From: a virus
IMG/VR virus record: IMGVR_UViG_3300030098_005115
Location: 1 to 56,959 of that record
Strand: one strand, 5' to 3'
DNA: 56,959 nucleotides
Shown: positions 1 to 56,959 of the stretch, in pieces
Layout: every line of letters starts with the position of its first letter
Position numbering within the stretch: the stretch's first letter is position 1
Translations under genes and position numbers: made by a program
Notes under the pieces: generated by a model
The model's database searches: none
Told to the model about the DNA's origin: nothing
What the model saw: the letters and a program-made list of their open reading frames with translations, nothing else

Positions 1-278
1 TACTTCCATTGGTTTTCTCCTTTATTGTTTACACAAAATGTTTCTTCTGCTAAAATTCCTATTTTAAAATTGTCTAAATTTTCTGTTTCTTCAATATTGC
101 ATATATCTGGGGATAATTGATTTCTTTTTAAATGATCTTTTGCAATTTGCTCTGCTTTATCTTTTGATCTGGCATTAACAATCATTGTACTAAAATCAAC
201 ATAATATTGTTTAATGTCATCGTATAATTCGCTATCTGTTGGTCTAGCGTCTAGTTCCATATCATATCTACAAGGCAT
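1..278 (-). CDS. Hypothetical early protein, 3' end cut by the window edge
   Basis: An open leftward frame of 92 codons starts with ATG and runs off the left end without a stop. The product is acidic and probably soluble, with no motif I recognise. Its ATG overlaps the stop of the upstream gene (TAATG), which suggests translational coupling in a leftward operon. Function unknown. Confidence 0.6.
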   Translation of the reverse strand, partial: MPCRYDMELDARPTDSELYDDIKQYYVDFSTMIVNARSKDKAEQIAKDHLKRNQLSPDICNIEETENLDNFKIGILAEETFCVNNKGENQWK

Positions 279-442
279 TATTGTTGTCCATTTTTTATAA
301 ATTTTAAAACACTACCATAATCATCATTTATATTTGGTTTACATTTATCTGTATTAGTATAGATTTTTTCTAACAGCCACATAACTTCTTCTATTGGTTT
401 ATCGCTGTAAAGAACAATCCATCTTGCTATTTCTTTTATCAT
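278..442 (-). CDS. Hypothetical small protein, 54 aa
   Basis: A 54-codon leftward frame with an ATG start that ends in a TAATG overlap with the next gene. It begins MIKEIARWIVLYSDK and looks helical, with no transmembrane segment or known motif. The tight overlap with its downstream neighbour is the main reason to believe it is a gene. Confidence 0.5.
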   Translation of the reverse strand: MIKEIARWIVLYSDKPIEEVMWLLEKIYTNTDKCKPNINDDYGSVLKFIKNGQQ

Positions 443-501
443 ATATTAACCTTTTATCCTTTTTTTAATGTTAAAATATTTTATTTATTGCTATAATAAA
501 G

Positions 502-569
502 AGTAAGGCAATCTATGTGGGTTTTTGGCGTGCGGAGTCCAAAAAACATAAATTAAAGATTGCCTTACT
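502..569 (-). ncRNA. Candidate structured RNA with a GGACTCC motif (unit A copy)
   Basis: A perfect 13-bp inverted repeat (502-514 with 557-569) encloses two shorter nested stems: ATGT (515-518) with ACAT (546-549), and TTTTTGG (522-528) with CCAAAAA (539-545). The apical part contains GGAGTCC (534-540), read as GGACTCC on the leftward transcript. A similar element with the same motif lies at 31151-31226. It sits just downstream of, and slightly overlaps, the end of a leftward gene. It could be a structured RNA, a processing site or an elaborate terminator. Confidence 0.45.
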
Positions 570-903
570 TTAGTGTCAACTTAGTGGGGTAGGAAAAGGG
601 GGTAATTAATAATATTTTACCCCCTTTTAAAAACTTCCTACAATCATAAAGCACCAATATTAATTCTGACTCATTCCAAATACCATTTTTAAGGTTGTGT
701 ATCTTTTCTTTGTGGCAGTATTCACAATCAATCCAAGCCATTACAGATTTTTTAACTATACAAATTTCAGTTATTACACTTTTATATTTAGGATAATGCT
801 TTATTAGAAGTCTGTGCATTTCATAAGTAAATGTTGAGACTTCACAATCTTTTGACCATTCGCTGTGTTTTTCCCAATCAAAGGGCTGCAAGCAGTTTAA
901 CAT
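565..903 (-). CDS. Hypothetical early protein, 112 aa
   Basis: Leftward gene with an ATG start and a plausible upstream ribosome site (GGAGATAT). The protein has a CEYCHKEK segment, a possible half zinc-binding site, but no second CxxC, so I do not call a zinc finger. Its last 20 or so codons run through a perfect 12-bp hairpin (594-628), which is unusual for coding sequence and raises the possibility that the functional end lies earlier. Function unknown. Confidence 0.6.
   Translation of the reverse strand: MLNCLQPFDWEKHSEWSKDCEVSTFTYEMHRLLIKHYPKYKSVITEICIVKKSVMAWIDCEYCHKEKIHNLKNGIWNESELILVLYDCRKFLKGGKILLITPFSYPTKLTLK
594..628. terminator. Perfect 12-bp hairpin, probable bidirectional terminator
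   Basis: AAAAGGGGGTAA (594-605) pairs perfectly with TTACCCCCTTTT (617-628) across an 11-base loop. A C-rich stem flanked by A and T runs on both sides is the form of a Rho-independent terminator working in either direction. It lies inside the 3' end of a leftward reading frame. Confidence 0.6.
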
Positions 904-960
904 ATTTATATCTCCTGTATTTATTTATTATGTGTTTATTCGTTGAAATTTTATAGCCAG

Positions 961-1016
961 AAGGCTCTTTCTAAGTAAAGATGAAGTACACCTCAACTAT
1001 AATTAAAAAGAGCCTT
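961..1016. repeat. Intergenic inverted repeat with 10-bp stem
   Basis: AAGGCTCTTT (961-970) pairs perfectly with AAAGAGCCTT (1007-1016). On the leftward strand the loop holds a smaller possible stem, TGAGG with CTTCA closed by TGTA (one G-U pair). It falls between two leftward genes, touching the stop of the upstream one. There is no long U tract, so it could be a processing or attenuation structure rather than a classical terminator. Confidence 0.4.
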
Positions 1017-1219
1017 TAATTTCCGTATTTAAGTAACATATGTGCAGTTTTAAGTAGAATTCCTAATTCACTATCATTTTTATCAGGTATTTTTGATTTT
1101 ATTAATTTTTGAATTGCAACTAATGCTAGACGCCCTATACTATCGTTTGGTGCTTTTCGAATTTGTCCAACAACTTTTAATTCATCATAGTATGGTTCTG
1201 TTTTTAGATATAAGTCCAT
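1016..1219 (-). CDS. Hypothetical early protein, 67 aa
   Basis: Leftward ATG frame with AAAAAGGAGT just upstream, a good ribosome site. The product is a short, basic, helical protein beginning MDLYLKTEPYYDEL. No family recognised. It lies in the same leftward set as its neighbours and is followed by a hairpin. Confidence 0.6.
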   Translation of the reverse strand: MDLYLKTEPYYDELKVVGQIRKAPNDSIGRLALVAIQKLIKSKIPDKNDSELGILLKTAHMLLKYGN

Positions 1220-1284
1220 TGGTAACTCCTTTTTAGTGATTAGGGGAACTAATTAACATTATAATAATTAATTCCCCGATCAAT

Positions 1285-1386
1285 TTAGACATTAAAATCG
1301 TTAATCAAGCGATATCCTAACCATAGGTATAAAATAATCATAAAGATTATACGTTCCAGTGGTAAGGACATTATGTGTTCAAGCAT
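1285..1386 (-). CDS. Small membrane peptide, 33 aa
   Basis: A 33-codon leftward ATG frame whose start overlaps the end of the upstream 46-aa gene by 16 bases. Residues about 12-25 (ERIIFMIILYLWLGY region) form one hydrophobic segment, so a single-pass membrane peptide is likely. Comparable tiny membrane peptides occur in the unit-B early block. Function unknown. Confidence 0.4.
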   Translation of the reverse strand: MLEHIMSLPLERIIFMIILYLWLGYRLINDFNV

Positions 1387-1511
1387 TTTTCTCTAACTCT
1401 GTGTATTGCCTGAAATAGATTAACATACTTTGATCTTTTTACTTCTACCACTGTACCGTTGGTTAAGATGAAATGCCAAAAGTTTGTATTTTTTAATATA
1501 TTTCGAATCAT
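1371..1511 (-). CDS. Hypothetical small protein, 46 aa
   Basis: Leftward ATG frame of 46 codons with GGAAAAATCC just upstream. The product is basic (pattern VEVKRSKYVNLFQAIHRVRE) and may bind nucleic acid, but that is only a composition-based guess. It overlaps the following membrane-peptide gene. Confidence 0.45.
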   Translation of the reverse strand: MIRNILKNTNFWHFILTNGTVVEVKRSKYVNLFQAIHRVREKCLNT

Positions 1512-1580
1512 GGATTTTTCCTTATTTCTATTTTTTTCTATGCACCTTTTTTTAAAGTGCGGTTTTATTTTGCATGGATT

Positions 1581-1610
1581 AAAAAAGGGGATAGTCGTTA
1601 AACTACCCCC
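1581..1610 (-). terminator. Rho-independent terminator of the leftward 118-aa gene
   Basis: GGGGATAGT (1587-1595) pairs with ACTACCCCC (1602-1610) with one mismatch and a six-base loop. On the leftward strand the stem is followed by six T residues (A run at 1581-1586). This is the classical terminator form, placed right after the stop of the leftward gene at 1630. Confidence 0.75.
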
Positions 1611-1629
1611 AGGAAGAGACGATTAGCCT

Positions 1630-1986
1630 CTATCGATTGAGTTTGGCAAGAGCGCTTGCAAACCCCGCTAATGTGGTACGCCTAGATGGTTCCTTGGTGA
1701 AACTAACTCTAAAGGATGTAACCACAGCACCGGTACGTCTATTCACTCTTTCAACCGAACCAGATGTTACGTTACCTTTCCAATCAATCTGCTCTTTCAA
1801 GGAAGTCATTTGTTCCACGATTGCAGGCGTACTGGATTCATCTTCAAACCAAGCTGTGACAGAAGCCGATTTATCCAATATATCCAGTTGTTCCTCTGGA
1901 GTATGATCTTCAAAAGGTTTCTGGAGCTTTAGTGGTTGAAAAGCATTCCGTAAAAACTCTGAGAATGTTAGTTGTATGATATTCAT
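1630..1986 (-). CDS. Hypothetical early protein, 118 aa
   Basis: Leftward gene starting ATG with AAAGGATAAAAC upstream as ribosome site, ending just before a clear terminator. The product is a soluble mixed alpha/beta protein. The C-terminal half has a pattern that looks like a small beta-rich fold (TGAVVTSFRVSFTKE). It is the first leftward gene after the unit-A divergent region, so it is likely transcribed early. A rightward open frame on the opposite strand (1637-1906) is a shadow. Function unknown. Confidence 0.6.
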   Translation of the reverse strand: MNIIQLTFSEFLRNAFQPLKLQKPFEDHTPEEQLDILDKSASVTAWFEDESSTPAIVEQMTSLKEQIDWKGNVTSGSVERVNRRTGAVVTSFRVSFTKEPSRRTTLAGFASALAKLNR

Positions 1987-2204
1987 TGTTTTATCCTTTG
2001 TTATTTGTTATTGATTAACTATCCGTTGCTCAACAAGGGCTGAGCCTACTGAGATATCCACACCGGTTTTTTCAACGAAATCTGGGTGGATAGCCAGTAA
2101 GGCGAAGGGGGTCGGGGTACTGTATATCTCCCCCGCACATTACACGTCTATTTTTTAAAAATGCCCTGTAGAGAGCCAGAGGGGTAAAAAGTTATCTTAT
2201 AACC
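1987..2204. promoter_or_regulatory. Unit-A divergent intergenic region, left part
   Basis: This non-coding stretch separates the leftward and rightward genes of unit A and is richer in G and C than its surroundings. It contains TATCCAC and GTGGATA as an inverted pair (near 2057 and 2090) and GGGGG with CCCCC as another (near 2107 and 2132), with a TACTGTATA site between the latter. Divergent promoters should lie here. I cannot place -35/-10 boxes with confidence. Confidence 0.4.
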
Positions 2205-2405
2205 ATGTATTTTAAGGATTTACCTCCCATTGAACGATTTAACCCGAAAACGGGAAAATTTGAACAAGTTTCCAGTATTGTCCATGATGAGGCTATGCGG
2301 ATTTGTGCTATCTTTAAAGCAGAAGAGGAGATTTACGATAGAATCGAAGAAACAGAAAATTGGAAAAAAAACATCCGTGGGGTGATGCACATTGAATACA
2401 ATTAA
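2205..2405 (+). CDS. Hypothetical protein, 66 aa, first rightward gene of unit A
   Basis: Rightward ATG frame that begins the late-direction genes, followed by an array of TATACTGTATA sites and then TerS. The product is charged and soluble (pattern FNPKTGKFEQVSS, then an acidic helix). It resembles no family known to me. Position directly before TerS suggests a regulator or a packaging accessory, but this is inference only. A comparable small gene (40618) precedes TerS in unit B without clear sequence similarity. Confidence 0.55.
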   Translation: MYFKDLPPIERFNPKTGKFEQVSSIVHDEAMRICAIFKAEEEIYDRIEETENWKKNIRGVMHIEYN

Positions 2406-2410
2406 AAATG

Positions 2411-2530
2411 CACGGATTATTATACTGTATATCTATACTGTATACTATATATACAGTAAAATATAATAAACAGTATATGAATACAAGTTATTTTATTAAG
2501 TATACAGTATATAGGTAAACAGTATAGGTA
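2411..2530. promoter_or_regulatory. Array of TATACTGTATA-type dyad sites upstream of TerS (unit A)
   Basis: About 120 bases contain repeated TATACTGTATA, TATACAGTATA and close variants (CAGTATATG, CTGTATATG) in both orientations. Each is nearly palindromic, as expected for dimeric repressor or activator operators. They lie between the first rightward gene and TerS. A further copy (TACTGTATAT) occurs near 2120. Low-complexity AT sequence could produce some of this by chance. Confidence 0.5.
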
Positions 2531-2538
2531 GTCTGTAT

Positions 2539-3354
2539 ATGGATTTTATTACTCGAAAATTTAAAAAAAATAATTTCAAAAAAGTCACTTACCCGATTTA
2601 CACTCAAGAAGAAGCTAACACCAAAGAAATCGAATACAAAGCTTGGAGAGAATGTCAGGTAGGTGACTTTGGTCTTTCCGATGATGGGTACGTTGCTGAA
2701 TGTATTTACCGGAAAGAGTACAAAGACCAAGAACAATTAACCTTTCCGTTTGGAAGACAATGGGTAAAAGGAAAAACATTATTAAAATACCTTCCGCATA
2801 AAGAAAGCGGTGAATACACTCAAGTAGGTACAAAGACATGGGTAGAAAGAGAAGCGGGAACTACTCGTACAAAAAATGCCGTAAAAGCGTATGCAGATAT
2901 GATGTTAGGTGGTCATCGAATTGATTGGGGTCTTATTGGAAAAATCTATCGAAGCGATCAGGAACGACCAGATTTAACTGCCAAACGGTTATTTAAACAG
3001 GAAAGGATACAAAAAATGCTAGATGATGAAATACAAAAAGCATTAGATACGAGAGGTATTTCACAAGGGGATGTATTGGATATGATTCTAGGAGGGATTG
3101 AAATAGCAAAAGAAAACAAAGATGCTTCTAATATGCTTCGAGGAGCAGAGCAATTTGTTAGAATCCTAGATATGTTGCCTAAAAAATCAACACAAACCGA
3201 TACAGTGCAATTGGATATGACAAGTACAATATTGGATAAGATTGCCAAGGAAGAAAAAAAGAGTCTGAAAATGTCTCAGAAAAAGGAGTTAATACTTGGA
3301 AACGGAAACAATAAAGAAAGCAATCATCAAAAAAGTAGTAGTCATTCAGTCTGA
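2539..3354 (+). CDS. Terminase small subunit (unit A)
   Basis: Predicted DNA-recognition subunit that brings phage DNA to the large terminase. The call rests on position directly before TerL and on the C-terminal half (about residues 110-230), which has the helical pattern of small terminases: a helix-turn-helix-like stretch, then an oligomerising segment (ALDTRGISQGDVLDMI, EIAKENKD). The N-terminal 100 residues form an extra domain with WxxCQVGDFGLSDDGY. The second TerS in the window shares that domain (pattern WRKAEEGQWCFSDDG). At 271 aa it is longer than typical small terminases because of this domain. The start is ATG immediately after the operator-like array, with no strong ribosome site. 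Confidence 0.75.
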   Translation: MDFITRKFKKNNFKKVTYPIYTQEEANTKEIEYKAWRECQVGDFGLSDDGYVAECIYRKEYKDQEQLTFPFGRQWVKGKTLLKYLPHKESGEYTQVGTKTWVEREAGTTRTKNAVKAYADMMLGGHRIDWGLIGKIYRSDQERPDLTAKRLFKQERIQKMLDDEIQKALDTRGISQGDVLDMILGGIEIAKENKDASNMLRGAEQFVRILDMLPKKSTQTDTVQLDMTSTILDKIAKEEKKSLKMSQKKELILGNGNNKESNHQKSSSHSV

Positions 3355-3472
3355 TACGGATAATAAAGAAACGCTAAATACGTTTCTGAAAGTATTAAAA
3401 GACGTAGCGGAAGACATGGGTTTAACTGTAACCGATGGAGATATGGAATATTTACTGGGATCGGATTATTGA
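3296..3472 (+). CDS. Small protein between TerS and TerL, TTG start
   Basis: A 58-codon frame in a different phase, overlapping the end of TerS. It starts with TTG preceded by AAAAAGGAG at good spacing, and its TGA stop overlaps the TTG start of TerL (TATTGA). The product ends in an acidic segment (VTDGDMEYLLGSDY). Both overlaps suggest coupled translation in the order TerS, this gene, TerL. Function unknown. Confidence 0.55.
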   Translation: METETIKKAIIKKVVVIQSDTDNKETLNTFLKVLKDVAEDMGLTVTDGDMEYLLGSDY

Positions 3473-4962
3473 AAACAGAACAAATACGGATTATTCAAAA
3501 ACTCAGGCACGATATGATGATGTTTGGAAAAGTCTGTATGCCCAATATGTTTTCTGCCGAATCTCCCGATTTTCACTATGATATTGCCAAATACCTTTCC
3601 AATCCCAATGTAAAACAATTAAATATTGTTGCTCCCAGAGGTCATGCAAAGTCTTCGATTGTAGGAGGAATCTTCCCGTTACATCACTTGATGTTTGGTG
3701 AAGGTCAAAAGTTAATTGTTCTTGTATCCAGAACTCAGGATCATGCGGTAAAGCTACTGGGTCTGTTAAAAGATACCATGGATTTTTCAGAAACATTTCG
3801 ATCTTTGTTTGGGTATTGGGGAAACCATAGTGCTAAAAGCTGGTCTAAGTCTGAAATTGAATTAAAAGATGGGTCTATGGTTATCTGCAAAGGTACGGGT
3901 CAGCAGTTACGGGGTATAAAAGTAGGAAATCAGCGACCTACATTGATTATTGTAGATGATCCAGAAGACGAAAATAACACCAAAACTGCGGAAGCCATGG
4001 AAAATAACCTTCGTTGGCTTTTGCAAAGTGCGGTTCCTTCTTTAGATCCCATGAAAGGGAGAATTGTAATCATTGGTACTCCTCAACACCAACGGTGTTT
4101 GGTAGAAACACTAAAAGAAATGCACGGATGGAAAAATCTAACCTTTAAACCAGACTTTGTAAATAATGTTTCTTTATGGGAAGACTGGTGGAGTATTGAA
4201 AAATTATTACAAAAAAAGAAAGAACTGGAGTCTATTAATCGATTATCGGTGTTTTACCGTGAATATGCCTGTGAAATTGTAGGCGATGAAGACCAGCTCT
4301 TTAAAATGGAAAACATTAAACACTATGAAGGGAAGTTTTTTCGGAAAAAAGGAAAAAGTTTTTTACATATCACCAGTTTAAATGGGGAAAAATGCGATAA
4401 AATTGTTCCTATTAATGTATTTACGGGTGTTGATCCAGCTTCAAGCGTAAAACGAGGTGCTGATTATTCTGTTATTTTTAATTTAGCAGTAGATGACAAC
4501 GAAAACAGGTATGCTTTGCCCTATTATCGTAAACACGCTACTCCACTAGAGTTAGCTGAGGCTATTGTCAGTAATTTTAGAAGATTTCGATCCGAAAAAA
4601 CACGAATTGAGTCTGTTGGTTATCAGGAAATGCTTCGAGAATACGTATTAAAACGATCCAGAGACGAAAATCTATTCATTCCTGGATTAAATATTAAAGA
4701 AAACCCTAGAAATTCCAAAAGCAACCGTCTGGAGTCTTTACAACCTATATTTGCAAACAATCAGATGCACATTTTAGAAAAACAACAAGATCTGGTGAAT
4801 GAATTGCTTTTATTTCCAAGAGGAAAGCACGATGACTTATTAGATGGGTTATATTATAGCAACAAAGGATCCTACGCCCCACATCATAGCTCTGACGATG
4901 CAGATGCCCCTTTATTGACAAAAGTAAGAAGACTTGTTACTGCAGACTGGCAAATTGCATAA
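3469..4962 (+). CDS. terL: Terminase large subunit (unit A)
   Basis: ATP-driven DNA packaging motor and headful nuclease. The Walker A motif APRGHAKSS is at residues about 55-63 and Walker B LIIVDDPED at about 159-167. The C-terminal RNase-H-like nuclease has GVDPASS (Asp323) and GADYS (Asp333) and ends with the HDDLLDGLYY motif near 465. At 497 aa the length is normal. The best start is TTG overlapping the stop of the preceding small gene. An ATG start would fall downstream and cost N-terminal sequence. Arg is mostly CGA or AGA. A distant paralogue lies at 43180. Confidence 0.93.
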   Translation: MKTEQIRIIQKLRHDMMMFGKVCMPNMFSAESPDFHYDIAKYLSNPNVKQLNIVAPRGHAKSSIVGGIFPLHHLMFGEGQKLIVLVSRTQDHAVKLLGLLKDTMDFSETFRSLFGYWGNHSAKSWSKSEIELKDGSMVICKGTGQQLRGIKVGNQRPTLIIVDDPEDENNTKTAEAMENNLRWLLQSAVPSLDPMKGRIVIIGTPQHQRCLVETLKEMHGWKNLTFKPDFVNNVSLWEDWWSIEKLLQKKKELESINRLSVFYREYACEIVGDEDQLFKMENIKHYEGKFFRKKGKSFLHITSLNGEKCDKIVPINVFTGVDPASSVKRGADYSVIFNLAVDDNENRYALPYYRKHATPLELAEAIVSNFRRFRSEKTRIESVGYQEMLREYVLKRSRDENLFIPGLNIKENPRNSKSNRLESLQPIFANNQMHILEKQQDLVNELLLFPRGKHDDLLDGLYYSNKGSYAPHHSSDDADAPLLTKVRRLVTADWQIA

Positions 4963-5026
4963 AACTCCCTGTTGAGAAGAGCGAATGTAATTTTATAATA
5001 TCACTACCGTAATTCAGACGGTACCT

Positions 5027-7195
5027 ATGGCACACAACAAGCATCCTGAAGTCGCTAAATCAGAACGCTTATTAGACAACTATCATGAAAACCGATCCAC
5101 GTGGGCAATGCAAGCCATGGAGGATGACGAGTTTCGCAATAATCAGCAATGGAAACGAGAGCATAAAGACGTACTTGCTGCTCGATCTCAAGTGCCTATT
5201 GTTGATAATATCATTTATCCCGCAGTTGAACAGGCAAAAGCCTTACTGACTGCAAACAAACCAAAATTTCAATCTACTGGCAGAGATGATTCTGACGGAA
5301 AAGTCGGTAGACTGTTTTCAGATATTATGGCATATATATGGGATGTATCTAGTGGGAATGTAGAGCTAAAACAAGTAGTAGACGACTACTACGTAAAAGG
5401 TATGGGGGTCATGCAAACCTATGTTGATGGTATGGCTGATTTTGGTAAAGGTGAAGTGAAGATAAAAAGCATCGACCCCCTAGACCTTTATTTAGATCCA
5501 AATGCCAAAGATCCTTTTGCTCGAGATTCAGCGTGTATGATTATTTCTAAACGAATTACCGATGAGCAAATAAAAACTATTTATCCTTTTTTAACCGATC
5601 AGTTAGAGAATATGATGACTTCTTCATCAAACAATCGGTATCCTTCTACAAATCGAGACGGTTCAGAAGATCAACAGATTGGCCCAACAGAAGATGAAGA
5701 TGGATATTATCGTAATTATGAAATTATTGATCGATATGAAAAAATAAAACTTCCTTACTACCATTTGCTGGATTCCCTTACGGGAGAGGAAAACATTATG
5801 AACGAAGATGGATTTAATGAGTTTCTGTCAGAACCAGCGATATTTATGGATACAGCAAATGGAACACAAGCTGTTACTGAAGATAAAGCAGTAATGGAAC
5901 TTCTTCAAATATATGAAACGACTGGTGGAGTATATCATATGATGCCAGATCCCGTAACTGGGCAACCTAAAATAATGCCCGGAGAAGAACACGAAGGAGC
6001 TATTCCAAATAGCACAACTACGTTACGACCTGTGACCAATCAAGAAATGATTGAAATGGGAGTTGTTATTTTAAATGAAGTAATGGTAGACCGAATTCAG
6101 CGTATTTTGTCTGTTGGTGGTATTTTGGTAGATAATTCAATTATGGACATAGATAACTATCCTATTGTTCCATTAATGAACAGACACAATAGAAATCCCT
6201 ATCCCATGAGCGATGTTCGATTTGTAAAGCCAATTCAGGAATATATCAACAAACTGACTTCTTTAATTATTGCTCACGCTTCAAGTTCTACAAATACAAA
6301 GTTATTAATTCCCAGAGGATCGATGGATCGAAAGCAATTAGAAGAAGAATGGAGTAGAGCTGGAACAGGGGTTATTGAATACGATCCAGAACTGGGGCAA
6401 CCTATTGTAGCGGGCCCAATACCGTTGCCTAATGAGTTATACAAAAACAAAGAAGATGCCAAAATGAGTATTTATCACATTCTTGGTATTCATCCTTTGT
6501 CTCAGGGGGATCCTGGGTCTGCTCCACAAACCTACAAGGGAACAGTTGCTATTGATGAATATGCTCAACGAAGAATTAAATCAAAATTAGATGATATTGA
6601 TGGGATGTTAAATCAAATTGGCAAAATAGTAATTCAATTAATTCAACAGACCTATACGGATCAAAAATTAATTCAATTAATGAAACCAGACGGAAGAACA
6701 AGTGAAGCGTTACTAAACAAACCCGTATATGATGATTTTACGGGAGAATTAGCAGGAAGAATAAATGACGTTACTATCGGGAAATACGATCTCATTGTTG
6801 TTAGCGGTTCTACACTTCCATCAAACCGTTGGGCAAGATTTGATTACTATATGCAATTATATCAAGCTGGTATTATTGATCAAGTGGAAGTACTTCAGCA
6901 AACAGAAGTAGCTGATACTGAAGGAGTATTGGAAAGAACTTCTCTCCTTCAGCAACAACAACAAATGATACAGCAATTACAAGAAGAATTAAAACGAACT
7001 AGAGGTGATTTACAAACCTCAGAACGTGAAAGCGTACACGATAAAAAACGTGTAGAAATAGAAAAATTTAAACGTCAGTTAGGTCGAGCAAGTGATAAAA
7101 CTGCAAAAGCAGTTGAATTATATGAAGCTCGTCTAAATGATCAACTAAAAATGGAACGGAATGACGAAGCAGAAACTCCGGTTGCTGTCAGCTAG
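5027..7195 (+). CDS. Portal protein (unit A)
   Basis: Dodecameric portal through which DNA enters and leaves the head. Evidence is its position after TerL, its length (722 aa, in the range of podovirus P22-type portals), and clear colinearity with the portal at 46932. Shared segments include FRNNQQWK / FYLGNHF near the N-terminus, GMGVMQTYVDG / GMGYLYAYIDS, YPIVPLMNRH / YPIVPLPNIW and GSTLPSNRWA / GSTMPSNKWA. The C-terminus (about 640-700) is a Gln-rich coiled coil, as in P22-like barrels. It is longer than unit B's mainly through an insertion around residues 270-340. No AGG arginine codons were found on a hand count. Confidence 0.88.
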   Translation: MAHNKHPEVAKSERLLDNYHENRSTWAMQAMEDDEFRNNQQWKREHKDVLAARSQVPIVDNIIYPAVEQAKALLTANKPKFQSTGRDDSDGKVGRLFSDIMAYIWDVSSGNVELKQVVDDYYVKGMGVMQTYVDGMADFGKGEVKIKSIDPLDLYLDPNAKDPFARDSACMIISKRITDEQIKTIYPFLTDQLENMMTSSSNNRYPSTNRDGSEDQQIGPTEDEDGYYRNYEIIDRYEKIKLPYYHLLDSLTGEENIMNEDGFNEFLSEPAIFMDTANGTQAVTEDKAVMELLQIYETTGGVYHMMPDPVTGQPKIMPGEEHEGAIPNSTTTLRPVTNQEMIEMGVVILNEVMVDRIQRILSVGGILVDNSIMDIDNYPIVPLMNRHNRNPYPMSDVRFVKPIQEYINKLTSLIIAHASSSTNTKLLIPRGSMDRKQLEEEWSRAGTGVIEYDPELGQPIVAGPIPLPNELYKNKEDAKMSIYHILGIHPLSQGDPGSAPQTYKGTVAIDEYAQRRIKSKLDDIDGMLNQIGKIVIQLIQQTYTDQKLIQLMKPDGRTSEALLNKPVYDDFTGELAGRINDVTIGKYDLIVVSGSTLPSNRWARFDYYMQLYQAGIIDQVEVLQQTEVADTEGVLERTSLLQQQQQMIQQLQEELKRTRGDLQTSERESVHDKKRVEIEKFKRQLGRASDKTAKAVELYEARLNDQLKMERNDEAETPVAVS

Positions 7196-7217
7196 ACAAA
7201 TCGGATAGGAGAATAAG

Positions 7218-8135
7218 ATGGAACAACAAGTACAGGATGTCGTTGCTGAGGAAACTACAAACGACACAATAGTTGAAGAGAACGCAACTGACGTTCTAGA
7301 ACCGTTTAGTCCAGATTTCAATCCTGAAACGGGACAATTTACGGGAAACGAAAAGGTTGCATCTGAGCAACCTGTAGCTGATCAAGAGGTTCAGCCTCAA
7401 GAAAACCGCTACGAATATTGGCAAAGTAAATACGATCAGAAGGCGAGTGAGTACAACCAAATGGAACAACGGATTAAAGAACTGGAAAATGTGGAGCCAA
7501 TTGCAAAACATATCCAGGAAAATCCTTGGGTTTTAGATAACGTTGCATCATCACTCTCTGGTAACACCCCTAAGGTTGCCGGTCAATCCGAATCTCAGGG
7601 CTTACCAAAGAAACCCGAAAGACCTAATAAGCCAAGTAATTATGATCCATCAGAAGCGTACATGGATCCTGAATCTGCGAGTTTTAAATATCGTGATTCT
7701 TTAGACAACTACCGTGAAGAATTGGTTAGCTACCAAGAAAACATGGAAAATTATCGTCAAAAAGAAGCCGATAGGCAGTATCAACTGCAACAACAAAGAC
7801 AGAATGAGGAAATGGCTAAACAACAACAATTAGCGATGGCAAATAATTTAGTAAATAGTTACGGCTACACTCCGGAAAAAGCTAGTGATTTTATTAAATA
7901 TTATTCATCGCCAGATAGCGTTTCGCTAGAAAACCTTGTTGCTTTAGACAGACTAAGAAATGCTCCAAGTACAGCAGAAGTGGATACGAGGCAAAAAGCT
8001 GAGATGATGAAGAATCGTCAGAATAGAGTAAATATTCCCCCTCCTCCAAGTGTAGGCGGTGGTGAGAATCAACCACAATACTCTGATGAAGATTTATTTA
8101 ACCTTGGTTTAATGCAAAAAAAACGAAATGCTTAA
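7218..8135 (+). CDS. Scaffold-like protein (unit A)
   Basis: Acidic, Gln- and Glu-rich, largely coiled-coil protein of 305 aa placed between portal and capsid, the standard position of the internal scaffold that templates head assembly and is then lost. It starts ATG with a GATAGGAGAATAAG ribosome site. An EYWQSKYDQKASEYNQME helix (about 70-90) corresponds to the ESKKFQSMYDRAQAENAKL helix in the unit-B scaffold, and both have a KQQQ-rich helix followed by GYTPEKASDF / YKMSDNEIRDF. No protease motif was seen. Confidence 0.8.
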   Translation: MEQQVQDVVAEETTNDTIVEENATDVLEPFSPDFNPETGQFTGNEKVASEQPVADQEVQPQENRYEYWQSKYDQKASEYNQMEQRIKELENVEPIAKHIQENPWVLDNVASSLSGNTPKVAGQSESQGLPKKPERPNKPSNYDPSEAYMDPESASFKYRDSLDNYREELVSYQENMENYRQKEADRQYQLQQQRQNEEMAKQQQLAMANNLVNSYGYTPEKASDFIKYYSSPDSVSLENLVALDRLRNAPSTAEVDTRQKAEMMKNRQNRVNIPPPPSVGGGENQPQYSDEDLFNLGLMQKKRNA

Positions 8136-8201
8136 TTAAATAATTTAGAGCAACTCAATACAATAGAATTTGAGTTCCTCTGAATTTAGGAGGGTAAATA
8201 A

Positions 8202-9518
8202 ATGGCGAGTAATGCCAAGAGCCTAGCGTCAAGTGGGGTTCTATATAACGACAGACGAGATTTTTACATCCGTCCAAATGTAGTTAAAGAGCTATGGACC
8301 GATGTTGCACCTTTTACAACTGTTATTGCCAATCAAAATACTATGACTGGAATGGCTGATCCACAGTTTAAAATGTTTGAACATCGTAACCCATGGGCTA
8401 AACAATACTTTCAAGTAGGAACAGCTGTTACAAGTAACCCAGACAATGATCCAGATACTTTTGTTGTTAAATCTGGTTCGGTTGTAGGAATGGAAGGTGA
8501 AGGTGGTGATTACGCTTACAATAGTTGGATTGGGCTTCAATGTGAAGTCTGGGACGCTTTAACTCCCGGATCGAATAAAAAAGGCGTAGTTTTAATTACT
8601 GCAGTAGCAGGAAGTGGTACTAGTGCCAATTTTTCTGTAAAAAACATGAATGACACAGGAAATATTGTTTCGGCTGATGGTGATTATTTAGTTGTAATTG
8701 GTAACGCCTTTGGTGAAGGTACGGTAGCCGGAACTGCATGGGCTGATGAACTTGCAGTAGTCTATAATCAATGTCAGATATTTAAAACACCATTACAAAT
8801 TACAGGCACAGTTTTACAAGCTGCCTTGCGTGGTGAATCATCTGAATTGTCTAGGCTTCGTGACCAGAAATCACAAGAACATAAGATTCAAAAGGAAAGA
8901 GCTTTCTTATTTGGACGTTCACCGATCAATATAAGTGCCGGGTTTGATGACAATTCATTATCTGATGCAAATAGCAATGCGGTTCGCTCAACAATGGGTA
9001 TTATCCCTGCAATTGAGAAACACGGTACCACATCTGGTGATGACCAGAATCGTTTCGCTATAACAGAAGCTAGTTATTCATATAGCAATTTTGTGGACGA
9101 TATGGAAAAAGTATTCCAGTACGTTCCTGAAGCGGGTATAAAGCGTGCTTTTTGCGGAATGGGTGCTATGAGTTACTGGTCTAAAATGGCGGGTAGTTCA
9201 GGATTAGCTGGAAACTCTGGTTGGACAGTTAACTTGGATGATATGAAACGTGATACACTGGGATTTAACTATAGGACTTTAGAAACACCTCATGGTGCAT
9301 TACAGTTAATTCCAACACCAGTACTACGTCAAGCGTATAATAAAACTATGCTTGTTGTATCTGACGATAACTTGTTCCATGCTCAGTATAGAGCGCCAAA
9401 GTTTCAAGCAAACATCTTAACGGATGATGCTTACGATGGTGTAAAGGATCAATACTTTTCAGATGAAGGTATCGGTGTCACGCTAATTGAAAGTCATAAA
9501 CTATTCCAAATATCATAA
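8202..9518 (+). CDS. Major capsid protein (unit A)
   Basis: Main shell protein, presumed HK97-type fold. It follows the scaffold, has an unusually strong ribosome site (AGGAGGGTAAATAA) fitting very high expression, and is 438 aa. It is colinear with the 458-aa protein at 49821: both have an N-terminal LYNDRRDFYIRPNVVKEL / LYNFGDRVAELAPEE region, a QIFKT plus REHK/QEHKI helix with ERAxLFG, and a C-terminal DDNLFHAQYRAPKFQ / GFMLMADMSQVAYRP segment ending ITLSESHALY-like. Codon use is smoother than in the neighbouring genes. Confidence 0.9.
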   Translation: MASNAKSLASSGVLYNDRRDFYIRPNVVKELWTDVAPFTTVIANQNTMTGMADPQFKMFEHRNPWAKQYFQVGTAVTSNPDNDPDTFVVKSGSVVGMEGEGGDYAYNSWIGLQCEVWDALTPGSNKKGVVLITAVAGSGTSANFSVKNMNDTGNIVSADGDYLVVIGNAFGEGTVAGTAWADELAVVYNQCQIFKTPLQITGTVLQAALRGESSELSRLRDQKSQEHKIQKERAFLFGRSPINISAGFDDNSLSDANSNAVRSTMGIIPAIEKHGTTSGDDQNRFAITEASYSYSNFVDDMEKVFQYVPEAGIKRAFCGMGAMSYWSKMAGSSGLAGNSGWTVNLDDMKRDTLGFNYRTLETPHGALQLIPTPVLRQAYNKTMLVVSDDNLFHAQYRAPKFQANILTDDAYDGVKDQYFSDEGIGVTLIESHKLFQIS

Positions 9519-9530
9519 GGGAGGTTTATT

Positions 9531-9959
9531 ATGGCTAGACCTTATTTAGGTGGTTCAAACGCTGCGATTAAAGAAGTAACTGCGGCTACTACATTGACTC
9601 CTGCCGATCACGGGAAAACAATTCTCATGAACGCAGGTGCAGACAATGTAGTTATCACATTACCAGCATTAGCTAAAGGACTAGAGTATACTTTTGTCCA
9701 AACTCAAGCTTCTGCTGGTTCAACTTGTAGAATAACTCCCGTTGGTGGAAAAATTATTGGGTATGTTAGTCAACAAGAAGGTGGTAATGCAGATGCTACT
9801 ACAGCAGATGGATTGGTTTCTGTTTTGGATGGCGCAGATAACAAATATGTTCAATTAACAAAAGCAACTGGGCATCAAGGCGATTTTATAAAAATTGTTT
9901 GTGATGGATCAGATTGGTTTGTTATTGGGGGTATAGGTACTTACGCTCACGAATCATAA
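9531..9959 (+). CDS. Small capsid-associated (decoration-like) protein (unit A)
   Basis: A 142-aa protein encoded immediately after the capsid gene with a strong GGGAGG ribosome site. It is beta-rich, with a central segment of the form ITLPAL..GLEYTF and a C-terminal IVCDGSDWFVIGG. Unit B has the counterpart at 51209 with ITLPTEEAGLYFEF and KIVCDGVLWYVNG. Position and fold signature suggest a head decoration or head-fibre protein, but it could also be a small tail-associated protein. A GC hairpin follows the stop. Confidence 0.65.
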   Translation: MARPYLGGSNAAIKEVTAATTLTPADHGKTILMNAGADNVVITLPALAKGLEYTFVQTQASAGSTCRITPVGGKIIGYVSQQEGGNADATTADGLVSVLDGADNKYVQLTKATGHQGDFIKIVCDGSDWFVIGGIGTYAHES

Positions 9960-9978
9960 ACATAAACAAAACGTGTTG

Positions 9979-9997
9979 GGGGAGTGTAATGCTCCCC
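9979..9997 (+). terminator. Hairpin after the capsid genes (unit A)
   Basis: GGGGAG (9979-9984) pairs with CTCCCC (9992-9997) around a seven-base loop in the gap after the decoration-like gene. The following sequence is A-rich rather than T-rich, so it may act as a partial terminator or mRNA-stabilising end. A similar hairpin is at the equivalent place in unit B (51712-51739). Confidence 0.5.
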
Positions 9998-10013
9998 TGA
10001 CATTAAAAATACT

Positions 10014-10277
10014 ATGACACAACAACAATTAATTGAAACAGTTCAGCAACATCATCCTGAAATGAGCGATACTCAAGTACGGTTGTATTTAAACAACGCT
10101 CTAAAAGAGTTTTGTAGAAAAACAAGAATATTAAAGAGCGTTTATTCTTTTTCTACAGGAAACGATGTTCGGTATTATAAGTTAGAATCAAATATGGCTG
10201 AAGTAACTCGACTGGATTATGATGGATATCAAATACCAAGATTAATTCATGCGCCTGAAAAAACGGATCTTGTATAA
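10014..10277 (+). CDS. Head-tail connector-like protein, N-terminal type, 87 aa (unit A)
   Basis: Helical N-terminus (SDTQVRLYLNNALKEFCRKT) followed by a beta part with TRLDYDGYQIPRLI. The unit-B protein at 54083 has the same layout (EAYIMSLINEALVEMGNHH, then a YIKIPRLVD ending). The gene overlaps the next by one base (TAATG). The pattern of a short helical gene after the capsid block, coupled to another, fits head-completion or adaptor proteins. Exact role uncertain. Confidence 0.6.
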   Translation: MTQQQLIETVQQHHPEMSDTQVRLYLNNALKEFCRKTRILKSVYSFSTGNDVRYYKLESNMAEVTRLDYDGYQIPRLIHAPEKTDLV

Positions 10278-10687
10278 TGTCAGATGATGTAAGAACAAAC
10301 GCTTTAAAACACGCATGGTGGGTAGAAAGAGATGCTATTGGCATTGTTAAGCGTTCAGAGGATACAAGCTCAAAATATGTCAGTATATCGGGAACTGGAA
10401 AAACAGCATATGCTCACGTTGTAAAGTATGATGAAGATTTTATTGCAACTGCTGGTACTGGTGGAACTGATGGTATTCGTTTGGGAGAATCTCCGAACAT
10501 ACCTGAAGAATTTCATGAAGCTTTGGCAAATTTTGTAATTGCAAGAGGGTATGAGTTAAAAAAAGACGGAATACCACAAGCGCAGTATTTTCGATCTTTG
10601 TTTAATGAATCTATTCGTGAAGGAAAAAAATACGCCAATCAAAACAGAGATGGTACTCCTTATAGCGTAGCTGGGTATGATTACTAA
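10277..10687 (+). CDS. Connector-like protein, 136 aa (unit A)
   Basis: Translationally coupled to the preceding gene through TAATG. The protein has an AWWVERDAIGIV start and a C-terminal helix EEFHEALANFVIARGYELKKDG. It corresponds to the 144-aa protein at 54427 (VAVWFVEGDSLALV near the start, then a helix before AGASRDPN). The pair 10014/10277 therefore matches the pair 54083/54427 in order and coupling. Likely a head-tail joining or virion protein. Confidence 0.6.
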   Translation: MSDDVRTNALKHAWWVERDAIGIVKRSEDTSSKYVSISGTGKTAYAHVVKYDEDFIATAGTGGTDGIRLGESPNIPEEFHEALANFVIARGYELKKDGIPQAQYFRSLFNESIREGKKYANQNRDGTPYSVAGYDY

Positions 10688-10938
10688 TGCCTAGTTATAC
10701 TGAAAATTCATTAGGGAAATACGATTGGTCAAGTGCTAATAAATCCTGGGAAACTTACAACATACTTAGTTGGAACAGTTATGTTGCCCTTACAACACAA
10801 AATCTTAAAGCTATGAGTAGCGTATCTGAACCTTCAATGGATTCTGTTACGTTTACAACTTTTACATTAAAAAATATGGGGTCTCTCTCAGAAACAACAA
10901 ATGATATTCCAACATTTACAGAAACGGTAATAACCTAA
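10687..10938 (+). CDS. Hypothetical virion-module protein, 83 aa (unit A only)
   Basis: Overlaps both neighbours by the TAATG arrangement. It is Thr- and Ser-rich, with the N-terminal pattern LGKYDWSSANKSWETYNILSW. I see no counterpart in unit B. It is probably a small structural protein because it is embedded among connector genes, but there is no direct motif. Confidence 0.5.
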   Translation: MPSYTENSLGKYDWSSANKSWETYNILSWNSYVALTTQNLKAMSSVSEPSMDSVTFTTFTLKNMGSLSETTNDIPTFTETVIT

Positions 10939-11546
10939 TGTCAAGCTTTAAAGTTCAAGTAGAAGATTTAATTGGATCCGTTGGAGACGATCAGCTTATT
11001 ACGGATTCATTATTGTCTGCAGGAGCAGAAATTATTGAGATTACACCTTTAAACAGATTGTTAAAGTTTTCAAATGAAAACTCTATTTCTTCTGTTAATG
11101 GTTTTGACGTTTCAAATCAAAAAGTTTTAGAAGTACATAAAGACAATTACAAAGCAAGATTTGTCAGTGCTTCTGATATTGCTAAAGTAAAAGACAGTTC
11201 ATCTATTCATTATGCAGTGGCAAAAGATCCAGTTTTTTACTTTAGTGGAGAAAAAATATACGTTTTAGAAGCTGGTAGTTTAGTATCGGGAAAATTAATG
11301 TCCGTACCTACTCAACCTACTACAGATGGGACAACTTTAATTTCAGCTACTTCAACTGCTACTGCATTTTTTCCACTAGAAGCAGAAAAATTAATGATTA
11401 TGGGTGCTTCTGTTCGGTGTTTAAAAAGAATTTTATCTGATCAAATTAACACAGAAGAAGATGTGGAATTGGCAAGAATGACTCTTGCTCAATTACAAAG
11501 TTTGGAAGCGACATACGATAAAGAAGTCCAAAAATATTTAGCATAA
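10938..11546 (+). CDS. Connector / tail-adaptor protein, 202 aa (unit A)
   Basis: The N-terminus (MSSFKVQVEDLIGSVGDDQLITDSLLSAGAEI pattern) matches the start of the 373-aa unit-B protein at 52961 (EAQVEALTSLSL, SELSQFLTDGAKEVL). Both share a middle with DPVFYFSGEKIYVLE / DPAYYITNGILSVVPE and a C-terminal helix carrying the YxxLxYGAxKSL-type pattern. In podoviruses this kind of protein sits at the head-tail joint. The unit-A version lacks the long coiled-coil tail of the unit-B one. The gene order relative to its partners also differs: here it follows the two connector genes, in unit B it precedes them. Confidence 0.6.
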   Translation: MSSFKVQVEDLIGSVGDDQLITDSLLSAGAEIIEITPLNRLLKFSNENSISSVNGFDVSNQKVLEVHKDNYKARFVSASDIAKVKDSSSIHYAVAKDPVFYFSGEKIYVLEAGSLVSGKLMSVPTQPTTDGTTLISATSTATAFFPLEAEKLMIMGASVRCLKRILSDQINTEEDVELARMTLAQLQSLEATYDKEVQKYLA

Positions 11547-11605
11547 CCAAGATATCCATGAGAAGAGTCAAGCTCGGTAAGATATCGTAGTATAGGAGAA
11601 ACAAG

Positions 11606-11887
11606 ATGGCTAACCTTCAAAAATACTCTGTTAAAGAGTCGTTAAATCAAATGGTTTATGATACCGGTTTGGTTGTTACTGCAGTACACGCAGGAAGCGA
11701 TCAGGCGTTAGGGGCTACCTATAGCGCAATTTATGTGGGAGTAGGTGGAGATGTTGTCGTTACTCTATCTGGAAGTGGAAGCGACTTTACATTTAAAAAC
11801 TTAGCAAGTGGTCAATTATTACCAGTTCAAGTAACTCATGTAAAAGCAACCAATACAACTGCAACAAATATGATAGCGTTAAAATAA
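11606..11887 (+). CDS. Small fibre-associated protein, MANLQKY family (unit A)
   Basis: A 93-aa beta-rich protein preceded by a TATAGGAGAAAC ribosome site. Its start, MANLQKYSVKESLN, matches MANLQKFRAHESLN at 54922 and, more distantly, the start at 14970. All three lie next to a tail-fibre gene. A pair of GATATC palindromes flanks the 5' leader. Possibly a fibre-assembly or small decorating protein. Function not known. Confidence 0.55.
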   Translation: MANLQKYSVKESLNQMVYDTGLVVTAVHAGSDQALGATYSAIYVGVGGDVVVTLSGSGSDFTFKNLASGQLLPVQVTHVKATNTTATNMIALK

Positions 11888-12018
11888 TGTTAGGAGCATT
11901 ACGAGTTACAGTAACGACGTTTGTTCAGGCTATTATCGATATTGGATGGGCTGGAGCAGAAGCGTCTCAATTAAAATGGGAAGATCAAACTTTAAAATGG
12001 GAAGAATTAACGGGGTAA
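11887..12018 (+). CDS. Hypothetical peptide before the fibre gene, 43 aa
   Basis: ATG overlaps the stop of the previous gene (TAATG) and the frame ends four bases before the fibre start. The C-terminus has an imperfect repeat (LKWEDQ, LKWEEL). The N-terminal half is moderately hydrophobic (VTVTTFVQAIIDIGWAG). The double coupling is the evidence for a gene. Role unknown. Confidence 0.45.
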   Translation: MLGALRVTVTTFVQAIIDIGWAGAEASQLKWEDQTLKWEELTG

Positions 12019-12022
12019 AAAT

Positions 12023-14203
12023 ATGGCGGCATTAACTGGACAAAGTATAGCAAGTAGCTATAAAGATTTATTACAAATATCAAATTCAAATAGTGGTATA
12101 GATGGTACTGCAAGAGTTGTATCAGATGGAGAAGATACAGCATCAAAATTATATTTAGATACAAGTAGGGTAGGAGTAGGTGAACTTGCACCAACAGACG
12201 GGCTTTTTCATATTCACGAAGGAAGTGCAGGAAGTGTTACTGCTCATGCTAACGGAGATGAACTGGTTCTTGAATCTGATAATAGTGAAGTGGGTATGAC
12301 TATTCTTGGTTCAGCTACCAGCAATCAAAACATTTTATTTGGCTCCCCAACTGACCATAAGAGAGGAGGTATAACTTATGCTCATGATGGCGATACATTA
12401 ACTTTTACCACTTCTGCCTCTGCTCGCATGAAACTTGATGCGAATTCTAGAATCAGCCTTAGTAATAACGATAGTGGTACGAATAATACTCTCTTTGGGA
12501 AATCAGCAGGGGCGAGTATAGTTTCTGGGGCAAATGATAATGTTTTAATCGGACCAGAGGCAGGAGATGCTATCACTATTGGGGATGACAATATTGCTGT
12601 GGGAAATGGAGCATTAGGAGCTGAAACTGTAGGTCAAAGTTCAATAGCTATTGGAACTGCTGCCGCAGGAAACCAAGCAAAATCTGGTGGATCTCAAGGG
12701 CATATGCGAAATACTGCAATCGGTACTACTGCTTTATACTACAATGTAACTGGTACAAATAATACATTTTTAGGTGCGGATGCAGGTGTTGGTGTAAGTG
12801 GAAATTCGCATACTAATAATACTGGTCTTGGTTATTTTGCCCTAGGTGGTATTACAACAGGAGATTATAATGTAGCTATAGGTAGTGGAGCTGGTACTGG
12901 AATTACTGCACATGATAATAACATTGCTATCGGACAAGATTCTTTAAGAGTATGTGGTAATGAATTAAATATTGCTATTGGTGTTTATGCTTTAGAGGAT
13001 GGTTCAAACGGATATTCTAATATTGCGATTGGAGGTTATTCTCTTAAAGCACATACAACAAACAATACAGTAGCAATTGGCGAATCTGCACTTCAAAAGA
13101 ATACAACAGGTGTAAAAAATACCGCTATTGGTTATCAAACTTTAGTTGAAAATACAGTTGCAGATAATAATACTGCTGTTGGTTATCAGGCATTAAAACT
13201 TTCCAATAAAACAGGAAGTGAACCAGTTGTTTCTGAAAATACTGCCGTCGGGGCATTGGCTTCCTCTCAAATTACAACTGGCGTACAAAATACTTCTTTA
13301 GGTAGTTATGCCTTAGCTCAAACAGTCGATTCCGATAGTAATACTGCAATCGGTTATTATGCTTGTGGAGCTGGAGATGTAGGATCTGGTGGAGTGACAG
13401 CAGTTGGTGCTTATGCTTTGGCTGAAAATGTAGCTGGTCAGAAGAATGTTGCTGTCGGATTTCAAGCAGGAAATGTACTTACAGCAGGAAGCCAGAATAC
13501 TATTATAGGATATGATTCAGACACAGATGATAACTCAGCTACTAATCAAACTGTAATAGGAAGTGAAGTAACAGGTGTAGCTGATAACTCAGTTACTCTT
13601 GGAAATGCAAGTGTAACCGCTGTTTATGCGGCTTCAGATAGTGGGGCAATAGTGCATTGTGCTGGCTTGGGTGATGGTACTGATACATTAATTGCTATTG
13701 ACACATCTAATAATGTAAAAATAAATGGTGCTGGTGTTCAAGATACGGGAAATCCCGGTTGGACATTTATAGCTGGTAATTCAAATCAAGGAAGCATATT
13801 AGAACACGCTTGTGGTGATGCTGGTGAGATGATTGCGACATTTAGAACAACGAGTGGAGTTGCTGGAAGCATTACTACATCTGGCACATCAACTGCATTT
13901 ACTACTTCTTCCGACTACAGACTAAAAGAAAATGAAGTTGCGATTTCAGATGGGTTGACAAGAATAAACCAACTAAAACCTTATAGGTTTAATTGGAAGC
14001 ACGACAAAGACACAACTGTAGATGGATTTTTTGCTCATGAGGTTTCAGAAATTGTACCAGAAGCGATAGTAGGATCAAAGGATGCCGTTAATGATAACGG
14101 TGAAATAGACCCACAAGGTATAGATCAATCGAAACTTGTTCCTTTGCTTGTTAAAGCAGTACAAGAACTATCTGCAAAAGTAACAGAATTGGAAAATAAA
14201 TAG
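12023..14203 (+). CDS. Tail fibre with YadA-like head repeats and S74 chaperone domain (hybrid across the A/B junction)
   Basis: Host-recognition fibre, probably trimeric. Residues about 150-530 are built from repeats of the form NTAIGYxAL and NxAVGxxA, the left-handed beta-roll repeat known from YadA-type adhesin heads. The C-terminus (about 627-726) is a Peptidase S74 intramolecular chaperone domain with the self-cleavage motif SSDYRLKEN (Ser630, Lys635), then FxWK, DGFFAHEV and a final coiled coil. The domain trimerises the fibre and then cuts itself off. Bases 13692-13780 are identical to the window end, so the part after 13780 may belong to the unit-B genome. Confidence 0.88.
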   Translation: MAALTGQSIASSYKDLLQISNSNSGIDGTARVVSDGEDTASKLYLDTSRVGVGELAPTDGLFHIHEGSAGSVTAHANGDELVLESDNSEVGMTILGSATSNQNILFGSPTDHKRGGITYAHDGDTLTFTTSASARMKLDANSRISLSNNDSGTNNTLFGKSAGASIVSGANDNVLIGPEAGDAITIGDDNIAVGNGALGAETVGQSSIAIGTAAAGNQAKSGGSQGHMRNTAIGTTALYYNVTGTNNTFLGADAGVGVSGNSHTNNTGLGYFALGGITTGDYNVAIGSGAGTGITAHDNNIAIGQDSLRVCGNELNIAIGVYALEDGSNGYSNIAIGGYSLKAHTTNNTVAIGESALQKNTTGVKNTAIGYQTLVENTVADNNTAVGYQALKLSNKTGSEPVVSENTAVGALASSQITTGVQNTSLGSYALAQTVDSDSNTAIGYYACGAGDVGSGGVTAVGAYALAENVAGQKNVAVGFQAGNVLTAGSQNTIIGYDSDTDDNSATNQTVIGSEVTGVADNSVTLGNASVTAVYAASDSGAIVHCAGLGDGTDTLIAIDTSNNVKINGAGVQDTGNPGWTFIAGNSNQGSILEHACGDAGEMIATFRTTSGVAGSITTSGTSTAFTTSSDYRLKENEVAISDGLTRINQLKPYRFNWKHDKDTTVDGFFAHEVSEIVPEAIVGSKDAVNDNGEIDPQGIDQSKLVPLLVKAVQELSAKVTELENK
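13692..13780 (+). repeat. 89-bp exact direct repeat, copy 1 (inside fibre gene)
   Basis: Identical to 56871-56959, the last 89 bases of the window, and in the same codon phase. Upstream of it the two fibre genes stay similar but not identical for several hundred bases, and base 13691 (A) versus 56870 (G) is the first mismatch. It is the probable point where two phage genomes are joined. Confidence 0.95.
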
Positions 14204-14212
14204 GAGTTAAAA

Positions 14213-14287
14213 ACGAATTACGAAAACTACAAAGCTCTAAAATCAGATGGATATGAACAGCTAATTACAGACGTAAAAACACTATAA
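14213..14287 (+). CDS. Possible 24-aa peptide with ACG start, or fibre readthrough tail
   Basis: After the fibre stop (TAG) an AGGAG ribosome site is followed at good spacing by ACG AAT TAC GAA and an open frame ending ITDVKTL. There is no ATG, GTG or TTG. The frame is also in phase with the fibre gene across its TAG. Either ACG is used as start (one change from ATG), or the peptide is made by readthrough, or this is a decayed gene. Confidence 0.3.
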   Translation, partial: TNYENYKALKSDGYEQLITDVKTL

Positions 14288-14313
14288 AACAAAACAAAAT
14301 AAGGAGAATAATT

Positions 14314-14529
14314 ATGGCTAAAGAAAACATTGAACCACAGCCTAAATTAAATCTTAATGGAAAAGAATATGAAATAGATTCTTTAACTGATGTCCAAAAA
14401 GAAATATTAGGTGACATAGATAATTACCAAAAACAAATAAACAAGTTAGAAAGATGGAAGGCTGGGCAAATAGCAATATTAAAAACTTCCATAGAAGAAA
14501 CAGAAAAGCAAAAGAATGATAATCCGTAA
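14314..14529 (+). CDS. Small coiled-coil protein, DUF6447-like
   Basis: A 71-aa protein preceded by AAGGAGAATAATT. The pattern LNLNGKEYEIDSLTDVQKEIL, followed by a heptad-like helix with KLERWK, resembles the small DUF6447-type proteins common near phage tail genes, which have a short beta hairpin then a coiled coil. The assignment is from memory of the motif, not a search. It overlaps the next gene by 14 bases. Confidence 0.55.
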   Translation: MAKENIEPQPKLNLNGKEYEIDSLTDVQKEILGDIDNYQKQINKLERWKAGQIAILKTSIEETEKQKNDNP

Positions 14530-14965
14530 ATCAAGTCAAGGTTACAGAATAAGAATACACAGGAACACAACTCCGGGTGTAAAGAGAACAAAGACATACC
14601 CTGATGGCACTCAAGAAGTTTTAACTTACCCTTCTTCATACGCTTATTTTGTAGAGGTTGATGGAGAGGTCGTAAAAAGATCTGACAGTTTTAAAACTAT
14701 CGAAGAGTATTATGTTTCTGAGTGTGCCAAAAAGTATGACAACGGTCATGGCAGGCTAAGCATTGGAGAGCATCATATAATTAATGCTGTTGCTACTTCT
14801 CAATCTGACTACCCTACGGACTCTAATACAAAAGCTGAAATAAAAGATTTTTATGATAAGCGTAGCATTTCCTACAGCTCATCAGAGACAAAAGCAGAAT
14901 TGCTTTCTCGCATAATACCTGTCGTAAAAGGCGATAAAGAAATTTCTAAGCATATAAGCAGGTGA
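14516..14965 (+). CDS. Hypothetical virion protein with C-terminal HeH/LEM-like domain
   Basis: A 149-aa protein with a beta-rich N-terminal part (RKSSQGYRIRIHRN) and a C-terminal segment, about residues 102-140, of the form TKAEIKDFYDKRSISYSSSE then TKAELLSRI. That is the helix-extended-loop-helix pattern of HeH/LEM domains found at the ends of many phage tail-associated proteins. Such domains usually mediate protein or DNA contacts. The parent protein's function is not recognised. From this gene on, AGG becomes a common arginine codon. Confidence 0.55.
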   Translation: MIIRKSSQGYRIRIHRNTTPGVKRTKTYPDGTQEVLTYPSSYAYFVEVDGEVVKRSDSFKTIEEYYVSECAKKYDNGHGRLSIGEHHIINAVATSQSDYPTDSNTKAEIKDFYDKRSISYSSSETKAELLSRIIPVVKGDKEISKHISR

Positions 14966-14969
14966 CACT

Positions 14970-15287
14970 ATGGATCAAATAAACAAGTACACATCAAGAG
15001 AAGCATTAAATTTAAAGCTAGGACAGAATGGGTTTGATGTTGTTGCAGAGCACGATACAAATACTCAAACTCCAGATTCTGGTAACTGGGTAGCCCTAAC
15101 AGCAGTCTCTTTATCTGCATCTAGTCCTGCGGCTACATACTGCAAAATTAAAGTAACTTCAGGAGTAGGCGACTCACACACAGATGCCTATCTGTACTTA
15201 ATACCCGGAGACATTCTCTATGGAAACTTTACAGGCATTGTCAATCATACAGACTCTACTGCCGCATTGATTGCTTATCGTGGATAG
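14970..15287 (+). CDS. Small fibre-associated protein, MANLQK-like paralogue
   Basis: A 105-aa beta-rich protein whose start (INKYTSREALNLKLGQNGF) parallels MANLQKYSVKESLN (11606) and MANLQKFRAHESLN (54922). Its C-terminal half has the TYCKIKVTSGV..YLYLIPGD layout seen in those. Finding one on each side of the unit-B fibre gene suggests a duplicated fibre accessory. It overlaps the following GTG-started membrane gene by eight bases. Confidence 0.5.
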   Translation: MDQINKYTSREALNLKLGQNGFDVVAEHDTNTQTPDSGNWVALTAVSLSASSPAATYCKIKVTSGVGDSHTDAYLYLIPGDILYGNFTGIVNHTDSTAALIAYRG

Positions 15288-15426
15288 TTTAAAAGTTTCC
15301 GGTACAAGCTTTGTATCTATGGGAGCTATCTTTATGGATGTGGTTCCTTGGGTTCTTGCTGTTACTATTGGTATTATGCAAATTGTATATCTTTCGTATA
15401 AAATAAAAAAAATAAAGGAATCTTAA
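15280..15426 (+). CDS. Holin-like membrane peptide, 48 aa
   Basis: GTG start overlapping the end of the previous gene. One strong hydrophobic segment (about residues 17-39, with VVPWVLAVTIGIMQIVYL) is followed by a basic tail (KIKKIKES). Short N-out, C-in peptides with a Pro-Trp at the start of the helix and a lysine-rich end are typical of small phage holins. No endolysin is adjacent: the lysis enzyme lies at 44831. It could also be another small inner-membrane virion factor. Confidence 0.5.
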   Translation: MDSLKVSGTSFVSMGAIFMDVVPWVLAVTIGIMQIVYLSYKIKKIKES

Positions 15427-15427
15427 T

Positions 15428-15691
15428 ATGAATATTAAAGAGATGTTAATTGAAAAGGCTATTGCAAAAGCAAAAGAGATGGCAAGTGAACAGGCAGATG
15501 GCGTAGAAGATATGTTAATTACATATATTCAGTCTGAAGAGGTAGAAATTAAGTTAGCTGAGAAAATGGATAAAGCTGTTAATATCCCCTTTGTAAGCGA
15601 TCAAAAAGAAGAGCCTATGTTTAGGGAATTAGCTGATATTATTACAGATATTATGGCAGGTGCAATTAAGATGATAAAGTCTAAAGTGTAA
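15428..15691 (+). CDS. Hypothetical helical protein, 87 aa
   Basis: It follows the holin-like gene with only a base between and has AAAGGAATCTTAAT as ribosome site. The protein is helical and amphipathic (KEMLIEKAIAKAKEMASEQ), ending in a mildly hydrophobic segment with a basic tail. It may act with the upstream membrane peptide, for example as a partner in lysis or tail assembly. There is no motif to decide. Confidence 0.5.
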   Translation: MNIKEMLIEKAIAKAKEMASEQADGVEDMLITYIQSEEVEIKLAEKMDKAVNIPFVSDQKEEPMFRELADIITDIMAGAIKMIKSKV

Positions 15692-15700
15692 TTATAAATA

Positions 15701-18193
15701 ATGCCTAGGCAGACATATATTATAAATAATTTTTCAGGTGGCGTTAATAATCTAAAGGACTCAAGAGATATAGCTGATAATGAATCTGCTAAAATCAATG
15801 GTTTAATGACTGACAAGCAAGGCGTTCTTAGAACCTCTGGAGCATTTGTTAATCATGCTGATGGTTCAGGAACACTTGCTAGTGATGCTGGAAATAACGG
15901 AGACAATCAAGCTGGTAACGGATTGTTTTATTTTGAATCTGATTTTGGAAGAAAATCGGTTGCTAGTACTACTTCTGAGTCCGGCTCTATTTTTGGCAAA
16001 TTTTATCCTGCTGGCGGTAGCAACCCTCCTCAATTATCTCAAAGTAGTAGCACTATATTTAATACTTATTCTATTGGTGATAAAATATCTATCAACGGAT
16101 CTGCAAGTAATGATGGAGTTTATACAATTATAGGAAAGCACGATCTTAGTAGTTTTAGTGGCCACCAGAGGTATAGATTTAGTTTTTTAGAAGACCTTAC
16201 TTCAGAGGATGCCTCTTCTGCCTTAACAATAGATCATTATGAGCAATATGGGGCTAAGTTTTATATGGTTCCTACTGAAAGTGCCGATGCCAATGATGCT
16301 TCTCATTTGACAATTACAATACACGACTCTGAGAATGACGACTGGAACACTCTTACTGACCTGCAACCTATTAAGAGCGATGTGTCGGAAACATTTTCAG
16401 ATCAAATGATAAGCGATGTTTTTAAACCTGTTTATTACGCTATTGACAATGCGGTTAGAGTTTCTGATTCTAACTTCAAGAATCAAGCTAGGGTAAAATG
16501 GCATGGGTACATAGAGAGAGTTCATCCAGATCAGGCTTATTTAGGTTGGTACACAAAAGATAATGAGCTAAAAGCACCTACTGCTGGCGATGATGTAAGG
16601 CTTGGAAACACTTATCCTGATACGGCTGGTGTTGGCTTGCACTGGTATATCCTTACCCCAGCCAACACTTCAAGCTCTTGGCAACCGGACACATACGAAA
16701 CGGGAATGACCTTTATTTACGATGGGAATCAAGAATCTCAAATAACAGAAATGCAAGCTAGTTATGTTGAGTTTGCTGTAGCGGCAGGAGATGCAGTTAC
16801 TGTAAAGGCTTTAATGTTCACGCCTTACAGCCCTAGGATAAGCGGAAGTAGGCTTTACTTTAGAGTTTCTGGCAGTGACGATGAGTGGACTTTTTTAGCA
16901 GAGGCTGATTTTTCAAAAGGAATAAGAGCTAGTTTAGATGCTGATTACACTTCAGGCTGGACAACAAGCGGCTCTGCGAATCAATATAGCACAGGAACAG
17001 TAACTTCCCTACAGCCAAGCTTAGATACTTATGAGACCTTAAACGGCTGGCCTTCGAGCACTTTATCTATTGATTTTGGCAGGATAGGAGAGATGTGGAT
17101 GTGTGCGGCTATCTGTAACCGAAGAGTTTTTTTAGCTAACGTAAAAACAAGAAATGAAGATTCTGCCAATGACGACAGTAAGCACTACGGAGATAGAATT
17201 TTATATAGCGAAATAGGAAAGTACGACACTTTTCCTTCTTTTAATTTTATTGATGTTGTTCGTGGTGATAGTGAAGAATATGTGTCTCTTATTGCGTATG
17301 GTGATAGGCTATTAGCTTTTAAACAAAGAACTTTGTTTATTGTAAATGTGTCATCTCCTTCTCCTTCAGGCTGGTTTTTAGAGAACACTTTTAAACACAA
17401 TGGAGTTAGGCACAAAGAAGCGGCTTTTAGATCTGACGAAGGTGTTGTTTGGGTAAACTCTGCTGGATGCTGGTTTTATAATGGATCCAACATCGTTAAT
17501 CTTTGCGATGGCAAGCTGGACACTGTAAATGCAACAAATGCGAATACTGACAATGGGCTTTCTTGGAAAGACTTTTACAACGAAAATAGCATTGTTGGTT
17601 ATGCCCCTAAGTACAAACAGGTTATTATATTGCAAGACTCTGATGGGTCTACAGATCCGATGAATACTTTAATATACGACTTTGGATCTAGGTCTTGGGT
17701 TCAAAGCTCAGATCAAACAACTTTCTTTGACAATGTTACTTATAGTAATTTTATTATAGATGGTAACGGAGATTTAGTAATTCAAACCTCTACAGCCACT
17801 GGCACTGCGAACAATATTAGGTATTATTTACCCACCTCAAGCACTTCAAGTTCTGGAATAGAACTCATAACAAAGTTTTTAGATTTTGGCAATCCTTATC
17901 GTTTGAAAAAAATATATAAAATAAATATAACTTATAAATCAAGTGCGGCACAAGCAGACCCGTTGGAAGCAAGATATATTAATAGCAGTGGAGTTATGCA
18001 GTCGTTTACAGATGTTGATGGTTCTGTAGATTTTGCGGATACGTCTTCAGAGTGGAGGGTTGCTTCATTTGCATTTAGCACACCCATTACATGCCAAGCT
18101 GTTCAGCTTAAAATAAACCCCCCTAATGCCGGGTCTATTGACATAAATGAAATTGCAATAGATTATAGGTTTATACACAAGAAAGTCTCCTGA
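15701..18193 (+). CDS. Large tail protein (tail tube/nozzle-like)
   Basis: An 830-aa virion protein. The N-terminus INNFSGGVNNLKDSRDIA with a following SAKINGLM is typical of the large tail tubular or nozzle-type proteins of podoviruses, which start by threading along the tail axis. It is beta-rich throughout, with a propeller-like central part (RILYSEIGKYDTFPSFNF, GDRLLAFKQRTLFIVNV, VWVNSAGCWFYNG). Only one copy is in the window although capsid genes are doubled. A hand count gives about 12 AGG and 1 CGA arginine codons, unlike the unit-A portal. It overlaps the next gene by one base. Confidence 0.7.
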   Translation: MPRQTYIINNFSGGVNNLKDSRDIADNESAKINGLMTDKQGVLRTSGAFVNHADGSGTLASDAGNNGDNQAGNGLFYFESDFGRKSVASTTSESGSIFGKFYPAGGSNPPQLSQSSSTIFNTYSIGDKISINGSASNDGVYTIIGKHDLSSFSGHQRYRFSFLEDLTSEDASSALTIDHYEQYGAKFYMVPTESADANDASHLTITIHDSENDDWNTLTDLQPIKSDVSETFSDQMISDVFKPVYYAIDNAVRVSDSNFKNQARVKWHGYIERVHPDQAYLGWYTKDNELKAPTAGDDVRLGNTYPDTAGVGLHWYILTPANTSSSWQPDTYETGMTFIYDGNQESQITEMQASYVEFAVAAGDAVTVKALMFTPYSPRISGSRLYFRVSGSDDEWTFLAEADFSKGIRASLDADYTSGWTTSGSANQYSTGTVTSLQPSLDTYETLNGWPSSTLSIDFGRIGEMWMCAAICNRRVFLANVKTRNEDSANDDSKHYGDRILYSEIGKYDTFPSFNFIDVVRGDSEEYVSLIAYGDRLLAFKQRTLFIVNVSSPSPSGWFLENTFKHNGVRHKEAAFRSDEGVVWVNSAGCWFYNGSNIVNLCDGKLDTVNATNANTDNGLSWKDFYNENSIVGYAPKYKQVIILQDSDGSTDPMNTLIYDFGSRSWVQSSDQTTFFDNVTYSNFIIDGNGDLVIQTSTATGTANNIRYYLPTSSTSSSGIELITKFLDFGNPYRLKKIYKINITYKSSAAQADPLEARYINSSGVMQSFTDVDGSVDFADTSSEWRVASFAFSTPITCQAVQLKINPPNAGSIDINEIAIDYRFIHKKVS

Positions 18194-18906
18194 TGGATAG
18201 AGACAGTAGGAGAATACAAAACTCTAAAGAAGGCGGTATTAGGACTTTAAATAGGGGAGTTTCTTCAAAGACTGTCTTAGAGGGCGATCATGTTTTTTCA
18301 AAGCCAAAAGGGAAGACTTTAGCCTTATATAAAAAACATCAAGGAGTTCTTTATAAAAACAATTTCTCTAAAGATGGAAATCAAATTGTAGATCGAGATA
18401 TAAATGTAGGTAGAGCAGTCAATCCTCACCTATATAAAGTTCAGGGTCATAATTGGCCTGCATTCAGAGCGACCATTACCAACGGTCAGACAATAGCTAG
18501 TCATTCAAGTAATTTTACAGACTTAACGTTTAGTGGAGAGCTGTATGACAATGACAATAACTTTGCTAGTAATGTGTTTGTCACACCGATAAAAGGGATC
18601 TACCACTTTGAATTAAAAGTTTTATACGATGACGATGATAGTGATGAGATAGATGCAGGGGAAAGAATGGATTTGAGAATATCTAACAGTACTGATGGTT
18701 CAGTCTTTGAGCAAGCTGTTAATCATACGAATGTAGATTATGCTTCAAATAAATTTATTTTATTTACCTGTAGTACGGATTATTTAATAGAAAGCGGAAA
18801 AACAATTAAGGCTCAGGTGCTTAATGCTTCTGGTGCAAGTCAAGACATTTATAGTGCTCAAAACTACTATTCTTATTTTACAGGCTTTTTAGTTGCACCT
18901 GTTTAG
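18193..18906 (+). CDS. Tail protein with C1q-like jelly-roll domain
   Basis: A 237-aa protein. The N-terminal 80 residues are basic and likely anchor it to the virion. Residues about 85-237 form a C1q/TNF-like beta sandwich: PAFRATITNGQTI, then FTDLTFSGELYDNDNNF, VFVTPIKGIYHFELKV and an FTGFLVAP end. Phages use such domains as trimeric receptor-binding or adhesion modules. It is coupled to the 830-aa gene (TGATGG overlap). Confidence 0.65.
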   Translation: MDRDSRRIQNSKEGGIRTLNRGVSSKTVLEGDHVFSKPKGKTLALYKKHQGVLYKNNFSKDGNQIVDRDINVGRAVNPHLYKVQGHNWPAFRATITNGQTIASHSSNFTDLTFSGELYDNDNNFASNVFVTPIKGIYHFELKVLYDDDDSDEIDAGERMDLRISNSTDGSVFEQAVNHTNVDYASNKFILFTCSTDYLIESGKTIKAQVLNASGASQDIYSAQNYYSYFTGFLVAPV

Positions 18907-18969
18907 TAGATTCAATATAAATGATACCCTCTTTTACTATAATTGTATTAAATTTTAAAGGATTATAAT

Positions 18970-20025
18970 ATGCACTACTCTTCCAATAAATCAAAAGGGT
19001 ACACACCTATTAGCTCTGGCCCCAATCGAAGTGGCTTTTATATGGGCCCCCAAGGCAACCTTTTAAGTATGATGCAAACTGGCGGATCTCCAACTGCTTT
19101 TAACAGGAGCTTTGGTTTAAGTGCTGGTGGTGCTAGATTAGCACAGGCGAGGCAAAGACAGTCTGACCTAAGAAAGCTTGAAGCGGCTCAACAAAGAGAG
19201 GCAAAAAGACAGCAAAAAGGGGGTATTTTCGGAAGTGTAGGTAGTCTTGCCGGCGGCCTTCTTGGTGCGGCAATCACTCCTTTTGCTGGCCCTGTTGGTT
19301 TAGCTATTGGCTCTGGGCTTGGTACGGCTTTAGGCAAGGGGCTTGGAGAGAGGTTTGGTGCTGGGAAAGCACAATCCGTTGATCGTTCTGGTACGGTATT
19401 TAATCAAGAGGCCTTTAAAGATGTTGGTCGAGCTAGTAAAGATTTTACGAAAGGGATTTTGCAAAGAGCTGGTATGGCAGGTGTAAGAGCAGGTTTAACT
19501 GCTGGACTTTCGCCTTCTGGGGGGATATATGGCAAGTTCAAGGGTAAGCTTGCTGACCCAATTAAGAACTTTATCGGTAGGACTAAGGCTGGAATGACTG
19601 GTTTAAGTGGCTTTGAAGGAACTGGGTATGGCACTAATTTACTGTTGGATATGGCAGGCAAGGCTAGTGATGTTAAAGGTGCGGCTCTTCAGTCGGGTCG
19701 TGGTTATGGTAGCGGAGTTTCTGGAGGGTTTAGATTTCGCCCACCGGAAGACTTATTAGATTTTAGTTCTAAGACTGAATCAGCGATGGATCAGATTAGA
19801 AAGTTAGGCGATCAGACAATGCTTTTTGATACATACGCTTCTATGCCAAAAGCACCTACATACACAAATCCTAATTTTGGAGCAAGTGTTGATCCTACTA
19901 TGTACACAAGCTTTGAAGAGTTCGACCTCTTTAACCCTCTTAATCAAAGTCCTCCTGCACAGGCACCTAGTCAAACTCCAACAGGTCTTTCCGGGCTTCT
20001 AAATCCCACTGGAGGGCTTTTCTAG
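18970..20025 (+). CDS. Probable internal virion / ejection protein with glycine-rich membrane segment
   Basis: A 351-aa protein with an Arg/Gln-rich helix (about 50-82) followed by a long glycine- and alanine-rich hydrophobic stretch (about 84-125, with GGLLGAAITPFAGPVGLAIG), the glycine-zipper form used to insert into membranes. The C-terminus is Pro- and Asn-rich. It begins the run of four genes leading to the 1799-aa protein, the usual place of podoviral ejection proteins that build a channel through the cell envelope. Preceded by an AAAGGATTATAAT ribosome site. Confidence 0.6.
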   Translation: MHYSSNKSKGYTPISSGPNRSGFYMGPQGNLLSMMQTGGSPTAFNRSFGLSAGGARLAQARQRQSDLRKLEAAQQREAKRQQKGGIFGSVGSLAGGLLGAAITPFAGPVGLAIGSGLGTALGKGLGERFGAGKAQSVDRSGTVFNQEAFKDVGRASKDFTKGILQRAGMAGVRAGLTAGLSPSGGIYGKFKGKLADPIKNFIGRTKAGMTGLSGFEGTGYGTNLLLDMAGKASDVKGAALQSGRGYGSGVSGGFRFRPPEDLLDFSSKTESAMDQIRKLGDQTMLFDTYASMPKAPTYTNPNFGASVDPTMYTSFEEFDLFNPLNQSPPAQAPSQTPTGLSGLLNPTGGLF

Positions 20026-20027
20026 GT

Positions 20028-20723
20028 ATGCCGGGGTTTAAAACAAATACCTTATTTGATTTAATGTACGGCGACAAAAAGAGCAATTTGCTTGATGATA
20101 TTGTTGGGTATGAGGATGGCGGTTTCGTAGGGTTCCAATATGGAGGCGGTCTAACAGCAGAGCAGGTACTTGAAGAACAAGGCCTTGATCCTACTCCAGA
20201 GCAATTAAAATTATTTGCCGATATGGATCCTACTCAAATACAGAATCTTGCTAGAGGCTTACAAGAGAATTTACTTACAGGAACTCAACAGTTTGCACAA
20301 CAACAAGCCCAGTCTGGATTTGCTGGTTCTGGAGCTGGTCAACAGGCGATGAGTCAAATGAGGCAAAGTGCACAGGAAGGATTGTCTAGGGGTATCGAAC
20401 AAGCTCAAAGAGACTTTACATCACAAACATTAGGCACTGCGGCTGATTTAGTTGCTGGTGGTGCAGAGTTCGGAGCCAGCCCTATTGGCACAAGTGTCTT
20501 GTCTTCGGATTATAGAGCAGGGCAAGATGCGGCGGCAGGAGTTGGTGCTGGCACTGAAACAACTGGGGATTTATCCGTATCAACTATCCCTCCGGGTTGG
20601 CCTAGCGTTAACTCTTACAATGCTTGGGTTAGTGCCGGATCAGATCCTAATAACGCTACTAGCTATGGCTTTTCAGGGCCGTCTTTCCTATTAGGTGCCT
20701 CCGGAGGAGGTTACGGTGGCTAG
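20028..20723 (+). CDS. Probable virion protein with GGxV motif and Gln-rich helix
   Basis: A 231-aa protein. Near residue 30 it has a YEDGGFVGFQYGGG segment, the same glycine-pair motif repeated in the 564-aa protein at 45238. Residues about 70-140 form a Gln-rich amphipathic helix (FAQQQAQSGFAGSGAGQQAM). This composition recalls podoviral internal proteins. It starts ATG two bases after the preceding stop and overlaps the next gene. Confidence 0.5.
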   Translation: MPGFKTNTLFDLMYGDKKSNLLDDIVGYEDGGFVGFQYGGGLTAEQVLEEQGLDPTPEQLKLFADMDPTQIQNLARGLQENLLTGTQQFAQQQAQSGFAGSGAGQQAMSQMRQSAQEGLSRGIEQAQRDFTSQTLGTAADLVAGGAEFGASPIGTSVLSSDYRAGQDAAAGVGAGTETTGDLSVSTIPPGWPSVNSYNAWVSAGSDPNNATSYGFSGPSFLLGASGGGYGG

Positions 20724-21609
20724 ACGTAGTATCTATTCAGCAAGACAGTCTTCCCCTTCCACATACGACACTAGCTTTGCAGACTTTTTAGATAGTATAC
20801 CACAGCTTGTTGGACAGTATCAGCAAAATAAATTAGCTCTTGAACAGCAAGATTTTAACAATGAGATGAGGGTAGCAAACCTAATTCCTCCAAGTTCGAG
20901 GGCTGAGGTTTTTTCGACTTCAAAAAACCCACAAATAAGAAGTGTAGGAAAAGCTTTAAAAGAAGAAGAGGATTCTTACCAGTCTGTTTTAAATTCTTTT
21001 GACCCTGACCTTTCAGGGGATGAAAAAATAAATAAGTATAAAGAACTTTTAATATCTCCTTTTGTAGCGAACAATCCATCTCGAATAAAGCAGGTGGAGG
21101 AAAAAATAGAAGCATTAAACAAAAACAAAACGAGTGCTTCTGTTGAGTCGTGGGTCAAAAAAAATCCCGGGTCTTTTGGTGAGTTAATGAAAGGACTCGC
21201 CAAGTCTAACCCTTCTAAAGCTATGGAAGAAATAATAAAAAAAGAGCAAGGTTCAAAAAAAATGTATCGAGATGCTTTAGGTTTTATGAGGTATTTAGAA
21301 GACAACCAAAGAGTAAATCCTAATATTGCAAAAGCAGTTTCTCCAAGAGCCCAAGTTGATGCCTTAACAAAACAGTTGGATGTAGCCAGTCGAAATGTAA
21401 TGTTTTTTCAAGGAGACAGAAACTCGACTGAGTATAGCGACTTGGTAAATATTCAAAATCAAATATCAAAAAGAATAGATAAGCTACTGAACCCCACAAC
21501 AGCAACTCCTTTTACTACCAGCTTTAAAAACAGAATTGGAAACATAGACCTCAATTCGAGCGAAGCAGATAGTACTCAAGTGGTGAATAAGATTCCAGTT
21601 GAGTATTAA
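20716..21609 (+). CDS. Probable internal virion protein, 297 aa, GTG start
   Basis: I place the start at GTG (20716) because GGAGGAGG lies five bases upstream. A GTG at 20695 would lengthen the protein by seven residues but has no such site. The product is helical with a Gln/Glu-rich first third and no membrane segment. It sits between the glycine-rich protein genes and the 1799-aa gene and overlaps both neighbours, which suggests a role in the ejection complex. No sequence family recognised. Confidence 0.55.
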   Translation: MARRSIYSARQSSPSTYDTSFADFLDSIPQLVGQYQQNKLALEQQDFNNEMRVANLIPPSSRAEVFSTSKNPQIRSVGKALKEEEDSYQSVLNSFDPDLSGDEKINKYKELLISPFVANNPSRIKQVEEKIEALNKNKTSASVESWVKKNPGSFGELMKGLAKSNPSKAMEEIIKKEQGSKKMYRDALGFMRYLEDNQRVNPNIAKAVSPRAQVDALTKQLDVASRNVMFFQGDRNSTEYSDLVNIQNQISKRIDKLLNPTTATPFTTSFKNRIGNIDLNSSEADSTQVVNKIPVEY

Positions 21610-24600
21610 TGCCATTAGAATCTCTGAACAAACTTTATGATTCAGTTTCTAAAACTTATGAAATTGGCGATTTTAACACCTTTAAAACAAAGATGGGAAA
21701 CCCAGATTCTAGGCGTAAGTTTTACGACAAGGTATCTGAGACCCATGAGCTTGGGGATTTTAACACTTTTGAAGTAAAGGTTTCTTCTTCGGCCCCAGCT
21801 ATAGACCCTGAAGAAGTGCTAATTGATCCAGATGAAGGGTTTGAGGCACAAAGAGAAAAATCTTTTAAAAATTTAATTTACGAATCTGTAAAGCAACAGG
21901 AAAATAGTGTTGCTAAAAACAATCCTTACGGCGTAAATCTTCCTCGCAAAAAAACCAATATAGAAAAAATAAAAAATCTTGGCGGTAGCGTTATGATGGG
22001 CAGTCGTAGCCTTCTTGAATTTCAGGACATGGAAACCGGTATGCGTACTGGTGAAGATATTATTGACCGTACATTAGGGCAAGCAAATAATGACCCTGCG
22101 GTTTTTTATTCTAAATACTCTGGACTACCAATAGAAAGTCCTGAAGTGCAGTCTTTTGTTAAGATTGTAAATCAAAAAAGAAAATCTTTAATACCTAAGC
22201 AAAACAAAAACTTACAAAGACTTATTGAAGGATTAGAAGCTGGTAGGGACAACCCACAATACATAATAAAAACAGCTTCAGAGCCAGATGCAATAAATAA
22301 AATTTCCAACTTTCAAAGACCGACTTCTAAGTTTATTGGCTTAACGCCTGTTTCTGCTATAGAGGGGTTTGAAGAAAGGCCAGCCCCTGAAAAAAGAAGA
22401 ATATTTAAACCTACGGATAAAGATGTTGCAAGGTTTTTCAATAAAAGGATGATGCAAGAAGAGATAGTTAAAGAGAAAAGAAAAGGCTTGAGTGAGCGTG
22501 ATGCTTATAGAAAGGTTAAGTCTAGCGTAGGAGCAACCCCACCCAGTGTTGTTGATTTAGCTATGGAAAAGTCTGTTTCTGGTGCTGTTTTTAGAATTAT
22601 GAACTTAGATCAAACTGTCCCCTTAGATGATTACCCTGATGTAAAAATAGACAAAGCAAGTGATATGGTTTCTGTAGATTTTTTAGAGCAAGTAATTTCA
22701 GGTGCTATCTCTATGGTTATGCCTGCTGATGCTTTGCTTTTTGGTTTGGGTGGTAAAGGTGGTGCAATAGTGGGTAAAAAGGCAATCAAAACCCTTCCTC
22801 AGTTAAAAAGGGTGGCTAGGTATGCAGATAGTGCCGCAAGGATAATGTCTAAAGGCTTAAAGGTTCCCTTGCCTCAAGTTAGAACCTTTGCGAAAGAAGC
22901 GGTTGTTAGAATGACAGGGGGAGCTGGTGGGTTTGGAGCTTTTGATGCCGGCAGGAATATAGTGGATCAGATTGAACTTACAGGTGAGGTTGATGTTGTT
23001 GAGGCATTAGAGTCTGCTTTAAAGGGAATTGCTGTTGGTGGAAGCGTTGGGTTTTTGGGTCTTGCTGGTGCTAAAGCTGGAAATTTAATTGGTGACAAAA
23101 CAGCTAAAGCTGGAGAATTTGGTTTTGAAGTGCTCGGGCTGGGAACTGTCGCACCTCTTATTGAGGGTGAGGAGATAACAAAGCGAGGATATGTTGAAGC
23201 GGCTGGGACTATTATAGGTTTGAAATTTTTAAAGCAATTCTCTACTGAAAATCAAAGAAGGATAACGGAAAGTCTTGGTGAGGAGATACAAAGACAAACG
23301 GAAATATCCGGAAGACCAATGCCTGAAGTTGCTAATGGAATTAGAAATAGGCTAAAGACTGCCGTAGAGCTTGCGATAGAGGGCAAGTCGCCAGAAAAAT
23401 CCAGAAGTCCTATGTTAGAGAAAGGTATAGAGCTTACAGAAGGTTTTAAAAGCGATCTAATAAAAACTTCAAAAGATCCATCTAAAAGCACCTTGACAGA
23501 AACAGGAATAGATTTTAAAAAAATTGACGTTTCTGCTAAGACAACTAAACAGCTTGTTAAAGAGGGTGCTTTATCTCTAGGTCAGGATGGATTGAGAGGT
23601 ACAAAAGAACTTGGAAAGGTAGAATTTACTCCAAGAAATCAAACGAGACCAGAAAGATTAGAGATAGAGTCAGATATTAGAAGGCTCTCATCTGATATGA
23701 AAACCCTCGAAAAAAACGGTGTTCAACAGAAAGTATTAGATGATATGCAGATTAGTATAGATGCTAAAGTTGAAAAGTTAAATGAAATAGTCGTTGAAAG
23801 AAAAGATATTGATAATTTATTCACGCCTCCAAAGCCATTAACCCCAGCCGAAAGAAAAATTGTTTCTACTGAACAAGTTGCAAAAGATGTTGTAGAAGGC
23901 AGGATCCAATTTAAAGAGCGATTAGAAAATTTAGAGATTGAGTTAGTTAGAAGAGATAAGGCAGAAATTAAAAGACTGGAAAATTATTTAAAAGAGGCTG
24001 ACCTGTACAACAATCCATTTGAGCCAAATCCTCTTCGAGAAGTTCCCCTTCATCCGGCAGATGCAGGCAGGCGTAAACAAGCTGAAATAATAGCTTCTTT
24101 AAAAAGAAGAGAGCAAGATAGGGCTTTAGAATCTTTAGATTTGCAAAAGACCTCAACTATAAAAACCCCTTCAGAGAAAAAAATAAAAACATTTAAGCTT
24201 CAAAAGCAATTTAGCGATTTAGATCTCACAATAAAAAATAACGAAAGTGCACTCTCTAATCCAAATTTAACACCATTAACAATAGAAAGGCTTAAGAAGT
24301 CTATTCAGAGAGCTAAAGAATTGCAAAGAGACACGCAGAAAATTGCAAGTGAGGAAGGAATAGAGCTTCAATCTTTTATTGGAATAGTAAGCCCTAGAAA
24401 GATAAAAGAATTTTTTGGATCTTTAAAAAACAAACCAAAGAGCTTGCGAGATATTGAGGTAGACAGGCTTTACAACCAAGCTCAAGCAAGGTTAGACAAA
24501 AAAATTAAAGATCAAAATATAAAAGTAGACAATTCAGAAACCCTATCTACAGATCCGGTGAAAAGAGGAGGTGCTGAAAGGGTCTACAACTTCTTTTTTT

Positions 24601-27008
24601 CGGACATGATAGAAAGAACTGCTAGTGTAGGAACTAAAACATCTGTAGAGATGGCAAGAAATGGTAGAAAAGCAATAGATGCAACAAAAGAAGCTTCTGG
24701 AAGGCTTGCGGAGTATGTGGATGCTGTTTTACAGCTTTCGGGTAAGTATTTAGGAGCTGAAGGTAAGGCCGTTAAAGACCTTTCTACGTTTGTAAATGTA
24801 GATGTGGGAGGGGGTAATAAAGTTTTGATGTCAAAGCTTCATGCTAGAATAGAGGGTCTCCCGGTAAAAGTATCAAAAGAGTCTCAAAAAATAGTTGAAA
24901 AAATGAAAGACCTTATAGAGGAGAGAGGTCGTTTGTATGAAGAAATAGGGTTGATGCAAGAAGCTAAAGATGGCAAGATTCGCCCTTTTAAAGTTATCGG
25001 TAGAGATGTGGCCCCTAGAATAATGACTTCAGAATTTTACAGTATTATAGAAAAAGGGCCTTCGTCAAACGAATTTAAAGTTTTGGTTTCTGAATTTTCT
25101 AAGGCTTCTGGAGCGAAAGAATCTCAAGTACAAGATTATTTTAGCGAGTTTCGTGAAAATTTTACAGGTTCTGGAAATATTTTATCTGGAGGAGTTCCTT
25201 CTGCCAGACCAACCAGAACAACCCAAGCTGAACATAGTAGAAAGTGGAAACACATACCTCATGCAATAAAAGTTGACGGACAAATATTACCTATAGTAGA
25301 GCATAGACCTTTTGATTACGCTCGAAGATTAGCAGAGACCGGATCTAGCAGAGTTGGAGTAGCCAAGGTTTTTGGTCAGGAATTAGCAGGCACAAGCATA
25401 ATAAACAAAGCAAAAGAGCAGATAAGGAAAGAAGGCGGTTCCGTTACTGAGTTTCACGAAATGATAAAAGCGTTAAGTGGCGTTCCCGTTGAGCCTTCTT
25501 ATATAATAGGAACCTCTAAAGCGACTAGGGCGATTGAAGCCGGTTATGACCTTATAAGGACAACATCTCTTTCTGCTTCTGCAATACCAAACCTTGGTGA
25601 GTTTTTGGGAAGCACTAGAAGATTTGCAGGAACTCCTGAATTAATTAAAGCCCTTTATCAATTAAAGCTAGGCTTGCCATCTGCAAAAGCAAAGCAATTA
25701 GAAAATTATTTAGATGGCATAGGTGCAATAACAAAAGATGTTGCAAATTTTTCTATTGACCCTCAAAGGCCAATAACATCTAGGATGAGAGCTTTAAATG
25801 AATTACAAAGAAGTGCTTTTTTATACAGACAAATAAACCAACTTCAAGAAGCTACTGCGGCTGTAGTGGCTTTAAACAAAGTTGAGATGTACAAAAGGGG
25901 AAAAGGTAAAAATATAGATAAGATATTTTTAAGAGAAATGGGATTTTCCAGAGAGGATGCTCGGCTAATGGTTAGCGGTAAAGCTCCTCAAAGGCTTTAT
26001 GATGCTTTAATTAGAAGAGCTCCTGCTCATTTAACTGGTGGAGCACAGAGACTCGGAGAACAATCTAGGATAGAGTCAAATAGGATATTTAAAGCTGTAA
26101 AAGGTTTTGAAACCTATGCACAAATGAAAATAAGATCTTTTAATAGGGCTAGAAAAACTTATGTAGAGGTTTTTAAAGAAGGTGCCAGAGAAAAAAACTA
26201 TGGTAAAATAGTAGATGCCAACAGGGCTATGCTTAGTGAGATCGCAGGCACTGCGGTAGCCGGTCTTGTTGCTCAGTTTTCATTAGCTTATATGTATGGG
26301 GGAAGTGACAATGTTGAAATTAAGTATAACGAAGCTTTGGAGAATCCATTAGAAACTTTAAAAGATGCTTGGTTTTATACTGCGGTAGCTGGTATGTACG
26401 GTCAAATACTTCAAGCTACAGAAGGATCTGTTTTAGATGCGATCTATCCCTACACAGTTATTACAGAACTTTATAACGCTACAGCAGGGACTGGTAGATA
26501 TACCTATGTTGAAGGGGTGGATAGGGCAATAAAATTTGGAGAAAGGTTTGCTCCGGTAAATAAAGCCTTTAAGAATGGGTTGGTTGCTGTTGGTTTTGGA
26601 AGCCCTGAAGCAAGAAAAACAGATAATGCTATTCGTGCATACTATCGGTGGAAAATTAAAAATAAATATGGAGGGACTTATAAGTCTGTTCCTGATGAAC
26701 AAATAAAGAATTTTAGAAAAAATATGATAAAAGCTTATAATGCGATGATGGATAATAAGGAGCCGTCAGAAGTTTTTAAGTTTGCAGTAGATGCAGTGTC
26801 AGAATCTGGAAAAGACCCTGCAAGTATAGCAAGGTCTTTAAACGGAAAAAGGCTTTTAACAAAGTCTAAGATTGCTCCCGGGGCCAGCGAATCAGAATAT
26901 GTTGCAAGAAAAAATCAACTCAGGAAAAAAATTGGCGAAAAAGCATATAGCAGGCTTTTAACCCACGATCAATTACTAGAGGTTTATGCAGACTTAGTAA
27001 GTTTCTAA
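21609..27008 (+). CDS. Giant internal virion / ejection protein, 1799 aa
   Basis: The largest gene. The N-terminus holds two tandem copies of a ~29-residue motif (KLYDSVSKTYEIGDFNTF and KFYDKVSETHELGDFNTF). A hydrophobic, glycine-rich region is near 375-520 (GAISMVMPADALLFGLGG; AVGGSVGFLGLAGA). Long coiled-coil stretches fill about 690-960. The C-terminal 500 residues resemble the tail of phage large polyvalent proteins (PAHLTGGAQRLGE region). Such proteins are packed in the head and ejected with DNA, forming a conduit. I see no lytic transglycosylase motif. It ends overlapping a leftward gene by 15 bases, with no terminator between. Confidence 0.65.
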   Translation: MPLESLNKLYDSVSKTYEIGDFNTFKTKMGNPDSRRKFYDKVSETHELGDFNTFEVKVSSSAPAIDPEEVLIDPDEGFEAQREKSFKNLIYESVKQQENSVAKNNPYGVNLPRKKTNIEKIKNLGGSVMMGSRSLLEFQDMETGMRTGEDIIDRTLGQANNDPAVFYSKYSGLPIESPEVQSFVKIVNQKRKSLIPKQNKNLQRLIEGLEAGRDNPQYIIKTASEPDAINKISNFQRPTSKFIGLTPVSAIEGFEERPAPEKRRIFKPTDKDVARFFNKRMMQEEIVKEKRKGLSERDAYRKVKSSVGATPPSVVDLAMEKSVSGAVFRIMNLDQTVPLDDYPDVKIDKASDMVSVDFLEQVISGAISMVMPADALLFGLGGKGGAIVGKKAIKTLPQLKRVARYADSAARIMSKGLKVPLPQVRTFAKEAVVRMTGGAGGFGAFDAGRNIVDQIELTGEVDVVEALESALKGIAVGGSVGFLGLAGAKAGNLIGDKTAKAGEFGFEVLGLGTVAPLIEGEEITKRGYVEAAGTIIGLKFLKQFSTENQRRITESLGEEIQRQTEISGRPMPEVANGIRNRLKTAVELAIEGKSPEKSRSPMLEKGIELTEGFKSDLIKTSKDPSKSTLTETGIDFKKIDVSAKTTKQLVKEGALSLGQDGLRGTKELGKVEFTPRNQTRPERLEIESDIRRLSSDMKTLEKNGVQQKVLDDMQISIDAKVEKLNEIVVERKDIDNLFTPPKPLTPAERKIVSTEQVAKDVVEGRIQFKERLENLEIELVRRDKAEIKRLENYLKEADLYNNPFEPNPLREVPLHPADAGRRKQAEIIASLKRREQDRALESLDLQKTSTIKTPSEKKIKTFKLQKQFSDLDLTIKNNESALSNPNLTPLTIERLKKSIQRAKELQRDTQKIASEEGIELQSFIGIVSPRKIKEFFGSLKNKPKSLRDIEVDRLYNQAQARLDKKIKDQNIKVDNSETLSTDPVKRGGAERVYNFFFSDMIERTASVGTKTSVEMARNGRKAIDATKEASGRLAEYVDAVLQLSGKYLGAEGKAVKDLSTFVNVDVGGGNKVLMSKLHARIEGLPVKVSKESQKIVEKMKDLIEERGRLYEEIGLMQEAKDGKIRPFKVIGRDVAPRIMTSEFYSIIEKGPSSNEFKVLVSEFSKASGAKESQVQDYFSEFRENFTGSGNILSGGVPSARPTRTTQAEHSRKWKHIPHAIKVDGQILPIVEHRPFDYARRLAETGSSRVGVAKVFGQELAGTSIINKAKEQIRKEGGSVTEFHEMIKALSGVPVEPSYIIGTSKATRAIEAGYDLIRTTSLSASAIPNLGEFLGSTRRFAGTPELIKALYQLKLGLPSAKAKQLENYLDGIGAITKDVANFSIDPQRPITSRMRALNELQRSAFLYRQINQLQEATAAVVALNKVEMYKRGKGKNIDKIFLREMGFSREDARLMVSGKAPQRLYDALIRRAPAHLTGGAQRLGEQSRIESNRIFKAVKGFETYAQMKIRSFNRARKTYVEVFKEGAREKNYGKIVDANRAMLSEIAGTAVAGLVAQFSLAYMYGGSDNVEIKYNEALENPLETLKDAWFYTAVAGMYGQILQATEGSVLDAIYPYTVITELYNATAGTGRYTYVEGVDRAIKFGERFAPVNKAFKNGLVAVGFGSPEARKTDNAIRAYYRWKIKNKYGGTYKSVPDEQIKNFRKNMIKAYNAMMDNKEPSEVFKFAVDAVSESGKDPASIARSLNGKRLLTKSKIAPGASESEYVARKNQLRKKIGEKAYSRLLTHDQLLEVYADLVSF

Positions 27009-27188
27009 TATGTCATCCTCTGACATTTCCGGAAAGCCGTTTTCGTTCCAAAATTTAATTAATCTTTTATAATACTCTTTTTTTGATATTTCTTTATTGT
27101 ATTTAGCATTAATTAAATCTTTTAATTCTAACTGCTTATCTCTTGTCAGATAATGTTCTTCGCTTTGAAACTCATCTAATATATCCAT
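26994..27188 (-). CDS. Hypothetical protein, 64 aa, last gene of the leftward block
   Basis: Acidic helical protein (KLINAKYNKEISKKEYYKRL-like middle) whose ATG overlaps the stop of the upstream gene. Its 3' end overlaps the end of the 1799-aa gene on the other strand. The coupling supports it being real. Function unknown. Confidence 0.5.
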   Translation of the reverse strand: MDILDEFQSEEHYLTRDKQLELKDLINAKYNKEISKKEYYKRLIKFWNENGFPEMSEDDILETY

Positions 27189-27433
27189 TACTTAAATGCT
27201 CCTGAATTTTTCTTAGTTTGATATTCTTCGTTCTTACGTTTAGTGTATTTAGACTTTTCATACTTAGACATCTTTAACCAACACTCTGGTAATGAACTAA
27301 CTAAGGTATCGTAACTTCTAGCTACTCCACAAAATAGTTTTACCTCAGTATCATTCTTCTGTATGTGGGGATTGTATCTTGATTTTCCACAAAAGCAACA
27401 GCTAGTGTTTGTTTTTGGACAATGTTCAAACAT
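27188..27433 (-). CDS. Cysteine-rich, zinc-binding-like protein, 81 aa
   Basis: Contains CPKTNTSCCFCGKSRYNPH near the N-terminus and further cysteines (LFCGVAR, ECWLK), a pattern that could bind one zinc ion. The C-terminus is basic. It could be a small DNA- or RNA-binding early protein. It is coupled to the downstream 64-aa gene by a TAATG overlap. Confidence 0.5.
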   Translation of the reverse strand: MFEHCPKTNTSCCFCGKSRYNPHIQKNDTEVKLFCGVARSYDTLVSSLPECWLKMSKYEKSKYTKRKNEEYQTKKNSGAFK

Positions 27434-27541
27434 TTGTGTATAAATTATAGGTTTGCTCTAAAAAACACCCTCTAATCTGGCGTTTATAGCGATAAAATAA
27501 ATTTATTGAAGTCATGTATGCCTAATATTTTTATAGCCATA

Positions 27542-27561
27542 AGCGAGCCGTTAGGCCCGCT
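27542..27561 (-). terminator. GC-rich hairpin after the 70-aa early gene
   Basis: GCGAGCC (27543-27549) pairs with GGCCCGC (27554-27560) with one mismatch and a four-base loop, placed about 25 bases after the stop of the leftward gene at 27586. The downstream sequence is TTATGG rather than a long T tract, so termination may be partial. Confidence 0.5.
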
Positions 27562-27585
27562 ATTAGCTATTGTTAGTAAAAGTAC

Positions 27586-27798
27586 CTAGAAAATACTGTT
27601 AGTCTTTTCTCTAGGCTCTTTAAAGGTACCAGCTAGGTATCTTTTGCCATTTTTGTCTTCGTTTATCCACATAGCACAATCAAACTTATGATCGTTTACC
27701 ATAGCGGTACCTGTATAATCAGGTTTTTTATCACCCTCTTTTTTGTAGTCGTTTTTCCAAAGCGAGAAGCTTTGGTTTTTTTGTTTGAACTCAGCCAT
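27586..27798 (-). CDS. Small conserved-looking early protein, 70 aa
   Basis: Pattern SFSLWKNDYKKEGDKKPDYTG, then FDCAMWINEDKNGKRYLAG, a small beta-barrel-like layout seen in many phage and plasmid proteins of about 70-100 aa (similar in form to DUF736-type proteins). Strong ribosome site (AAAGGAGGATTCAG). A role in binding ssDNA or protein is possible but not shown. Hairpin follows. Confidence 0.6.
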   Translation of the reverse strand: MAEFKQKNQSFSLWKNDYKKEGDKKPDYTGTAMVNDHKFDCAMWINEDKNGKRYLAGTFKEPREKTNSIF

Positions 27799-27827
27799 AC
27801 TGAATCCTCCTTTTGTTTGTTGTTAAG

Positions 27828-28034
27828 TTAATTTTTTTTAAAATTTTTGAGTGATAACACTGCATACCTTGAAAGCTTCCAGTTGTTACGCTTTTTAAGT
27901 TTTGCCTCTAGTTCTTTTAGTCTACTGTGAGCCGAGCCATTTACCTGAATAGACCCAGAATCCAAAAGAAATGTATAAAATTCAATCAAAGACTTTAAAC
28001 TTGTTGCATGTGTTTCGTTTTCACTTCTCATCAT
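27828..28034 (-). CDS. Hypothetical protein, 68 aa
   Basis: Helical, basic at the C-terminus (AKLKKRNNWKLSRYAVLSLK). It starts inside the end of the upstream nuclease-like gene (14-base overlap), so it is probably co-translated. No known motif. Confidence 0.5.
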   Translation of the reverse strand: MMRSENETHATSLKSLIEFYTFLLDSGSIQVNGSAHSRLKELEAKLKKRNNWKLSRYAVLSLKNFKKN

Positions 28035-28353
28035 TAAACTCCTTCAGTAAAGATAATAGCATAATATATTTTTCAAAATCAAGTACGATATATGGCTTGC
28101 CTCTGTCCTCACGAATCACAACACCGTCTTCATTCTTCTCAGGCTTTAACCATTTGGCAATTCGTGTTCTTCTTTTGCAACCATAATACCTTTCTTCTAT
28201 TTCGATGTCTCCCTTCTCGTGCTGTGCCCCACCTCGATCTCGATTAAAAGCTTCTAAGCCATATTCCTTAGCCGTTCTCACCGACTGTCTCTGCAACTCA
28301 GCACCTCTTTGCCTGTTACGCCTACCTCGCCTTACGTTTTTAGGATTCTTCAT
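28021..28353 (-). CDS. Holliday-junction-resolvase-like PD-(D/E)XK protein, 110 aa
   Basis: Layout of short phage Hjr/PDDEXK endonucleases: basic N-terminus GRRNRQRGAELQ with Glu19, then the QHEKGDIEIEE strand (Asp49) and YGCKRRTR (Lys60), followed by a long helix with KWLKP and a beta hairpin. The usual E-x-K is changed to G-C-K, so catalysis is uncertain. If active it would resolve branched DNA before packaging. It overlaps the zinc-ribbon gene upstream by four bases (ATGA). Confidence 0.6.
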   Translation of the reverse strand: MKNPKNVRRGRRNRQRGAELQRQSVRTAKEYGLEAFNRDRGGAQHEKGDIEIEERYYGCKRRTRIAKWLKPEKNEDGVVIREDRGKPYIVLDFEKYIMLLSLLKEFNDEK

Positions 28354-28532
28354 ATAGCCATCTGCACCTTTGGAGGGTTATCTTTTTTAGGCAGGCAAAC
28401 AGGGCAGGTTTGAAAAAGTCTTTTAGACCCAGCCCATGTTTCATAATCACACTCAGGACATTCATACAGGTACTCTATAAACTCATACCCTTTAACAATC
28501 TTAGTGTTTTTAATTTGCTTTATTCTTGACAT
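28350..28532 (-). CDS. Zinc-ribbon protein, 60 aa
   Basis: Two CxxC pairs (CPECDYETW and CPVC) about 19 residues apart form a classical zinc ribbon. Such minimal phage ribbons usually bind nucleic acid or modulate a host polymerase. It overlaps the genes on both sides. Specific target unknown. Confidence 0.65.
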   Translation of the reverse strand: MSRIKQIKNTKIVKGYEFIEYLYECPECDYETWAGSKRLFQTCPVCLPKKDNPPKVQMAI

Positions 28533-28759
28533 ACAGATCCTTTTACTATTTGTTCTTCTTTATCTCTATTTACCACTGCTTCGCTTTCTTTGTCTAGCAT
28601 TTGTTCTTTTATAGCCTTCATATCCCTAAGTAGCTTTTCGTAAGGGCCGAAATACATTCTATGCTTTTCATTTCCTAAAAATGTTTTTAGTGCATTTATA
28701 TGTATTTCAATCTCTTGCTTTGAATACCGGATAGTAGCTATACATCTTGGTTTTATCAT
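28520..28759 (-). CDS. Hypothetical helical protein, 79 aa
   Basis: Begins MIKPRCIATIRYSKQEIEI and continues as charged helices. It overlaps both the upstream nuclease-like gene (ATGA, four bases) and the downstream zinc-ribbon gene. No motif recognised. Confidence 0.5.
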   Translation of the reverse strand: MIKPRCIATIRYSKQEIEIHINALKTFLGNEKHRMYFGPYEKLLRDMKAIKEQMLDKESEAVVNRDKEEQIVKGSVCQE

Positions 28760-29226
28760 ATTATTTCACTCGCATATTCGTTAGGGAGATAAGCATTTAC
28801 TCTAATCGCTTCACCTCCATTGATTGTTTTTTGTGTCTTAGTTTTTCTTACCTTAAAGTCAAAATTAAACTCACCAGTTTCATCTGTTATTTTCCAGTAA
28901 AAAATCATTTGATCGGGGATTAAATAAAGAAATCCCAAAAAAGGAACCCTTAGCATTTGTGATAGCTTTTTACCATCTAATAGTTTATCAAAAGTAACAA
29001 GCCAAGATTTATGTTGTTGAAACTGTACATAATTCATATCCCTACACTTAGATTCAAAAATTCCCATAAGCTGACCATCTTTCAAAACCAATCCATCTAC
29101 TTTAGCATCCATTGACTTATCAGTTTCAACTAAATCTACAGAAAAACTGTTCTTAATACGATCCAACATAATTCTTTCATACTTCAAAGACCTTTGTCCT
29201 CTTTCAGTATTAATATCTAAGCCCAC
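28756..29226 (-). CDS. Nuclease-like protein of the PD-(D/E)XK superfamily, 156 aa
   Basis: Motif DAKVDGLVLKDGQLMGIFESK places Asp44 before a beta strand ending in E58-S-K60, the active-site form of PD-(D/E)XK enzymes. A Glu in helix one (YERIM) could complete it. The following QFQQHKSW resembles the helix used by RecB-like and restriction-type folds. Probably acts on phage or host DNA ends. It sits between the possible ssDNA-binding protein and the 79-aa gene in one overlapping operon. Confidence 0.65.
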   Translation of the reverse strand: MGLDINTERGQRSLKYERIMLDRIKNSFSVDLVETDKSMDAKVDGLVLKDGQLMGIFESKCRDMNYVQFQQHKSWLVTFDKLLDGKKLSQMLRVPFLGFLYLIPDQMIFYWKITDETGEFNFDFKVRKTKTQKTINGGEAIRVNAYLPNEYASEII

Positions 29227-29702
29227 TAGAAAGGAACCTCTGGACTCTTTAATAGTTGCACTGCTCTTGCTACCGGGTACTTCACTACGCTATCACTATC
29301 ATTGGTAAACTCTTTTATAAAAACATCAATCAATACCTTAGCTCCGCTTATATTATTTTGATAAAGAAAGGGTAGTTGCCCACCCTCATCTTTATCGTTG
29401 CGGAGTCCTATCAGAGATAGGAATTTTGCATAACCCCAGTTCTTTTTGTGGTCATATAGACATCCATCAATCTTTTTATACCTAAAGATACCATTGTCCC
29501 TTACCACCTCTTCTTCATAGGCAGGATGTTCTAACTTATCAATCATGTACTCGGGTTTAAAAACATCAGCAATATAATTACCAAACCTCATATTCTCATT
29601 AGTCTCTAAAGATACAATGCTTGCCGTGTACCTACCCTCTGGTACTCCTTTCTTTTCTAAGTCAAATCCACCGGGGTAATAAGCATCTCCTATATCAACC
29701 AT
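29226..29702 (-). CDS. Possible ssDNA-binding protein (DUF669-like), 158 aa
   Basis: Starts IGDAYYPGGFDLEKKGVPEG then RYTASIVSLE, the opening strand pattern of phage DUF669-type proteins that resemble single-strand binding proteins. The rest alternates strands and short helices (WGYAKFLSLIGLRND). It lies beside two PD-(D/E)XK proteins, the setting of phage recombination cassettes. The call is by layout only. It could be unrelated. Confidence 0.45.
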   Translation of the reverse strand: MVDIGDAYYPGGFDLEKKGVPEGRYTASIVSLETNENMRFGNYIADVFKPEYMIDKLEHPAYEEEVVRDNGIFRYKKIDGCLYDHKKNWGYAKFLSLIGLRNDKDEGGQLPFLYQNNISGAKVLIDVFIKEFTNDSDSVVKYPVARAVQLLKSPEVPF

Positions 29703-30111
29703 TTCCCTGAGCTTGTTTCATTTCCTGAATACGACTAAGGCTTGTATCAAGATTGTTTACTGTAATCTTACCAGCTTTTAATGCTTTCTTAACCCTGTTT
29801 TGGTTCTGTTTGTTTAGGCCTTTAATAGCATCTAATATCTTACCAGACACATGCCCTTCCGAAGTCCCATTTAAAACTTCACCATTGGTAGCTTTTACAA
29901 TGTGCTCTACTAAGTCAGGTTGCTCTACCTTATGGTTATTCACAATGTCTTTAAGACCCTCAAGGCCATGTATAACAAAGTAAACCCATTTGTCTACTAA
30001 GTCCATAGTTTCTTTATCTAAAGACATTCCTTTCTTAAAAGCCTCTATGGCAAAGCCATGCCTTACCTTACCTTCTGTTATCTTATCCCAGTTTGGTTGT
30101 TGTTCACTCAT
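29695..30111 (-). CDS. Hypothetical recombination-cassette protein, 138 aa
   Basis: The N-terminal NWDKITEGKVRHGFAIEAFKKG pattern is one I associate with small phage proteins encoded next to SSB-like and exonuclease genes. The remainder is helical with a basic C-terminus (NQNRVKKALKAGK). It overlaps both neighbours. A loader or DNA-binding role is inference from context. Confidence 0.5.
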   Translation of the reverse strand: MSEQQPNWDKITEGKVRHGFAIEAFKKGMSLDKETMDLVDKWVYFVIHGLEGLKDIVNNHKVEQPDLVEHIVKATNGEVLNGTSEGHVSGKILDAIKGLNKQNQNRVKKALKAGKITVNNLDTSLSRIQEMKQAQGNG

Positions 30112-30403
30112 TATTATCCTCCTTTACTTTGTGTAAATATGCAGTTATATCCTTCCTATCTAAGGCAACCTTACTTTCCTTTGCGAGTCTATATATAATA
30201 TGATATGGGACATGTTCGCCCATATTATTTTCTATTAAGGTCTTTACTAAGTCCCTACACTGATAGCCTGACAAGTTATCAAAAATAGCATATATTCCAG
30301 AGTCTAGTCCAAGCTTGTATTCATCGCTAGTTTTAAAGTCGTCTGCCTTACATGCTAATTCGTAGGAATCATACACCTTTATTGTTTTACTTTGTTCACT
30401 CAC
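30104..30403 (-). CDS. Hypothetical protein, 99 aa
   Basis: Soluble helical protein (SKTIKVYDSYELACKADDFK). ATG overlaps the upstream nuclease stop and its own end overlaps the next gene. No motif. Context suggests a small partner of the nuclease cassette. Confidence 0.5.
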   Translation of the reverse strand: MSEQSKTIKVYDSYELACKADDFKTSDEYKLGLDSGIYAIFDNLSGYQCRDLVKTLIENNMGEHVPYHIIYRLAKESKVALDRKDITAYLHKVKEDNNE

Positions 30404-31128
30404 AACTCATCTCCTTTTCCTTTTAATCCACCTCCACAAACTTCGTAAAAGTTGCAATATTTGATATTGCACTCCCATTGATATACAGGAGCTACTCCAA
30501 GTTCTATAGGTGGGTTTCCTTTCTTAAACCTTTTCTTTACATCTCTCCAATATTCTTTTGCTCTATCAATATAAGAGACCGGTATATGCTTTACTCGCAT
30601 ATCAGAATTATCTTTTTTATAATAAAGTAAAGCTAGTTTTTCTAGTTTCTCACCAAACTTCATCTCGTACCACCAACCATAAGTTCCTAGTTGTAGTAAG
30701 TAATTTATTGCTGGGTTTGGGTCAGGGGCCCTGCCAAATAGTTGTTTCCATTTCCAAGAATTACAGGTCTTGATGTCGTACAGAGTCTTATCCTCTGCAA
30801 TAATAACATCAAGAAAACCCCTGACGTTCACCTCTGGGATGCGGATTTCCCTCTCTATAAATATTGATGCTCCGCTAGTTTCCGCATAGTCTCGTATTGC
30901 ATTTTGAATATCCTCATGCACTAGATCTCCCATTCTAAATAACCTAAGAGTACTTTCATTAACTGGCTTTGGCTTGACTCCTGCGATGTGCTGAAAGTAA
31001 TGCTTTCGCATGCACATCCCAGAAGCAGATCCATGAAACCAAGATTGGTACCCTTCGTACCTCTTTTTTCGGTGCATCTCATTCTTTACTTTAAGCCAGT
31101 CATTATATATCTGGATTAAGTCTAGCAC
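30400..31128 (-). CDS. Cas4/RecB-like PD-(D/E)XK exonuclease with probable Fe-S cluster
   Basis: A 242-aa protein. Motifs in order: Cys39 in SGMCMRKHYF, His71 in GDLVHEDI, Asp107 in GFLDVI, D118-I-K120 in LYDIKTCN, Gln146 in YLLQLGTYGWW, then Cys220, Cys225 and Cys231. One upstream and three C-terminal cysteines with this nuclease core are the mark of Cas4 and AddB-type enzymes, where a 4Fe-4S cluster stabilises the fold. In phages these enzymes process DNA ends for recombination or degrade host DNA. The start is GTG with GGAGGTCTT upstream. There is no CRISPR array or Cas1 nearby, so it is a free-standing phage version. Confidence 0.85.
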   Translation of the reverse strand: MLDLIQIYNDWLKVKNEMHRKKRYEGYQSWFHGSASGMCMRKHYFQHIAGVKPKPVNESTLRLFRMGDLVHEDIQNAIRDYAETSGASIFIEREIRIPEVNVRGFLDVIIAEDKTLYDIKTCNSWKWKQLFGRAPDPNPAINYLLQLGTYGWWYEMKFGEKLEKLALLYYKKDNSDMRVKHIPVSYIDRAKEYWRDVKKRFKKGNPPIELGVAPVYQWECNIKYCNFYEVCGGGLKGKGDEL

Positions 31129-31150
31129 AAGACCTCCAGTAAAGAATATC

Positions 31151-31226
31151 GGGGCAGGATTTGCTTGGGTGTAGTTGTAGGAGTCCAGATTGCAAATGAA
31201 TAGTAAACCAATCTGGTTCCTGCCCC
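31151..31226 (-). ncRNA. Candidate structured RNA with a GGACTCC motif (unit B copy)
   Basis: In the gap upstream of the Cas4-like gene, GGGGCAGG (31151-31158) pairs with CCTGCCCC (31219-31226). An inner 8-bp stem, CCAGATTG (31185-31192) with CAATCTGG (31209-31216), lies inside. GGAGTCC (31180-31186) abuts the inner stem, as in the unit-A element at 502-569. On the leftward transcript it precedes the exonuclease gene, so it may be a leader structure or an independent small RNA. I tried to read it as a tRNA and could not. Confidence 0.5.
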
Positions 31227-31245
31227 GGAGGTATAGTAATTAATA

Positions 31246-31449
31246 TTAATCATCTAACTCATTAATGTAAATGTTCCAACCATCTTTAGAAAAGAGGTTT
31301 ATCTCATACTCTTGTCCATCAGATGAAGTTATTTTCATAACCCTGTAGTAGTTAGAGTTCATACCATCAAACTCTTTTACTTCTTCAAGTTTGACAGATT
31401 TTATATCGTGAATACTTATCTCAGTTTGTTTCCCTAGTGTTGTTTGCAT
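31246..31449 (-). CDS. Hypothetical protein, 67 aa
   Basis: I start it at the ATG preceded by GAAAGGATAAAA. A longer frame exists but lacks a ribosome site and runs into the upstream gene. Small beta-rich protein (EISIHDIKSVKLEEVKEF, then YYRVMKITSSDGQEYEI). No family recognised. Confidence 0.55.
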   Translation of the reverse strand: MQTTLGKQTEISIHDIKSVKLEEVKEFDGMNSNYYRVMKITSSDGQEYEINLFSKDGWNIYINELDD

Positions 31450-31663
31450 TTTTATCCTTTCGATTAAATTCACGCTCAGCCCAAGCATCTAGCTCGTTTA
31501 AGCGGTGTTGTTTTATTCTGGATACATGGTCAAGAGCCCTCTTTAAACCACATATCTCTGCATAATAAAGTTCATTGTCTGGATCTTTGCTAGTCCAAAC
31601 AGACTCTATATCTGTTATGTCTTTATTGATTCTATACTTTAATTCATCTAGTGTCGTAAACAT
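31421..31663 (-). CDS. Hypothetical helical protein, 80 aa
   Basis: Preceded by GGAGAAATAA. Helical, charged, ending in a basic Asn-rich tail (EREFNRKDKNANN). Overlaps the start of the next gene. Function unknown. Confidence 0.5.
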   Translation of the reverse strand: MFTTLDELKYRINKDITDIESVWTSKDPDNELYYAEICGLKRALDHVSRIKQHRLNELDAWAEREFNRKDKNANNTRETN

Positions 31664-32056
31664 TTATTTCTCCAATGATCTTTGTGTTCTTGTTCTTTGT
31701 ACGCTTCGCTTTGAATTTTGTTCCATCTTTTTTACAGGTTCTTTTAAAATAATTTCAGTCTTTGCTTTTGCTTTTTTAACAGGCTTACCCTCTTGCTTCC
31801 TTTTAAATTCTTCTGGTGTTAGCGATAAAACTTTCTTCTCAACTGGTTTAGGTGCTAGTGGGTTCTCATCAATGATGCCTTGATTTACTTGTGATATATA
31901 TTCACATAGCACATGATAAATTTCTCTGGATATGTGAACTCTGGCACTTTCAGAAAAAAGATTAGAGTCCCTGTACCTTTTTAAAACTTTGTCTATTAGT
32001 CCTTCCATTTGAGGGTCTGGTATTAGTATTAGTTTTTGTTTCTTTTTATTTGGCAT
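31664..32056 (-). CDS. Hypothetical basic protein, 130 aa
   Basis: Residues about 12-55 form helices (MEGLIDKVLKRYRDSNLF). The C-terminal 60 residues are lysine- and proline-rich (KQEGKPVKKAKAKTEI), as in disordered nucleic-acid-binding tails. The start lies a few bases past the stop of the HNH gene. A DNA-binding role is inferred only from composition. Confidence 0.5.
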   Translation of the reverse strand: MPNKKKQKLILIPDPQMEGLIDKVLKRYRDSNLFSESARVHISREIYHVLCEYISQVNQGIIDENPLAPKPVEKKVLSLTPEEFKRKQEGKPVKKAKAKTEIILKEPVKKMEQNSKRSVQRTRTQRSLEK

Positions 32057-32058
32057 GC

Positions 32059-32553
32059 TTATCCTTTCTCTATTTTCCTGATCTCATCTTTAATTTCAGA
32101 ATAGTAATTAAACTGCTTATAAGTTCTTATTTTGTGGCAATTCCTACACCTTACTTCGCATTTATCTATTTCTTTCTTGATTGTTTTCCATGTGTACCCT
32201 TGAGACACTAGACCCATTACCCCTCTCCTACCTTCTATCTTTTTCTTAACTCCCCTAACATGATCAAACTCCAGAACCCTACTATCGTTTTCGCCACAAT
32301 CAACACAACCTTTTACGAAATAATCTTTTACTATTCTTAAATAATTTTTTTTCTTTAATTCCTTTTTTCTTAGATTTATATGCTTTGCTCTTTTTACTTT
32401 TCTTTTCGGGTACCAGACTTCATTGTGGTACTTCCGAGTACATATCTTACACTTACCTTGTCTGCCATATTTTTTAGTTTTATTTATGCTGAATTTATTT
32501 AGAGACTTGAACTTTAAACACGCTCCGCATCGTTTTGTTCTTTTTGTGATAGT
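32059..32553 (-). pseudogene. HNH endonuclease, open frame without a start codon (possible frameshift)
   Basis: An open frame of 164 codons encodes a complete HNH-type protein. It has an N-terminal CGAC...CKIC zinc pair, then CVDCGENDSRVLEFDHV, a long basic helix and CEVRCRNCHKIRTYKQF, where His and Asn of the HNH core and the structural cysteines are intact. The frame opens right after a TGA with no ATG, GTG or TTG before the first zinc motif. An ATG at 32572 in the neighbouring frame leads into the same region through an A-rich run (AAAAAGAACAAAA), so a one-base indel, real or a sequencing error, would restore a normal start. HNH proteins of this kind are homing or packaging-associated nucleases. 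Confidence 0.7.
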
Positions 32554-32646
32554 TCACTACCCCAGTATTCATTTTGTTTATGAAATTCATTTATCAATAA
32601 CGAAAATGTACAGTCCAACAATGCAATTAAGCCACTCTTAAATAAA

Positions 32647-32811
32647 TTATTTTTCATCATCATCTTTTAGAAGGCTATTAATCTTAGCCTCAATGCTATT
32701 TAACCTATAAGCTATGCTTATAAAAAACAATAAGATAAAAAGCACAAAGGCTTCCCAACCTAAAATAAAAGATAGGTTGTCGTTAAACAGTGAATCAAAA
32801 TAGTGTTTCAT
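32647..32811 (-). CDS. Small single-pass membrane protein, 54 aa
   Basis: ATG overlaps the stop of the upstream gene. Hydrophobic segment at residues about 14-35 (FILGWEAFVLFILLFFISIA), then a charged helix ending KDDDEK. N-terminal membrane anchor with a short coiled coil. Could affect host envelope or lysis timing. No family recognised. Confidence 0.55.
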   Translation of the reverse strand: MKHYFDSLFNDNLSFILGWEAFVLFILLFFISIAYRLNSIEAKINSLLKDDDEK

Positions 32812-33017
32812 TAAGTCCTCCTTGCAGTTACTTGTCTTTCCATTTCTTTTTCTCTGGTACTCGCAACATGATCTATCCGACTTTGTAAATCTTCATCTAC
32901 AAAATTACGACAAGCCAACAATATTTCAATTAAAGTTTGGCAAGTTCGAGTCCTAATTAAAGTAGGATCTATGTGCATAAAATTATATACTGGGTCTGTG
33001 TTATCGTTTACTCTCAT
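32811..33017 (-). CDS. Hypothetical protein, 68 aa
   Basis: I choose the second ATG (33017) because it overlaps the upstream stop as ATGA and has AAAGGGAATAAA before it. The product is helical (TLIRTRTCQTLIEILLACRN) with a charged C-terminus. No motif. Confidence 0.5.
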   Translation of the reverse strand: MRVNDNTDPVYNFMHIDPTLIRTRTCQTLIEILLACRNFVDEDLQSRIDHVASTREKEMERQVTARRT

Positions 33018-33199
33018 TTTATTCCCTTTCCTAAACAACTATTTGTAATTTGAAAAATCAAATCAAGTAGTTCTGCTTTGTTAATTTGAGGATAGTCTTC
33101 TAGGTTGTTTGTAAGTTCATTGATTCTCAAAAGCCCCTCCTCATACCTTTTCTGTAGCTCGGTTGCTTTTACCAAAAGCGTTTCTATCTCTAGTAGCAT
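33014..33199 (-). CDS. Hypothetical helical protein, about 61 aa
   Basis: The open frame extends further upstream into the preceding gene, but the likely start is the ATG at 33199 or the GTG at 33217, just after the upstream stop. Heptad-like helix (LLEIETLLVKATELQKRYEE) suggests a coiled coil. Function unknown. Confidence 0.45.
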   Translation of the reverse strand: MLLEIETLLVKATELQKRYEEGLLRINELTNNLEDYPQINKAELLDLIFQITNSCLGKGIK

Positions 33200-33218
33200 T
33201 TCATTATGACTAACCACA

Positions 33219-33533
33219 CTAAGCCTGACCCGTTTCAAAAAAGCTTTCGCCCTCATTAGCTTCTTTTTGCATCTGAGAAATCTCATCCTTAAAGTCTTCA
33301 ATTAATCTTTTTAATGGTTCTGGTTCACAATTGTAAAAACAGGCGATGTGAGTAGCGTGAAGCTTAGACATAACACTGCTAATCATGTGGTTCAAGTCCT
33401 GTCCTGATATATTATTAAACTTACACATATTAACAAAGTTTGTAAGTGCATTTAGCATAGAAGAATTTAGTATTTCGCAATATAGATTAAACTCATCATC
33501 GCTTAAGTAATCTTTTGTTTTCTCTTTACTCAT
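33219..33533 (-). CDS. Hypothetical helical protein, 104 aa
   Basis: Strong ribosome site (GGGGGTGAGTA). Mostly helical (DEFNLYCEILNSSMLNALTN), acidic, with a Gln/Glu-rich end. No catalytic motif. One of a set of coupled small early genes. Confidence 0.55.
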   Translation of the reverse strand: MSKEKTKDYLSDDEFNLYCEILNSSMLNALTNFVNMCKFNNISGQDLNHMISSVMSKLHATHIACFYNCEPEPLKRLIEDFKDEISQMQKEANEGESFFETGQA

Positions 33534-33545
33534 TACTCACCCCCT

Positions 33546-33818
33546 TTAGTTAGTGTATTCTAAGTTATGTCTCCACAATGAAACCTCTTCTGTGTTGACT
33601 CTATTTTTACAATCAGACTGAACGCCATCTTTTATTTCGATATATATTTTTTCATTATCGTAATCCAAAAAATTAGCATGGACAAAACCACCACTAATTC
33701 TATCCAAACCCCAAGCCCTTTTCTGCTCAATCTCAATTTGGTTTAGCCTTTCACTTAGTTGTGCAATTTCTTTTACGCTTAGTTTATTTTTATTAGGCAT
33801 CTTTACTTCTTTACTCAT
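33546..33818 (-). CDS. Hypothetical protein, 90 aa
   Basis: The start is set at 33818 because GGAGGAGGAG precedes that ATG and it overlaps the upstream stop (TAATG). The longer frame begins inside the previous gene. Helical first half (SVKEIAQLSERLNQIEIEQK), beta second half (KIYIEIKDGVQSD). Unknown. Confidence 0.55.
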   Translation of the reverse strand: MSKEVKMPNKNKLSVKEIAQLSERLNQIEIEQKRAWGLDRISGGFVHANFLDYDNEKIYIEIKDGVQSDCKNRVNTEEVSLWRHNLEYTN

Positions 33819-33976
33819 TACTCCTCCTCCTCTGATTTGTCTAGTTTTATTCTCCAATACTTTTGATCCTCTGATATATAATGTTCAGCGTGTTCTTCTA
33901 ATTCCTTCTTTGCATCCTCATAAGATTCAGCTTCTATAATCCCACTAGATTCTATCGTCCAATAATATTCTTTCAT
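33818..33976 (-). CDS. Hypothetical small acidic protein, 52 aa
   Basis: Starts MKEYYWTIESSG, preceded by GGAGGTAAGTA, and overlaps neighbours on both sides as TAATG. Contains EAESYEDAKKELEEHA, then a strand and an acidic tail. A small beta-hairpin-helix domain is likely. Unknown role. Confidence 0.5.
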   Translation of the reverse strand: MKEYYWTIESSGIIEAESYEDAKKELEEHAEHYISEDQKYWRIKLDKSEEEE

Positions 33977-34314
33977 TACTTACCTCCTAAATATGGTTTT
34001 AGTTCATCTTTATATCGTTTAGGCAATCTTCCAAAATTTGTACCTTTTATTATCTTCCCACATTTATGAACATCAGCATAATCAAGTACATAGCAATCAT
34101 TACCATCATCTTTCCATTTTTGAATTGTAATTCTGTGAGTATCATTATTGATAGCATCAACAATTCCCTTTTTAGCTTTAGTGCTTTTACCAAATAATTC
34201 GAAAAGAGAATCTCCAAAATCAAAATCTTCTGTATCCCACGCTTCTAATCCATCTTCACCAATATGCAAATTAGAGATTGATTCCCAATGCCATTCGTAA
34301 AAGTATTTACTCAT
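33976..34314 (-). CDS. Hypothetical protein, 112 aa
   Basis: First gene after the promoter and leader hairpin at 34335-34391, with GGAGTTAAATA as ribosome site. Aromatic-rich N-terminus (KYFYEWHWESISNLHIGEDG) and a C-terminal NFGRLPKRYKDELKPY. No known family. Confidence 0.55.
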   Translation of the reverse strand: MSKYFYEWHWESISNLHIGEDGLEAWDTEDFDFGDSLFELFGKSTKAKKGIVDAINNDTHRITIQKWKDDGNDCYVLDYADVHKCGKIIKGTNFGRLPKRYKDELKPYLGGK

Positions 34315-34334
34315 TATTTAACTCCTTGTTTTGT

Positions 34335-34353
34335 GGCATTTTTTTCTGATGCC
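34335..34353 (-). promoter_or_regulatory. Leader hairpin in the 5' UTR of the 112-aa gene
   Basis: GGCAT and ATGCC pair around a T-rich loop between the -10 box and the ribosome site. The leader at 34852-34870 has the same arrangement and the same flanks (TTTTGTGGCA and GCCGTTT). This suggests a shared 5' stabiliser or regulatory leader. Confidence 0.5.
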
Positions 34354-34360
34354 GTTTCTT

Positions 34361-34391
34361 ATTATACGCTTAAAAATTTAAAAAGTTCCAA
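34361..34391 (-). promoter_or_regulatory. Early promoter, TTGGAA-N19-TATAAT
   Basis: On the leftward strand TTGGAA (34386-34391) is followed 19 bases later by TATAAT (34361-34366), then the leader hairpin and gene. It lies partly in the 3' end of the upstream gene. Same form as four other sites in this block. Confidence 0.65.
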
Positions 34392-34833
34392 ATGTATTTT
34401 TTACTCTTCTAGCAAAATCTTTCTTTGCTAGTCTTTCGTCATCATACTTTCCTCTGGCAACATCTTCTTCTTGTATTTGGTCAAAAAATGCAGAAAGTGT
34501 TTTCTCATTAACATTGTTAGTATCGAAAAGTTTTTCTATGTGCCTAACGTATCTGTGAAATGTGCCTTTTAAATTTTGAAAATTTCTGGTCGAATAAACT
34601 TGGTATTCATCATCCCACCATATCTCGATGTAATAAATAGGTCTGACATATTTATTATGGTCGTGATTATCTGGTTCATAATCAACGTGTTTAAAATCAA
34701 TGCTAATATGATTTACATCTGGAAGATTCAAATAAAATGCAGTGTATTCACAATCAAATACATTAATATAATCATCCCACTTTTCCCTAGATAAGTCTGG
34801 CTTCCACTTGTATTTACCATGTTTAACTTTCAT
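34378..34833 (-). CDS. Hypothetical protein, 151 aa
   Basis: Aromatic-rich with alternating strands (VNHISIDFKHVDYEP, YIEIWWDDEYQVYS) and a C-terminal helical part (KKDFARRVKNTF). Ribosome site AAAAAAGGAGAAAT. Its promoter is at 34878-34910. No enzyme motif recognised. Confidence 0.6.
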   Translation of the reverse strand: MKVKHGKYKWKPDLSREKWDDYINVFDCEYTAFYLNLPDVNHISIDFKHVDYEPDNHDHNKYVRPIYYIEIWWDDEYQVYSTRNFQNLKGTFHRYVRHIEKLFDTNNVNEKTLSAFFDQIQEEDVARGKYDDERLAKKDFARRVKNTFGTF

Positions 34834-34851
34834 TATTTCTCCTTTTTTTGT

Positions 34852-34870
34852 GGCACTTTTTTTGTGTGCC
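34852..34870 (-). promoter_or_regulatory. Leader hairpin in the 5' UTR of the 151-aa gene
   Basis: GGCAC pairs with GTGCC around a T-rich loop, positioned between the -10 box and the ribosome site exactly as at 34335-34353. Confidence 0.5.
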
Positions 34871-34877
34871 GTTTACT

Positions 34878-34910
34878 CTTATACGCACTAAGTTTCCAAA
34901 AAGTTCCCAA
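34878..34910 (-). promoter_or_regulatory. Early promoter, TTGGGAA-N20-TATAAG
   Basis: Leftward TTGGGAA (34904-34910) and TATAAG (34878-34883) separated by 20 bases, in the gap before the 151-aa gene. One of five related sites. Confidence 0.6.
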
Positions 34911-34918
34911 CTTTTTTT

Positions 34919-35224
34919 TCACTCCTTATTTATATATGTATCTTTTTCTAAAATTCGATAACGATACTTTGAACTTTGAAAACTAACTTTTGAAATTTCA
35001 ATAAATTCCACAAGCTTCTTGTCTTCCCATAATAATATAGTCCTTACATAATCCAGTACATCTTTATTAATCCGTTCATTTTTGTAACTCAACATTCTTA
35101 CAGAACTTCCATCAAACTCATCGGTAGTCAGTTCAATGTCGCTAGGGTCTCCCCCACAAATGCCAAATAAGAGCATTATCTTAGCCTCTACGGGCGTTTT
35201 GTGATTGTAGCTATACTTATACAT
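34919..35224 (-). CDS. Hypothetical protein, 101 aa
   Basis: Starts MYKYSYNHKTPVEAK, then GICGGDPSDIELTTDEFDG. Mixed alpha/beta, no known motif. Its start overlaps the end of the 89-aa gene upstream by eight bases. Confidence 0.55.
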   Translation of the reverse strand: MYKYSYNHKTPVEAKIMLLFGICGGDPSDIELTTDEFDGSSVRMLSYKNERINKDVLDYVRTILLWEDKKLVEFIEISKVSFQSSKYRYRILEKDTYINKE

Positions 35225-35486
35225 AGCCAGACCAATCAGTCTTCATATGGATTGGATAGTTATCCCCCCTTAAATTCAAGATATTATAATCATTCCACTC
35301 TACTGCATCGTGCAAATCAAACCCTTCGTGTAACATTAGCAAATCTATTATCTTGTCGGTATCGTAAACGAGTACTGGCGTATCGTTTATTGCTATACCA
35401 ATAATTGCCTTGTCTAAATAATCTGGTTCAAGTATTACTGCATCTGGATTTATTCCTGATAGCACTTCTCTAAAATCATTACCCAT
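35217..35486 (-). CDS. Hypothetical acidic protein, 89 aa
   Basis: Acidic, with AVILEPDYLDKAIIGIAIND and VLVYDTDKIIDLL, then an MHEGFDLHDAVEWNDYNI segment. The strand-helix alternation suggests a compact alpha/beta fold. It overlaps both neighbours. Acidic phage proteins of this kind sometimes mimic DNA, but nothing here proves that. Confidence 0.55.
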   Translation of the reverse strand: MGNDFREVLSGINPDAVILEPDYLDKAIIGIAINDTPVLVYDTDKIIDLLMLHEGFDLHDAVEWNDYNILNLRGDNYPIHMKTDWSGYV

Positions 35487-36045
35487 TTTTCATAGCCTCT
35501 TTTAATATTTTTATACTGCTTCTCTTGTCGTAAGTCTCTTTGATAATATTTCTTTGAAAAGCACCAAAACGATTAAATTCCATAATTATTATTGGAACAT
35601 ATTCAATCCAATCAAAGTTGTCCGCCCACCATGAAATATAATCCTCTAGTCGGACATCAGTAACTCTTGAGTAGTTTTCTATTTCTATTAAAAAAATACC
35701 TGATGTTTGATCAAAATAATAACCATCTGGAGTTCTTCTGCATCTTTCATAGTCCGCACTCTCTTCAAATAGATTCTCTTGGTAGATTTGTGCTTGTTTG
35801 TGAAAATCATAAAACCTAACAAGTGGAAATTTTTTATGGATTGCTTTTACTTGGTTGATTTGCTTTATAAGTGTTTCATTCTTAACACCCCTGCCTCTCT
35901 TCTTTGAAACATTTATCATCCTTACCTCTTCAAACTTTTGGACATCCTCGAAAGAGTTGATTGTTTTCCAATCTCTTGGATTTTTAGTCTTTCTTTTTCT
36001 TACTAACGTTTTTAGTTGTTTTTCATAGGTCTGTTTAATTGTCAT
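35479..36045 (-). CDS. Possible nuclease-fold protein, 188 aa
   Basis: Basic first 70 residues (KTLVRKRKTKNPRDWK, KKRGRGVKNE). Then PDGYYFDQTSGIFLIEIEN, where Pro-Asp and a following E-x-E strand imitate the PD-(D/E)XK core but the usual lysine is Asn. A tryptophan-rich helix follows (YISWWADNFDWIEYV). It may be an inactive or divergent nuclease, or a homing-type DNA-binding protein. ATGA overlap with the upstream gene. Confidence 0.45.
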   Translation of the reverse strand: MTIKQTYEKQLKTLVRKRKTKNPRDWKTINSFEDVQKFEEVRMINVSKKRGRGVKNETLIKQINQVKAIHKKFPLVRFYDFHKQAQIYQENLFEESADYERCRRTPDGYYFDQTSGIFLIEIENYSRVTDVRLEDYISWWADNFDWIEYVPIIIMEFNRFGAFQRNIIKETYDKRSSIKILKEAMKNG

Positions 36046-36428
36046 TGACTCGCCTTATTTTCAAAATATTCTTGAATCTCATCTTGCATTACAGACCTCT
36101 GTGCTTTTCTCAAAAGCTGATCTGATTCTGTAAGTTGTTTTTTTAATTTCTTAATTTTCATTTCCCTTCTCTCAACCCTTCTCTCGTGCCTTAGCTTATC
36201 TTCTAATTCGCTAAGATACATAAACTTAAAATCATTTGTATTATCTATCTTTAATTGAAGTAGGTTAGCGGAGATATAAACTGCTAGATCTAAAGCCTCT
36301 TCTAGTGCTTCTCTTGTCCAATCTCTACCATCGTGAATATTTATTTCGCCACCATACTCAGACTTACCCTTGTCTAGTCTATATTTAATTAACTTAATAA
36401 TCTCTTTGTTGTATCCTTTTACCCTCAT
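36042..36428 (-). CDS. Hypothetical coiled-coil protein, 128 aa
   Basis: N-terminal part contains GGEINIHDGRDWTREALEEA then LDLAVYISANLLQL, a form reminiscent of MazG-like or other nucleotide-pyrophosphohydrolase helices, but I see no EExxE pair to support that. The C-terminal half is a basic coiled coil (RHERRVERREMKIKKLKKQL). Function unknown. Confidence 0.5.
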   Translation of the reverse strand: MRVKGYNKEIIKLIKYRLDKGKSEYGGEINIHDGRDWTREALEEALDLAVYISANLLQLKIDNTNDFKFMYLSELEDKLRHERRVERREMKIKKLKKQLTESDQLLRKAQRSVMQDEIQEYFENKASQ

Positions 36429-36438
36429 CTTTATCCTT

Positions 36439-36555
36439 TTATTTAGCTATGAAAAAGACAAACCCATTCTGGTAGAACCATACAAGAGTTGTCCAGATCC
36501 ATAAACTTATTGATATTCTGTAAATTACTTTAATTATAGGAATTACTTGTTGCAT
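36439..36555 (-). CDS. Membrane peptide, 38 aa
   Basis: ATG lies within the end of the upstream membrane-peptide gene. One hydrophobic segment (VIYRISISLWIWTTLVWFY). Part of a pair with the next entry. Possibly envelope-acting. Confidence 0.45.
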   Translation of the reverse strand: MQQVIPIIKVIYRISISLWIWTTLVWFYQNGFVFFIAK

Positions 36556-36707
36556 TGTAAAATCGTTACCTCCGTTTGTAATTGAACTATCTCGGTCTCT
36601 GCCAAATTTAACTCCTTGCGGTAATTTTCTATGATTTTATTTTTTTGATAGTTATTTACAAAAGCGGATACGACTACAATCGCTAGTATTATATTATATA
36701 TGGGCAT
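36543..36707 (-). CDS. Small membrane protein with coiled coil, 54 aa
   Basis: Begins MPIYNIILAIVVVSAFVNN, an N-terminal membrane segment, then a Glu/Lys heptad helix. Its ATG overlaps the upstream stop (TAATG) and its end overlaps the 38-aa membrane gene by 13 bases. The nested layout resembles phage Rz/Rz1 spanins, but there is no lipobox, so I do not call it one. Confidence 0.5.
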   Translation of the reverse strand: MPIYNIILAIVVVSAFVNNYQKNKIIENYRKELNLAETEIVQLQTEVTILQCNK

Positions 36708-36928
36708 TAGTCTTGCCCCATGTCTGGGTCTGGTTCGTAGTCAGTAAACCATTCTAAAACATCTCCACAATCATCGCAGACTCTGCAACCTTGAATATTT
36801 AATTCTGGCTCGTGTCCTATTTCCTCAATGCTATTGTGCGGACACTCCTTAACTTTTGTTGGTTGGTTAAAGAGTGCTTGTGCTTCTTGATAATCAAAGT
36901 CTAATAATAGTTCTTTTATTCTACCCAT
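36707..36928 (-). CDS. Zinc-finger-like protein, 73 aa
   Basis: C-terminal part has ECPHNSIEEIGH with a later CRVCDDCGDVLEW, four cysteines plus histidines in the spacing of a zinc ribbon (the form seen in transcription-factor ribbons and in phage proteins of unknown role). Acidic tail DYEPDPDMGQ. Could influence transcription. Not tested. Confidence 0.55.
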   Translation of the reverse strand: MGRIKELLLDFDYQEAQALFNQPTKVKECPHNSIEEIGHEPELNIQGCRVCDDCGDVLEWFTDYEPDPDMGQD

Positions 36929-36957
36929 TTTATTTTCCTTTATTCAAGTCTCGTTAG

Positions 36958-37245
36958 TTAATCTATAATCTCATACGAATAAAAGCCGTTTGAACTTTTT
37001 ACAATTTTTAAATCATAAAAAAAATCATTTTCAGCTATGTTATTAATTTCATCCCATAAATCATGCTCCTCTAATTTGACTGGGTAACACCAATAAATAT
37101 TATCATTACAAATGATTACTGTTTTTGCGTTTTGTACGTCAATGCTGTTTGGATCTCTTGTTCTTTTCATGTTTTGAATACCATCATAATAATTATTCCA
37201 ATAATCATTCGATTTTGTTTTTATATCATATTTATTTTTTTTCAT
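36958..37245 (-). CDS. Hypothetical protein, 95 aa
   Basis: Lies downstream of the promoter at 37275-37305. Pattern NDYWNNYYDGIQNMKRTRDP, then a strand-rich half (TVIICNDNIYWCYPVKLE). No known family. Confidence 0.55.
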   Translation of the reverse strand: MKKNKYDIKTKSNDYWNNYYDGIQNMKRTRDPNSIDVQNAKTVIICNDNIYWCYPVKLEEHDLWDEINNIAENDFFYDLKIVKSSNGFYSYEIID

Positions 37246-37274
37246 TTTGTTATCTATCCTTTCGTTAGTTACTT

Positions 37275-37305
37275 ATATAACTACTTACTTACTATTTTGT
37301 TCCAA
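37275..37305 (-). promoter_or_regulatory. Early promoter, TTGGAA-N19-TTATAT
   Basis: Leftward TTGGAA (37300-37305) then TTATAT (37275-37280) after 19 bases. It overlaps the 3' end of the upstream 71-aa gene and precedes the 95-aa gene. The -10 box is weaker than in the sister sites. Confidence 0.45.
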
Positions 37306-37500
37306 CTTATTTTTATTTACGTTTAAAACATCTTCATATTCTTTTTCTATTTGAGTTTTCTCTTCATCGGGAAACCCGTACCAATCGTCTGCTTTTTCAA
37401 GTAAATAAATAATTTCTTGCATCGGATCATAAGATTTATTTATTATCCAATCTGCAATTTTTTGATATTTTTTACGCATTTTATACTTAATCTCCTTCAT
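37285..37500 (-). CDS. Hypothetical protein, 71 aa
   Basis: Short helical protein (KIADWIINKSYDPMQEII, ADDWYGFPDEEKTQIEKEY). Overlaps the DUF7249-like gene upstream by 16 bases. No motif. Confidence 0.5.
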   Translation of the reverse strand: MKEIKYKMRKKYQKIADWIINKSYDPMQEIIYLLEKADDWYGFPDEEKTQIEKEYEDVLNVNKNKLEQNSK

Positions 37501-37786
37501 GCTTTTTTATTGCTTCCTCTCGCTCCTCCCATAGAAACTCAGCTACTTCATAGAAATTAACCTCTTTTATAGAACTGTTTACCATGTCAGAAATAAACCC
37601 ATGCGGAAAGCTACAATCATCCGCCATTTCCAGAGCCCATTCTTCTAGCTTTTTACTTAACTCATGCACATCCTCAGAATCAGAGGCGAGTTCTAGGGAG
37701 TGCCTATAATCCTCTTCTTCGTTTGTTATCCACAAATTAAAGTTCCAAGTCTCATAATTTGTCCAACCGTTATATTCTTTATTCAT
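37487..37786 (-). CDS. DUF7249-like protein, 99 aa
   Basis: Begins MNKEYNGWTNYETWNFNLWI. The YNGWTNYETWN signature defines a family found in many phages, plasmids and archaeal viruses, annotated as DUF7249 (recalled, not searched). The rest is helical and acidic. Biochemical function is not known for the family. It is coupled to the 71-aa gene on each side. Confidence 0.7.
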   Translation of the reverse strand: MNKEYNGWTNYETWNFNLWITNEEEDYRHSLELASDSEDVHELSKKLEEWALEMADDCSFPHGFISDMVNSSIKEVNFYEVAEFLWEEREEAIKKHEGD

Positions 37787-37994
37787 TGTTAGAATCTCCT
37801 TTTATTTCCCAAGTCAACCAATTTTCAAACATTCTTTGTATTTGTAATGATGACTTGCTCATTAAAAAAACAGAATTAAAACTAGATTTATTTACTGATG
37901 GATTATGTACCATTGTTTTCTTCATCTCAGAATTTAAAGACCTCCACCAATGGAGTGCCTTTATTCTGGTATTGTTTACCTCTATTTGTTTCAT
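37779..37994 (-). CDS. Hypothetical protein, 71 aa
   Basis: First gene downstream of the promoter at 38033-38063. Begins MKQIEVNNTRIKALHWWRSL. Serine-rich helices follow. Ribosome site AATAGGAGTAAATAA. No family recognised. Confidence 0.55.
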   Translation of the reverse strand: MKQIEVNNTRIKALHWWRSLNSEMKKTMVHNPSVNKSSFNSVFLMSKSSLQIQRMFENWLTWEIKGDSNNE

Positions 37995-38032
37995 TTTATT
38001 TACTCCTATTATTTATTGTTGTTTGTTTACTT

Positions 38033-38063
38033 GTTATACTACACTTTTAAAATAAAGTTCCCA
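38033..38063 (-). promoter_or_regulatory. Early promoter, TGGGAA-N19-TATAAC
   Basis: Leftward TGGGAA (38058-38063) and TATAAC (38033-38038), 19 bases apart, followed by an A/C-rich leader (AAGTAAACAAACAACAAT) and the 71-aa gene. Confidence 0.65.
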
Positions 38064-38117
38064 TTTATTCTTTTTTCTCATTTTATTTAAAATTTTCTTA
38101 TCTTTAACTATATTCAT
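38034..38117 (-). CDS. Possible basic peptide, 27 aa
   Basis: ATG overlaps the upstream stop (TAATG) and the frame ends inside the promoter at 38033. Very basic (DKKILNKMRKKNKWELYF). Could be a real coupled peptide or a chance frame. Confidence 0.25.
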   Translation of the reverse strand: MNIVKDKKILNKMRKKNKWELYFKSVV

Positions 38118-38305
38118 TAATAGCACTCGCCCTTTTCGATGTTTGGTATTTGTTTTAATACCTCTTTTATTGTGTCCTCATGGATAGTTCCGCAACCATC
38201 CCAATTATAACCATCTTTTAAAACAAGCCAATACCCATCTAAATCCTTATAATACGACTCTATTCTTTTATCTTTTTTAATTATTTTATTTAATATTTTA
38301 CTCAT
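38117..38305 (-). CDS. Hypothetical protein, 62 aa
   Basis: Begins MSKILNKIIKKDKRIESYY, then LDGYWLVLKDGYNWDGCGTI, a small alpha/beta domain with a strand hairpin. Preceded by AAAAAAAGGATATT. No known motif beyond that. Confidence 0.55.
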   Translation of the reverse strand: MSKILNKIIKKDKRIESYYKDLDGYWLVLKDGYNWDGCGTIHEDTIKEVLKQIPNIEKGECY

Positions 38306-38355
38306 TTTTTAATATCCTTTTTTTGTTGTTAAATAAATTTTGAAAAGTCATGTTT

Positions 38356-38372
38356 AGGACTTTTTAAGTCCT
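38356..38372. terminator. Short perfect hairpin
   Basis: AGGACTT (38356-38362) pairs with AAGTCCT (38366-38372) around a three-base loop. It lies between the membrane peptide and the 62-aa gene. Leftward flank is A-rich then TTTT after eight bases, so a weak terminator is possible. Confidence 0.45.
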
Positions 38373-38384
38373 TAAAAACTTTTA

Positions 38385-38468
38385 TTAATCAAATAATTTA
38401 TTCCCTATGATGGCAAATATAATAAACCCAACCACCATAAAAATAATCTCAAATATTGTTATCCACAT
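38385..38468 (-). CDS. Membrane peptide, 27 aa
   Basis: ATG start directly after the upstream gene's stop region, with AAGAGGTAAATAAA as ribosome site. Almost entirely hydrophobic (IFEIIFMVVGFIIFAIIG). Single-pass membrane peptide of unknown role. Confidence 0.45.
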   Translation of the reverse strand: MWITIFEIIFMVVGFIIFAIIGNKLFD

Positions 38469-38469
38469 T

Positions 38470-38667
38470 TTATTTACCTCTTAGTTTAAGTATTTCAATT
38501 CTCCATTCTTTAAATTCTTTATAGGTCATTGTTCTTATATTTGGTGATCCGTATCTATAGAACGATTCAACTGTAACAGTATTACCTTTTCTAATCATTG
38601 TAGTCATAGCGGTATCATTCCAATTAACCTCTTTTTTTGATTCATTATTTTTGAGCGTAAGTATCAT
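38470..38667 (-). CDS. Hypothetical protein, 65 aa
   Basis: Downstream of its own promoter (38696-38726), ribosome site AAGGAGTAATAAA. Small beta-rich protein (TMIRKGNTVTVESFYRYGS) ending in a basic helix. Unknown. Confidence 0.55.
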   Translation of the reverse strand: MILTLKNNESKKEVNWNDTAMTTMIRKGNTVTVESFYRYGSPNIRTMTYKEFKEWRIEILKLRGK

Positions 38668-38695
38668 TTTATTACTCCTTGTTTGTTGTTTAGTT

Positions 38696-38726
38696 GTTAT
38701 ACTTTATTAAGTTTATTTAGTTCCAA
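38696..38726 (-). promoter_or_regulatory. Early promoter, TTGGAA-N19-TATAAC
   Basis: Leftward TTGGAA (38721-38726) and TATAAC (38696-38701) separated by 19 bases, followed by an AACTAAACAACAAAC leader. It starts ten bases after the tRNA-like element. Confidence 0.7.
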
Positions 38727-38735
38727 TTTTATTTG

Positions 38736-38779
38736 TAGGCGGTTAAGGAATCGAACCTTATCAAGTACCATACCGCCTA
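38736..38779 (-). ncRNA. tRNA-like minihelix (acceptor stem plus T arm)
   Basis: On the leftward strand TAGGCGGT pairs with ACCGCCTA (8 bp). Inside it TAAGG-TTCGATT-CCTTA forms a perfect 5-bp T arm with the consensus loop (GGTTCGATTCC). The T arm directly abuts the 3' acceptor strand as in a tRNA, while only 11 bases stand where the D and anticodon arms should be. No encoded CCA. It follows the ArdC-like gene, so it could be a tRNA-derived terminator or processing signal, a remnant of an attachment site, or a small tRNA-mimic RNA. Confidence 0.55.
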
Positions 38780-38804
38780 TATAATAATAATATATATATA
38801 TATA

Positions 38805-39716
38805 TTATTTATTTAAGATATGCTCACAGGCTTTCGAACTTCTTGAACCTGCCCACATAATCCAGTCTGTATTTTTAGATAGTTTAGATTTCCAACTACT
38901 TATATAACTTGCTGAATTTTTTATGACTTCATCTCGTTCAATACCAGCGATACCACATAAAAAGGTACTTCCAAGCTCCGCCACCAGTTCCTCTTTAGAA
39001 TACTCATGAGAGCCGAAAAAACCGCCCTTAGTCACTCCATCTCGATTGCACCTCTTCGCATGTCCAGTCGAATGTATTAGTTCGTGAAATAAGGTAGAAT
39101 AGTACTCTTCATCTGATATAAATTTCTCCGGTTTTACCATATGCACTTCGTCCGAGGAGGGACGGTAAAAACATCTATCATTTTGATCATGGTAAATTTT
39201 AGGAGAATCTTGATAGTTATTAATAATATCATCACATGACTTGATATTTTCAAATTCGTTCAAATCATCTTCTTTGGTGATTATTCTGTTGTATTTTTCT
39301 GGAAGTCCCTCGACTTGATCGGCATTAAATACGTTTGAATAAAACACTGATGGAAAAGGCGTATATTTTCCAGTGCCATCACAAATTGAACAATCCAGAT
39401 CACCACCAGAACATTTATAGCATGGTTTTGGATCATGGAATTTCCAATAGACTACTGGCATAGATTTTGAGCCTTTTAAGACTTTACCGCCTAAATTCTG
39501 TGCTTGTTTGAAAGTCATCCACCAAGGAGAATTATAGCCACATGAGGCTAGTAAACCAAGGTTAGTCCCTCGATAAACTTTTTTGGTCGAAGCAGATCTT
39601 GGCATATTTAATACTCCGCCCTTCCAAGGCTTTTGCCAAGGGATAACTCCCTCATCTAAAAAGCTAATTACTTTTTTGGTTACTTTATCACAAATGTTTT
39701 GATATTGTTTATTCAT
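38805..39716 (-). CDS. ArdC-type antirestriction protein with metallopeptidase domain
   Basis: A 303-aa protein. The N-terminal ssDNA-binding ArdC domain (about 1-95) carries IPWQKPWKGG, YRGTNLGLL and WMTFKQAQNLGG. The C-terminal zincin-like domain has HELIH (211-215) with STGH and a downstream EELVAELG glutamate. Between them is an insertion with C99-x2-C102 and C109-x2-C112, a DnaJ-like zinc knuckle. ArdC proteins protect incoming DNA from host restriction enzymes. It is almost the first gene after the divergent region, so early expression fits. A good ribosome site is present (AATAGGAGTAAATAA). Confidence 0.85.
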   Translation of the reverse strand: MNKQYQNICDKVTKKVISFLDEGVIPWQKPWKGGVLNMPRSASTKKVYRGTNLGLLASCGYNSPWWMTFKQAQNLGGKVLKGSKSMPVVYWKFHDPKPCYKCSGGDLDCSICDGTGKYTPFPSVFYSNVFNADQVEGLPEKYNRIITKEDDLNEFENIKSCDDIINNYQDSPKIYHDQNDRCFYRPSSDEVHMVKPEKFISDEEYYSTLFHELIHSTGHAKRCNRDGVTKGGFFGSHEYSKEELVAELGSTFLCGIAGIERDEVIKNSASYISSWKSKLSKNTDWIMWAGSRSSKACEHILNK

Positions 39717-39746
39717 TTTATTTACTCCTATTTTGATTATTGTTTG

Positions 39747-39926
39747 CTATTCTGAAATTTCACATTCGTTGAACTGATCTAATGATCTATACCCAGTCCG
39801 AGAATATAAAATACTATTTAAAGTATCTGTAGATGTTCCATTTATTGACGTTACTAGACTTATTTCCTCGCTTGTTGCAATTCCTAAGTCTATTAAAAGA
39901 TCGTATAGTTCGTTGAATTCATTCAT
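39747..39926 (-). CDS. Hypothetical acidic protein, 59 aa, first leftward gene of unit B
   Basis: ATG with TTAGGAGTAAAA upstream. Acidic, helical (NEFNELYDLLIDLGIATSEE then ISLVTSINGTS), like a short helix-turn-helix-free regulator or enzyme inhibitor. It is the first gene of the leftward block and precedes the ArdC-like gene. Function unknown. Confidence 0.55.
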   Translation of the reverse strand: MNEFNELYDLLIDLGIATSEEISLVTSINGTSTDTLNSILYSRTGYRSLDQFNECEISE

Positions 39927-40348
39927 TTTTTTACTCCTAATTGGTTGTTGTTTGGTTATTTCCTACGTCCAATTTTACCAAGCTTTTTTAATTTTGTCAA
40001 ATTTCGAGGGTAATCCTAGAGGCTATTACTATATATATTATTATTAATTACTACTTATAAGAGGGTAATAATACATATATATATAAAAACAAATCGGCTA
40101 TTTTAGATTGATTCATAGGTATTATATAGCTGTAAGTACTGATATTGTTAGGTTTATATAGTATTTTATAGTAATGTAGTATTTCCCGCCAAAATTATAA
40201 TATAAAGAGGATTGAAACCAAAAATTTCAACTTGATTTTTTCAACCCGAAATGCGATTGGGGGGTGTAGTATGTGTAATAAAAGACAAACGCACATACTG
40301 ATATAATTTTTTAAAATTTTTTGGAAGTTTTCCTAAGAATTTGGTTCG

Positions 40349-40391
40349 TTGAACCGCCGGTACTATAAGATATTGAACTGCCGATACTACA
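40349..40391 (+). repeat. Two iteron-like direct repeats, 24-bp spacing
   Basis: TTGAACCGCCGGTACTATA (40349) and TTGAACTGCCGATACTACA (40373) match at 16 of 19 positions and start 24 bases apart. Their GC core stands out from the surrounding AT sequence, as binding sites for an initiator or regulator would. Confidence 0.5.
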
Positions 40392-40532
40392 TATACTATA
40401 TATACTATAGTACTATATATATAATATATATATAATATATACTATATATACTATAATTACTATATATACTATAAATACTATAAGTACTATATATACTATA
40501 AGTACTATATATACTATAGTACTATAGTACTA
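40382..40532 (+). repeat. TACTATA repeat array with 18-bp tandem units
   Basis: About 150 bases made of TACTATA / TATAGTA words. At 40483-40500 and 40501-40518 two perfect 18-bp units (AGTACTATATATACTATA) lie in tandem, preceded by degenerate copies. Each unit is itself close to palindromic. It could melt easily (origin) or bind a dimeric regulator. Confidence 0.7.
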
Positions 40533-40617
40533 CATTAAAAATTCCTTTCAAAGCAAACAACAAATATAAATTATATTAATAATACCATTATGTCAAGTTT
40601 TTTTATTAAATTTTTAC

Positions 40618-40866
40618 ATGGCAAGACCGAAAACATTATATCAAAGAGCCGTAACTGGAGACATTGAGATTGGTGATGTGGTGTCTAATATAGATAAATG
40701 TAAAGATATTGCTGAAGAAATAAAAATAATAGACATTATCAACCCAACCTCAAGACAAATCGGTATGCTGGCAGAGCTTCTATACCGGGTTAAGAATATG
40801 CCCGACCTAGAAAAACTAGATAATCCAAGTGCTTTCATGGATTCTTCTACTGCTTACTGGGGCTAG
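40618..40866 (+). CDS. Hypothetical protein before TerS, 82 aa (unit B)
   Basis: First rightward gene of unit B. Begins MARPKTLYQRAVTGDIEI and has helical NIDKCKDIAEEIKIIDIINP. No strong ribosome site. Its stop (40864-40866) lies immediately before the open frame of TerS, which lacks a normal start codon, so the two may be translationally linked. Possibly a packaging accessory or regulator. Confidence 0.6.
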   Translation: MARPKTLYQRAVTGDIEIGDVVSNIDKCKDIAEEIKIIDIINPTSRQIGMLAELLYRVKNMPDLEKLDNPSAFMDSSTAYWG

Positions 40867-40868
40867 TT

Positions 40869-41645
40869 CTGGCTTTAACAAAAAAAATAAAAGGCAATAC
40901 GCATTATGCCTACTCAAACGAGCAGGAGTTCCGCATTGACCATCCGGATACTCCAATAATAAAAGACTGGCGTAAAGCAGAGGAAGGCCAATGGTGCTTT
41001 TCTGATGATGGTCAAATTGTTCAAATACTAAAGCGTGGTAACTACACGAGCAAATACGAATCAAAAGACTATGTAAGAACAATTATTGGTATGGTAACTA
41101 CGCTAAAGACAAGCAACCTTAGTGGAGGTTTGAAAAAAACCATTTATCGCTTTAGTAGTCATAAAAATCATTATGAAAAACTAAAAAACGGACTTATGAC
41201 AGAGCAAAAACGCAATTTTGCTAAGTACATAGCTCATGGTGCCAGCCTAGAGGATGCTTATAAAAAGTCACATCCAGATACAAAAAGCAAAGATTATGCA
41301 ATAAAAAGTGCAAAAGTTTTATTAAGAACAAAAGAGGTGAGGAATCTAGTGGATAAAGAAGTAGAACTATTACTGTCAGAAGTTGGAATTACTAAAAAAT
41401 ACCTATTAGAGAGTGCTAAAGACATTGTAGACAAAGAAGAAGCAAAAGATAACGACAAGTTAAGAGCTTTAGAAACTTTAATGAAAATATCCGGTCTTTT
41501 AAATACCGATAAAAAAGTGGATTCAGTAGCTTTAATACAGGAATTTACAGGATTTAGCAAAGATAAGCTAAATGCCTTTAGTGCTGGAATACTTCCAGAA
41601 GCAAAAAAGCAAATATCAGATGGTAATAAAGAAGATAACAGTTAA
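40869..41645 (+). CDS. Terminase small subunit (unit B), non-canonical start
   Basis: From 41091 an ATG frame encodes 184 aa with the clear small-terminase pattern NFAKYIAHGASLEDAYKKSH then KSAKVLLRTKEVRNLVD (helix-turn-helix plus oligomer helices). The frame is open for 74 more codons upstream and these encode WRKAEEGQWCFSDDGQIVQIL, matching the N-terminal domain of the unit-A TerS. So the real protein should begin near 40869, giving about 258 aa versus 271. No ATG, GTG or TTG is available there. CTG at 40869 or a -1 frameshift from the preceding gene at TGG GGC TAG are the options. Confidence 0.75.
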   Translation: MALTKKIKGNTHYAYSNEQEFRIDHPDTPIIKDWRKAEEGQWCFSDDGQIVQILKRGNYTSKYESKDYVRTIIGMVTTLKTSNLSGGLKKTIYRFSSHKNHYEKLKNGLMTEQKRNFAKYIAHGASLEDAYKKSHPDTKSKDYAIKSAKVLLRTKEVRNLVDKEVELLLSEVGITKKYLLESAKDIVDKEEAKDNDKLRALETLMKISGLLNTDKKVDSVALIQEFTGFSKDKLNAFSAGILPEAKKQISDGNKEDNS

Positions 41646-41754
41646 TGACAGTGACTGGGTTACTACGATTACCTCTATTTGGCCCTATAATACCCCTAAA
41701 ACGGTAAAAGTAGGTAAAAGCCTATATAGAGTAAGGCTAAAGTACAATGGATAA
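41620..41754 (+). CDS. Hypothetical small protein, 44 aa
   Basis: I start it at the ATG overlapping the end of TerS rather than at the earlier ATG at 41572. Pattern IKKITVNDSDWVTTITSIWP then KTVKVGKSLYRVRLKYNG, a small beta-barrel-like protein. The next gene overlaps its end. Likely a conserved tiny phage protein. Role unknown. Confidence 0.45.
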   Translation: MVIKKITVNDSDWVTTITSIWPYNTPKTVKVGKSLYRVRLKYNG

Positions 41755-41836
41755 CTCTGAGTGGAAATTTTGGGCTGGATTTATTTTACTTATGGTATTA
41801 GCAGTGTATGTAATGATTTGGATAACAGGAATCTGA
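41747..41836 (+). CDS. Membrane peptide, 29 aa (lysis region)
   Basis: ATG overlaps the previous stop. Sequence WKFWAGFILLMVLAVYVMIW is one transmembrane helix. First of a run of small membrane genes between TerS and TerL. A holin or antiholin peptide is plausible. Confidence 0.45.
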   Translation: MDNSEWKFWAGFILLMVLAVYVMIWITGI

Positions 41837-41837
41837 G

Positions 41838-41960
41838 ATGAGTGAGGAGCAAGAATCAAGGTTTAGGCAAAAAGTAATGCTGGTTGTTGCTCGAAAAGAT
41901 TGGAATCCTTATGCGTGGCAACGAGTATTGAATAGATTTATGAGATGTCTGAACAAATAA
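41838..41960 (+). CDS. Hypothetical basic peptide, 40 aa
   Basis: ATG one base after the membrane-peptide stop, with AACAGGAATCTGAG upstream. Basic and aromatic (VARKDWNPYAWQRVLNRFM). The end overlaps the next gene by 16 bases. Unknown. Confidence 0.4.
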   Translation: MSEEQESRFRQKVMLVVARKDWNPYAWQRVLNRFMRCLNK

Positions 41961-42271
41961 ATGGAAAACCGCCTACTGCAAGAAGTTATAGAGGGTCAGT
42001 CATTGACGATAACATGGTGTTGTCTTTCAACATTAAATGGCTCGGACAGATATGTATCCTTGTTGGCGGCCTTGTTTTTGGTTATTGGAATGTACTCAAT
42101 CGTCTTGAAAAACTGGAGTACAGAATGGCAGAGTCTGATCAACAGATTGAAGAGCTTGTGGAAAAGCATATCCAAGAAGAGCAAGTACGTTACGACAAAA
42201 TGGAAGAAGAGTTAAAGTGGTACCAGAAAAACATAAACCCATTAAGTTGGCGAAAGAAAAAGCGTAAATAA
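41945..42271 (+). CDS. Membrane protein with coiled coil, 108 aa (holin-like)
   Basis: Transmembrane helix at about residues 31-50 (IKWLGQICILVGGLVFGYWN), then a charged coiled coil and a basic tail (SWRKKKRK). This and the next two genes share the layout of an N-terminal membrane helix with a C-terminal coiled coil, typical of class III-like or BhlA-like small holins and of spanin-like factors. Stop overlaps the next start. Confidence 0.5.
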   Translation: MSEQINGKPPTARSYRGSVIDDNMVLSFNIKWLGQICILVGGLVFGYWNVLNRLEKLEYRMAESDQQIEELVEKHIQEEQVRYDKMEEELKWYQKNINPLSWRKKKRK

Positions 42272-42588
42272 TGGACTTTTTAGAAATATATGGCGAAGCA
42301 GGGATGATAGGTGTAGTAGGTGCTATGTTTGTATATCTTGTAATATCCCTTTCCAATAAATCTGCTAAGCAACAAGAGACCTTAGAGAATCTTAAAGTGG
42401 AAAACAAAGGGCAGTCAGAAACTCTTGAAAACATGGAAGGGATGATTATTAAACTTATTGCAAGGTGGAATCAATCTGATGATAAATTAGATCGTAAATT
42501 TGATGCTATGACAAAAGAAATAAATGACTTGGACAATCAGTGCTCTCGCATTGAAGGTTCTTTATCTAGGATAAATGGCAGGCACTAA
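42271..42588 (+). CDS. Membrane protein with coiled coil, 105 aa (holin-like)
   Basis: Membrane helix at residues about 8-27 (EAGMIGVVGAMFVYLVISLS) and a long heptad-rich coiled coil after it. TAATG overlap with the gene before and 14-base overlap with the gene after. Probably part of the lysis cassette with the endolysin at 44831. Confidence 0.5.
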   Translation: MDFLEIYGEAGMIGVVGAMFVYLVISLSNKSAKQQETLENLKVENKGQSETLENMEGMIIKLIARWNQSDDKLDRKFDAMTKEINDLDNQCSRIEGSLSRINGRH

Positions 42589-42856
42589 ACCAATAGGAGA
42601 TGAATCAATTCTCAACATTAGCTTACCAATGTTGATACAGGCTGTTGGCCTTATTGGTGCTATGGTATGGGGCTACGGTCAATTAAATGCTCGAATTAGC
42701 TTTTTAGAGTATCAGGTTGCGATGCACGAAAACCACATTGAGCGAATCGAAGAAAACGCAGAAGAAAACCAAGATGCTGAAATCCCAGCAGATATAAAAC
42801 AAAATACTAGACTTGAATACCTAGAAAAAGAAATAAACAGATTAAGGAACAAATAA
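42575..42856 (+). CDS. Membrane protein with coiled coil, 93 aa (holin-like)
   Basis: Membrane helix at about 17-36 (LPMLIQAVGLIGAMVWGYGQ), followed by FLEYQVAMHENHIERIEENA coiled coil. Third gene of this type in a row. The region resembles the 108-aa gene (both LEYRMAESDQ / LEYQVAMHEN), so duplication is likely. Confidence 0.5.
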   Translation: MAGTKPIGDESILNISLPMLIQAVGLIGAMVWGYGQLNARISFLEYQVAMHENHIERIEENAEENQDAEIPADIKQNTRLEYLEKEINRLRNK

Positions 42857-42860
42857 AATC

Positions 42861-43190
42861 ATGGATAGTAAAGATTTTGATAGTTGGTGGCAAGCTGTTG
42901 TAAGGGAGCATGGATATGACCCAGACCCAGATAGTCCGTTACACTTTTATGATTACAGAAAAGCTTTTGAAGAAAATCATCCAATTCCAAAAAGGTTTGG
43001 TCATTGGGACTCTAAGTATAAACATGACCTTCATCCAAATCGGTTTGTATCCGGCTTTGACCCCTCCGTTAATAAGCCTGATGTTAAGTGGTGGGATACA
43101 AAAAACAATCAACCAGCTTCTGCTTCTGAAGTACTTATTAACGATGTAATGAGACAAGAATACATAGATAGCCCAGATAATGCCGAATAA
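42861..43190 (+). CDS. Hypothetical phage protein, 109 aa
   Basis: Pattern PLHFYDYRKAFEENHPIPKR then FGHWDSKYKHDLHPNRFVSG resembles a family of small phage proteins with a YDYRxAY...GHxxSxYKxxxHPxR motif usually found near terminase or tail genes. Function unknown. It overlaps the TerL start by 11 bases. Confidence 0.55.
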   Translation: MDSKDFDSWWQAVVREHGYDPDPDSPLHFYDYRKAFEENHPIPKRFGHWDSKYKHDLHPNRFVSGFDPSVNKPDVKWWDTKNNQPASASEVLINDVMRQEYIDSPDNAE

Positions 43191-44775
43191 TTTTAACATT
43201 ATATCAGGCCCGACAGAAATGTCGGAAAAAGATCAAGTACTTGCAAACTCATACAAAAACCTTATTTATTTTGGTAGAGCATTTTTACCAAATGATTTTT
43301 TAAACAAATCAACCTCACCTAGCTTTCACTTTGACGTTGCTGAAAAACTTATATCTACAAAACCGGGAAGCAGAACTTGCATTATCATGCCTAGGGGTTT
43401 TGGAAAATCTATCTTGTCTAAAGCCGCAATTCTGCATAAACTTTGTTTTGCAAGTGAAGACGAGCAACATTTTATGGCGTGGGTTTCTGAGGAGCAAAGC
43501 CAGTCTATTGATCACTTAAAATATTTAAGAAGCCATTTTGAGGTAAATAAAAAATTAAAGTATTACTTTGGAAATTTAGATGGAAGTAGCGTAGGAAAGA
43601 GATGGACGGAAAAAGATATTGTAACTCCAAAAGGAGATCGAATAATCGCAAAAGGAACATCACAAAGACTAAGAGGTCGTGCAGAAGTAGATGTCAGATA
43701 TACTGGAATTATACTTGATGACTTTGAGTCAGAGCTTAATACAAAAACACCAGAAAGAAGATCGGAAATAAAGAAATGGATTGTGTCTACCGTATATCCA
43801 GCACTAGAAGAAACGCCCGGCAAGGAAGGTTCTATATGGTTATCTGGAACAATCGTTCATTATGACAGCTTCTTACAAATGGTGGTTGATGGTTATAAAA
43901 AAGCCAAAAAAGACAAAAGGACATATCCTTGGGATGTGGTGTTCCATAGGGCCATTGAAGATGGTGAGTCTATCTGGCCCGAACAATTCTCTATTAAAAA
44001 GCTAGAGCATAAGAAAAGAGAGTTTATTGAAGCTGGTCTTGTTAATAAGTTTGCTCAGGAGTACATGAATGATGCTAGAGATATATCTAATGCTTCTTTC
44101 AAGATTGATAGAATACAGTATTACAATGGTACCGTTAAAAACAAAGGCGGATTTAACTATCTGATTGATGGTGAAACTGCCACCCCCCTTAACATTTACA
44201 TTGGCGTTGACCTTGCGGCAACAGCTACGGCCACATCTGACTATCAGGTTATTATGGTTATGGGTATTGACTCAAATAAAAACCGTTATGTTCTGGAGTA
44301 TTTTCGTGAGCGTATCCCTACTTTTGATATTCCTCCTAAGATCATTGAACTATCTAATAAGTATGCTCCAGTACGGAGGGTTACGATTGAAACGGTTGCG
44401 GCTCAAGAGATGGTAAGGGATATGGTAACAAGGCTATCGGCTAAAGAAAAACGATTAATGCCCGGAATGTTTAAAGGTGTTAAGCCCCCCAATAGAATTA
44501 AAAAAGAAGACAGGTTGGAAACTTCTCTTGGCCCTATTGTAAATTCTAAAAAGTTATTTATTCAAAGAGAAATGACAGAGCTGGTAGATGAGTTCTTTGA
44601 ACATCCTAAGCCAAAAAATGACGATTTAATGGATGCTTTGTATTATGCTGACTACTTTGCTAAACCTCCAAAAAGTTCAAAAACAAAAATAGACAGTTTA
44701 AATCGTGAGGCAGAAAGACCAAGTAAAAGAATATTAGCAAAATCATACAACTGGTTAACGGGAGCTAGAGCATGA
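43180..44775 (+). CDS. terL: Terminase large subunit (unit B)
   Basis: 531-aa packaging ATPase-nuclease. Walker A MPRGFGKS (70-77), Walker B GIILDDFESE with Asp180/Asp181 and Glu183, and a C-terminal nuclease with YIGVDLAATAT (Asp344), SDYQVI (Asp354) and NDDLMDALYYAD near 485. It is distantly related to the unit-A TerL: same motif order, low identity, longer linker. Two different large terminases in one 57-kb stretch would be abnormal for a single phage genome. Confidence 0.93.
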   Translation: MPNNFNIISGPTEMSEKDQVLANSYKNLIYFGRAFLPNDFLNKSTSPSFHFDVAEKLISTKPGSRTCIIMPRGFGKSILSKAAILHKLCFASEDEQHFMAWVSEEQSQSIDHLKYLRSHFEVNKKLKYYFGNLDGSSVGKRWTEKDIVTPKGDRIIAKGTSQRLRGRAEVDVRYTGIILDDFESELNTKTPERRSEIKKWIVSTVYPALEETPGKEGSIWLSGTIVHYDSFLQMVVDGYKKAKKDKRTYPWDVVFHRAIEDGESIWPEQFSIKKLEHKKREFIEAGLVNKFAQEYMNDARDISNASFKIDRIQYYNGTVKNKGGFNYLIDGETATPLNIYIGVDLAATATATSDYQVIMVMGIDSNKNRYVLEYFRERIPTFDIPPKIIELSNKYAPVRRVTIETVAAQEMVRDMVTRLSAKEKRLMPGMFKGVKPPNRIKKEDRLETSLGPIVNSKKLFIQREMTELVDEFFEHPKPKNDDLMDALYYADYFAKPPKSSKTKIDSLNREAERPSKRILAKSYNWLTGARA

Positions 44776-44830
44776 ACAATATTGCACTTAATAATCTTTT
44801 AGTGGTAATATAGCTTACATATTTATAACT

Positions 44831-45238
44831 ATGGCACGATACTCCAAGAAATCAAAAGAAAGGCTTGCAACTTGTGATGAGAGGTTGCAGGATGTGTTTA
44901 ATGAGGTGATTAAGCATGTTGATTGCTCTATTTTAGAGGGGAGTCGTAGCAAGGAAAGGCAAAATAAACTTTATGATGAGGGTCGTACTAAAGTTAAGTA
45001 TCCTAATGGTCGCCATAATTCTTACCCTTCTAGGGCCGTTGACGTTACCCCTTACCCTGTGGATTGGAAAGACAGGGAAAGACAGACGTTCTTTGCCGGC
45101 TTTGTGCTTGGCATCGCTCGTAGTATGGGTATTAATTTGAGGTGGGGTGGAAATTGGGATATGTACAAAGAAAACGGAAGGTGGGAAGTTAAAGATAATC
45201 GGTTTGATGACTTCCCCCACTTTGAAATTTACGAATAA
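44831..45238 (+). CDS. Endolysin, M15-type L-alanyl-D-glutamate peptidase
   Basis: 135-aa cell-wall peptidase of the T5-endolysin/VanY type. SILEGSRSKERQNKLYDEG is followed by the zinc ligands His62 and Asp71 (GRHNSYPSRAVDVTPYP), the helix FAGFVLGIARSMGINLRWGG, and a C-terminal FPHFEI with His130. It cleaves peptidoglycan cross-bridge peptides once holins open the membrane. No signal peptide. Its stop overlaps the next start. Unit A shows no endolysin within the window. Confidence 0.9.
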   Translation: MARYSKKSKERLATCDERLQDVFNEVIKHVDCSILEGSRSKERQNKLYDEGRTKVKYPNGRHNSYPSRAVDVTPYPVDWKDRERQTFFAGFVLGIARSMGINLRWGGNWDMYKENGRWEVKDNRFDDFPHFEIYE

Positions 45239-46932
45239 TGCCAGAAACCACAGACACAATTAAAGCAAAGCTTACTCCCGGCGAGTTTGTTATCAGGAAA
45301 GAAGCGGTTGATATGGTTGGGTTACCTTTATTAAACAAGATAAACGATCTTCCAAAAGAAGGTGGTCATTCAGAAATAGACAAATTAATAAACATGGCTT
45401 CTATGGAGAATATGAAACCTATGTACGGTGGTGGGGAAGTGAAGATGGGTTATGGTCATGGTGGTATGGTAAAAGACAATATGATGGGCATGATGGGCGG
45501 AGGAATGGCGAATAAGCCTATGATGGGTTACGCTCATGGAGGTATGGCAAAAAATTTAAAACCTGTTCCTGAAGACAACCCCGGACTTGGAAAACTACCA
45601 GATCAAGTAAGGAACAGAATGGGTTATATGCAAGAAGGCGGTTTGGCAATTAGAAGATCTGAATATAAAGAGCCTGATGTGAGTTATGTAAATATTGCCA
45701 ACCTAGATTATCCAAGCTATGGTGTTGAGCCTGATTTATTCCAGAGATTGAGCAAAAAATACGATGAAGATTATAATAATATTTCTAATTTGATGCTTGG
45801 AACAGGCAGGGATGAACCGGCTAGAGACATTTTTTATTCAATAGGCTTAGGAAACGAGAGCTCAGATGAGTATGCAAAAAAGATTGGTGCAACGGAATCT
45901 GATAAAGCTTTAGCTAGGGAGTATGTTAAAGCTTTTGATAGCTTAAAAGAATCTTACGACACAAAGAATCGAAATCTTGGTAAGGATTATTATTCTTATA
46001 AAAAAGGTGTTCGCCCAGCAGGTATGCTCAATTATTCAGAAAGTCTTTATGATGAAAAACAATTAAAACAAGTTAAAAAACTTTTAAGTAAAATGTCAGA
46101 AAGCAAGCTGTATAAAGATGTGGAAGGTGATTATATAGATGTAATCCATCGCAATATGCCGTCAAAGTATAATATCGAGCCTTACATTAAAGACTTTCAA
46201 GAAGGTGGCATGGTAGAAGACTCTTTAATGGGGATGATGTATGGTGGCATGGCTAAAAAGAAAAAAGGCTATGGCTATCAAGATGGTGGCGAGGTTGATA
46301 GAGGTTTTCTTACTGAGGATGATGGAGTGTATAACTTCAAAAGAGTTTTATCTGTTCCAGCAAGTCAAGTTGGTGGCAAAGAAGGCTTTCGTTATTATTC
46401 TGGAGAGGCTTCTGCTGATGACCTTCAATCGGCTCGGGACATAGCTGGTCTTTTAGCGAATGAAAAAATGGTCACTGCCCCTCAAGACTCTATTCCTTTC
46501 GACATGATAGATAGATTTTTAAAGCCTGAAAAAAAAGGATTGAGGGCATTTCTTCCCTTTCAAGAAGGCGGTATGGTTGGCCCTCCAGCACCTCAGCAAA
46601 ATGAAATAATGCAACCCGGACAAACTCCACCCGGTACACTTATGGGCCCCTCTGAGGCAGATATAGAACAGCTTAGGATGATGCAAGCTCAGGGATTACA
46701 AGATTCTATACAGCAAAGCATCGTAGACAAAGCTAGGGATTCATTACAGCTAATGCAGTTATTAGACTCTTTAGGTGGAGAGACAGAGAGTATTGAAAAT
46801 ATAGGCCCTAATAAGCCATTCTTAGATGATGGAAAGATTTACTTAGATCAAGAAGAGTTACCATCAGCAGAAGAGCCTTCAAGGGGGGATATGATAAGAA
46901 TGCTAATGAACGCCGGTATGCGTGTTATCTAA
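45238..46932 (+). CDS. Virion-associated protein with repeated GGMV motifs, 564 aa
   Basis: The N-terminus KAKLTPGEFVIRKEAVDMVG is a pattern found in many marine and podoviral tail-associated proteins, where LTPGEFVI precedes Met/Gly-rich repeats. Five or six repeats of the type GYxHGGMV, EGGMV, YGGMA and DGGEV are spread over the length (about residues 62-110, 131, 325-355, 443). The middle is helical. It is coupled to both the endolysin and the portal. Likely packaged, perhaps a head or ejection component. The motif also appears once in the protein at 20028. Confidence 0.55.
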   Translation: MPETTDTIKAKLTPGEFVIRKEAVDMVGLPLLNKINDLPKEGGHSEIDKLINMASMENMKPMYGGGEVKMGYGHGGMVKDNMMGMMGGGMANKPMMGYAHGGMAKNLKPVPEDNPGLGKLPDQVRNRMGYMQEGGLAIRRSEYKEPDVSYVNIANLDYPSYGVEPDLFQRLSKKYDEDYNNISNLMLGTGRDEPARDIFYSIGLGNESSDEYAKKIGATESDKALAREYVKAFDSLKESYDTKNRNLGKDYYSYKKGVRPAGMLNYSESLYDEKQLKQVKKLLSKMSESKLYKDVEGDYIDVIHRNMPSKYNIEPYIKDFQEGGMVEDSLMGMMYGGMAKKKKGYGYQDGGEVDRGFLTEDDGVYNFKRVLSVPASQVGGKEGFRYYSGEASADDLQSARDIAGLLANEKMVTAPQDSIPFDMIDRFLKPEKKGLRAFLPFQEGGMVGPPAPQQNEIMQPGQTPPGTLMGPSEADIEQLRMMQAQGLQDSIQQSIVDKARDSLQLMQLLDSLGGETESIENIGPNKPFLDDGKIYLDQEELPSAEEPSRGDMIRMLMNAGMRVI

Positions 46933-48962
46933 TGGATAAAGACCCTAGAGCATTATACAATGAAGATCTCCATCGTCAATGGCGAGATGCCCGTTCTGAT
47001 TGGGATACTGAGGCTCGTAAAGACATTGATTTTTATCTTGGTAATCATTTTACTACTGACGAGTCCGATGAACTAGCCAGCCGTAACCAAGCAGATATTC
47101 CTATGGATCGAATATCTTCAGCAATAGAAAAGTTTAAAGCTGTTTTAACAGCAAGACCACCAGCATTTACAATCACTCCTAGGGAAGACTCTGACGTTCA
47201 GATGGCTACAGCATGGAGGACAATAATGGGTTACATCTGGCAAACATCAGATGGTGATTCACAAATAAAACAAGCCATTCAAGACTACGCTACAACAGGG
47301 ATGGGTTATTTATATGCTTATATAGATAGCGAATCAGATTTTGGTAGAGGCGATGTCCGGTTTACATATATTGACCCATTTAGAGTCTACGCATCACCCT
47401 CATCTCGAGACCGATGGTTCAGTGATTCAGATGGTATTATCCTTTCAACCATCCTCACAGGTGAGCAGGTTGTCGGCCTCTACCCTGAATTAGGTGATCA
47501 AAAAGACCCAGAAACTGGAGAAACTATACCGGGTTTAATTAGGCAGATTTCAGGGTTTGTGTATGATGAAGAAGATTACCCTTCCAGTCAAAATAGAAAT
47601 TCAATGACTGTATTTACCCCAGCCGAGGTAAAGGATAAAGATTATTTTGAGGTAAAGAAATATCAGATACTCGAAAGGTTTTATAAGGTAAAGGTTCCTT
47701 ATTTTAGAGTTATAGATATGCAAAGCCAAGAGGAAACAATTTTATCAGAAGAAGAGTTTTTTAAGTTTTCTCAAGAAAACAAAGAGGCACTTGAGATTGA
47801 TGCTTTTAGAGCAGTGAGGGTTTTACAAACCAGAGTGAAGGTTTGTGCTTCTATTGGCGAGATAGTTCTTTATGAACAGATTTTAAATACAGATCAGTAC
47901 CCAATCGTACCACTGCCCAATATCTGGACAGGCACTCCGTACCCAAAGAGTGACGTTTCAAGAGCTAGACCTATGCAAAGACTGCTAAATAAGCTTTGGT
48001 CTCTTGCTCTTTCTCACGCTCAGGCTTCTGCTGGGTTAAAGCTTTTAGTTCCTATTGGAAGCGTTGATGATATAAGCCAGTTGGAGCAGGACTGGGCAAA
48101 CCCCAATGCTGTTATTGAAATAGATTCCTCCCAAGGGGAGCCTCACTATCCTGCTCCGCAGGCTTTAGCTGGTGAGTTTTATAGGTTAATACAGCAGTCA
48201 GAATTTTATATTGATTTTATTTTTGGACTGCCAGAGATGATGCATGGCTTTGCAGAAAAAGCACCCGAGACAGTAAAAGGAACAGAAAGAATGATTGCAT
48301 TAGGATCTGAAAGGCCAAAGTCTAAATTAAGAGATATTGAGTTTAGTATAAATCGCTTAGGTAAAGTGCTTTACAACCTAGCAAAAGGTCACTATACTCA
48401 CAAAAAGATTTTTAGAATTGTTCAACCAAACAATGATATGACAGAGGTGATGGTTAATTTTTATACTGACACAACCAATGCCGTATTAGATATTAAAAAA
48501 TATCGTCACTTCTTAGACCAGCACGACATCAGGATTGAGCCGGGTTCGACTATGCCTTCTAATAAATGGGCAGAGCTTGGTGTTTATCTTGAGGCATTTC
48601 AAATGGGTATTGTAGACAGGTATGAAGTCCTCAAGAAGAATCCAGAAATATTTGATAAGGAAGGTGTAATGAGAAGGACAGATGAGAGACAGCAGATGAT
48701 GCAACAAATACAAGGTATGGAAGAACAATTAAAGAATTTGCAGGGAGACTTGCAAACAGCCCAAAGAGAGTCTATCAGCGATAGAAAGAGAGTCGAAGTT
48801 GAGAAATTCAAAAGTAGATTATCTGAGGTATCTTCAGAATCTAAAGCTGACAGAAGGGTACAACGTAGTAAACTCGAAAACGAGGTGAAGCTCGAAGTGG
48901 GGAAATTGGCAAACAATCTCAAGGATATTGAGAGAAACGCTGGTTCAGCCCCAGAAGCGTAG
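46932..48962 (+). CDS. Portal protein (unit B)
   Basis: 676-aa portal colinear with the one at 5027 (shared motifs given there) and with a similar Gln/Glu-rich C-terminal coiled coil. Hand-counted arginine codons are about 11 AGG and 4 CGA, the reverse of the unit-A portal. It overlaps the stop of the GGMV-protein gene and is followed by the scaffold gene with an AAGGAGGTATT ribosome site. Confidence 0.88.
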   Translation: MDKDPRALYNEDLHRQWRDARSDWDTEARKDIDFYLGNHFTTDESDELASRNQADIPMDRISSAIEKFKAVLTARPPAFTITPREDSDVQMATAWRTIMGYIWQTSDGDSQIKQAIQDYATTGMGYLYAYIDSESDFGRGDVRFTYIDPFRVYASPSSRDRWFSDSDGIILSTILTGEQVVGLYPELGDQKDPETGETIPGLIRQISGFVYDEEDYPSSQNRNSMTVFTPAEVKDKDYFEVKKYQILERFYKVKVPYFRVIDMQSQEETILSEEEFFKFSQENKEALEIDAFRAVRVLQTRVKVCASIGEIVLYEQILNTDQYPIVPLPNIWTGTPYPKSDVSRARPMQRLLNKLWSLALSHAQASAGLKLLVPIGSVDDISQLEQDWANPNAVIEIDSSQGEPHYPAPQALAGEFYRLIQQSEFYIDFIFGLPEMMHGFAEKAPETVKGTERMIALGSERPKSKLRDIEFSINRLGKVLYNLAKGHYTHKKIFRIVQPNNDMTEVMVNFYTDTTNAVLDIKKYRHFLDQHDIRIEPGSTMPSNKWAELGVYLEAFQMGIVDRYEVLKKNPEIFDKEGVMRRTDERQQMMQQIQGMEEQLKNLQGDLQTAQRESISDRKRVEVEKFKSRLSEVSSESKADRRVQRSKLENEVKLEVGKLANNLKDIERNAGSAPEA

Positions 48963-48982
48963 AGACATCTTAAGGAGGTATT

Positions 48983-49789
48983 ATGAACACACTAGAACAA
49001 CAGGAAGTTGGAGCATTAGAAAATGCCGGAGGCAGTGAAACTGCATTCGTGGAGGATATTGTTAATCAAGAGACCCAAGCTCAAGCAGAGCCTATTCAGG
49101 AACAGCAAGAGCAGGGCTATGTAGACCCTCAACAAGAAGGGACTATTTCAGTAGACTATGAGGCAGAATCTAAAAAGTTTCAGTCTATGTATGATCGAGC
49201 TCAGGCCGAAAATGCAAAGCTAAAACAATTAGAACCTTTAGGTCAGTTACTGGAACAGAGACCTGACATTGTTCAGACGATACAAAACAGTATAGCCAAC
49301 CCACAGAACGCTCAAGAATCACAGCCAGCAATTTCAAGTGACGACTTTAATCCTTGGGAAGCCTTTACGGATGACAATTCTCAATCAAGTCAATATGTCT
49401 CTAAGAAGATAGATGACTTGGTAAATCAAAGAATACAATCTGAAATGGCTAAACAACAACAACAGGTACAGGCAGAGATGGCGATGAACAACACTGTTAG
49501 TGAACTTAGGTCTACCTATAAAATGTCAGATAATGAGATTCGTGACTTTTTAGCGTTCACTACACAACCGAAAGAAGCTGTCGGTCTGAACAATCTCGTA
49601 AAGCTATATAAAATGCAAAATGGGACACCTGTTGAAAACAATGATACAATGGAAGCGGTAAGTGCCGCTAAACAAGCTCCACGAACTGCTGGAGTCCTTC
49701 AAGGACAAGCTCCTGAAAGTCCAAAGACAGATCAAGAAAAAGTCTGGACGACCATCATGGGTAGCGGTAGTGGAACGGCACTTCCCTAA
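48983..49789 (+). CDS. Scaffold-like protein (unit B)
   Basis: 268-aa acidic, Gln-rich, coiled-coil protein between portal and capsid. Contains ESKKFQSMYDRAQAENAKLK, DFNPWEAFTDDNSQSS, a long Gln helix and YKMSDNEIRDFLAF. The layout parallels the unit-A scaffold, with little identity beyond the helical segments. Expected to be removed from mature heads. Confidence 0.8.
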   Translation: MNTLEQQEVGALENAGGSETAFVEDIVNQETQAQAEPIQEQQEQGYVDPQQEGTISVDYEAESKKFQSMYDRAQAENAKLKQLEPLGQLLEQRPDIVQTIQNSIANPQNAQESQPAISSDDFNPWEAFTDDNSQSSQYVSKKIDDLVNQRIQSEMAKQQQQVQAEMAMNNTVSELRSTYKMSDNEIRDFLAFTTQPKEAVGLNNLVKLYKMQNGTPVENNDTMEAVSAAKQAPRTAGVLQGQAPESPKTDQEKVWTTIMGSGSGTALP

Positions 49790-49820
49790 TTAACAAACCT
49801 AAAAACAATAGAGGAAAAAA

Positions 49821-51197
49821 ATGGCAATTTCATATAATTCTGGAACATTAAAGTCCAGTGATATAACTGCTTCAACTACCTCTGCTGGCGTAGGACAAGC
49901 CCCTGATCGTAGACGGCTATATAATTTTGGAGATAGAGTTGCTGAACTGGCACCTGAAGAATCTCCATTTTTCGTCTACCTTTCAAAGGTGGCTAAAGCA
50001 CCTACTGACGACCCTGTATTCCGTTATTTGGAAAATAGGAATAAAATCAACTGGACAGATCGCTCATTCTTACTTGCGGCGGCTGTAAACAGTGGTTCTG
50101 CTGTATCAGCAGGAACTTCATACTCGTTTACAGTAGACACAAGCGGTGGAGCTTCTGTTGATTGGTTACTCAAAGGTATGGTGTTTGTTGTGAATACGGT
50201 TGACGGTACGGCTGGGATTGGTCATACGATTGTTCGTGTGGATTCCGCCGTTACTGACTTAGGATCATCATCTTCCTTTACTGGTAAGATCATTGATGTC
50301 TCTAACTCTAATGTTAGTGGATACAATGTCCTTGCAGATAATGATAGTTGTCAAGTAATTGGTACTTCATTTGAAGAAGGTTCTGGTTCTCCTGACGTTT
50401 TCTCAACTGAGCTTGAAGATAGTTATGGGTACACCCAGATCTTTAAGACAGCCGCAGAGATGACTAACACAGCATACGCTACGAGGTATAGAGGATACGC
50501 AGACGAATGGTCTCGTATCTGGGCAGATAAATTACGAGAGCATAAAGTTGATATTGAAAGAGCTATGCTATTTGGGCAAAAAGCCCGGGTAGGTGGCATT
50601 CAATACACTGAAGGAATCGTTGGACATATTGTAAAAAATGTAAACCCATCATCTTCCGATGGTGCGTTTTCATATACTTCTGGCAGTGCATACTACAGAA
50701 CTGCGGCACAGTCTGAGTTTACATATGATAGACTTCTTTCTGACTTAGAAGTAATCTTCGACCCAGCAAGGGGAGGATCAAGTGATAAGCTTGTTCTTTG
50801 TAGCTTGCCTGTAATTACATTCTTTAACAAGTTAGGCGATGGAGCATTCGTTGATGCTTCAATGGGCCATAGCAACGCACCTTATCGGGTGAACTTTGAC
50901 TCTCGTGAGGGAGCTTTTGGTCATTCTATTATGGTAATTGACACTATTCATGGTCGCTTAAACCTAGTGAAAGAGCCACTGTTTCGTGGTATCGCATCTG
51001 GTTTTATGCTTATGGCTGATATGAGTCAAGTTGCTTACAGACCACTTGTTGGAAATGGAATTAATCGTGATACTCAAGTAATGACCAATGTTCAATCAGC
51101 AGATGAAGATCTTAGAAAAGACATGATCTTGACCGAAGCCGGTCTTGAGATTACCCTTTCTGAGTCTCATGCGTTGTACAACATTGAAGGCTTATAA
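49821..51197 (+). CDS. Major capsid protein (unit B)
   Basis: 458-aa shell protein, ribosome site AGAGGAAAAAA. N-terminal arm with DRVAELAPEESPFFVYLSKV, central KLREHKVDIERAMLFGQKA helix, and a C-terminal beta part ending SHALYNIEGL. Matches the order of features in the unit-A capsid at 8202. The Ser/Gly-rich insertion around 95-150 is longer than in unit A. Confidence 0.9.
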   Translation: MAISYNSGTLKSSDITASTTSAGVGQAPDRRRLYNFGDRVAELAPEESPFFVYLSKVAKAPTDDPVFRYLENRNKINWTDRSFLLAAAVNSGSAVSAGTSYSFTVDTSGGASVDWLLKGMVFVVNTVDGTAGIGHTIVRVDSAVTDLGSSSSFTGKIIDVSNSNVSGYNVLADNDSCQVIGTSFEEGSGSPDVFSTELEDSYGYTQIFKTAAEMTNTAYATRYRGYADEWSRIWADKLREHKVDIERAMLFGQKARVGGIQYTEGIVGHIVKNVNPSSSDGAFSYTSGSAYYRTAAQSEFTYDRLLSDLEVIFDPARGGSSDKLVLCSLPVITFFNKLGDGAFVDASMGHSNAPYRVNFDSREGAFGHSIMVIDTIHGRLNLVKEPLFRGIASGFMLMADMSQVAYRPLVGNGINRDTQVMTNVQSADEDLRKDMILTEAGLEITLSESHALYNIEGL

Positions 51198-51208
51198 GGA
51201 GTGCGATT

Positions 51209-51676
51209 ATGAAAGCGGCAAGTTTAAATACGTCAAGCGGTCAATATGGTGGCGGCCCAAAAGATGTGGTATTCGTACCAGATGTAGCGGCTTACACTGT
51301 ATCTGCAAATAACAGTAGTAAGGTTCATGTAATGCCTGATCTGACAGCAGATTGTACAATTACATTACCTACTGAAGAAGCAGGTCTTTATTTTGAGTTT
51401 TGGTACGGGGGCACAGCCGCCGATGCCCAAGACTGGATCATAAAGACAACTGGAAATAGCAACTATATGATTGGTGGCCTAGTTGGTCACGATACTGATA
51501 ACGGTGGTGATGACACTGCTGTTATTGATTCTGACAACAATAGTAATTCACAACTTTCTATTTTTACTCCTATAGCAGGAACTTGTGTAAAGATAGTTTG
51601 CGATGGTGTTCTTTGGTATGTCAACGGTCATGTTATTTCAGCAACTGATACCTTCTTGGCTTTTGCAGATCAATAA
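51209..51676 (+). CDS. Small capsid-associated (decoration-like) protein (unit B)
   Basis: 155-aa counterpart of the protein at 9531: TVSANNSSKVHVMPDLTADC, ITLPTEEAGLYFEFWYGG and the KIVCDGVLWYVNGH ending. Strong ribosome site (AAGGAGTGCG). Probably decorates the capsid or forms a small head appendage. Confidence 0.65.
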   Translation: MKAASLNTSSGQYGGGPKDVVFVPDVAAYTVSANNSSKVHVMPDLTADCTITLPTEEAGLYFEFWYGGTAADAQDWIIKTTGNSNYMIGGLVGHDTDNGGDDTAVIDSDNNSNSQLSIFTPIAGTCVKIVCDGVLWYVNGHVISATDTFLAFADQ

Positions 51677-51711
51677 TCCGAATAAATAAGGATAACAGTT
51701 TTTAGTACTGT

Positions 51712-51739
51712 GGGGGTCTTCGTATAAAGGTTGGCCCCC
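51712..51739 (+). terminator. Hairpin after the capsid genes (unit B)
   Basis: GGGGGTC (51712-51718) pairs with GGCCCCC (51733-51739), allowing one G-T pair, around a 14-base loop. Same position relative to the capsid genes as the hairpin at 9979-9997 in unit A. No T tract, so probably partial. Confidence 0.5.
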
Positions 51740-51758
51740 GAAACTAAAAGGAAGATTT

Positions 51759-51968
51759 ATGAAAATTAAAAAATGTATTCACTGTGGAGCTCCAAATAAA
51801 GAGGGCTGGTTTTACTGCAAAAATTGTGGTAAAAAAGCTTCAGAGAGTAAGTATACTACTAACTTGTGGATGATTTCAGATATGGGTAAAAGAACAGATG
51901 TTGAAATATCTACCCAAAGTATGGATCAAAACATGAGTTCGATGAGAAAAAGAATTGGTTATGGCTAG
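51759..51968 (+). CDS. Zinc-ribbon protein, 69 aa
   Basis: CIHCGAPNKEGWFYCKNCGK is a complete two-knuckle zinc ribbon at the N-terminus, followed by an STQSMDQNMSSMRKR tail. The ribosome site is AAAAGGAAGATTT. It overlaps the first of the basic-protein genes. It may be a virion or late regulatory protein. There is no unit-A counterpart. Confidence 0.6.
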   Translation: MKIKKCIHCGAPNKEGWFYCKNCGKKASESKYTTNLWMISDMGKRTDVEISTQSMDQNMSSMRKRIGYG

Positions 51969-52272
51969 AAAAAAAGATCCAAGATTAGCTCGTGCTGGAG
52001 TAACAGCTTTTAATAAACCAAAAAGAACTCCGGGGCATCCCAAGAAAAGCCATGTGGTTGTGGCTAAAGTTGGCGATAAGGTAAAGACAATACGGTTTGG
52101 ACAGCAGGGAGTAAAAACAAATCAAACAGTCGGGCAAAGAAAAGCGTTTAAATCTCGCCATGCTAAAAACATAGCAAAGGGGCCAATGTCAGCCGCCTAC
52201 TGGGCAAATCGAGTTAAGTGGAGCCCCAGTAAAACAAAATCAAAATCAATGAAATGGAAGAAAGGAAGTTAG
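51955..52272 (+). CDS. Very basic protein, 105 aa
   Basis: Lys/Arg-rich, no acidic stretch, with FNKPKRTPGHPKKSHVVVAK and VGQRKAFKSRHAKNIAKGP. A fold of ribosomal-protein or DNA-condensing type is possible. First of four consecutive basic genes after the capsid block. Absent from the equivalent place in unit A. Confidence 0.6.
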   Translation: MVMARKKDPRLARAGVTAFNKPKRTPGHPKKSHVVVAKVGDKVKTIRFGQQGVKTNQTVGQRKAFKSRHAKNIAKGPMSAAYWANRVKWSPSKTKSKSMKWKKGS

Positions 52273-52274
52273 TA

Positions 52275-52439
52275 ATGAATAAAACAGTAAAAGCTCCTAA
52301 AGGTTATCATTGGATGAAATCTGGTTCTAGTTACAAGCTGATGAAAAATCCAGCAGGTGGCTACAAACCACACAAGGGAGCTAGTGTAAATGCTAGTTTT
52401 AAAGTGCAAATGGCACATAAAAAAACTAAAAAGAAGTAA
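52275..52439 (+). CDS. Basic protein, KAPKGYHWMK type, 54 aa
   Basis: I take the ATG at 52275, just after the upstream stop and preceded by AAAGGAAG, not the earlier in-frame ATG at 52254. Pattern KAPKGYHWMKSGSSYKLMK and KPHKGASVNASFKVQ, a small basic protein form I associate with some large-virus and phage genomes (recalled, not searched). Possibly virion DNA-binding. Confidence 0.6.
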   Translation: MNKTVKAPKGYHWMKSGSSYKLMKNPAGGYKPHKGASVNASFKVQMAHKKTKKK

Positions 52440-52561
52440 TGTCTAAAAAAGTTAGTTGGATGTGGGGTGGTAAAAAACATTATGGCACCTTGATAAGAGA
52501 GACAAAAACTCATAAGTTTGCGAGAACAAAAAACGGAAAAGTAAAAAAGATTAAAAAGTAA
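52439..52561 (+). CDS. Very basic peptide, 40 aa
   Basis: TAATG overlaps at both ends couple it to its neighbours. MSKKVSWMWGGKKHYGTLIR is followed by a Lys-rich tail (about one residue in three is Lys or Arg). Too short for a family call. Embedded in the basic gene cluster. Confidence 0.6.
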   Translation: MSKKVSWMWGGKKHYGTLIRETKTHKFARTKNGKVKKIKK

Positions 52562-52959
52562 TGGCTGGGTCTGCTAAAAAAACAAAAGGAGCTATGTGGA
52601 AACGAATAGTCGCTTCAGTTAAAGCTGGTAATAAAGGGGGGAGACCGGGGCAGTGGAGTGCTAGAAAAGCACAATTAGCTACGGCAAGATATAAAAAGGC
52701 TGGCGGTGGCTATAAAGGAAAAAAGTCGGCCAGCAATAAATTAACTAAATGGTCAAAGCAGAAATGGGACTATGTTAGTAAGGGGGATGAGAAGAAACCT
52801 CGGAAAAAAAGAGGTCGTTATTTACCGGAGTCTGTTAGAAAGAGTTTAACTGCATCTGAGAAGTCAGCTACAAACAGAAGGAAAAGGGCGGCTTCTGCAA
52901 AAGGAAAGCAAAAAGCTAAATACTCTAAAAAAGTAGCAAGGAAAGTAAGAAGAGCGTAG
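52561..52959 (+). CDS. Lysine-rich histone-like protein, DUF5872-like, 132 aa
   Basis: More than a third Lys/Arg. N-terminal half AGNKGGRPGQWSARKAQLAT, then KWSKQKWDYVS, and a C-terminal part with RGRYLPESVRKSLTASEKSA and KKVARKVRR. The layout recalls the DUF5872 type of small basic proteins seen in giant DNA viruses and some phages. A role in condensing packaged DNA or neutralising charge is inferred. Translationally coupled to the 40-aa peptide. Confidence 0.6.
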   Translation: MAGSAKKTKGAMWKRIVASVKAGNKGGRPGQWSARKAQLATARYKKAGGGYKGKKSASNKLTKWSKQKWDYVSKGDEKKPRKKRGRYLPESVRKSLTASEKSATNRRKRAASAKGKQKAKYSKKVARKVRRA

Positions 52960-52960
52960 T

Positions 52961-54082
52961 ATGGCAACATTTGAAGCACAAGTAGAAGCATTAACAAGTT
53001 TGTCTTTGGATGGTAGTAGTGCACCCACTCAAAGTGAGTTAAGTCAGTTCCTTACAGACGGTGCTAAAGAAGTTCTTAATGCTTTGCCAAGAATGAAGCA
53101 ATCTTTATTTACGACTTCCAATGATTTAAATAGTAGTAGTACATATCTTACACTGGGAGGGTCAGAGGTGTTTAGTGTAACAAGAGATGATGGCACCATC
53201 AACCAACCTTGCCGAGCTGTCAGAGCAGAGCTTGGTGGTAAGATTAGAGATGCCGATGATATGATGGCGGCTACAGTAACAGACCCTGCTTACTACATTA
53301 CTAATGGAATTCTAAGCGTTGTTCCAGAGCCAACAAACTCTCAAAATGCCCATGTTCAAACATTAAACTATCCCACAGTTGCATTTGGAGACTCTGCTAT
53401 AACTAAGTTTCCAGACGATGCAGAATATTTAGTTGTTTTGTATGGGGCTATAAAGTCTTTGCAAAACTATCAATCAAACCAAACAGAAAGACTAATAAGC
53501 GGTTCAAGCATTAGCACTCCTTTAACTGCAATAGGCACAGAACTTGGCGAAACCCAAGCCATTTGTGACCTGATAAACACTCAGGTAGATGCGGCTGTAA
53601 CTCAACTAGGAGAATCTTCAACTCAAGTAGATGCTGATATTGATACTGCTTTAGCCGCTATAAACACAGCCGCAGACAGGATAAATACTGCTGTGGCATT
53701 AGCAAATACTCAGTTTGACAGTGCTGTTACTTCTAATACAGCAGAAGATGTAGAGCTTGCAAATTCTCATGTTAATGCCGGCAACGGTTTTTTGTCAGAA
53801 GCTAGGTCTTCAGCAGAAGAAGCAAGCTCTTTTGCTTCGGAGGTGCAGGCTAGGATAGCTCAAGTAGGCGGATACAGTCAAGTTGTTTCTGGTTATATAA
53901 ATTCAGCTCAGGGGTATGCAAATGAAATACAGTCTAAAATAAGTATCTCTCAAGCTTATTCCAACGAGGTGCAGACAAAGATTGCATTGGAAAGAGAGCA
54001 TTATTCAAGGCATGAAAAAATGCAAATGAAGCTACAAGCTGATTACGATAAAGGTTTACAATATTTGATGGGGGGTTCTTAA
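52961..54082 (+). CDS. Connector / tail-adaptor protein with long coiled-coil tail, 373 aa (unit B)
   Basis: The first ~175 residues match the 202-aa unit-A protein at 10938 (same opening helix, DPAYYITNGILSVVPE strand, YLVVLYGAIKSLQNY helix). The remaining ~200 residues are a low-complexity Ala/Ser/Gln coiled coil (ALAAINTAADRINTAVALAN; ASSFASEVQARIAQVG). Head-tail adaptor proteins with extra coiled coils can form fibres or collar whiskers. The extension has no counterpart in unit A. Confidence 0.65.
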   Translation: MATFEAQVEALTSLSLDGSSAPTQSELSQFLTDGAKEVLNALPRMKQSLFTTSNDLNSSSTYLTLGGSEVFSVTRDDGTINQPCRAVRAELGGKIRDADDMMAATVTDPAYYITNGILSVVPEPTNSQNAHVQTLNYPTVAFGDSAITKFPDDAEYLVVLYGAIKSLQNYQSNQTERLISGSSISTPLTAIGTELGETQAICDLINTQVDAAVTQLGESSTQVDADIDTALAAINTAADRINTAVALANTQFDSAVTSNTAEDVELANSHVNAGNGFLSEARSSAEEASSFASEVQARIAQVGGYSQVVSGYINSAQGYANEIQSKISISQAYSNEVQTKIALEREHYSRHEKMQMKLQADYDKGLQYLMGGS

Positions 54083-54430
54083 ATGGCTGTACACGCATTA
54101 ACAGTTAAGAAAATTATTAGCAGAGTCAGGCAAGTATTTCCAGAAGCTCCAGAAGCTTATATTATGAGTTTAATTAATGAAGCCTTAGTAGAGATGGGCA
54201 ATCACCACACAAAAGTAGTTAAGGCTAAAATAAACACTGTAGCTAATCAAATGTTTTATGATATTAGTGATAGTGCTAATGACTCAAGTAGTAATAAATT
54301 AGAAGCCAATAAAATATTTAGAGTTGATCTTATGGACAATGAAGGCGATTATATTAAAATACCAAGACTGGTTGATAAAGGTATCTTACTTATGGATGTT
54401 ACCAGCGAAGCAATAAACGAGCCTGATTGA
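54083..54430 (+). CDS. Connector-like protein, 115 aa (unit B)
   Basis: Counterpart of 10014: ISRVRQVFPEAPEAYIMSLI, NEALVEMGNHHTKVVKAKI and YIKIPRLVDKG. Directly follows the 373-aa gene and overlaps the next gene by four bases. Probably a head-completion or tail-adaptor protein. Confidence 0.6.
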   Translation: MAVHALTVKKIISRVRQVFPEAPEAYIMSLINEALVEMGNHHTKVVKAKINTVANQMFYDISDSANDSSSNKLEANKIFRVDLMDNEGDYIKIPRLVDKGILLMDVTSEAINEPD

Positions 54431-54861
54431 TGGCTAGTAATATACAATACCCTGAAGATGTAGCTGTTTGGTTTGTTGAAGGTGACTCACTCGCCTTAGT
54501 TACCAATGTTGACAGTGCCGGTACAGCCAGATCTTCTTCTAGGAAGAAATGGAAAGCGATAGAAGAATCTGTCTCTAATGGCTTGTTACTGCACTATTAC
54601 GGGGAACCAAACCCTGTAACTGCTATTACAGACACTCCAGATATTGACAATACTTTACACAGTGCTCTTGTAGACTATGTAAAAAGATGTTTATATATGG
54701 ATAGGGCAGGGGCTTCAAGAGACCCTAATGTTGCACAAACCTCAATGGCTTTGATGGGTCAACACGAAAAAAGATTTAATGACATTCTAAAAAGATTTGG
54801 AATGAGAAAAAGAGATAAGACTGGCGGTACTCGTGCAGTTTTACCTTTTAATTTTACATAA
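54427..54861 (+). CDS. Connector-like protein, 144 aa (unit B)
   Basis: Counterpart of 10277, with PEDVAVWFVEGDSLALVTNV near the start and a C-terminal helix LVDYVKRCLYMDRAGASRDP. It ends in a basic stretch (KRFGMRKRDKTGG). ATGA overlap with the gene before. Likely a joining protein. Confidence 0.6.
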   Translation: MMASNIQYPEDVAVWFVEGDSLALVTNVDSAGTARSSSRKKWKAIEESVSNGLLLHYYGEPNPVTAITDTPDIDNTLHSALVDYVKRCLYMDRAGASRDPNVAQTSMALMGQHEKRFNDILKRFGMRKRDKTGGTRAVLPFNFT

Positions 54862-54862
54862 C

Positions 54863-54902
54863 TGTTTGTATAGGGAGTGGTTCTTGCCCCGCAAGACAAA
54901 CA
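54863..54902 (+). terminator. Two-part hairpin before the fibre-accessory gene
   Basis: TGTTTGT (54863-54869) pairs with ACAAACA (54896-54902), and inside it CTTGC (54883-54887) pairs with GCAAG (54891-54895). It ends the connector genes and leads into the fibre genes. Possible attenuator or RNA-processing site. The unit-A equivalent gap has GATATC palindromes instead. Confidence 0.5.
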
Positions 54903-54921
54903 AAATTAGCAGGAGAACACT

Positions 54922-55257
54922 ATGGCTAACCTACAAAAATTTAGGGCCCATGAATCATTAAACGTTGAGACGGCTGGAGAATGGCAAGTACAAAGTGCTG
55001 TTACGGCTGATGCTGATGGAGTTGCTGTTGATGTAACTAGCTATCATCAAGTTCATCTAATGTCTGATAATGATTTTTATTTTACTTTTAATACCACTGG
55101 GACAGATTCCGACATAAATACATCTAACGACCTTTACTTAAAAGGTGGTGACACAATATACACATTAAAGGTACCTCGAGGTCTTGGCAATTCTGTACAT
55201 TTAATAATGGAACGAAAAGGTAGCTCTGATGCAACAGTTAGAGTTATCCTAGCTTAG
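54922..55257 (+). CDS. Small fibre-associated protein, MANLQKF family (unit B)
   Basis: 111-aa counterpart of 11606, starting MANLQKFRAHESLNVETAGE, beta-rich with VHLMSDNDFYFTFNTTGTDS and a VHLIMERKGSSD ending. Ribosome site AGCAGGAGAACACT. It lies directly before the fibre gene, as in unit A. Confidence 0.55.
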   Translation: MANLQKFRAHESLNVETAGEWQVQSAVTADADGVAVDVTSYHQVHLMSDNDFYFTFNTTGTDSDINTSNDLYLKGGDTIYTLKVPRGLGNSVHLIMERKGSSDATVRVILA

Positions 55258-55267
55258 GGGGTGCACG

Positions 55268-56959
55268 ATGGCTTTTATTACAACAACAGCAAATTCAATT
55301 TCTTCAGGGGGTACGATTTCTGGATCTATAACAATAGAGGGAGATTTGACTGTAAATGGAGATGGAGCAGGAGCTTATGACGAGATTGTAGATGGTAATT
55401 TAAGAATATCATCTACTAACAAATTAGAATTTGGAGATACGGGAACATATATACACCAATCTGCGGATGGAGTTTTAGATTTAGTAAGTGATACAGAGAT
55501 AGAAATAAACGCTACGACCATAGATGTTAATGGTGCTATGGAAGTCAGTGGCACTTTAACTGCTTCCGATGATTTGGTAGTTAGTGATGAATTAAGACCT
55601 TACGAAATAAGAGCTGATGGAACTAGTGGTGTTAGATTGGCAAATAGTCAAGGTGGTATTGTTGGTTATTTAGGATTAAGAAGTAGCGGTAATTATGGAT
55701 CAGGTTTAAAGTTAGAAGATGATATAGGCTCTATAATATTTGGTAGTGATTCAGATTATTCTGTTAAATACGATTCAACTTCTGATGCTCTTGAAATAAT
55801 TGAAGGTATAACAAGTGCGAGTGAAACCGTGTTATTTTCAATTAATTCCGATTCTGTAATTAGTCTATCTAATAACGATTTAGGAACTGGCAACACCCTT
55901 TTCGGAAAAGATACAGGCGATGCAATAGCATCTGGAGGAAATTATAATGTTGCTATAGGGCAAGATGCTCTTGGAGAAAACACTACTGCTGATGCAAGTA
56001 CTGCTATTGGGTACGAGTCTCAATTAGCACAAAATGGGGGATATAATACAACTGTAGGTTATCAGTCTATGAAACTCACAGGCGGAGGTACATGTTATTC
56101 TAATGTTGGTATCGGTAGCTTTGCTCTTTATAGACATTCAGGTCAATATGCAGTAGCTATTGGAGAGGCGGCAGGCTATACTAACTCTGCTCATTATACG
56201 ACTGCTATCGGAGCAGAATCATTAAGAAATAATACAGATGGTCAATTTAATACTGCGGTAGGTTATGGCTCTTTAAAGACTAATGTAGATGGTGATAAAA
56301 ATACAGCGATAGGTTATAAATCATTATTTACTTTTGAAGCAGATACAGATGGACATGGTTTAAATTCTGCACTTGGTTGGGAATCTGGAATGGATTTAAC
56401 TACAGGGACAGAGAACACCTTAGTAGGAGCAACCGCAGGTGGGAATTTAACAGACGGAGACCAAAATACTGCTTTAGGTGCTTACGCATTGGGGCAAACA
56501 ATAGCTGGATCTAATCATAATACTGCACTTGGATATTATGCTTGTGGAGCTGGGGACATAACAAATAGTGGAATAACAGCAGTTGGTGCATACGCTTTGG
56601 CTGAAAATGTAGGTGGTCAAAAAAATGTTGCTGTAGGATTTCAAGCAGGAAATGTGCTTACAGCAGGTAGTCAAAATACTATTGTCGGATATGATGCAGA
56701 TACAGATGATAACTCAGCCACCAATCAAACTGTCATAGGAAGTGAAGTAACAGGTGTAGCTGATAACTCTGTAACTCTTGGAAATGCAAGTGTTACTGCG
56801 GTTTATATGGCTTCAGATAGTGGGGCAATAGTTCATTGTGCTGGTATAGGCGATGGTACTGATACATTAGTTGCTATTGACACATCTAATAATGTAAAAA
56901 TAAATGGTGCTGGTGTTCAAGATACGGGAAATCCCGGTTGGACATTTATAGCTGGTAAT
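55268..56959 (+). CDS. Tail fibre with YadA-like head repeats (unit B), 3' end missing
   Basis: Open frame of 564 codons running off the window. The N-terminal ~200 residues are a beta-rich shaft (GGTISGSITIEGDLTVNG, VDGNLRISSTNKLEFGDTG). From about 205 on come beta-roll repeats (NVAIGQDALGEN, TAIGYESQL, NTAVGYGSLKTN, NTAIGYKSL). The last ~130 residues closely match the unit-A fibre, ending in the exact repeat. Continuing in frame at 13781 would add 140 residues with the S74 chaperone, giving about 704 aa. Confidence 0.85.
   Translation, partial: MAFITTTANSISSGGTISGSITIEGDLTVNGDGAGAYDEIVDGNLRISSTNKLEFGDTGTYIHQSADGVLDLVSDTEIEINATTIDVNGAMEVSGTLTASDDLVVSDELRPYEIRADGTSGVRLANSQGGIVGYLGLRSSGNYGSGLKLEDDIGSIIFGSDSDYSVKYDSTSDALEIIEGITSASETVLFSINSDSVISLSNNDLGTGNTLFGKDTGDAIASGGNYNVAIGQDALGENTTADASTAIGYESQLAQNGGYNTTVGYQSMKLTGGGTCYSNVGIGSFALYRHSGQYAVAIGEAAGYTNSAHYTTAIGAESLRNNTDGQFNTAVGYGSLKTNVDGDKNTAIGYKSLFTFEADTDGHGLNSALGWESGMDLTTGTENTLVGATAGGNLTDGDQNTALGAYALGQTIAGSNHNTALGYYACGAGDITNSGITAVGAYALAENVGGQKNVAVGFQAGNVLTAGSQNTIVGYDADTDDNSATNQTVIGSEVTGVADNSVTLGNASVTAVYMASDSGAIVHCAGIGDGTDTLVAIDTSNNVKINGAGVQDTGNPGWTFIAGN
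56871..56959 (+). repeat. 89-bp exact direct repeat, copy 2 (window end)
   Basis: Identical base for base to 13692-13780 and in the same codon phase of a homologous fibre gene. It ends at the last base of the window, as expected where an assembly graph breaks or wraps at a repeat. Confidence 0.95.

Follow-up and report, generated by a model that had tools for sequence, protein, structure and literature searches.

A probable assembly chimera of two related uncultured phages in the 57-kb viral record IMGVR_UViG_3300030098_005115

As described in the COBRA paper (PMC10914622), overlaps of maxK or maxK-1 remain at contig ends where assemblers meet a region shared between genomes, and k=89 is among the word lengths listed for some JGI SOAPdenovo assemblies (PMC4149020, PMC5369317). 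It is also already known that distantly related marine phages can have fibre modules in common: in PMC10579305, the Alteromonas schitovirus A5 and distant phages have a common host-recognition fibre module. Here we analyzed the virus record IMGVR_UViG_3300030098_005115 over its full length of 56,959 nt (hereafter the window), which very probably joins, as an assembly chimera, two uncultured phages that are related yet distinct, both of them marine judging from their relatives. The record is almost certainly a complete 43-kb circular map (unit B) with a 13.7-kb piece of a second phage (unit A), and not a virus with two capsid modules. As at the COBRA breakpoints (PMC10914622), the end of the window repeats a single exact word found elsewhere, in a region that two genomes have in common; unlike there, the overlap partner lies within the same contig, which gives a rho-shaped path, and k is one that we infer. 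Units A and B resemble the phages of PMC10579305 as distantly related marine phages with a common fibre module. Those phages are cultured and their fibres characterized, whereas ours are metagenome contigs in which only the distal fibre segment is common at high identity. The features of the window are collected in Table 1.

Table 1. Features of the window (coordinates in the 56,959-nt record)
Feature	Position	Strand	Remarks
Unit A, A-type phage piece, left end to fibre body	1..13648	+	near-clone of G001
TerL of unit A	3469..4962	+	phrog_38, E 3.6e-75
Portal of unit A	5027..7195	+	phrog_156, E 1.2e-64; 100% aa in G001
Major capsid protein (MCP) of unit A	8202..9518	+	phrog_1328, E 8.1e-14
Composite fibre ORF	12023..14203	+	A-type body up to 13648; private alleles at 13654-13691; B allele starting at 13692
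Short bridge, six private alleles	13649..13691	+	matches neither G001, B, L036 nor L156
Repeat copy 1	13692..13780	+	path entry point into circle B
Unit B, complete 43,179-bp B-type map	13781..56959	+	once 56959 is joined to 13781
Gene b1	14516..14965	+	after fibre in B-type contigs
Gene b2	14970..15287	+	next after b1 in the majority of B-type contigs; 100% aa identity in L036
b3-b8, tail/ejection-type late genes	15701..27008	+	include 1799-aa protein; collinear in G007
Cas4/exonuclease-like gene, early block	30400..31128	-	phrog_1706, E 2.2e-21
ArdC-like anti-restriction protein	38805..39716	-	phrog_7245, E 1.5e-70; Pfam ArdcN + MPTase-PolyVal
TerS of unit B (weak)	41091..41645	+	phrog_51, E 2.2e-5
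TerL of unit B	43180..44775	+	phrog_38, E 2.8e-76
Endolysin of unit B	44831..45238	+	phrog_465, E 5.3e-36
Portal of unit B	46932..48962	+	phrog_156, E 4e-57
Major capsid protein of unit B	49821..51197	+	phrog_1328, E 7.5e-23
Fibre of unit B, cut by contig end	55268..56959	+	continues in frame at 13781
Repeat copy 2	56871..56959	+	flush with contig end

Two phage maps within one record

An earlier note on this DNA, made from its letters alone, had claimed that the last 89 bases of the window recur at 13692-13780, and the two copies are indeed identical at 89/89 positions. The base preceding the repeat differs (A at 13691 versus G at 56870), and the match, which ends on its 3' side solely because the contig ends, is ambiguous only on its 5' side. 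This stretch is the sole exact repeat of >40 bp in the window (word lengths k=41 to 89; none at k=90). The longest repeat expected by chance is ~17 bp, and a chance repeat was rejected. Around the repeat the fibres of units A and B are 88% identical over 498 bp; 20 mismatches fall within the 187 bp immediately before the repeat and none within its 89 bp, so the switch is sharp. We thus found an exact overlap flush with the contig end and a mismatch upstream of it, the pattern expected of a rho-shaped assembly chimera.

Joining 56959 to 13781 yields a circle of 43,179 bp, and the join is in frame as the note had held: 55268-56959 comprises 564 codons, and at 13781 translation would carry on in the frame of 12023-14203. 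The note's further claim that closure restores a full unit-B fibre agrees with what other sequence shows. A related contig of 5,443 bp (L156) shows 0 mismatches to window 51807-56769 (4,963 bp) and extends 290 bp beyond 56959, in frame, into the fibre end, and an S74 chaperone domain (residues 630-681 of the composite fibre reading frame) lies downstream of the join.

B-type phages share the order TerS-TerL-endolysin-c5-portal-scaffold-MCP-c8-c9-c10-fibre-b1, which is that of the closed circle and not that of the linear window. In B-type contigs from other samples the fibre is followed by b1, mostly then by b2, and on to b3 where the contig extends so far (G007, G009, G012 and L154, and the portal-bearing L066, L083, L093, L107 and L113). 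G007 covers the portal through the fibre to b1-b8 together with the early block, while G009 (42,920 bp) shows the circle in permuted form, starting at b3 and ending after fibre-b1. The 43,179-bp circle matches both in gene order and size. G007, G009, G012, L154 and L156 resemble unit B in the gene order of the closed 43-kb circle; the first four differ from it in their portals (about 79-85% aa identity), and L156, identical over its 4,963 bp, in carrying the fibre tip of another phage, G001 (see below). The unit B portal is matched at 83-90% aa identity in the best 80 viral-contig loci. No relative of this portal was found in bacterial or archaeal genome contigs that could indicate a host, and named phages gave only remote matches, to TerL and portal. 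Of the single-copy genes that the note had assigned to the circle, TerL, endolysin, portal and capsid were recognized by PHROG models, each in one copy, and TerS weakly, whereas scaffold, connector and ejection genes are placed by gene order only; these three labels and that of the unit A TerS have no convincing family-model match.

The note had also described a second, diverged packaging/capsid module, and unit A does have its own TerL, portal and capsid genes by PHROG. It shows the order TerS-TerL-portal-MCP-fibre, with TerS by position only. Unit A as present in the window lacks the c1-c2-endolysin part found behind the fibre in A-type phages, and no endolysin gene was seen in it; A-type phages have that gene downstream of the fibre. 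The closest relative is an uncultured phage from a different sample, IMGVR_UViG_3300030329_004626 (G001; 45,779 bp, with a 10-N gap inside TerL), which aligns to window 1071-14250 at 99.5%. Only 7 mismatches were counted among 12,569 aligned bases over window 1077-13648, against 50/555 (9%) over 13649-14203, and beyond 14250 the two are unrelated. G001 is thus a near-clone of unit A that differs in its fibre tip and in everything downstream at those coordinates: it has one packaging/capsid module followed by fibre-c1-c2-endolysin and its own tail genes in place of b1-b8. Two more distant A-type records (G003 and G004) have a compatible gene order. A search for the rest of the A strain with the 1128-aa protein encoded downstream returned only G001 itself and a 46% relative. 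Window 1-1076 is only partly alignable to G001; window 283-917 stands against G001 reverse complement 93-334 as a replaced segment amid 95-100% identity, and the window has no counterpart of G001 reverse complement 495-568.

Over whole segments, the tetranucleotide usage of unit A correlated at 0.82-0.84 with the rest of G001 and at 0.51-0.66 with parts of unit B; a sliding version agreed at 1-8 kb and did not discriminate at 8-12 kb. Independent assemblies provide a separate map for either half (A in G001, G003 and G004; B in G007, G009 and G012), which bears out both parts of the note's main claim, a closed 43,179-bp map and a fragment of a second phage.

Alleles across the fibre junction

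The passage from A to B alleles is not a clean step, and B alleles run from 13692. Having followed G001 to 13648, the window agrees with B at 13649 and 13651 and then carries six private alleles at 13654-13691, a haplotype with no exact match in viral contigs. Because these six lie between A and B alleles, a third haplotype bridges the units. Its source is either an A strain whose own tip coincides with that of B for 89 bp or more, or a B-type phage in which the fibre body is A-like; both leave upstream unit A a different phage. A bridge whose alleles are absent from all other sequences compared does count against a simple jump between two haplotypes.

Two contigs bear on the bridge. In L036, b1 and b2 lie behind the fibre at 99% and 100% aa identity (96% nt); its fibre body is 88% identical to that of A, its tip resembles that of the window, and no A packaging module is in view, the contig beginning within the fibre so that the upstream backbone lies outside it. 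An A-like fibre before b1 therefore does occur elsewhere, which counts against a chimera. L156 equals G001 for 515 bp (window 13556 to 14070 in unit A coordinates) and is thus a B-type contig with a G001 tip. Its B-identical and G001-identical parts overlap by 35 identical bases (13556-13590; window 56735-56769). Stretch 4929-5443 of L156 resembles a reciprocal counterpart to the join seen in the window. A plain k-mer jump was rejected as the origin of L156: the stretch shared by B and G001 is only 35 bp, and such a jump needs k ~33. It is possible that L156 is a real recombinant or a low-k artefact.

The best of the alternatives is a special case of the chimera, in which an A phage, a recombinant fibre and a B backbone were chained and the fibre join would be real in a third, L036-like phage with an A-derived fibre body, upstream unit A still belonging to another phage. 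The three-step pattern of A, private and B alleles across 13500-13800 fits this variant, as do the A-like fibre body ahead of b1-b2 in L036 and the B body with a G001 tip in L156; against it, the backbone upstream of the L036 fibre is out of sight and no B-packaging contig with an A fibre body was found. We regard it as possible but rather unlikely.

The portals of A and B are only about 37% identical, and between the two types the similarity of the fibre tip far exceeds that of all else compared, gene c2 excepted. Near-clonal contigs differ in this tip, which appears to have been swapped between phages whose portals are so distant. From contig comparison, the chances seem evenly balanced that the tip (the last ~550 bp, the S74 region) is traded between near-clonal phages of the two lineages at a pace that outruns point mutation elsewhere; contigs alone would not separate true tip exchange from assembly effects. 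If true, such trading would itself have produced the long run of identical bases on which the assembler went wrong, and the distal fibre segment is a candidate place where distant phages share near-identical DNA.

Assembly path and alternatives

The simplest account of how a chimera of two phages would have arisen is as follows. An A-type and a B-type phage, presumably co-present in the sample, would have in common a stretch of 89 or more identical bases towards the 3' end of their fibre genes, and at k=89 both paths would merge at this shared 89-mer node of the de Bruijn graph. The assembler would enter via unit A, cross at the shared fibre tip into the circular path of phage B, complete one lap (43,179 bp) and stop on returning to the merge node, a rho-shaped path. 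A stop at that node would leave the overlap flush with the contig end. No other rho-shaped contig was seen among 152 loci, most of them cut pieces.

The note had left open a real recombinant or cointegrate, that is, one phage of at least 57 kb with two packaging/capsid modules and a crossover in the fibre. The contig is uninterrupted, the join preserves the frame, and A-like and B-like phages seem to exchange fibres (L036 and L156). However, both portal types were found together in 0/27 related records, each of which holds only one type; 57 kb exceeds the longest relatives (about 40-43 kb for B-type and 45-50 kb for A-type); an overlap at the contig end typifies an assembly breakpoint; and the near-clone of unit A continues differently. 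A single real phage or cointegrate of 57 kb is therefore very unlikely. The note's other option, the chimera, is strongly favoured because unit A has a near-clone with other downstream genes, fibre-b1 recurs in independent contigs and none of the 27 related records has two portal types. That the phage is linear and part of its fibre duplicated internally, with the end match a genuine partial repeat and not closure, is scarcely credible: no direct terminal repeats were found in six relatives read fully or nearly so, but on this reading the B fibre would stop short at 56959 and lack an S74 domain, where L156 continues in frame, and related contigs such as G009 are permuted versions of one circle.

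The 57-kb arrangement is almost certainly an artefact, and the record should be split into two. Taken as one genome, it would imply a phage with two packaging/capsid systems; unsplit, it would overstate genome size and distort taxonomy and gene-sharing networks. A simple screen would look for a 'linear' viral contig whose end recurs exactly once inside the same contig.

Some minor observations concern gene placement. Window 36001-41000, which contains the ArdC-like gene, has a tetranucleotide usage unlike that of all references (r 0.31-0.47) and is possibly a recent insertion. The endolysin gene follows TerL in B-type phages (window 44831-45238) and the fibre in A-type phages (G001 reverse complement 15428-15826). 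Gene c2 (window 42271-42588; G001 reverse complement 14625-14942) encodes 105 aa with 93% aa identity between A and B types; it has a sub-threshold match to DUF2570 and is possibly a spanin-like lysis gene, located after the fibre in several contigs and upstream of TerL in unit B.
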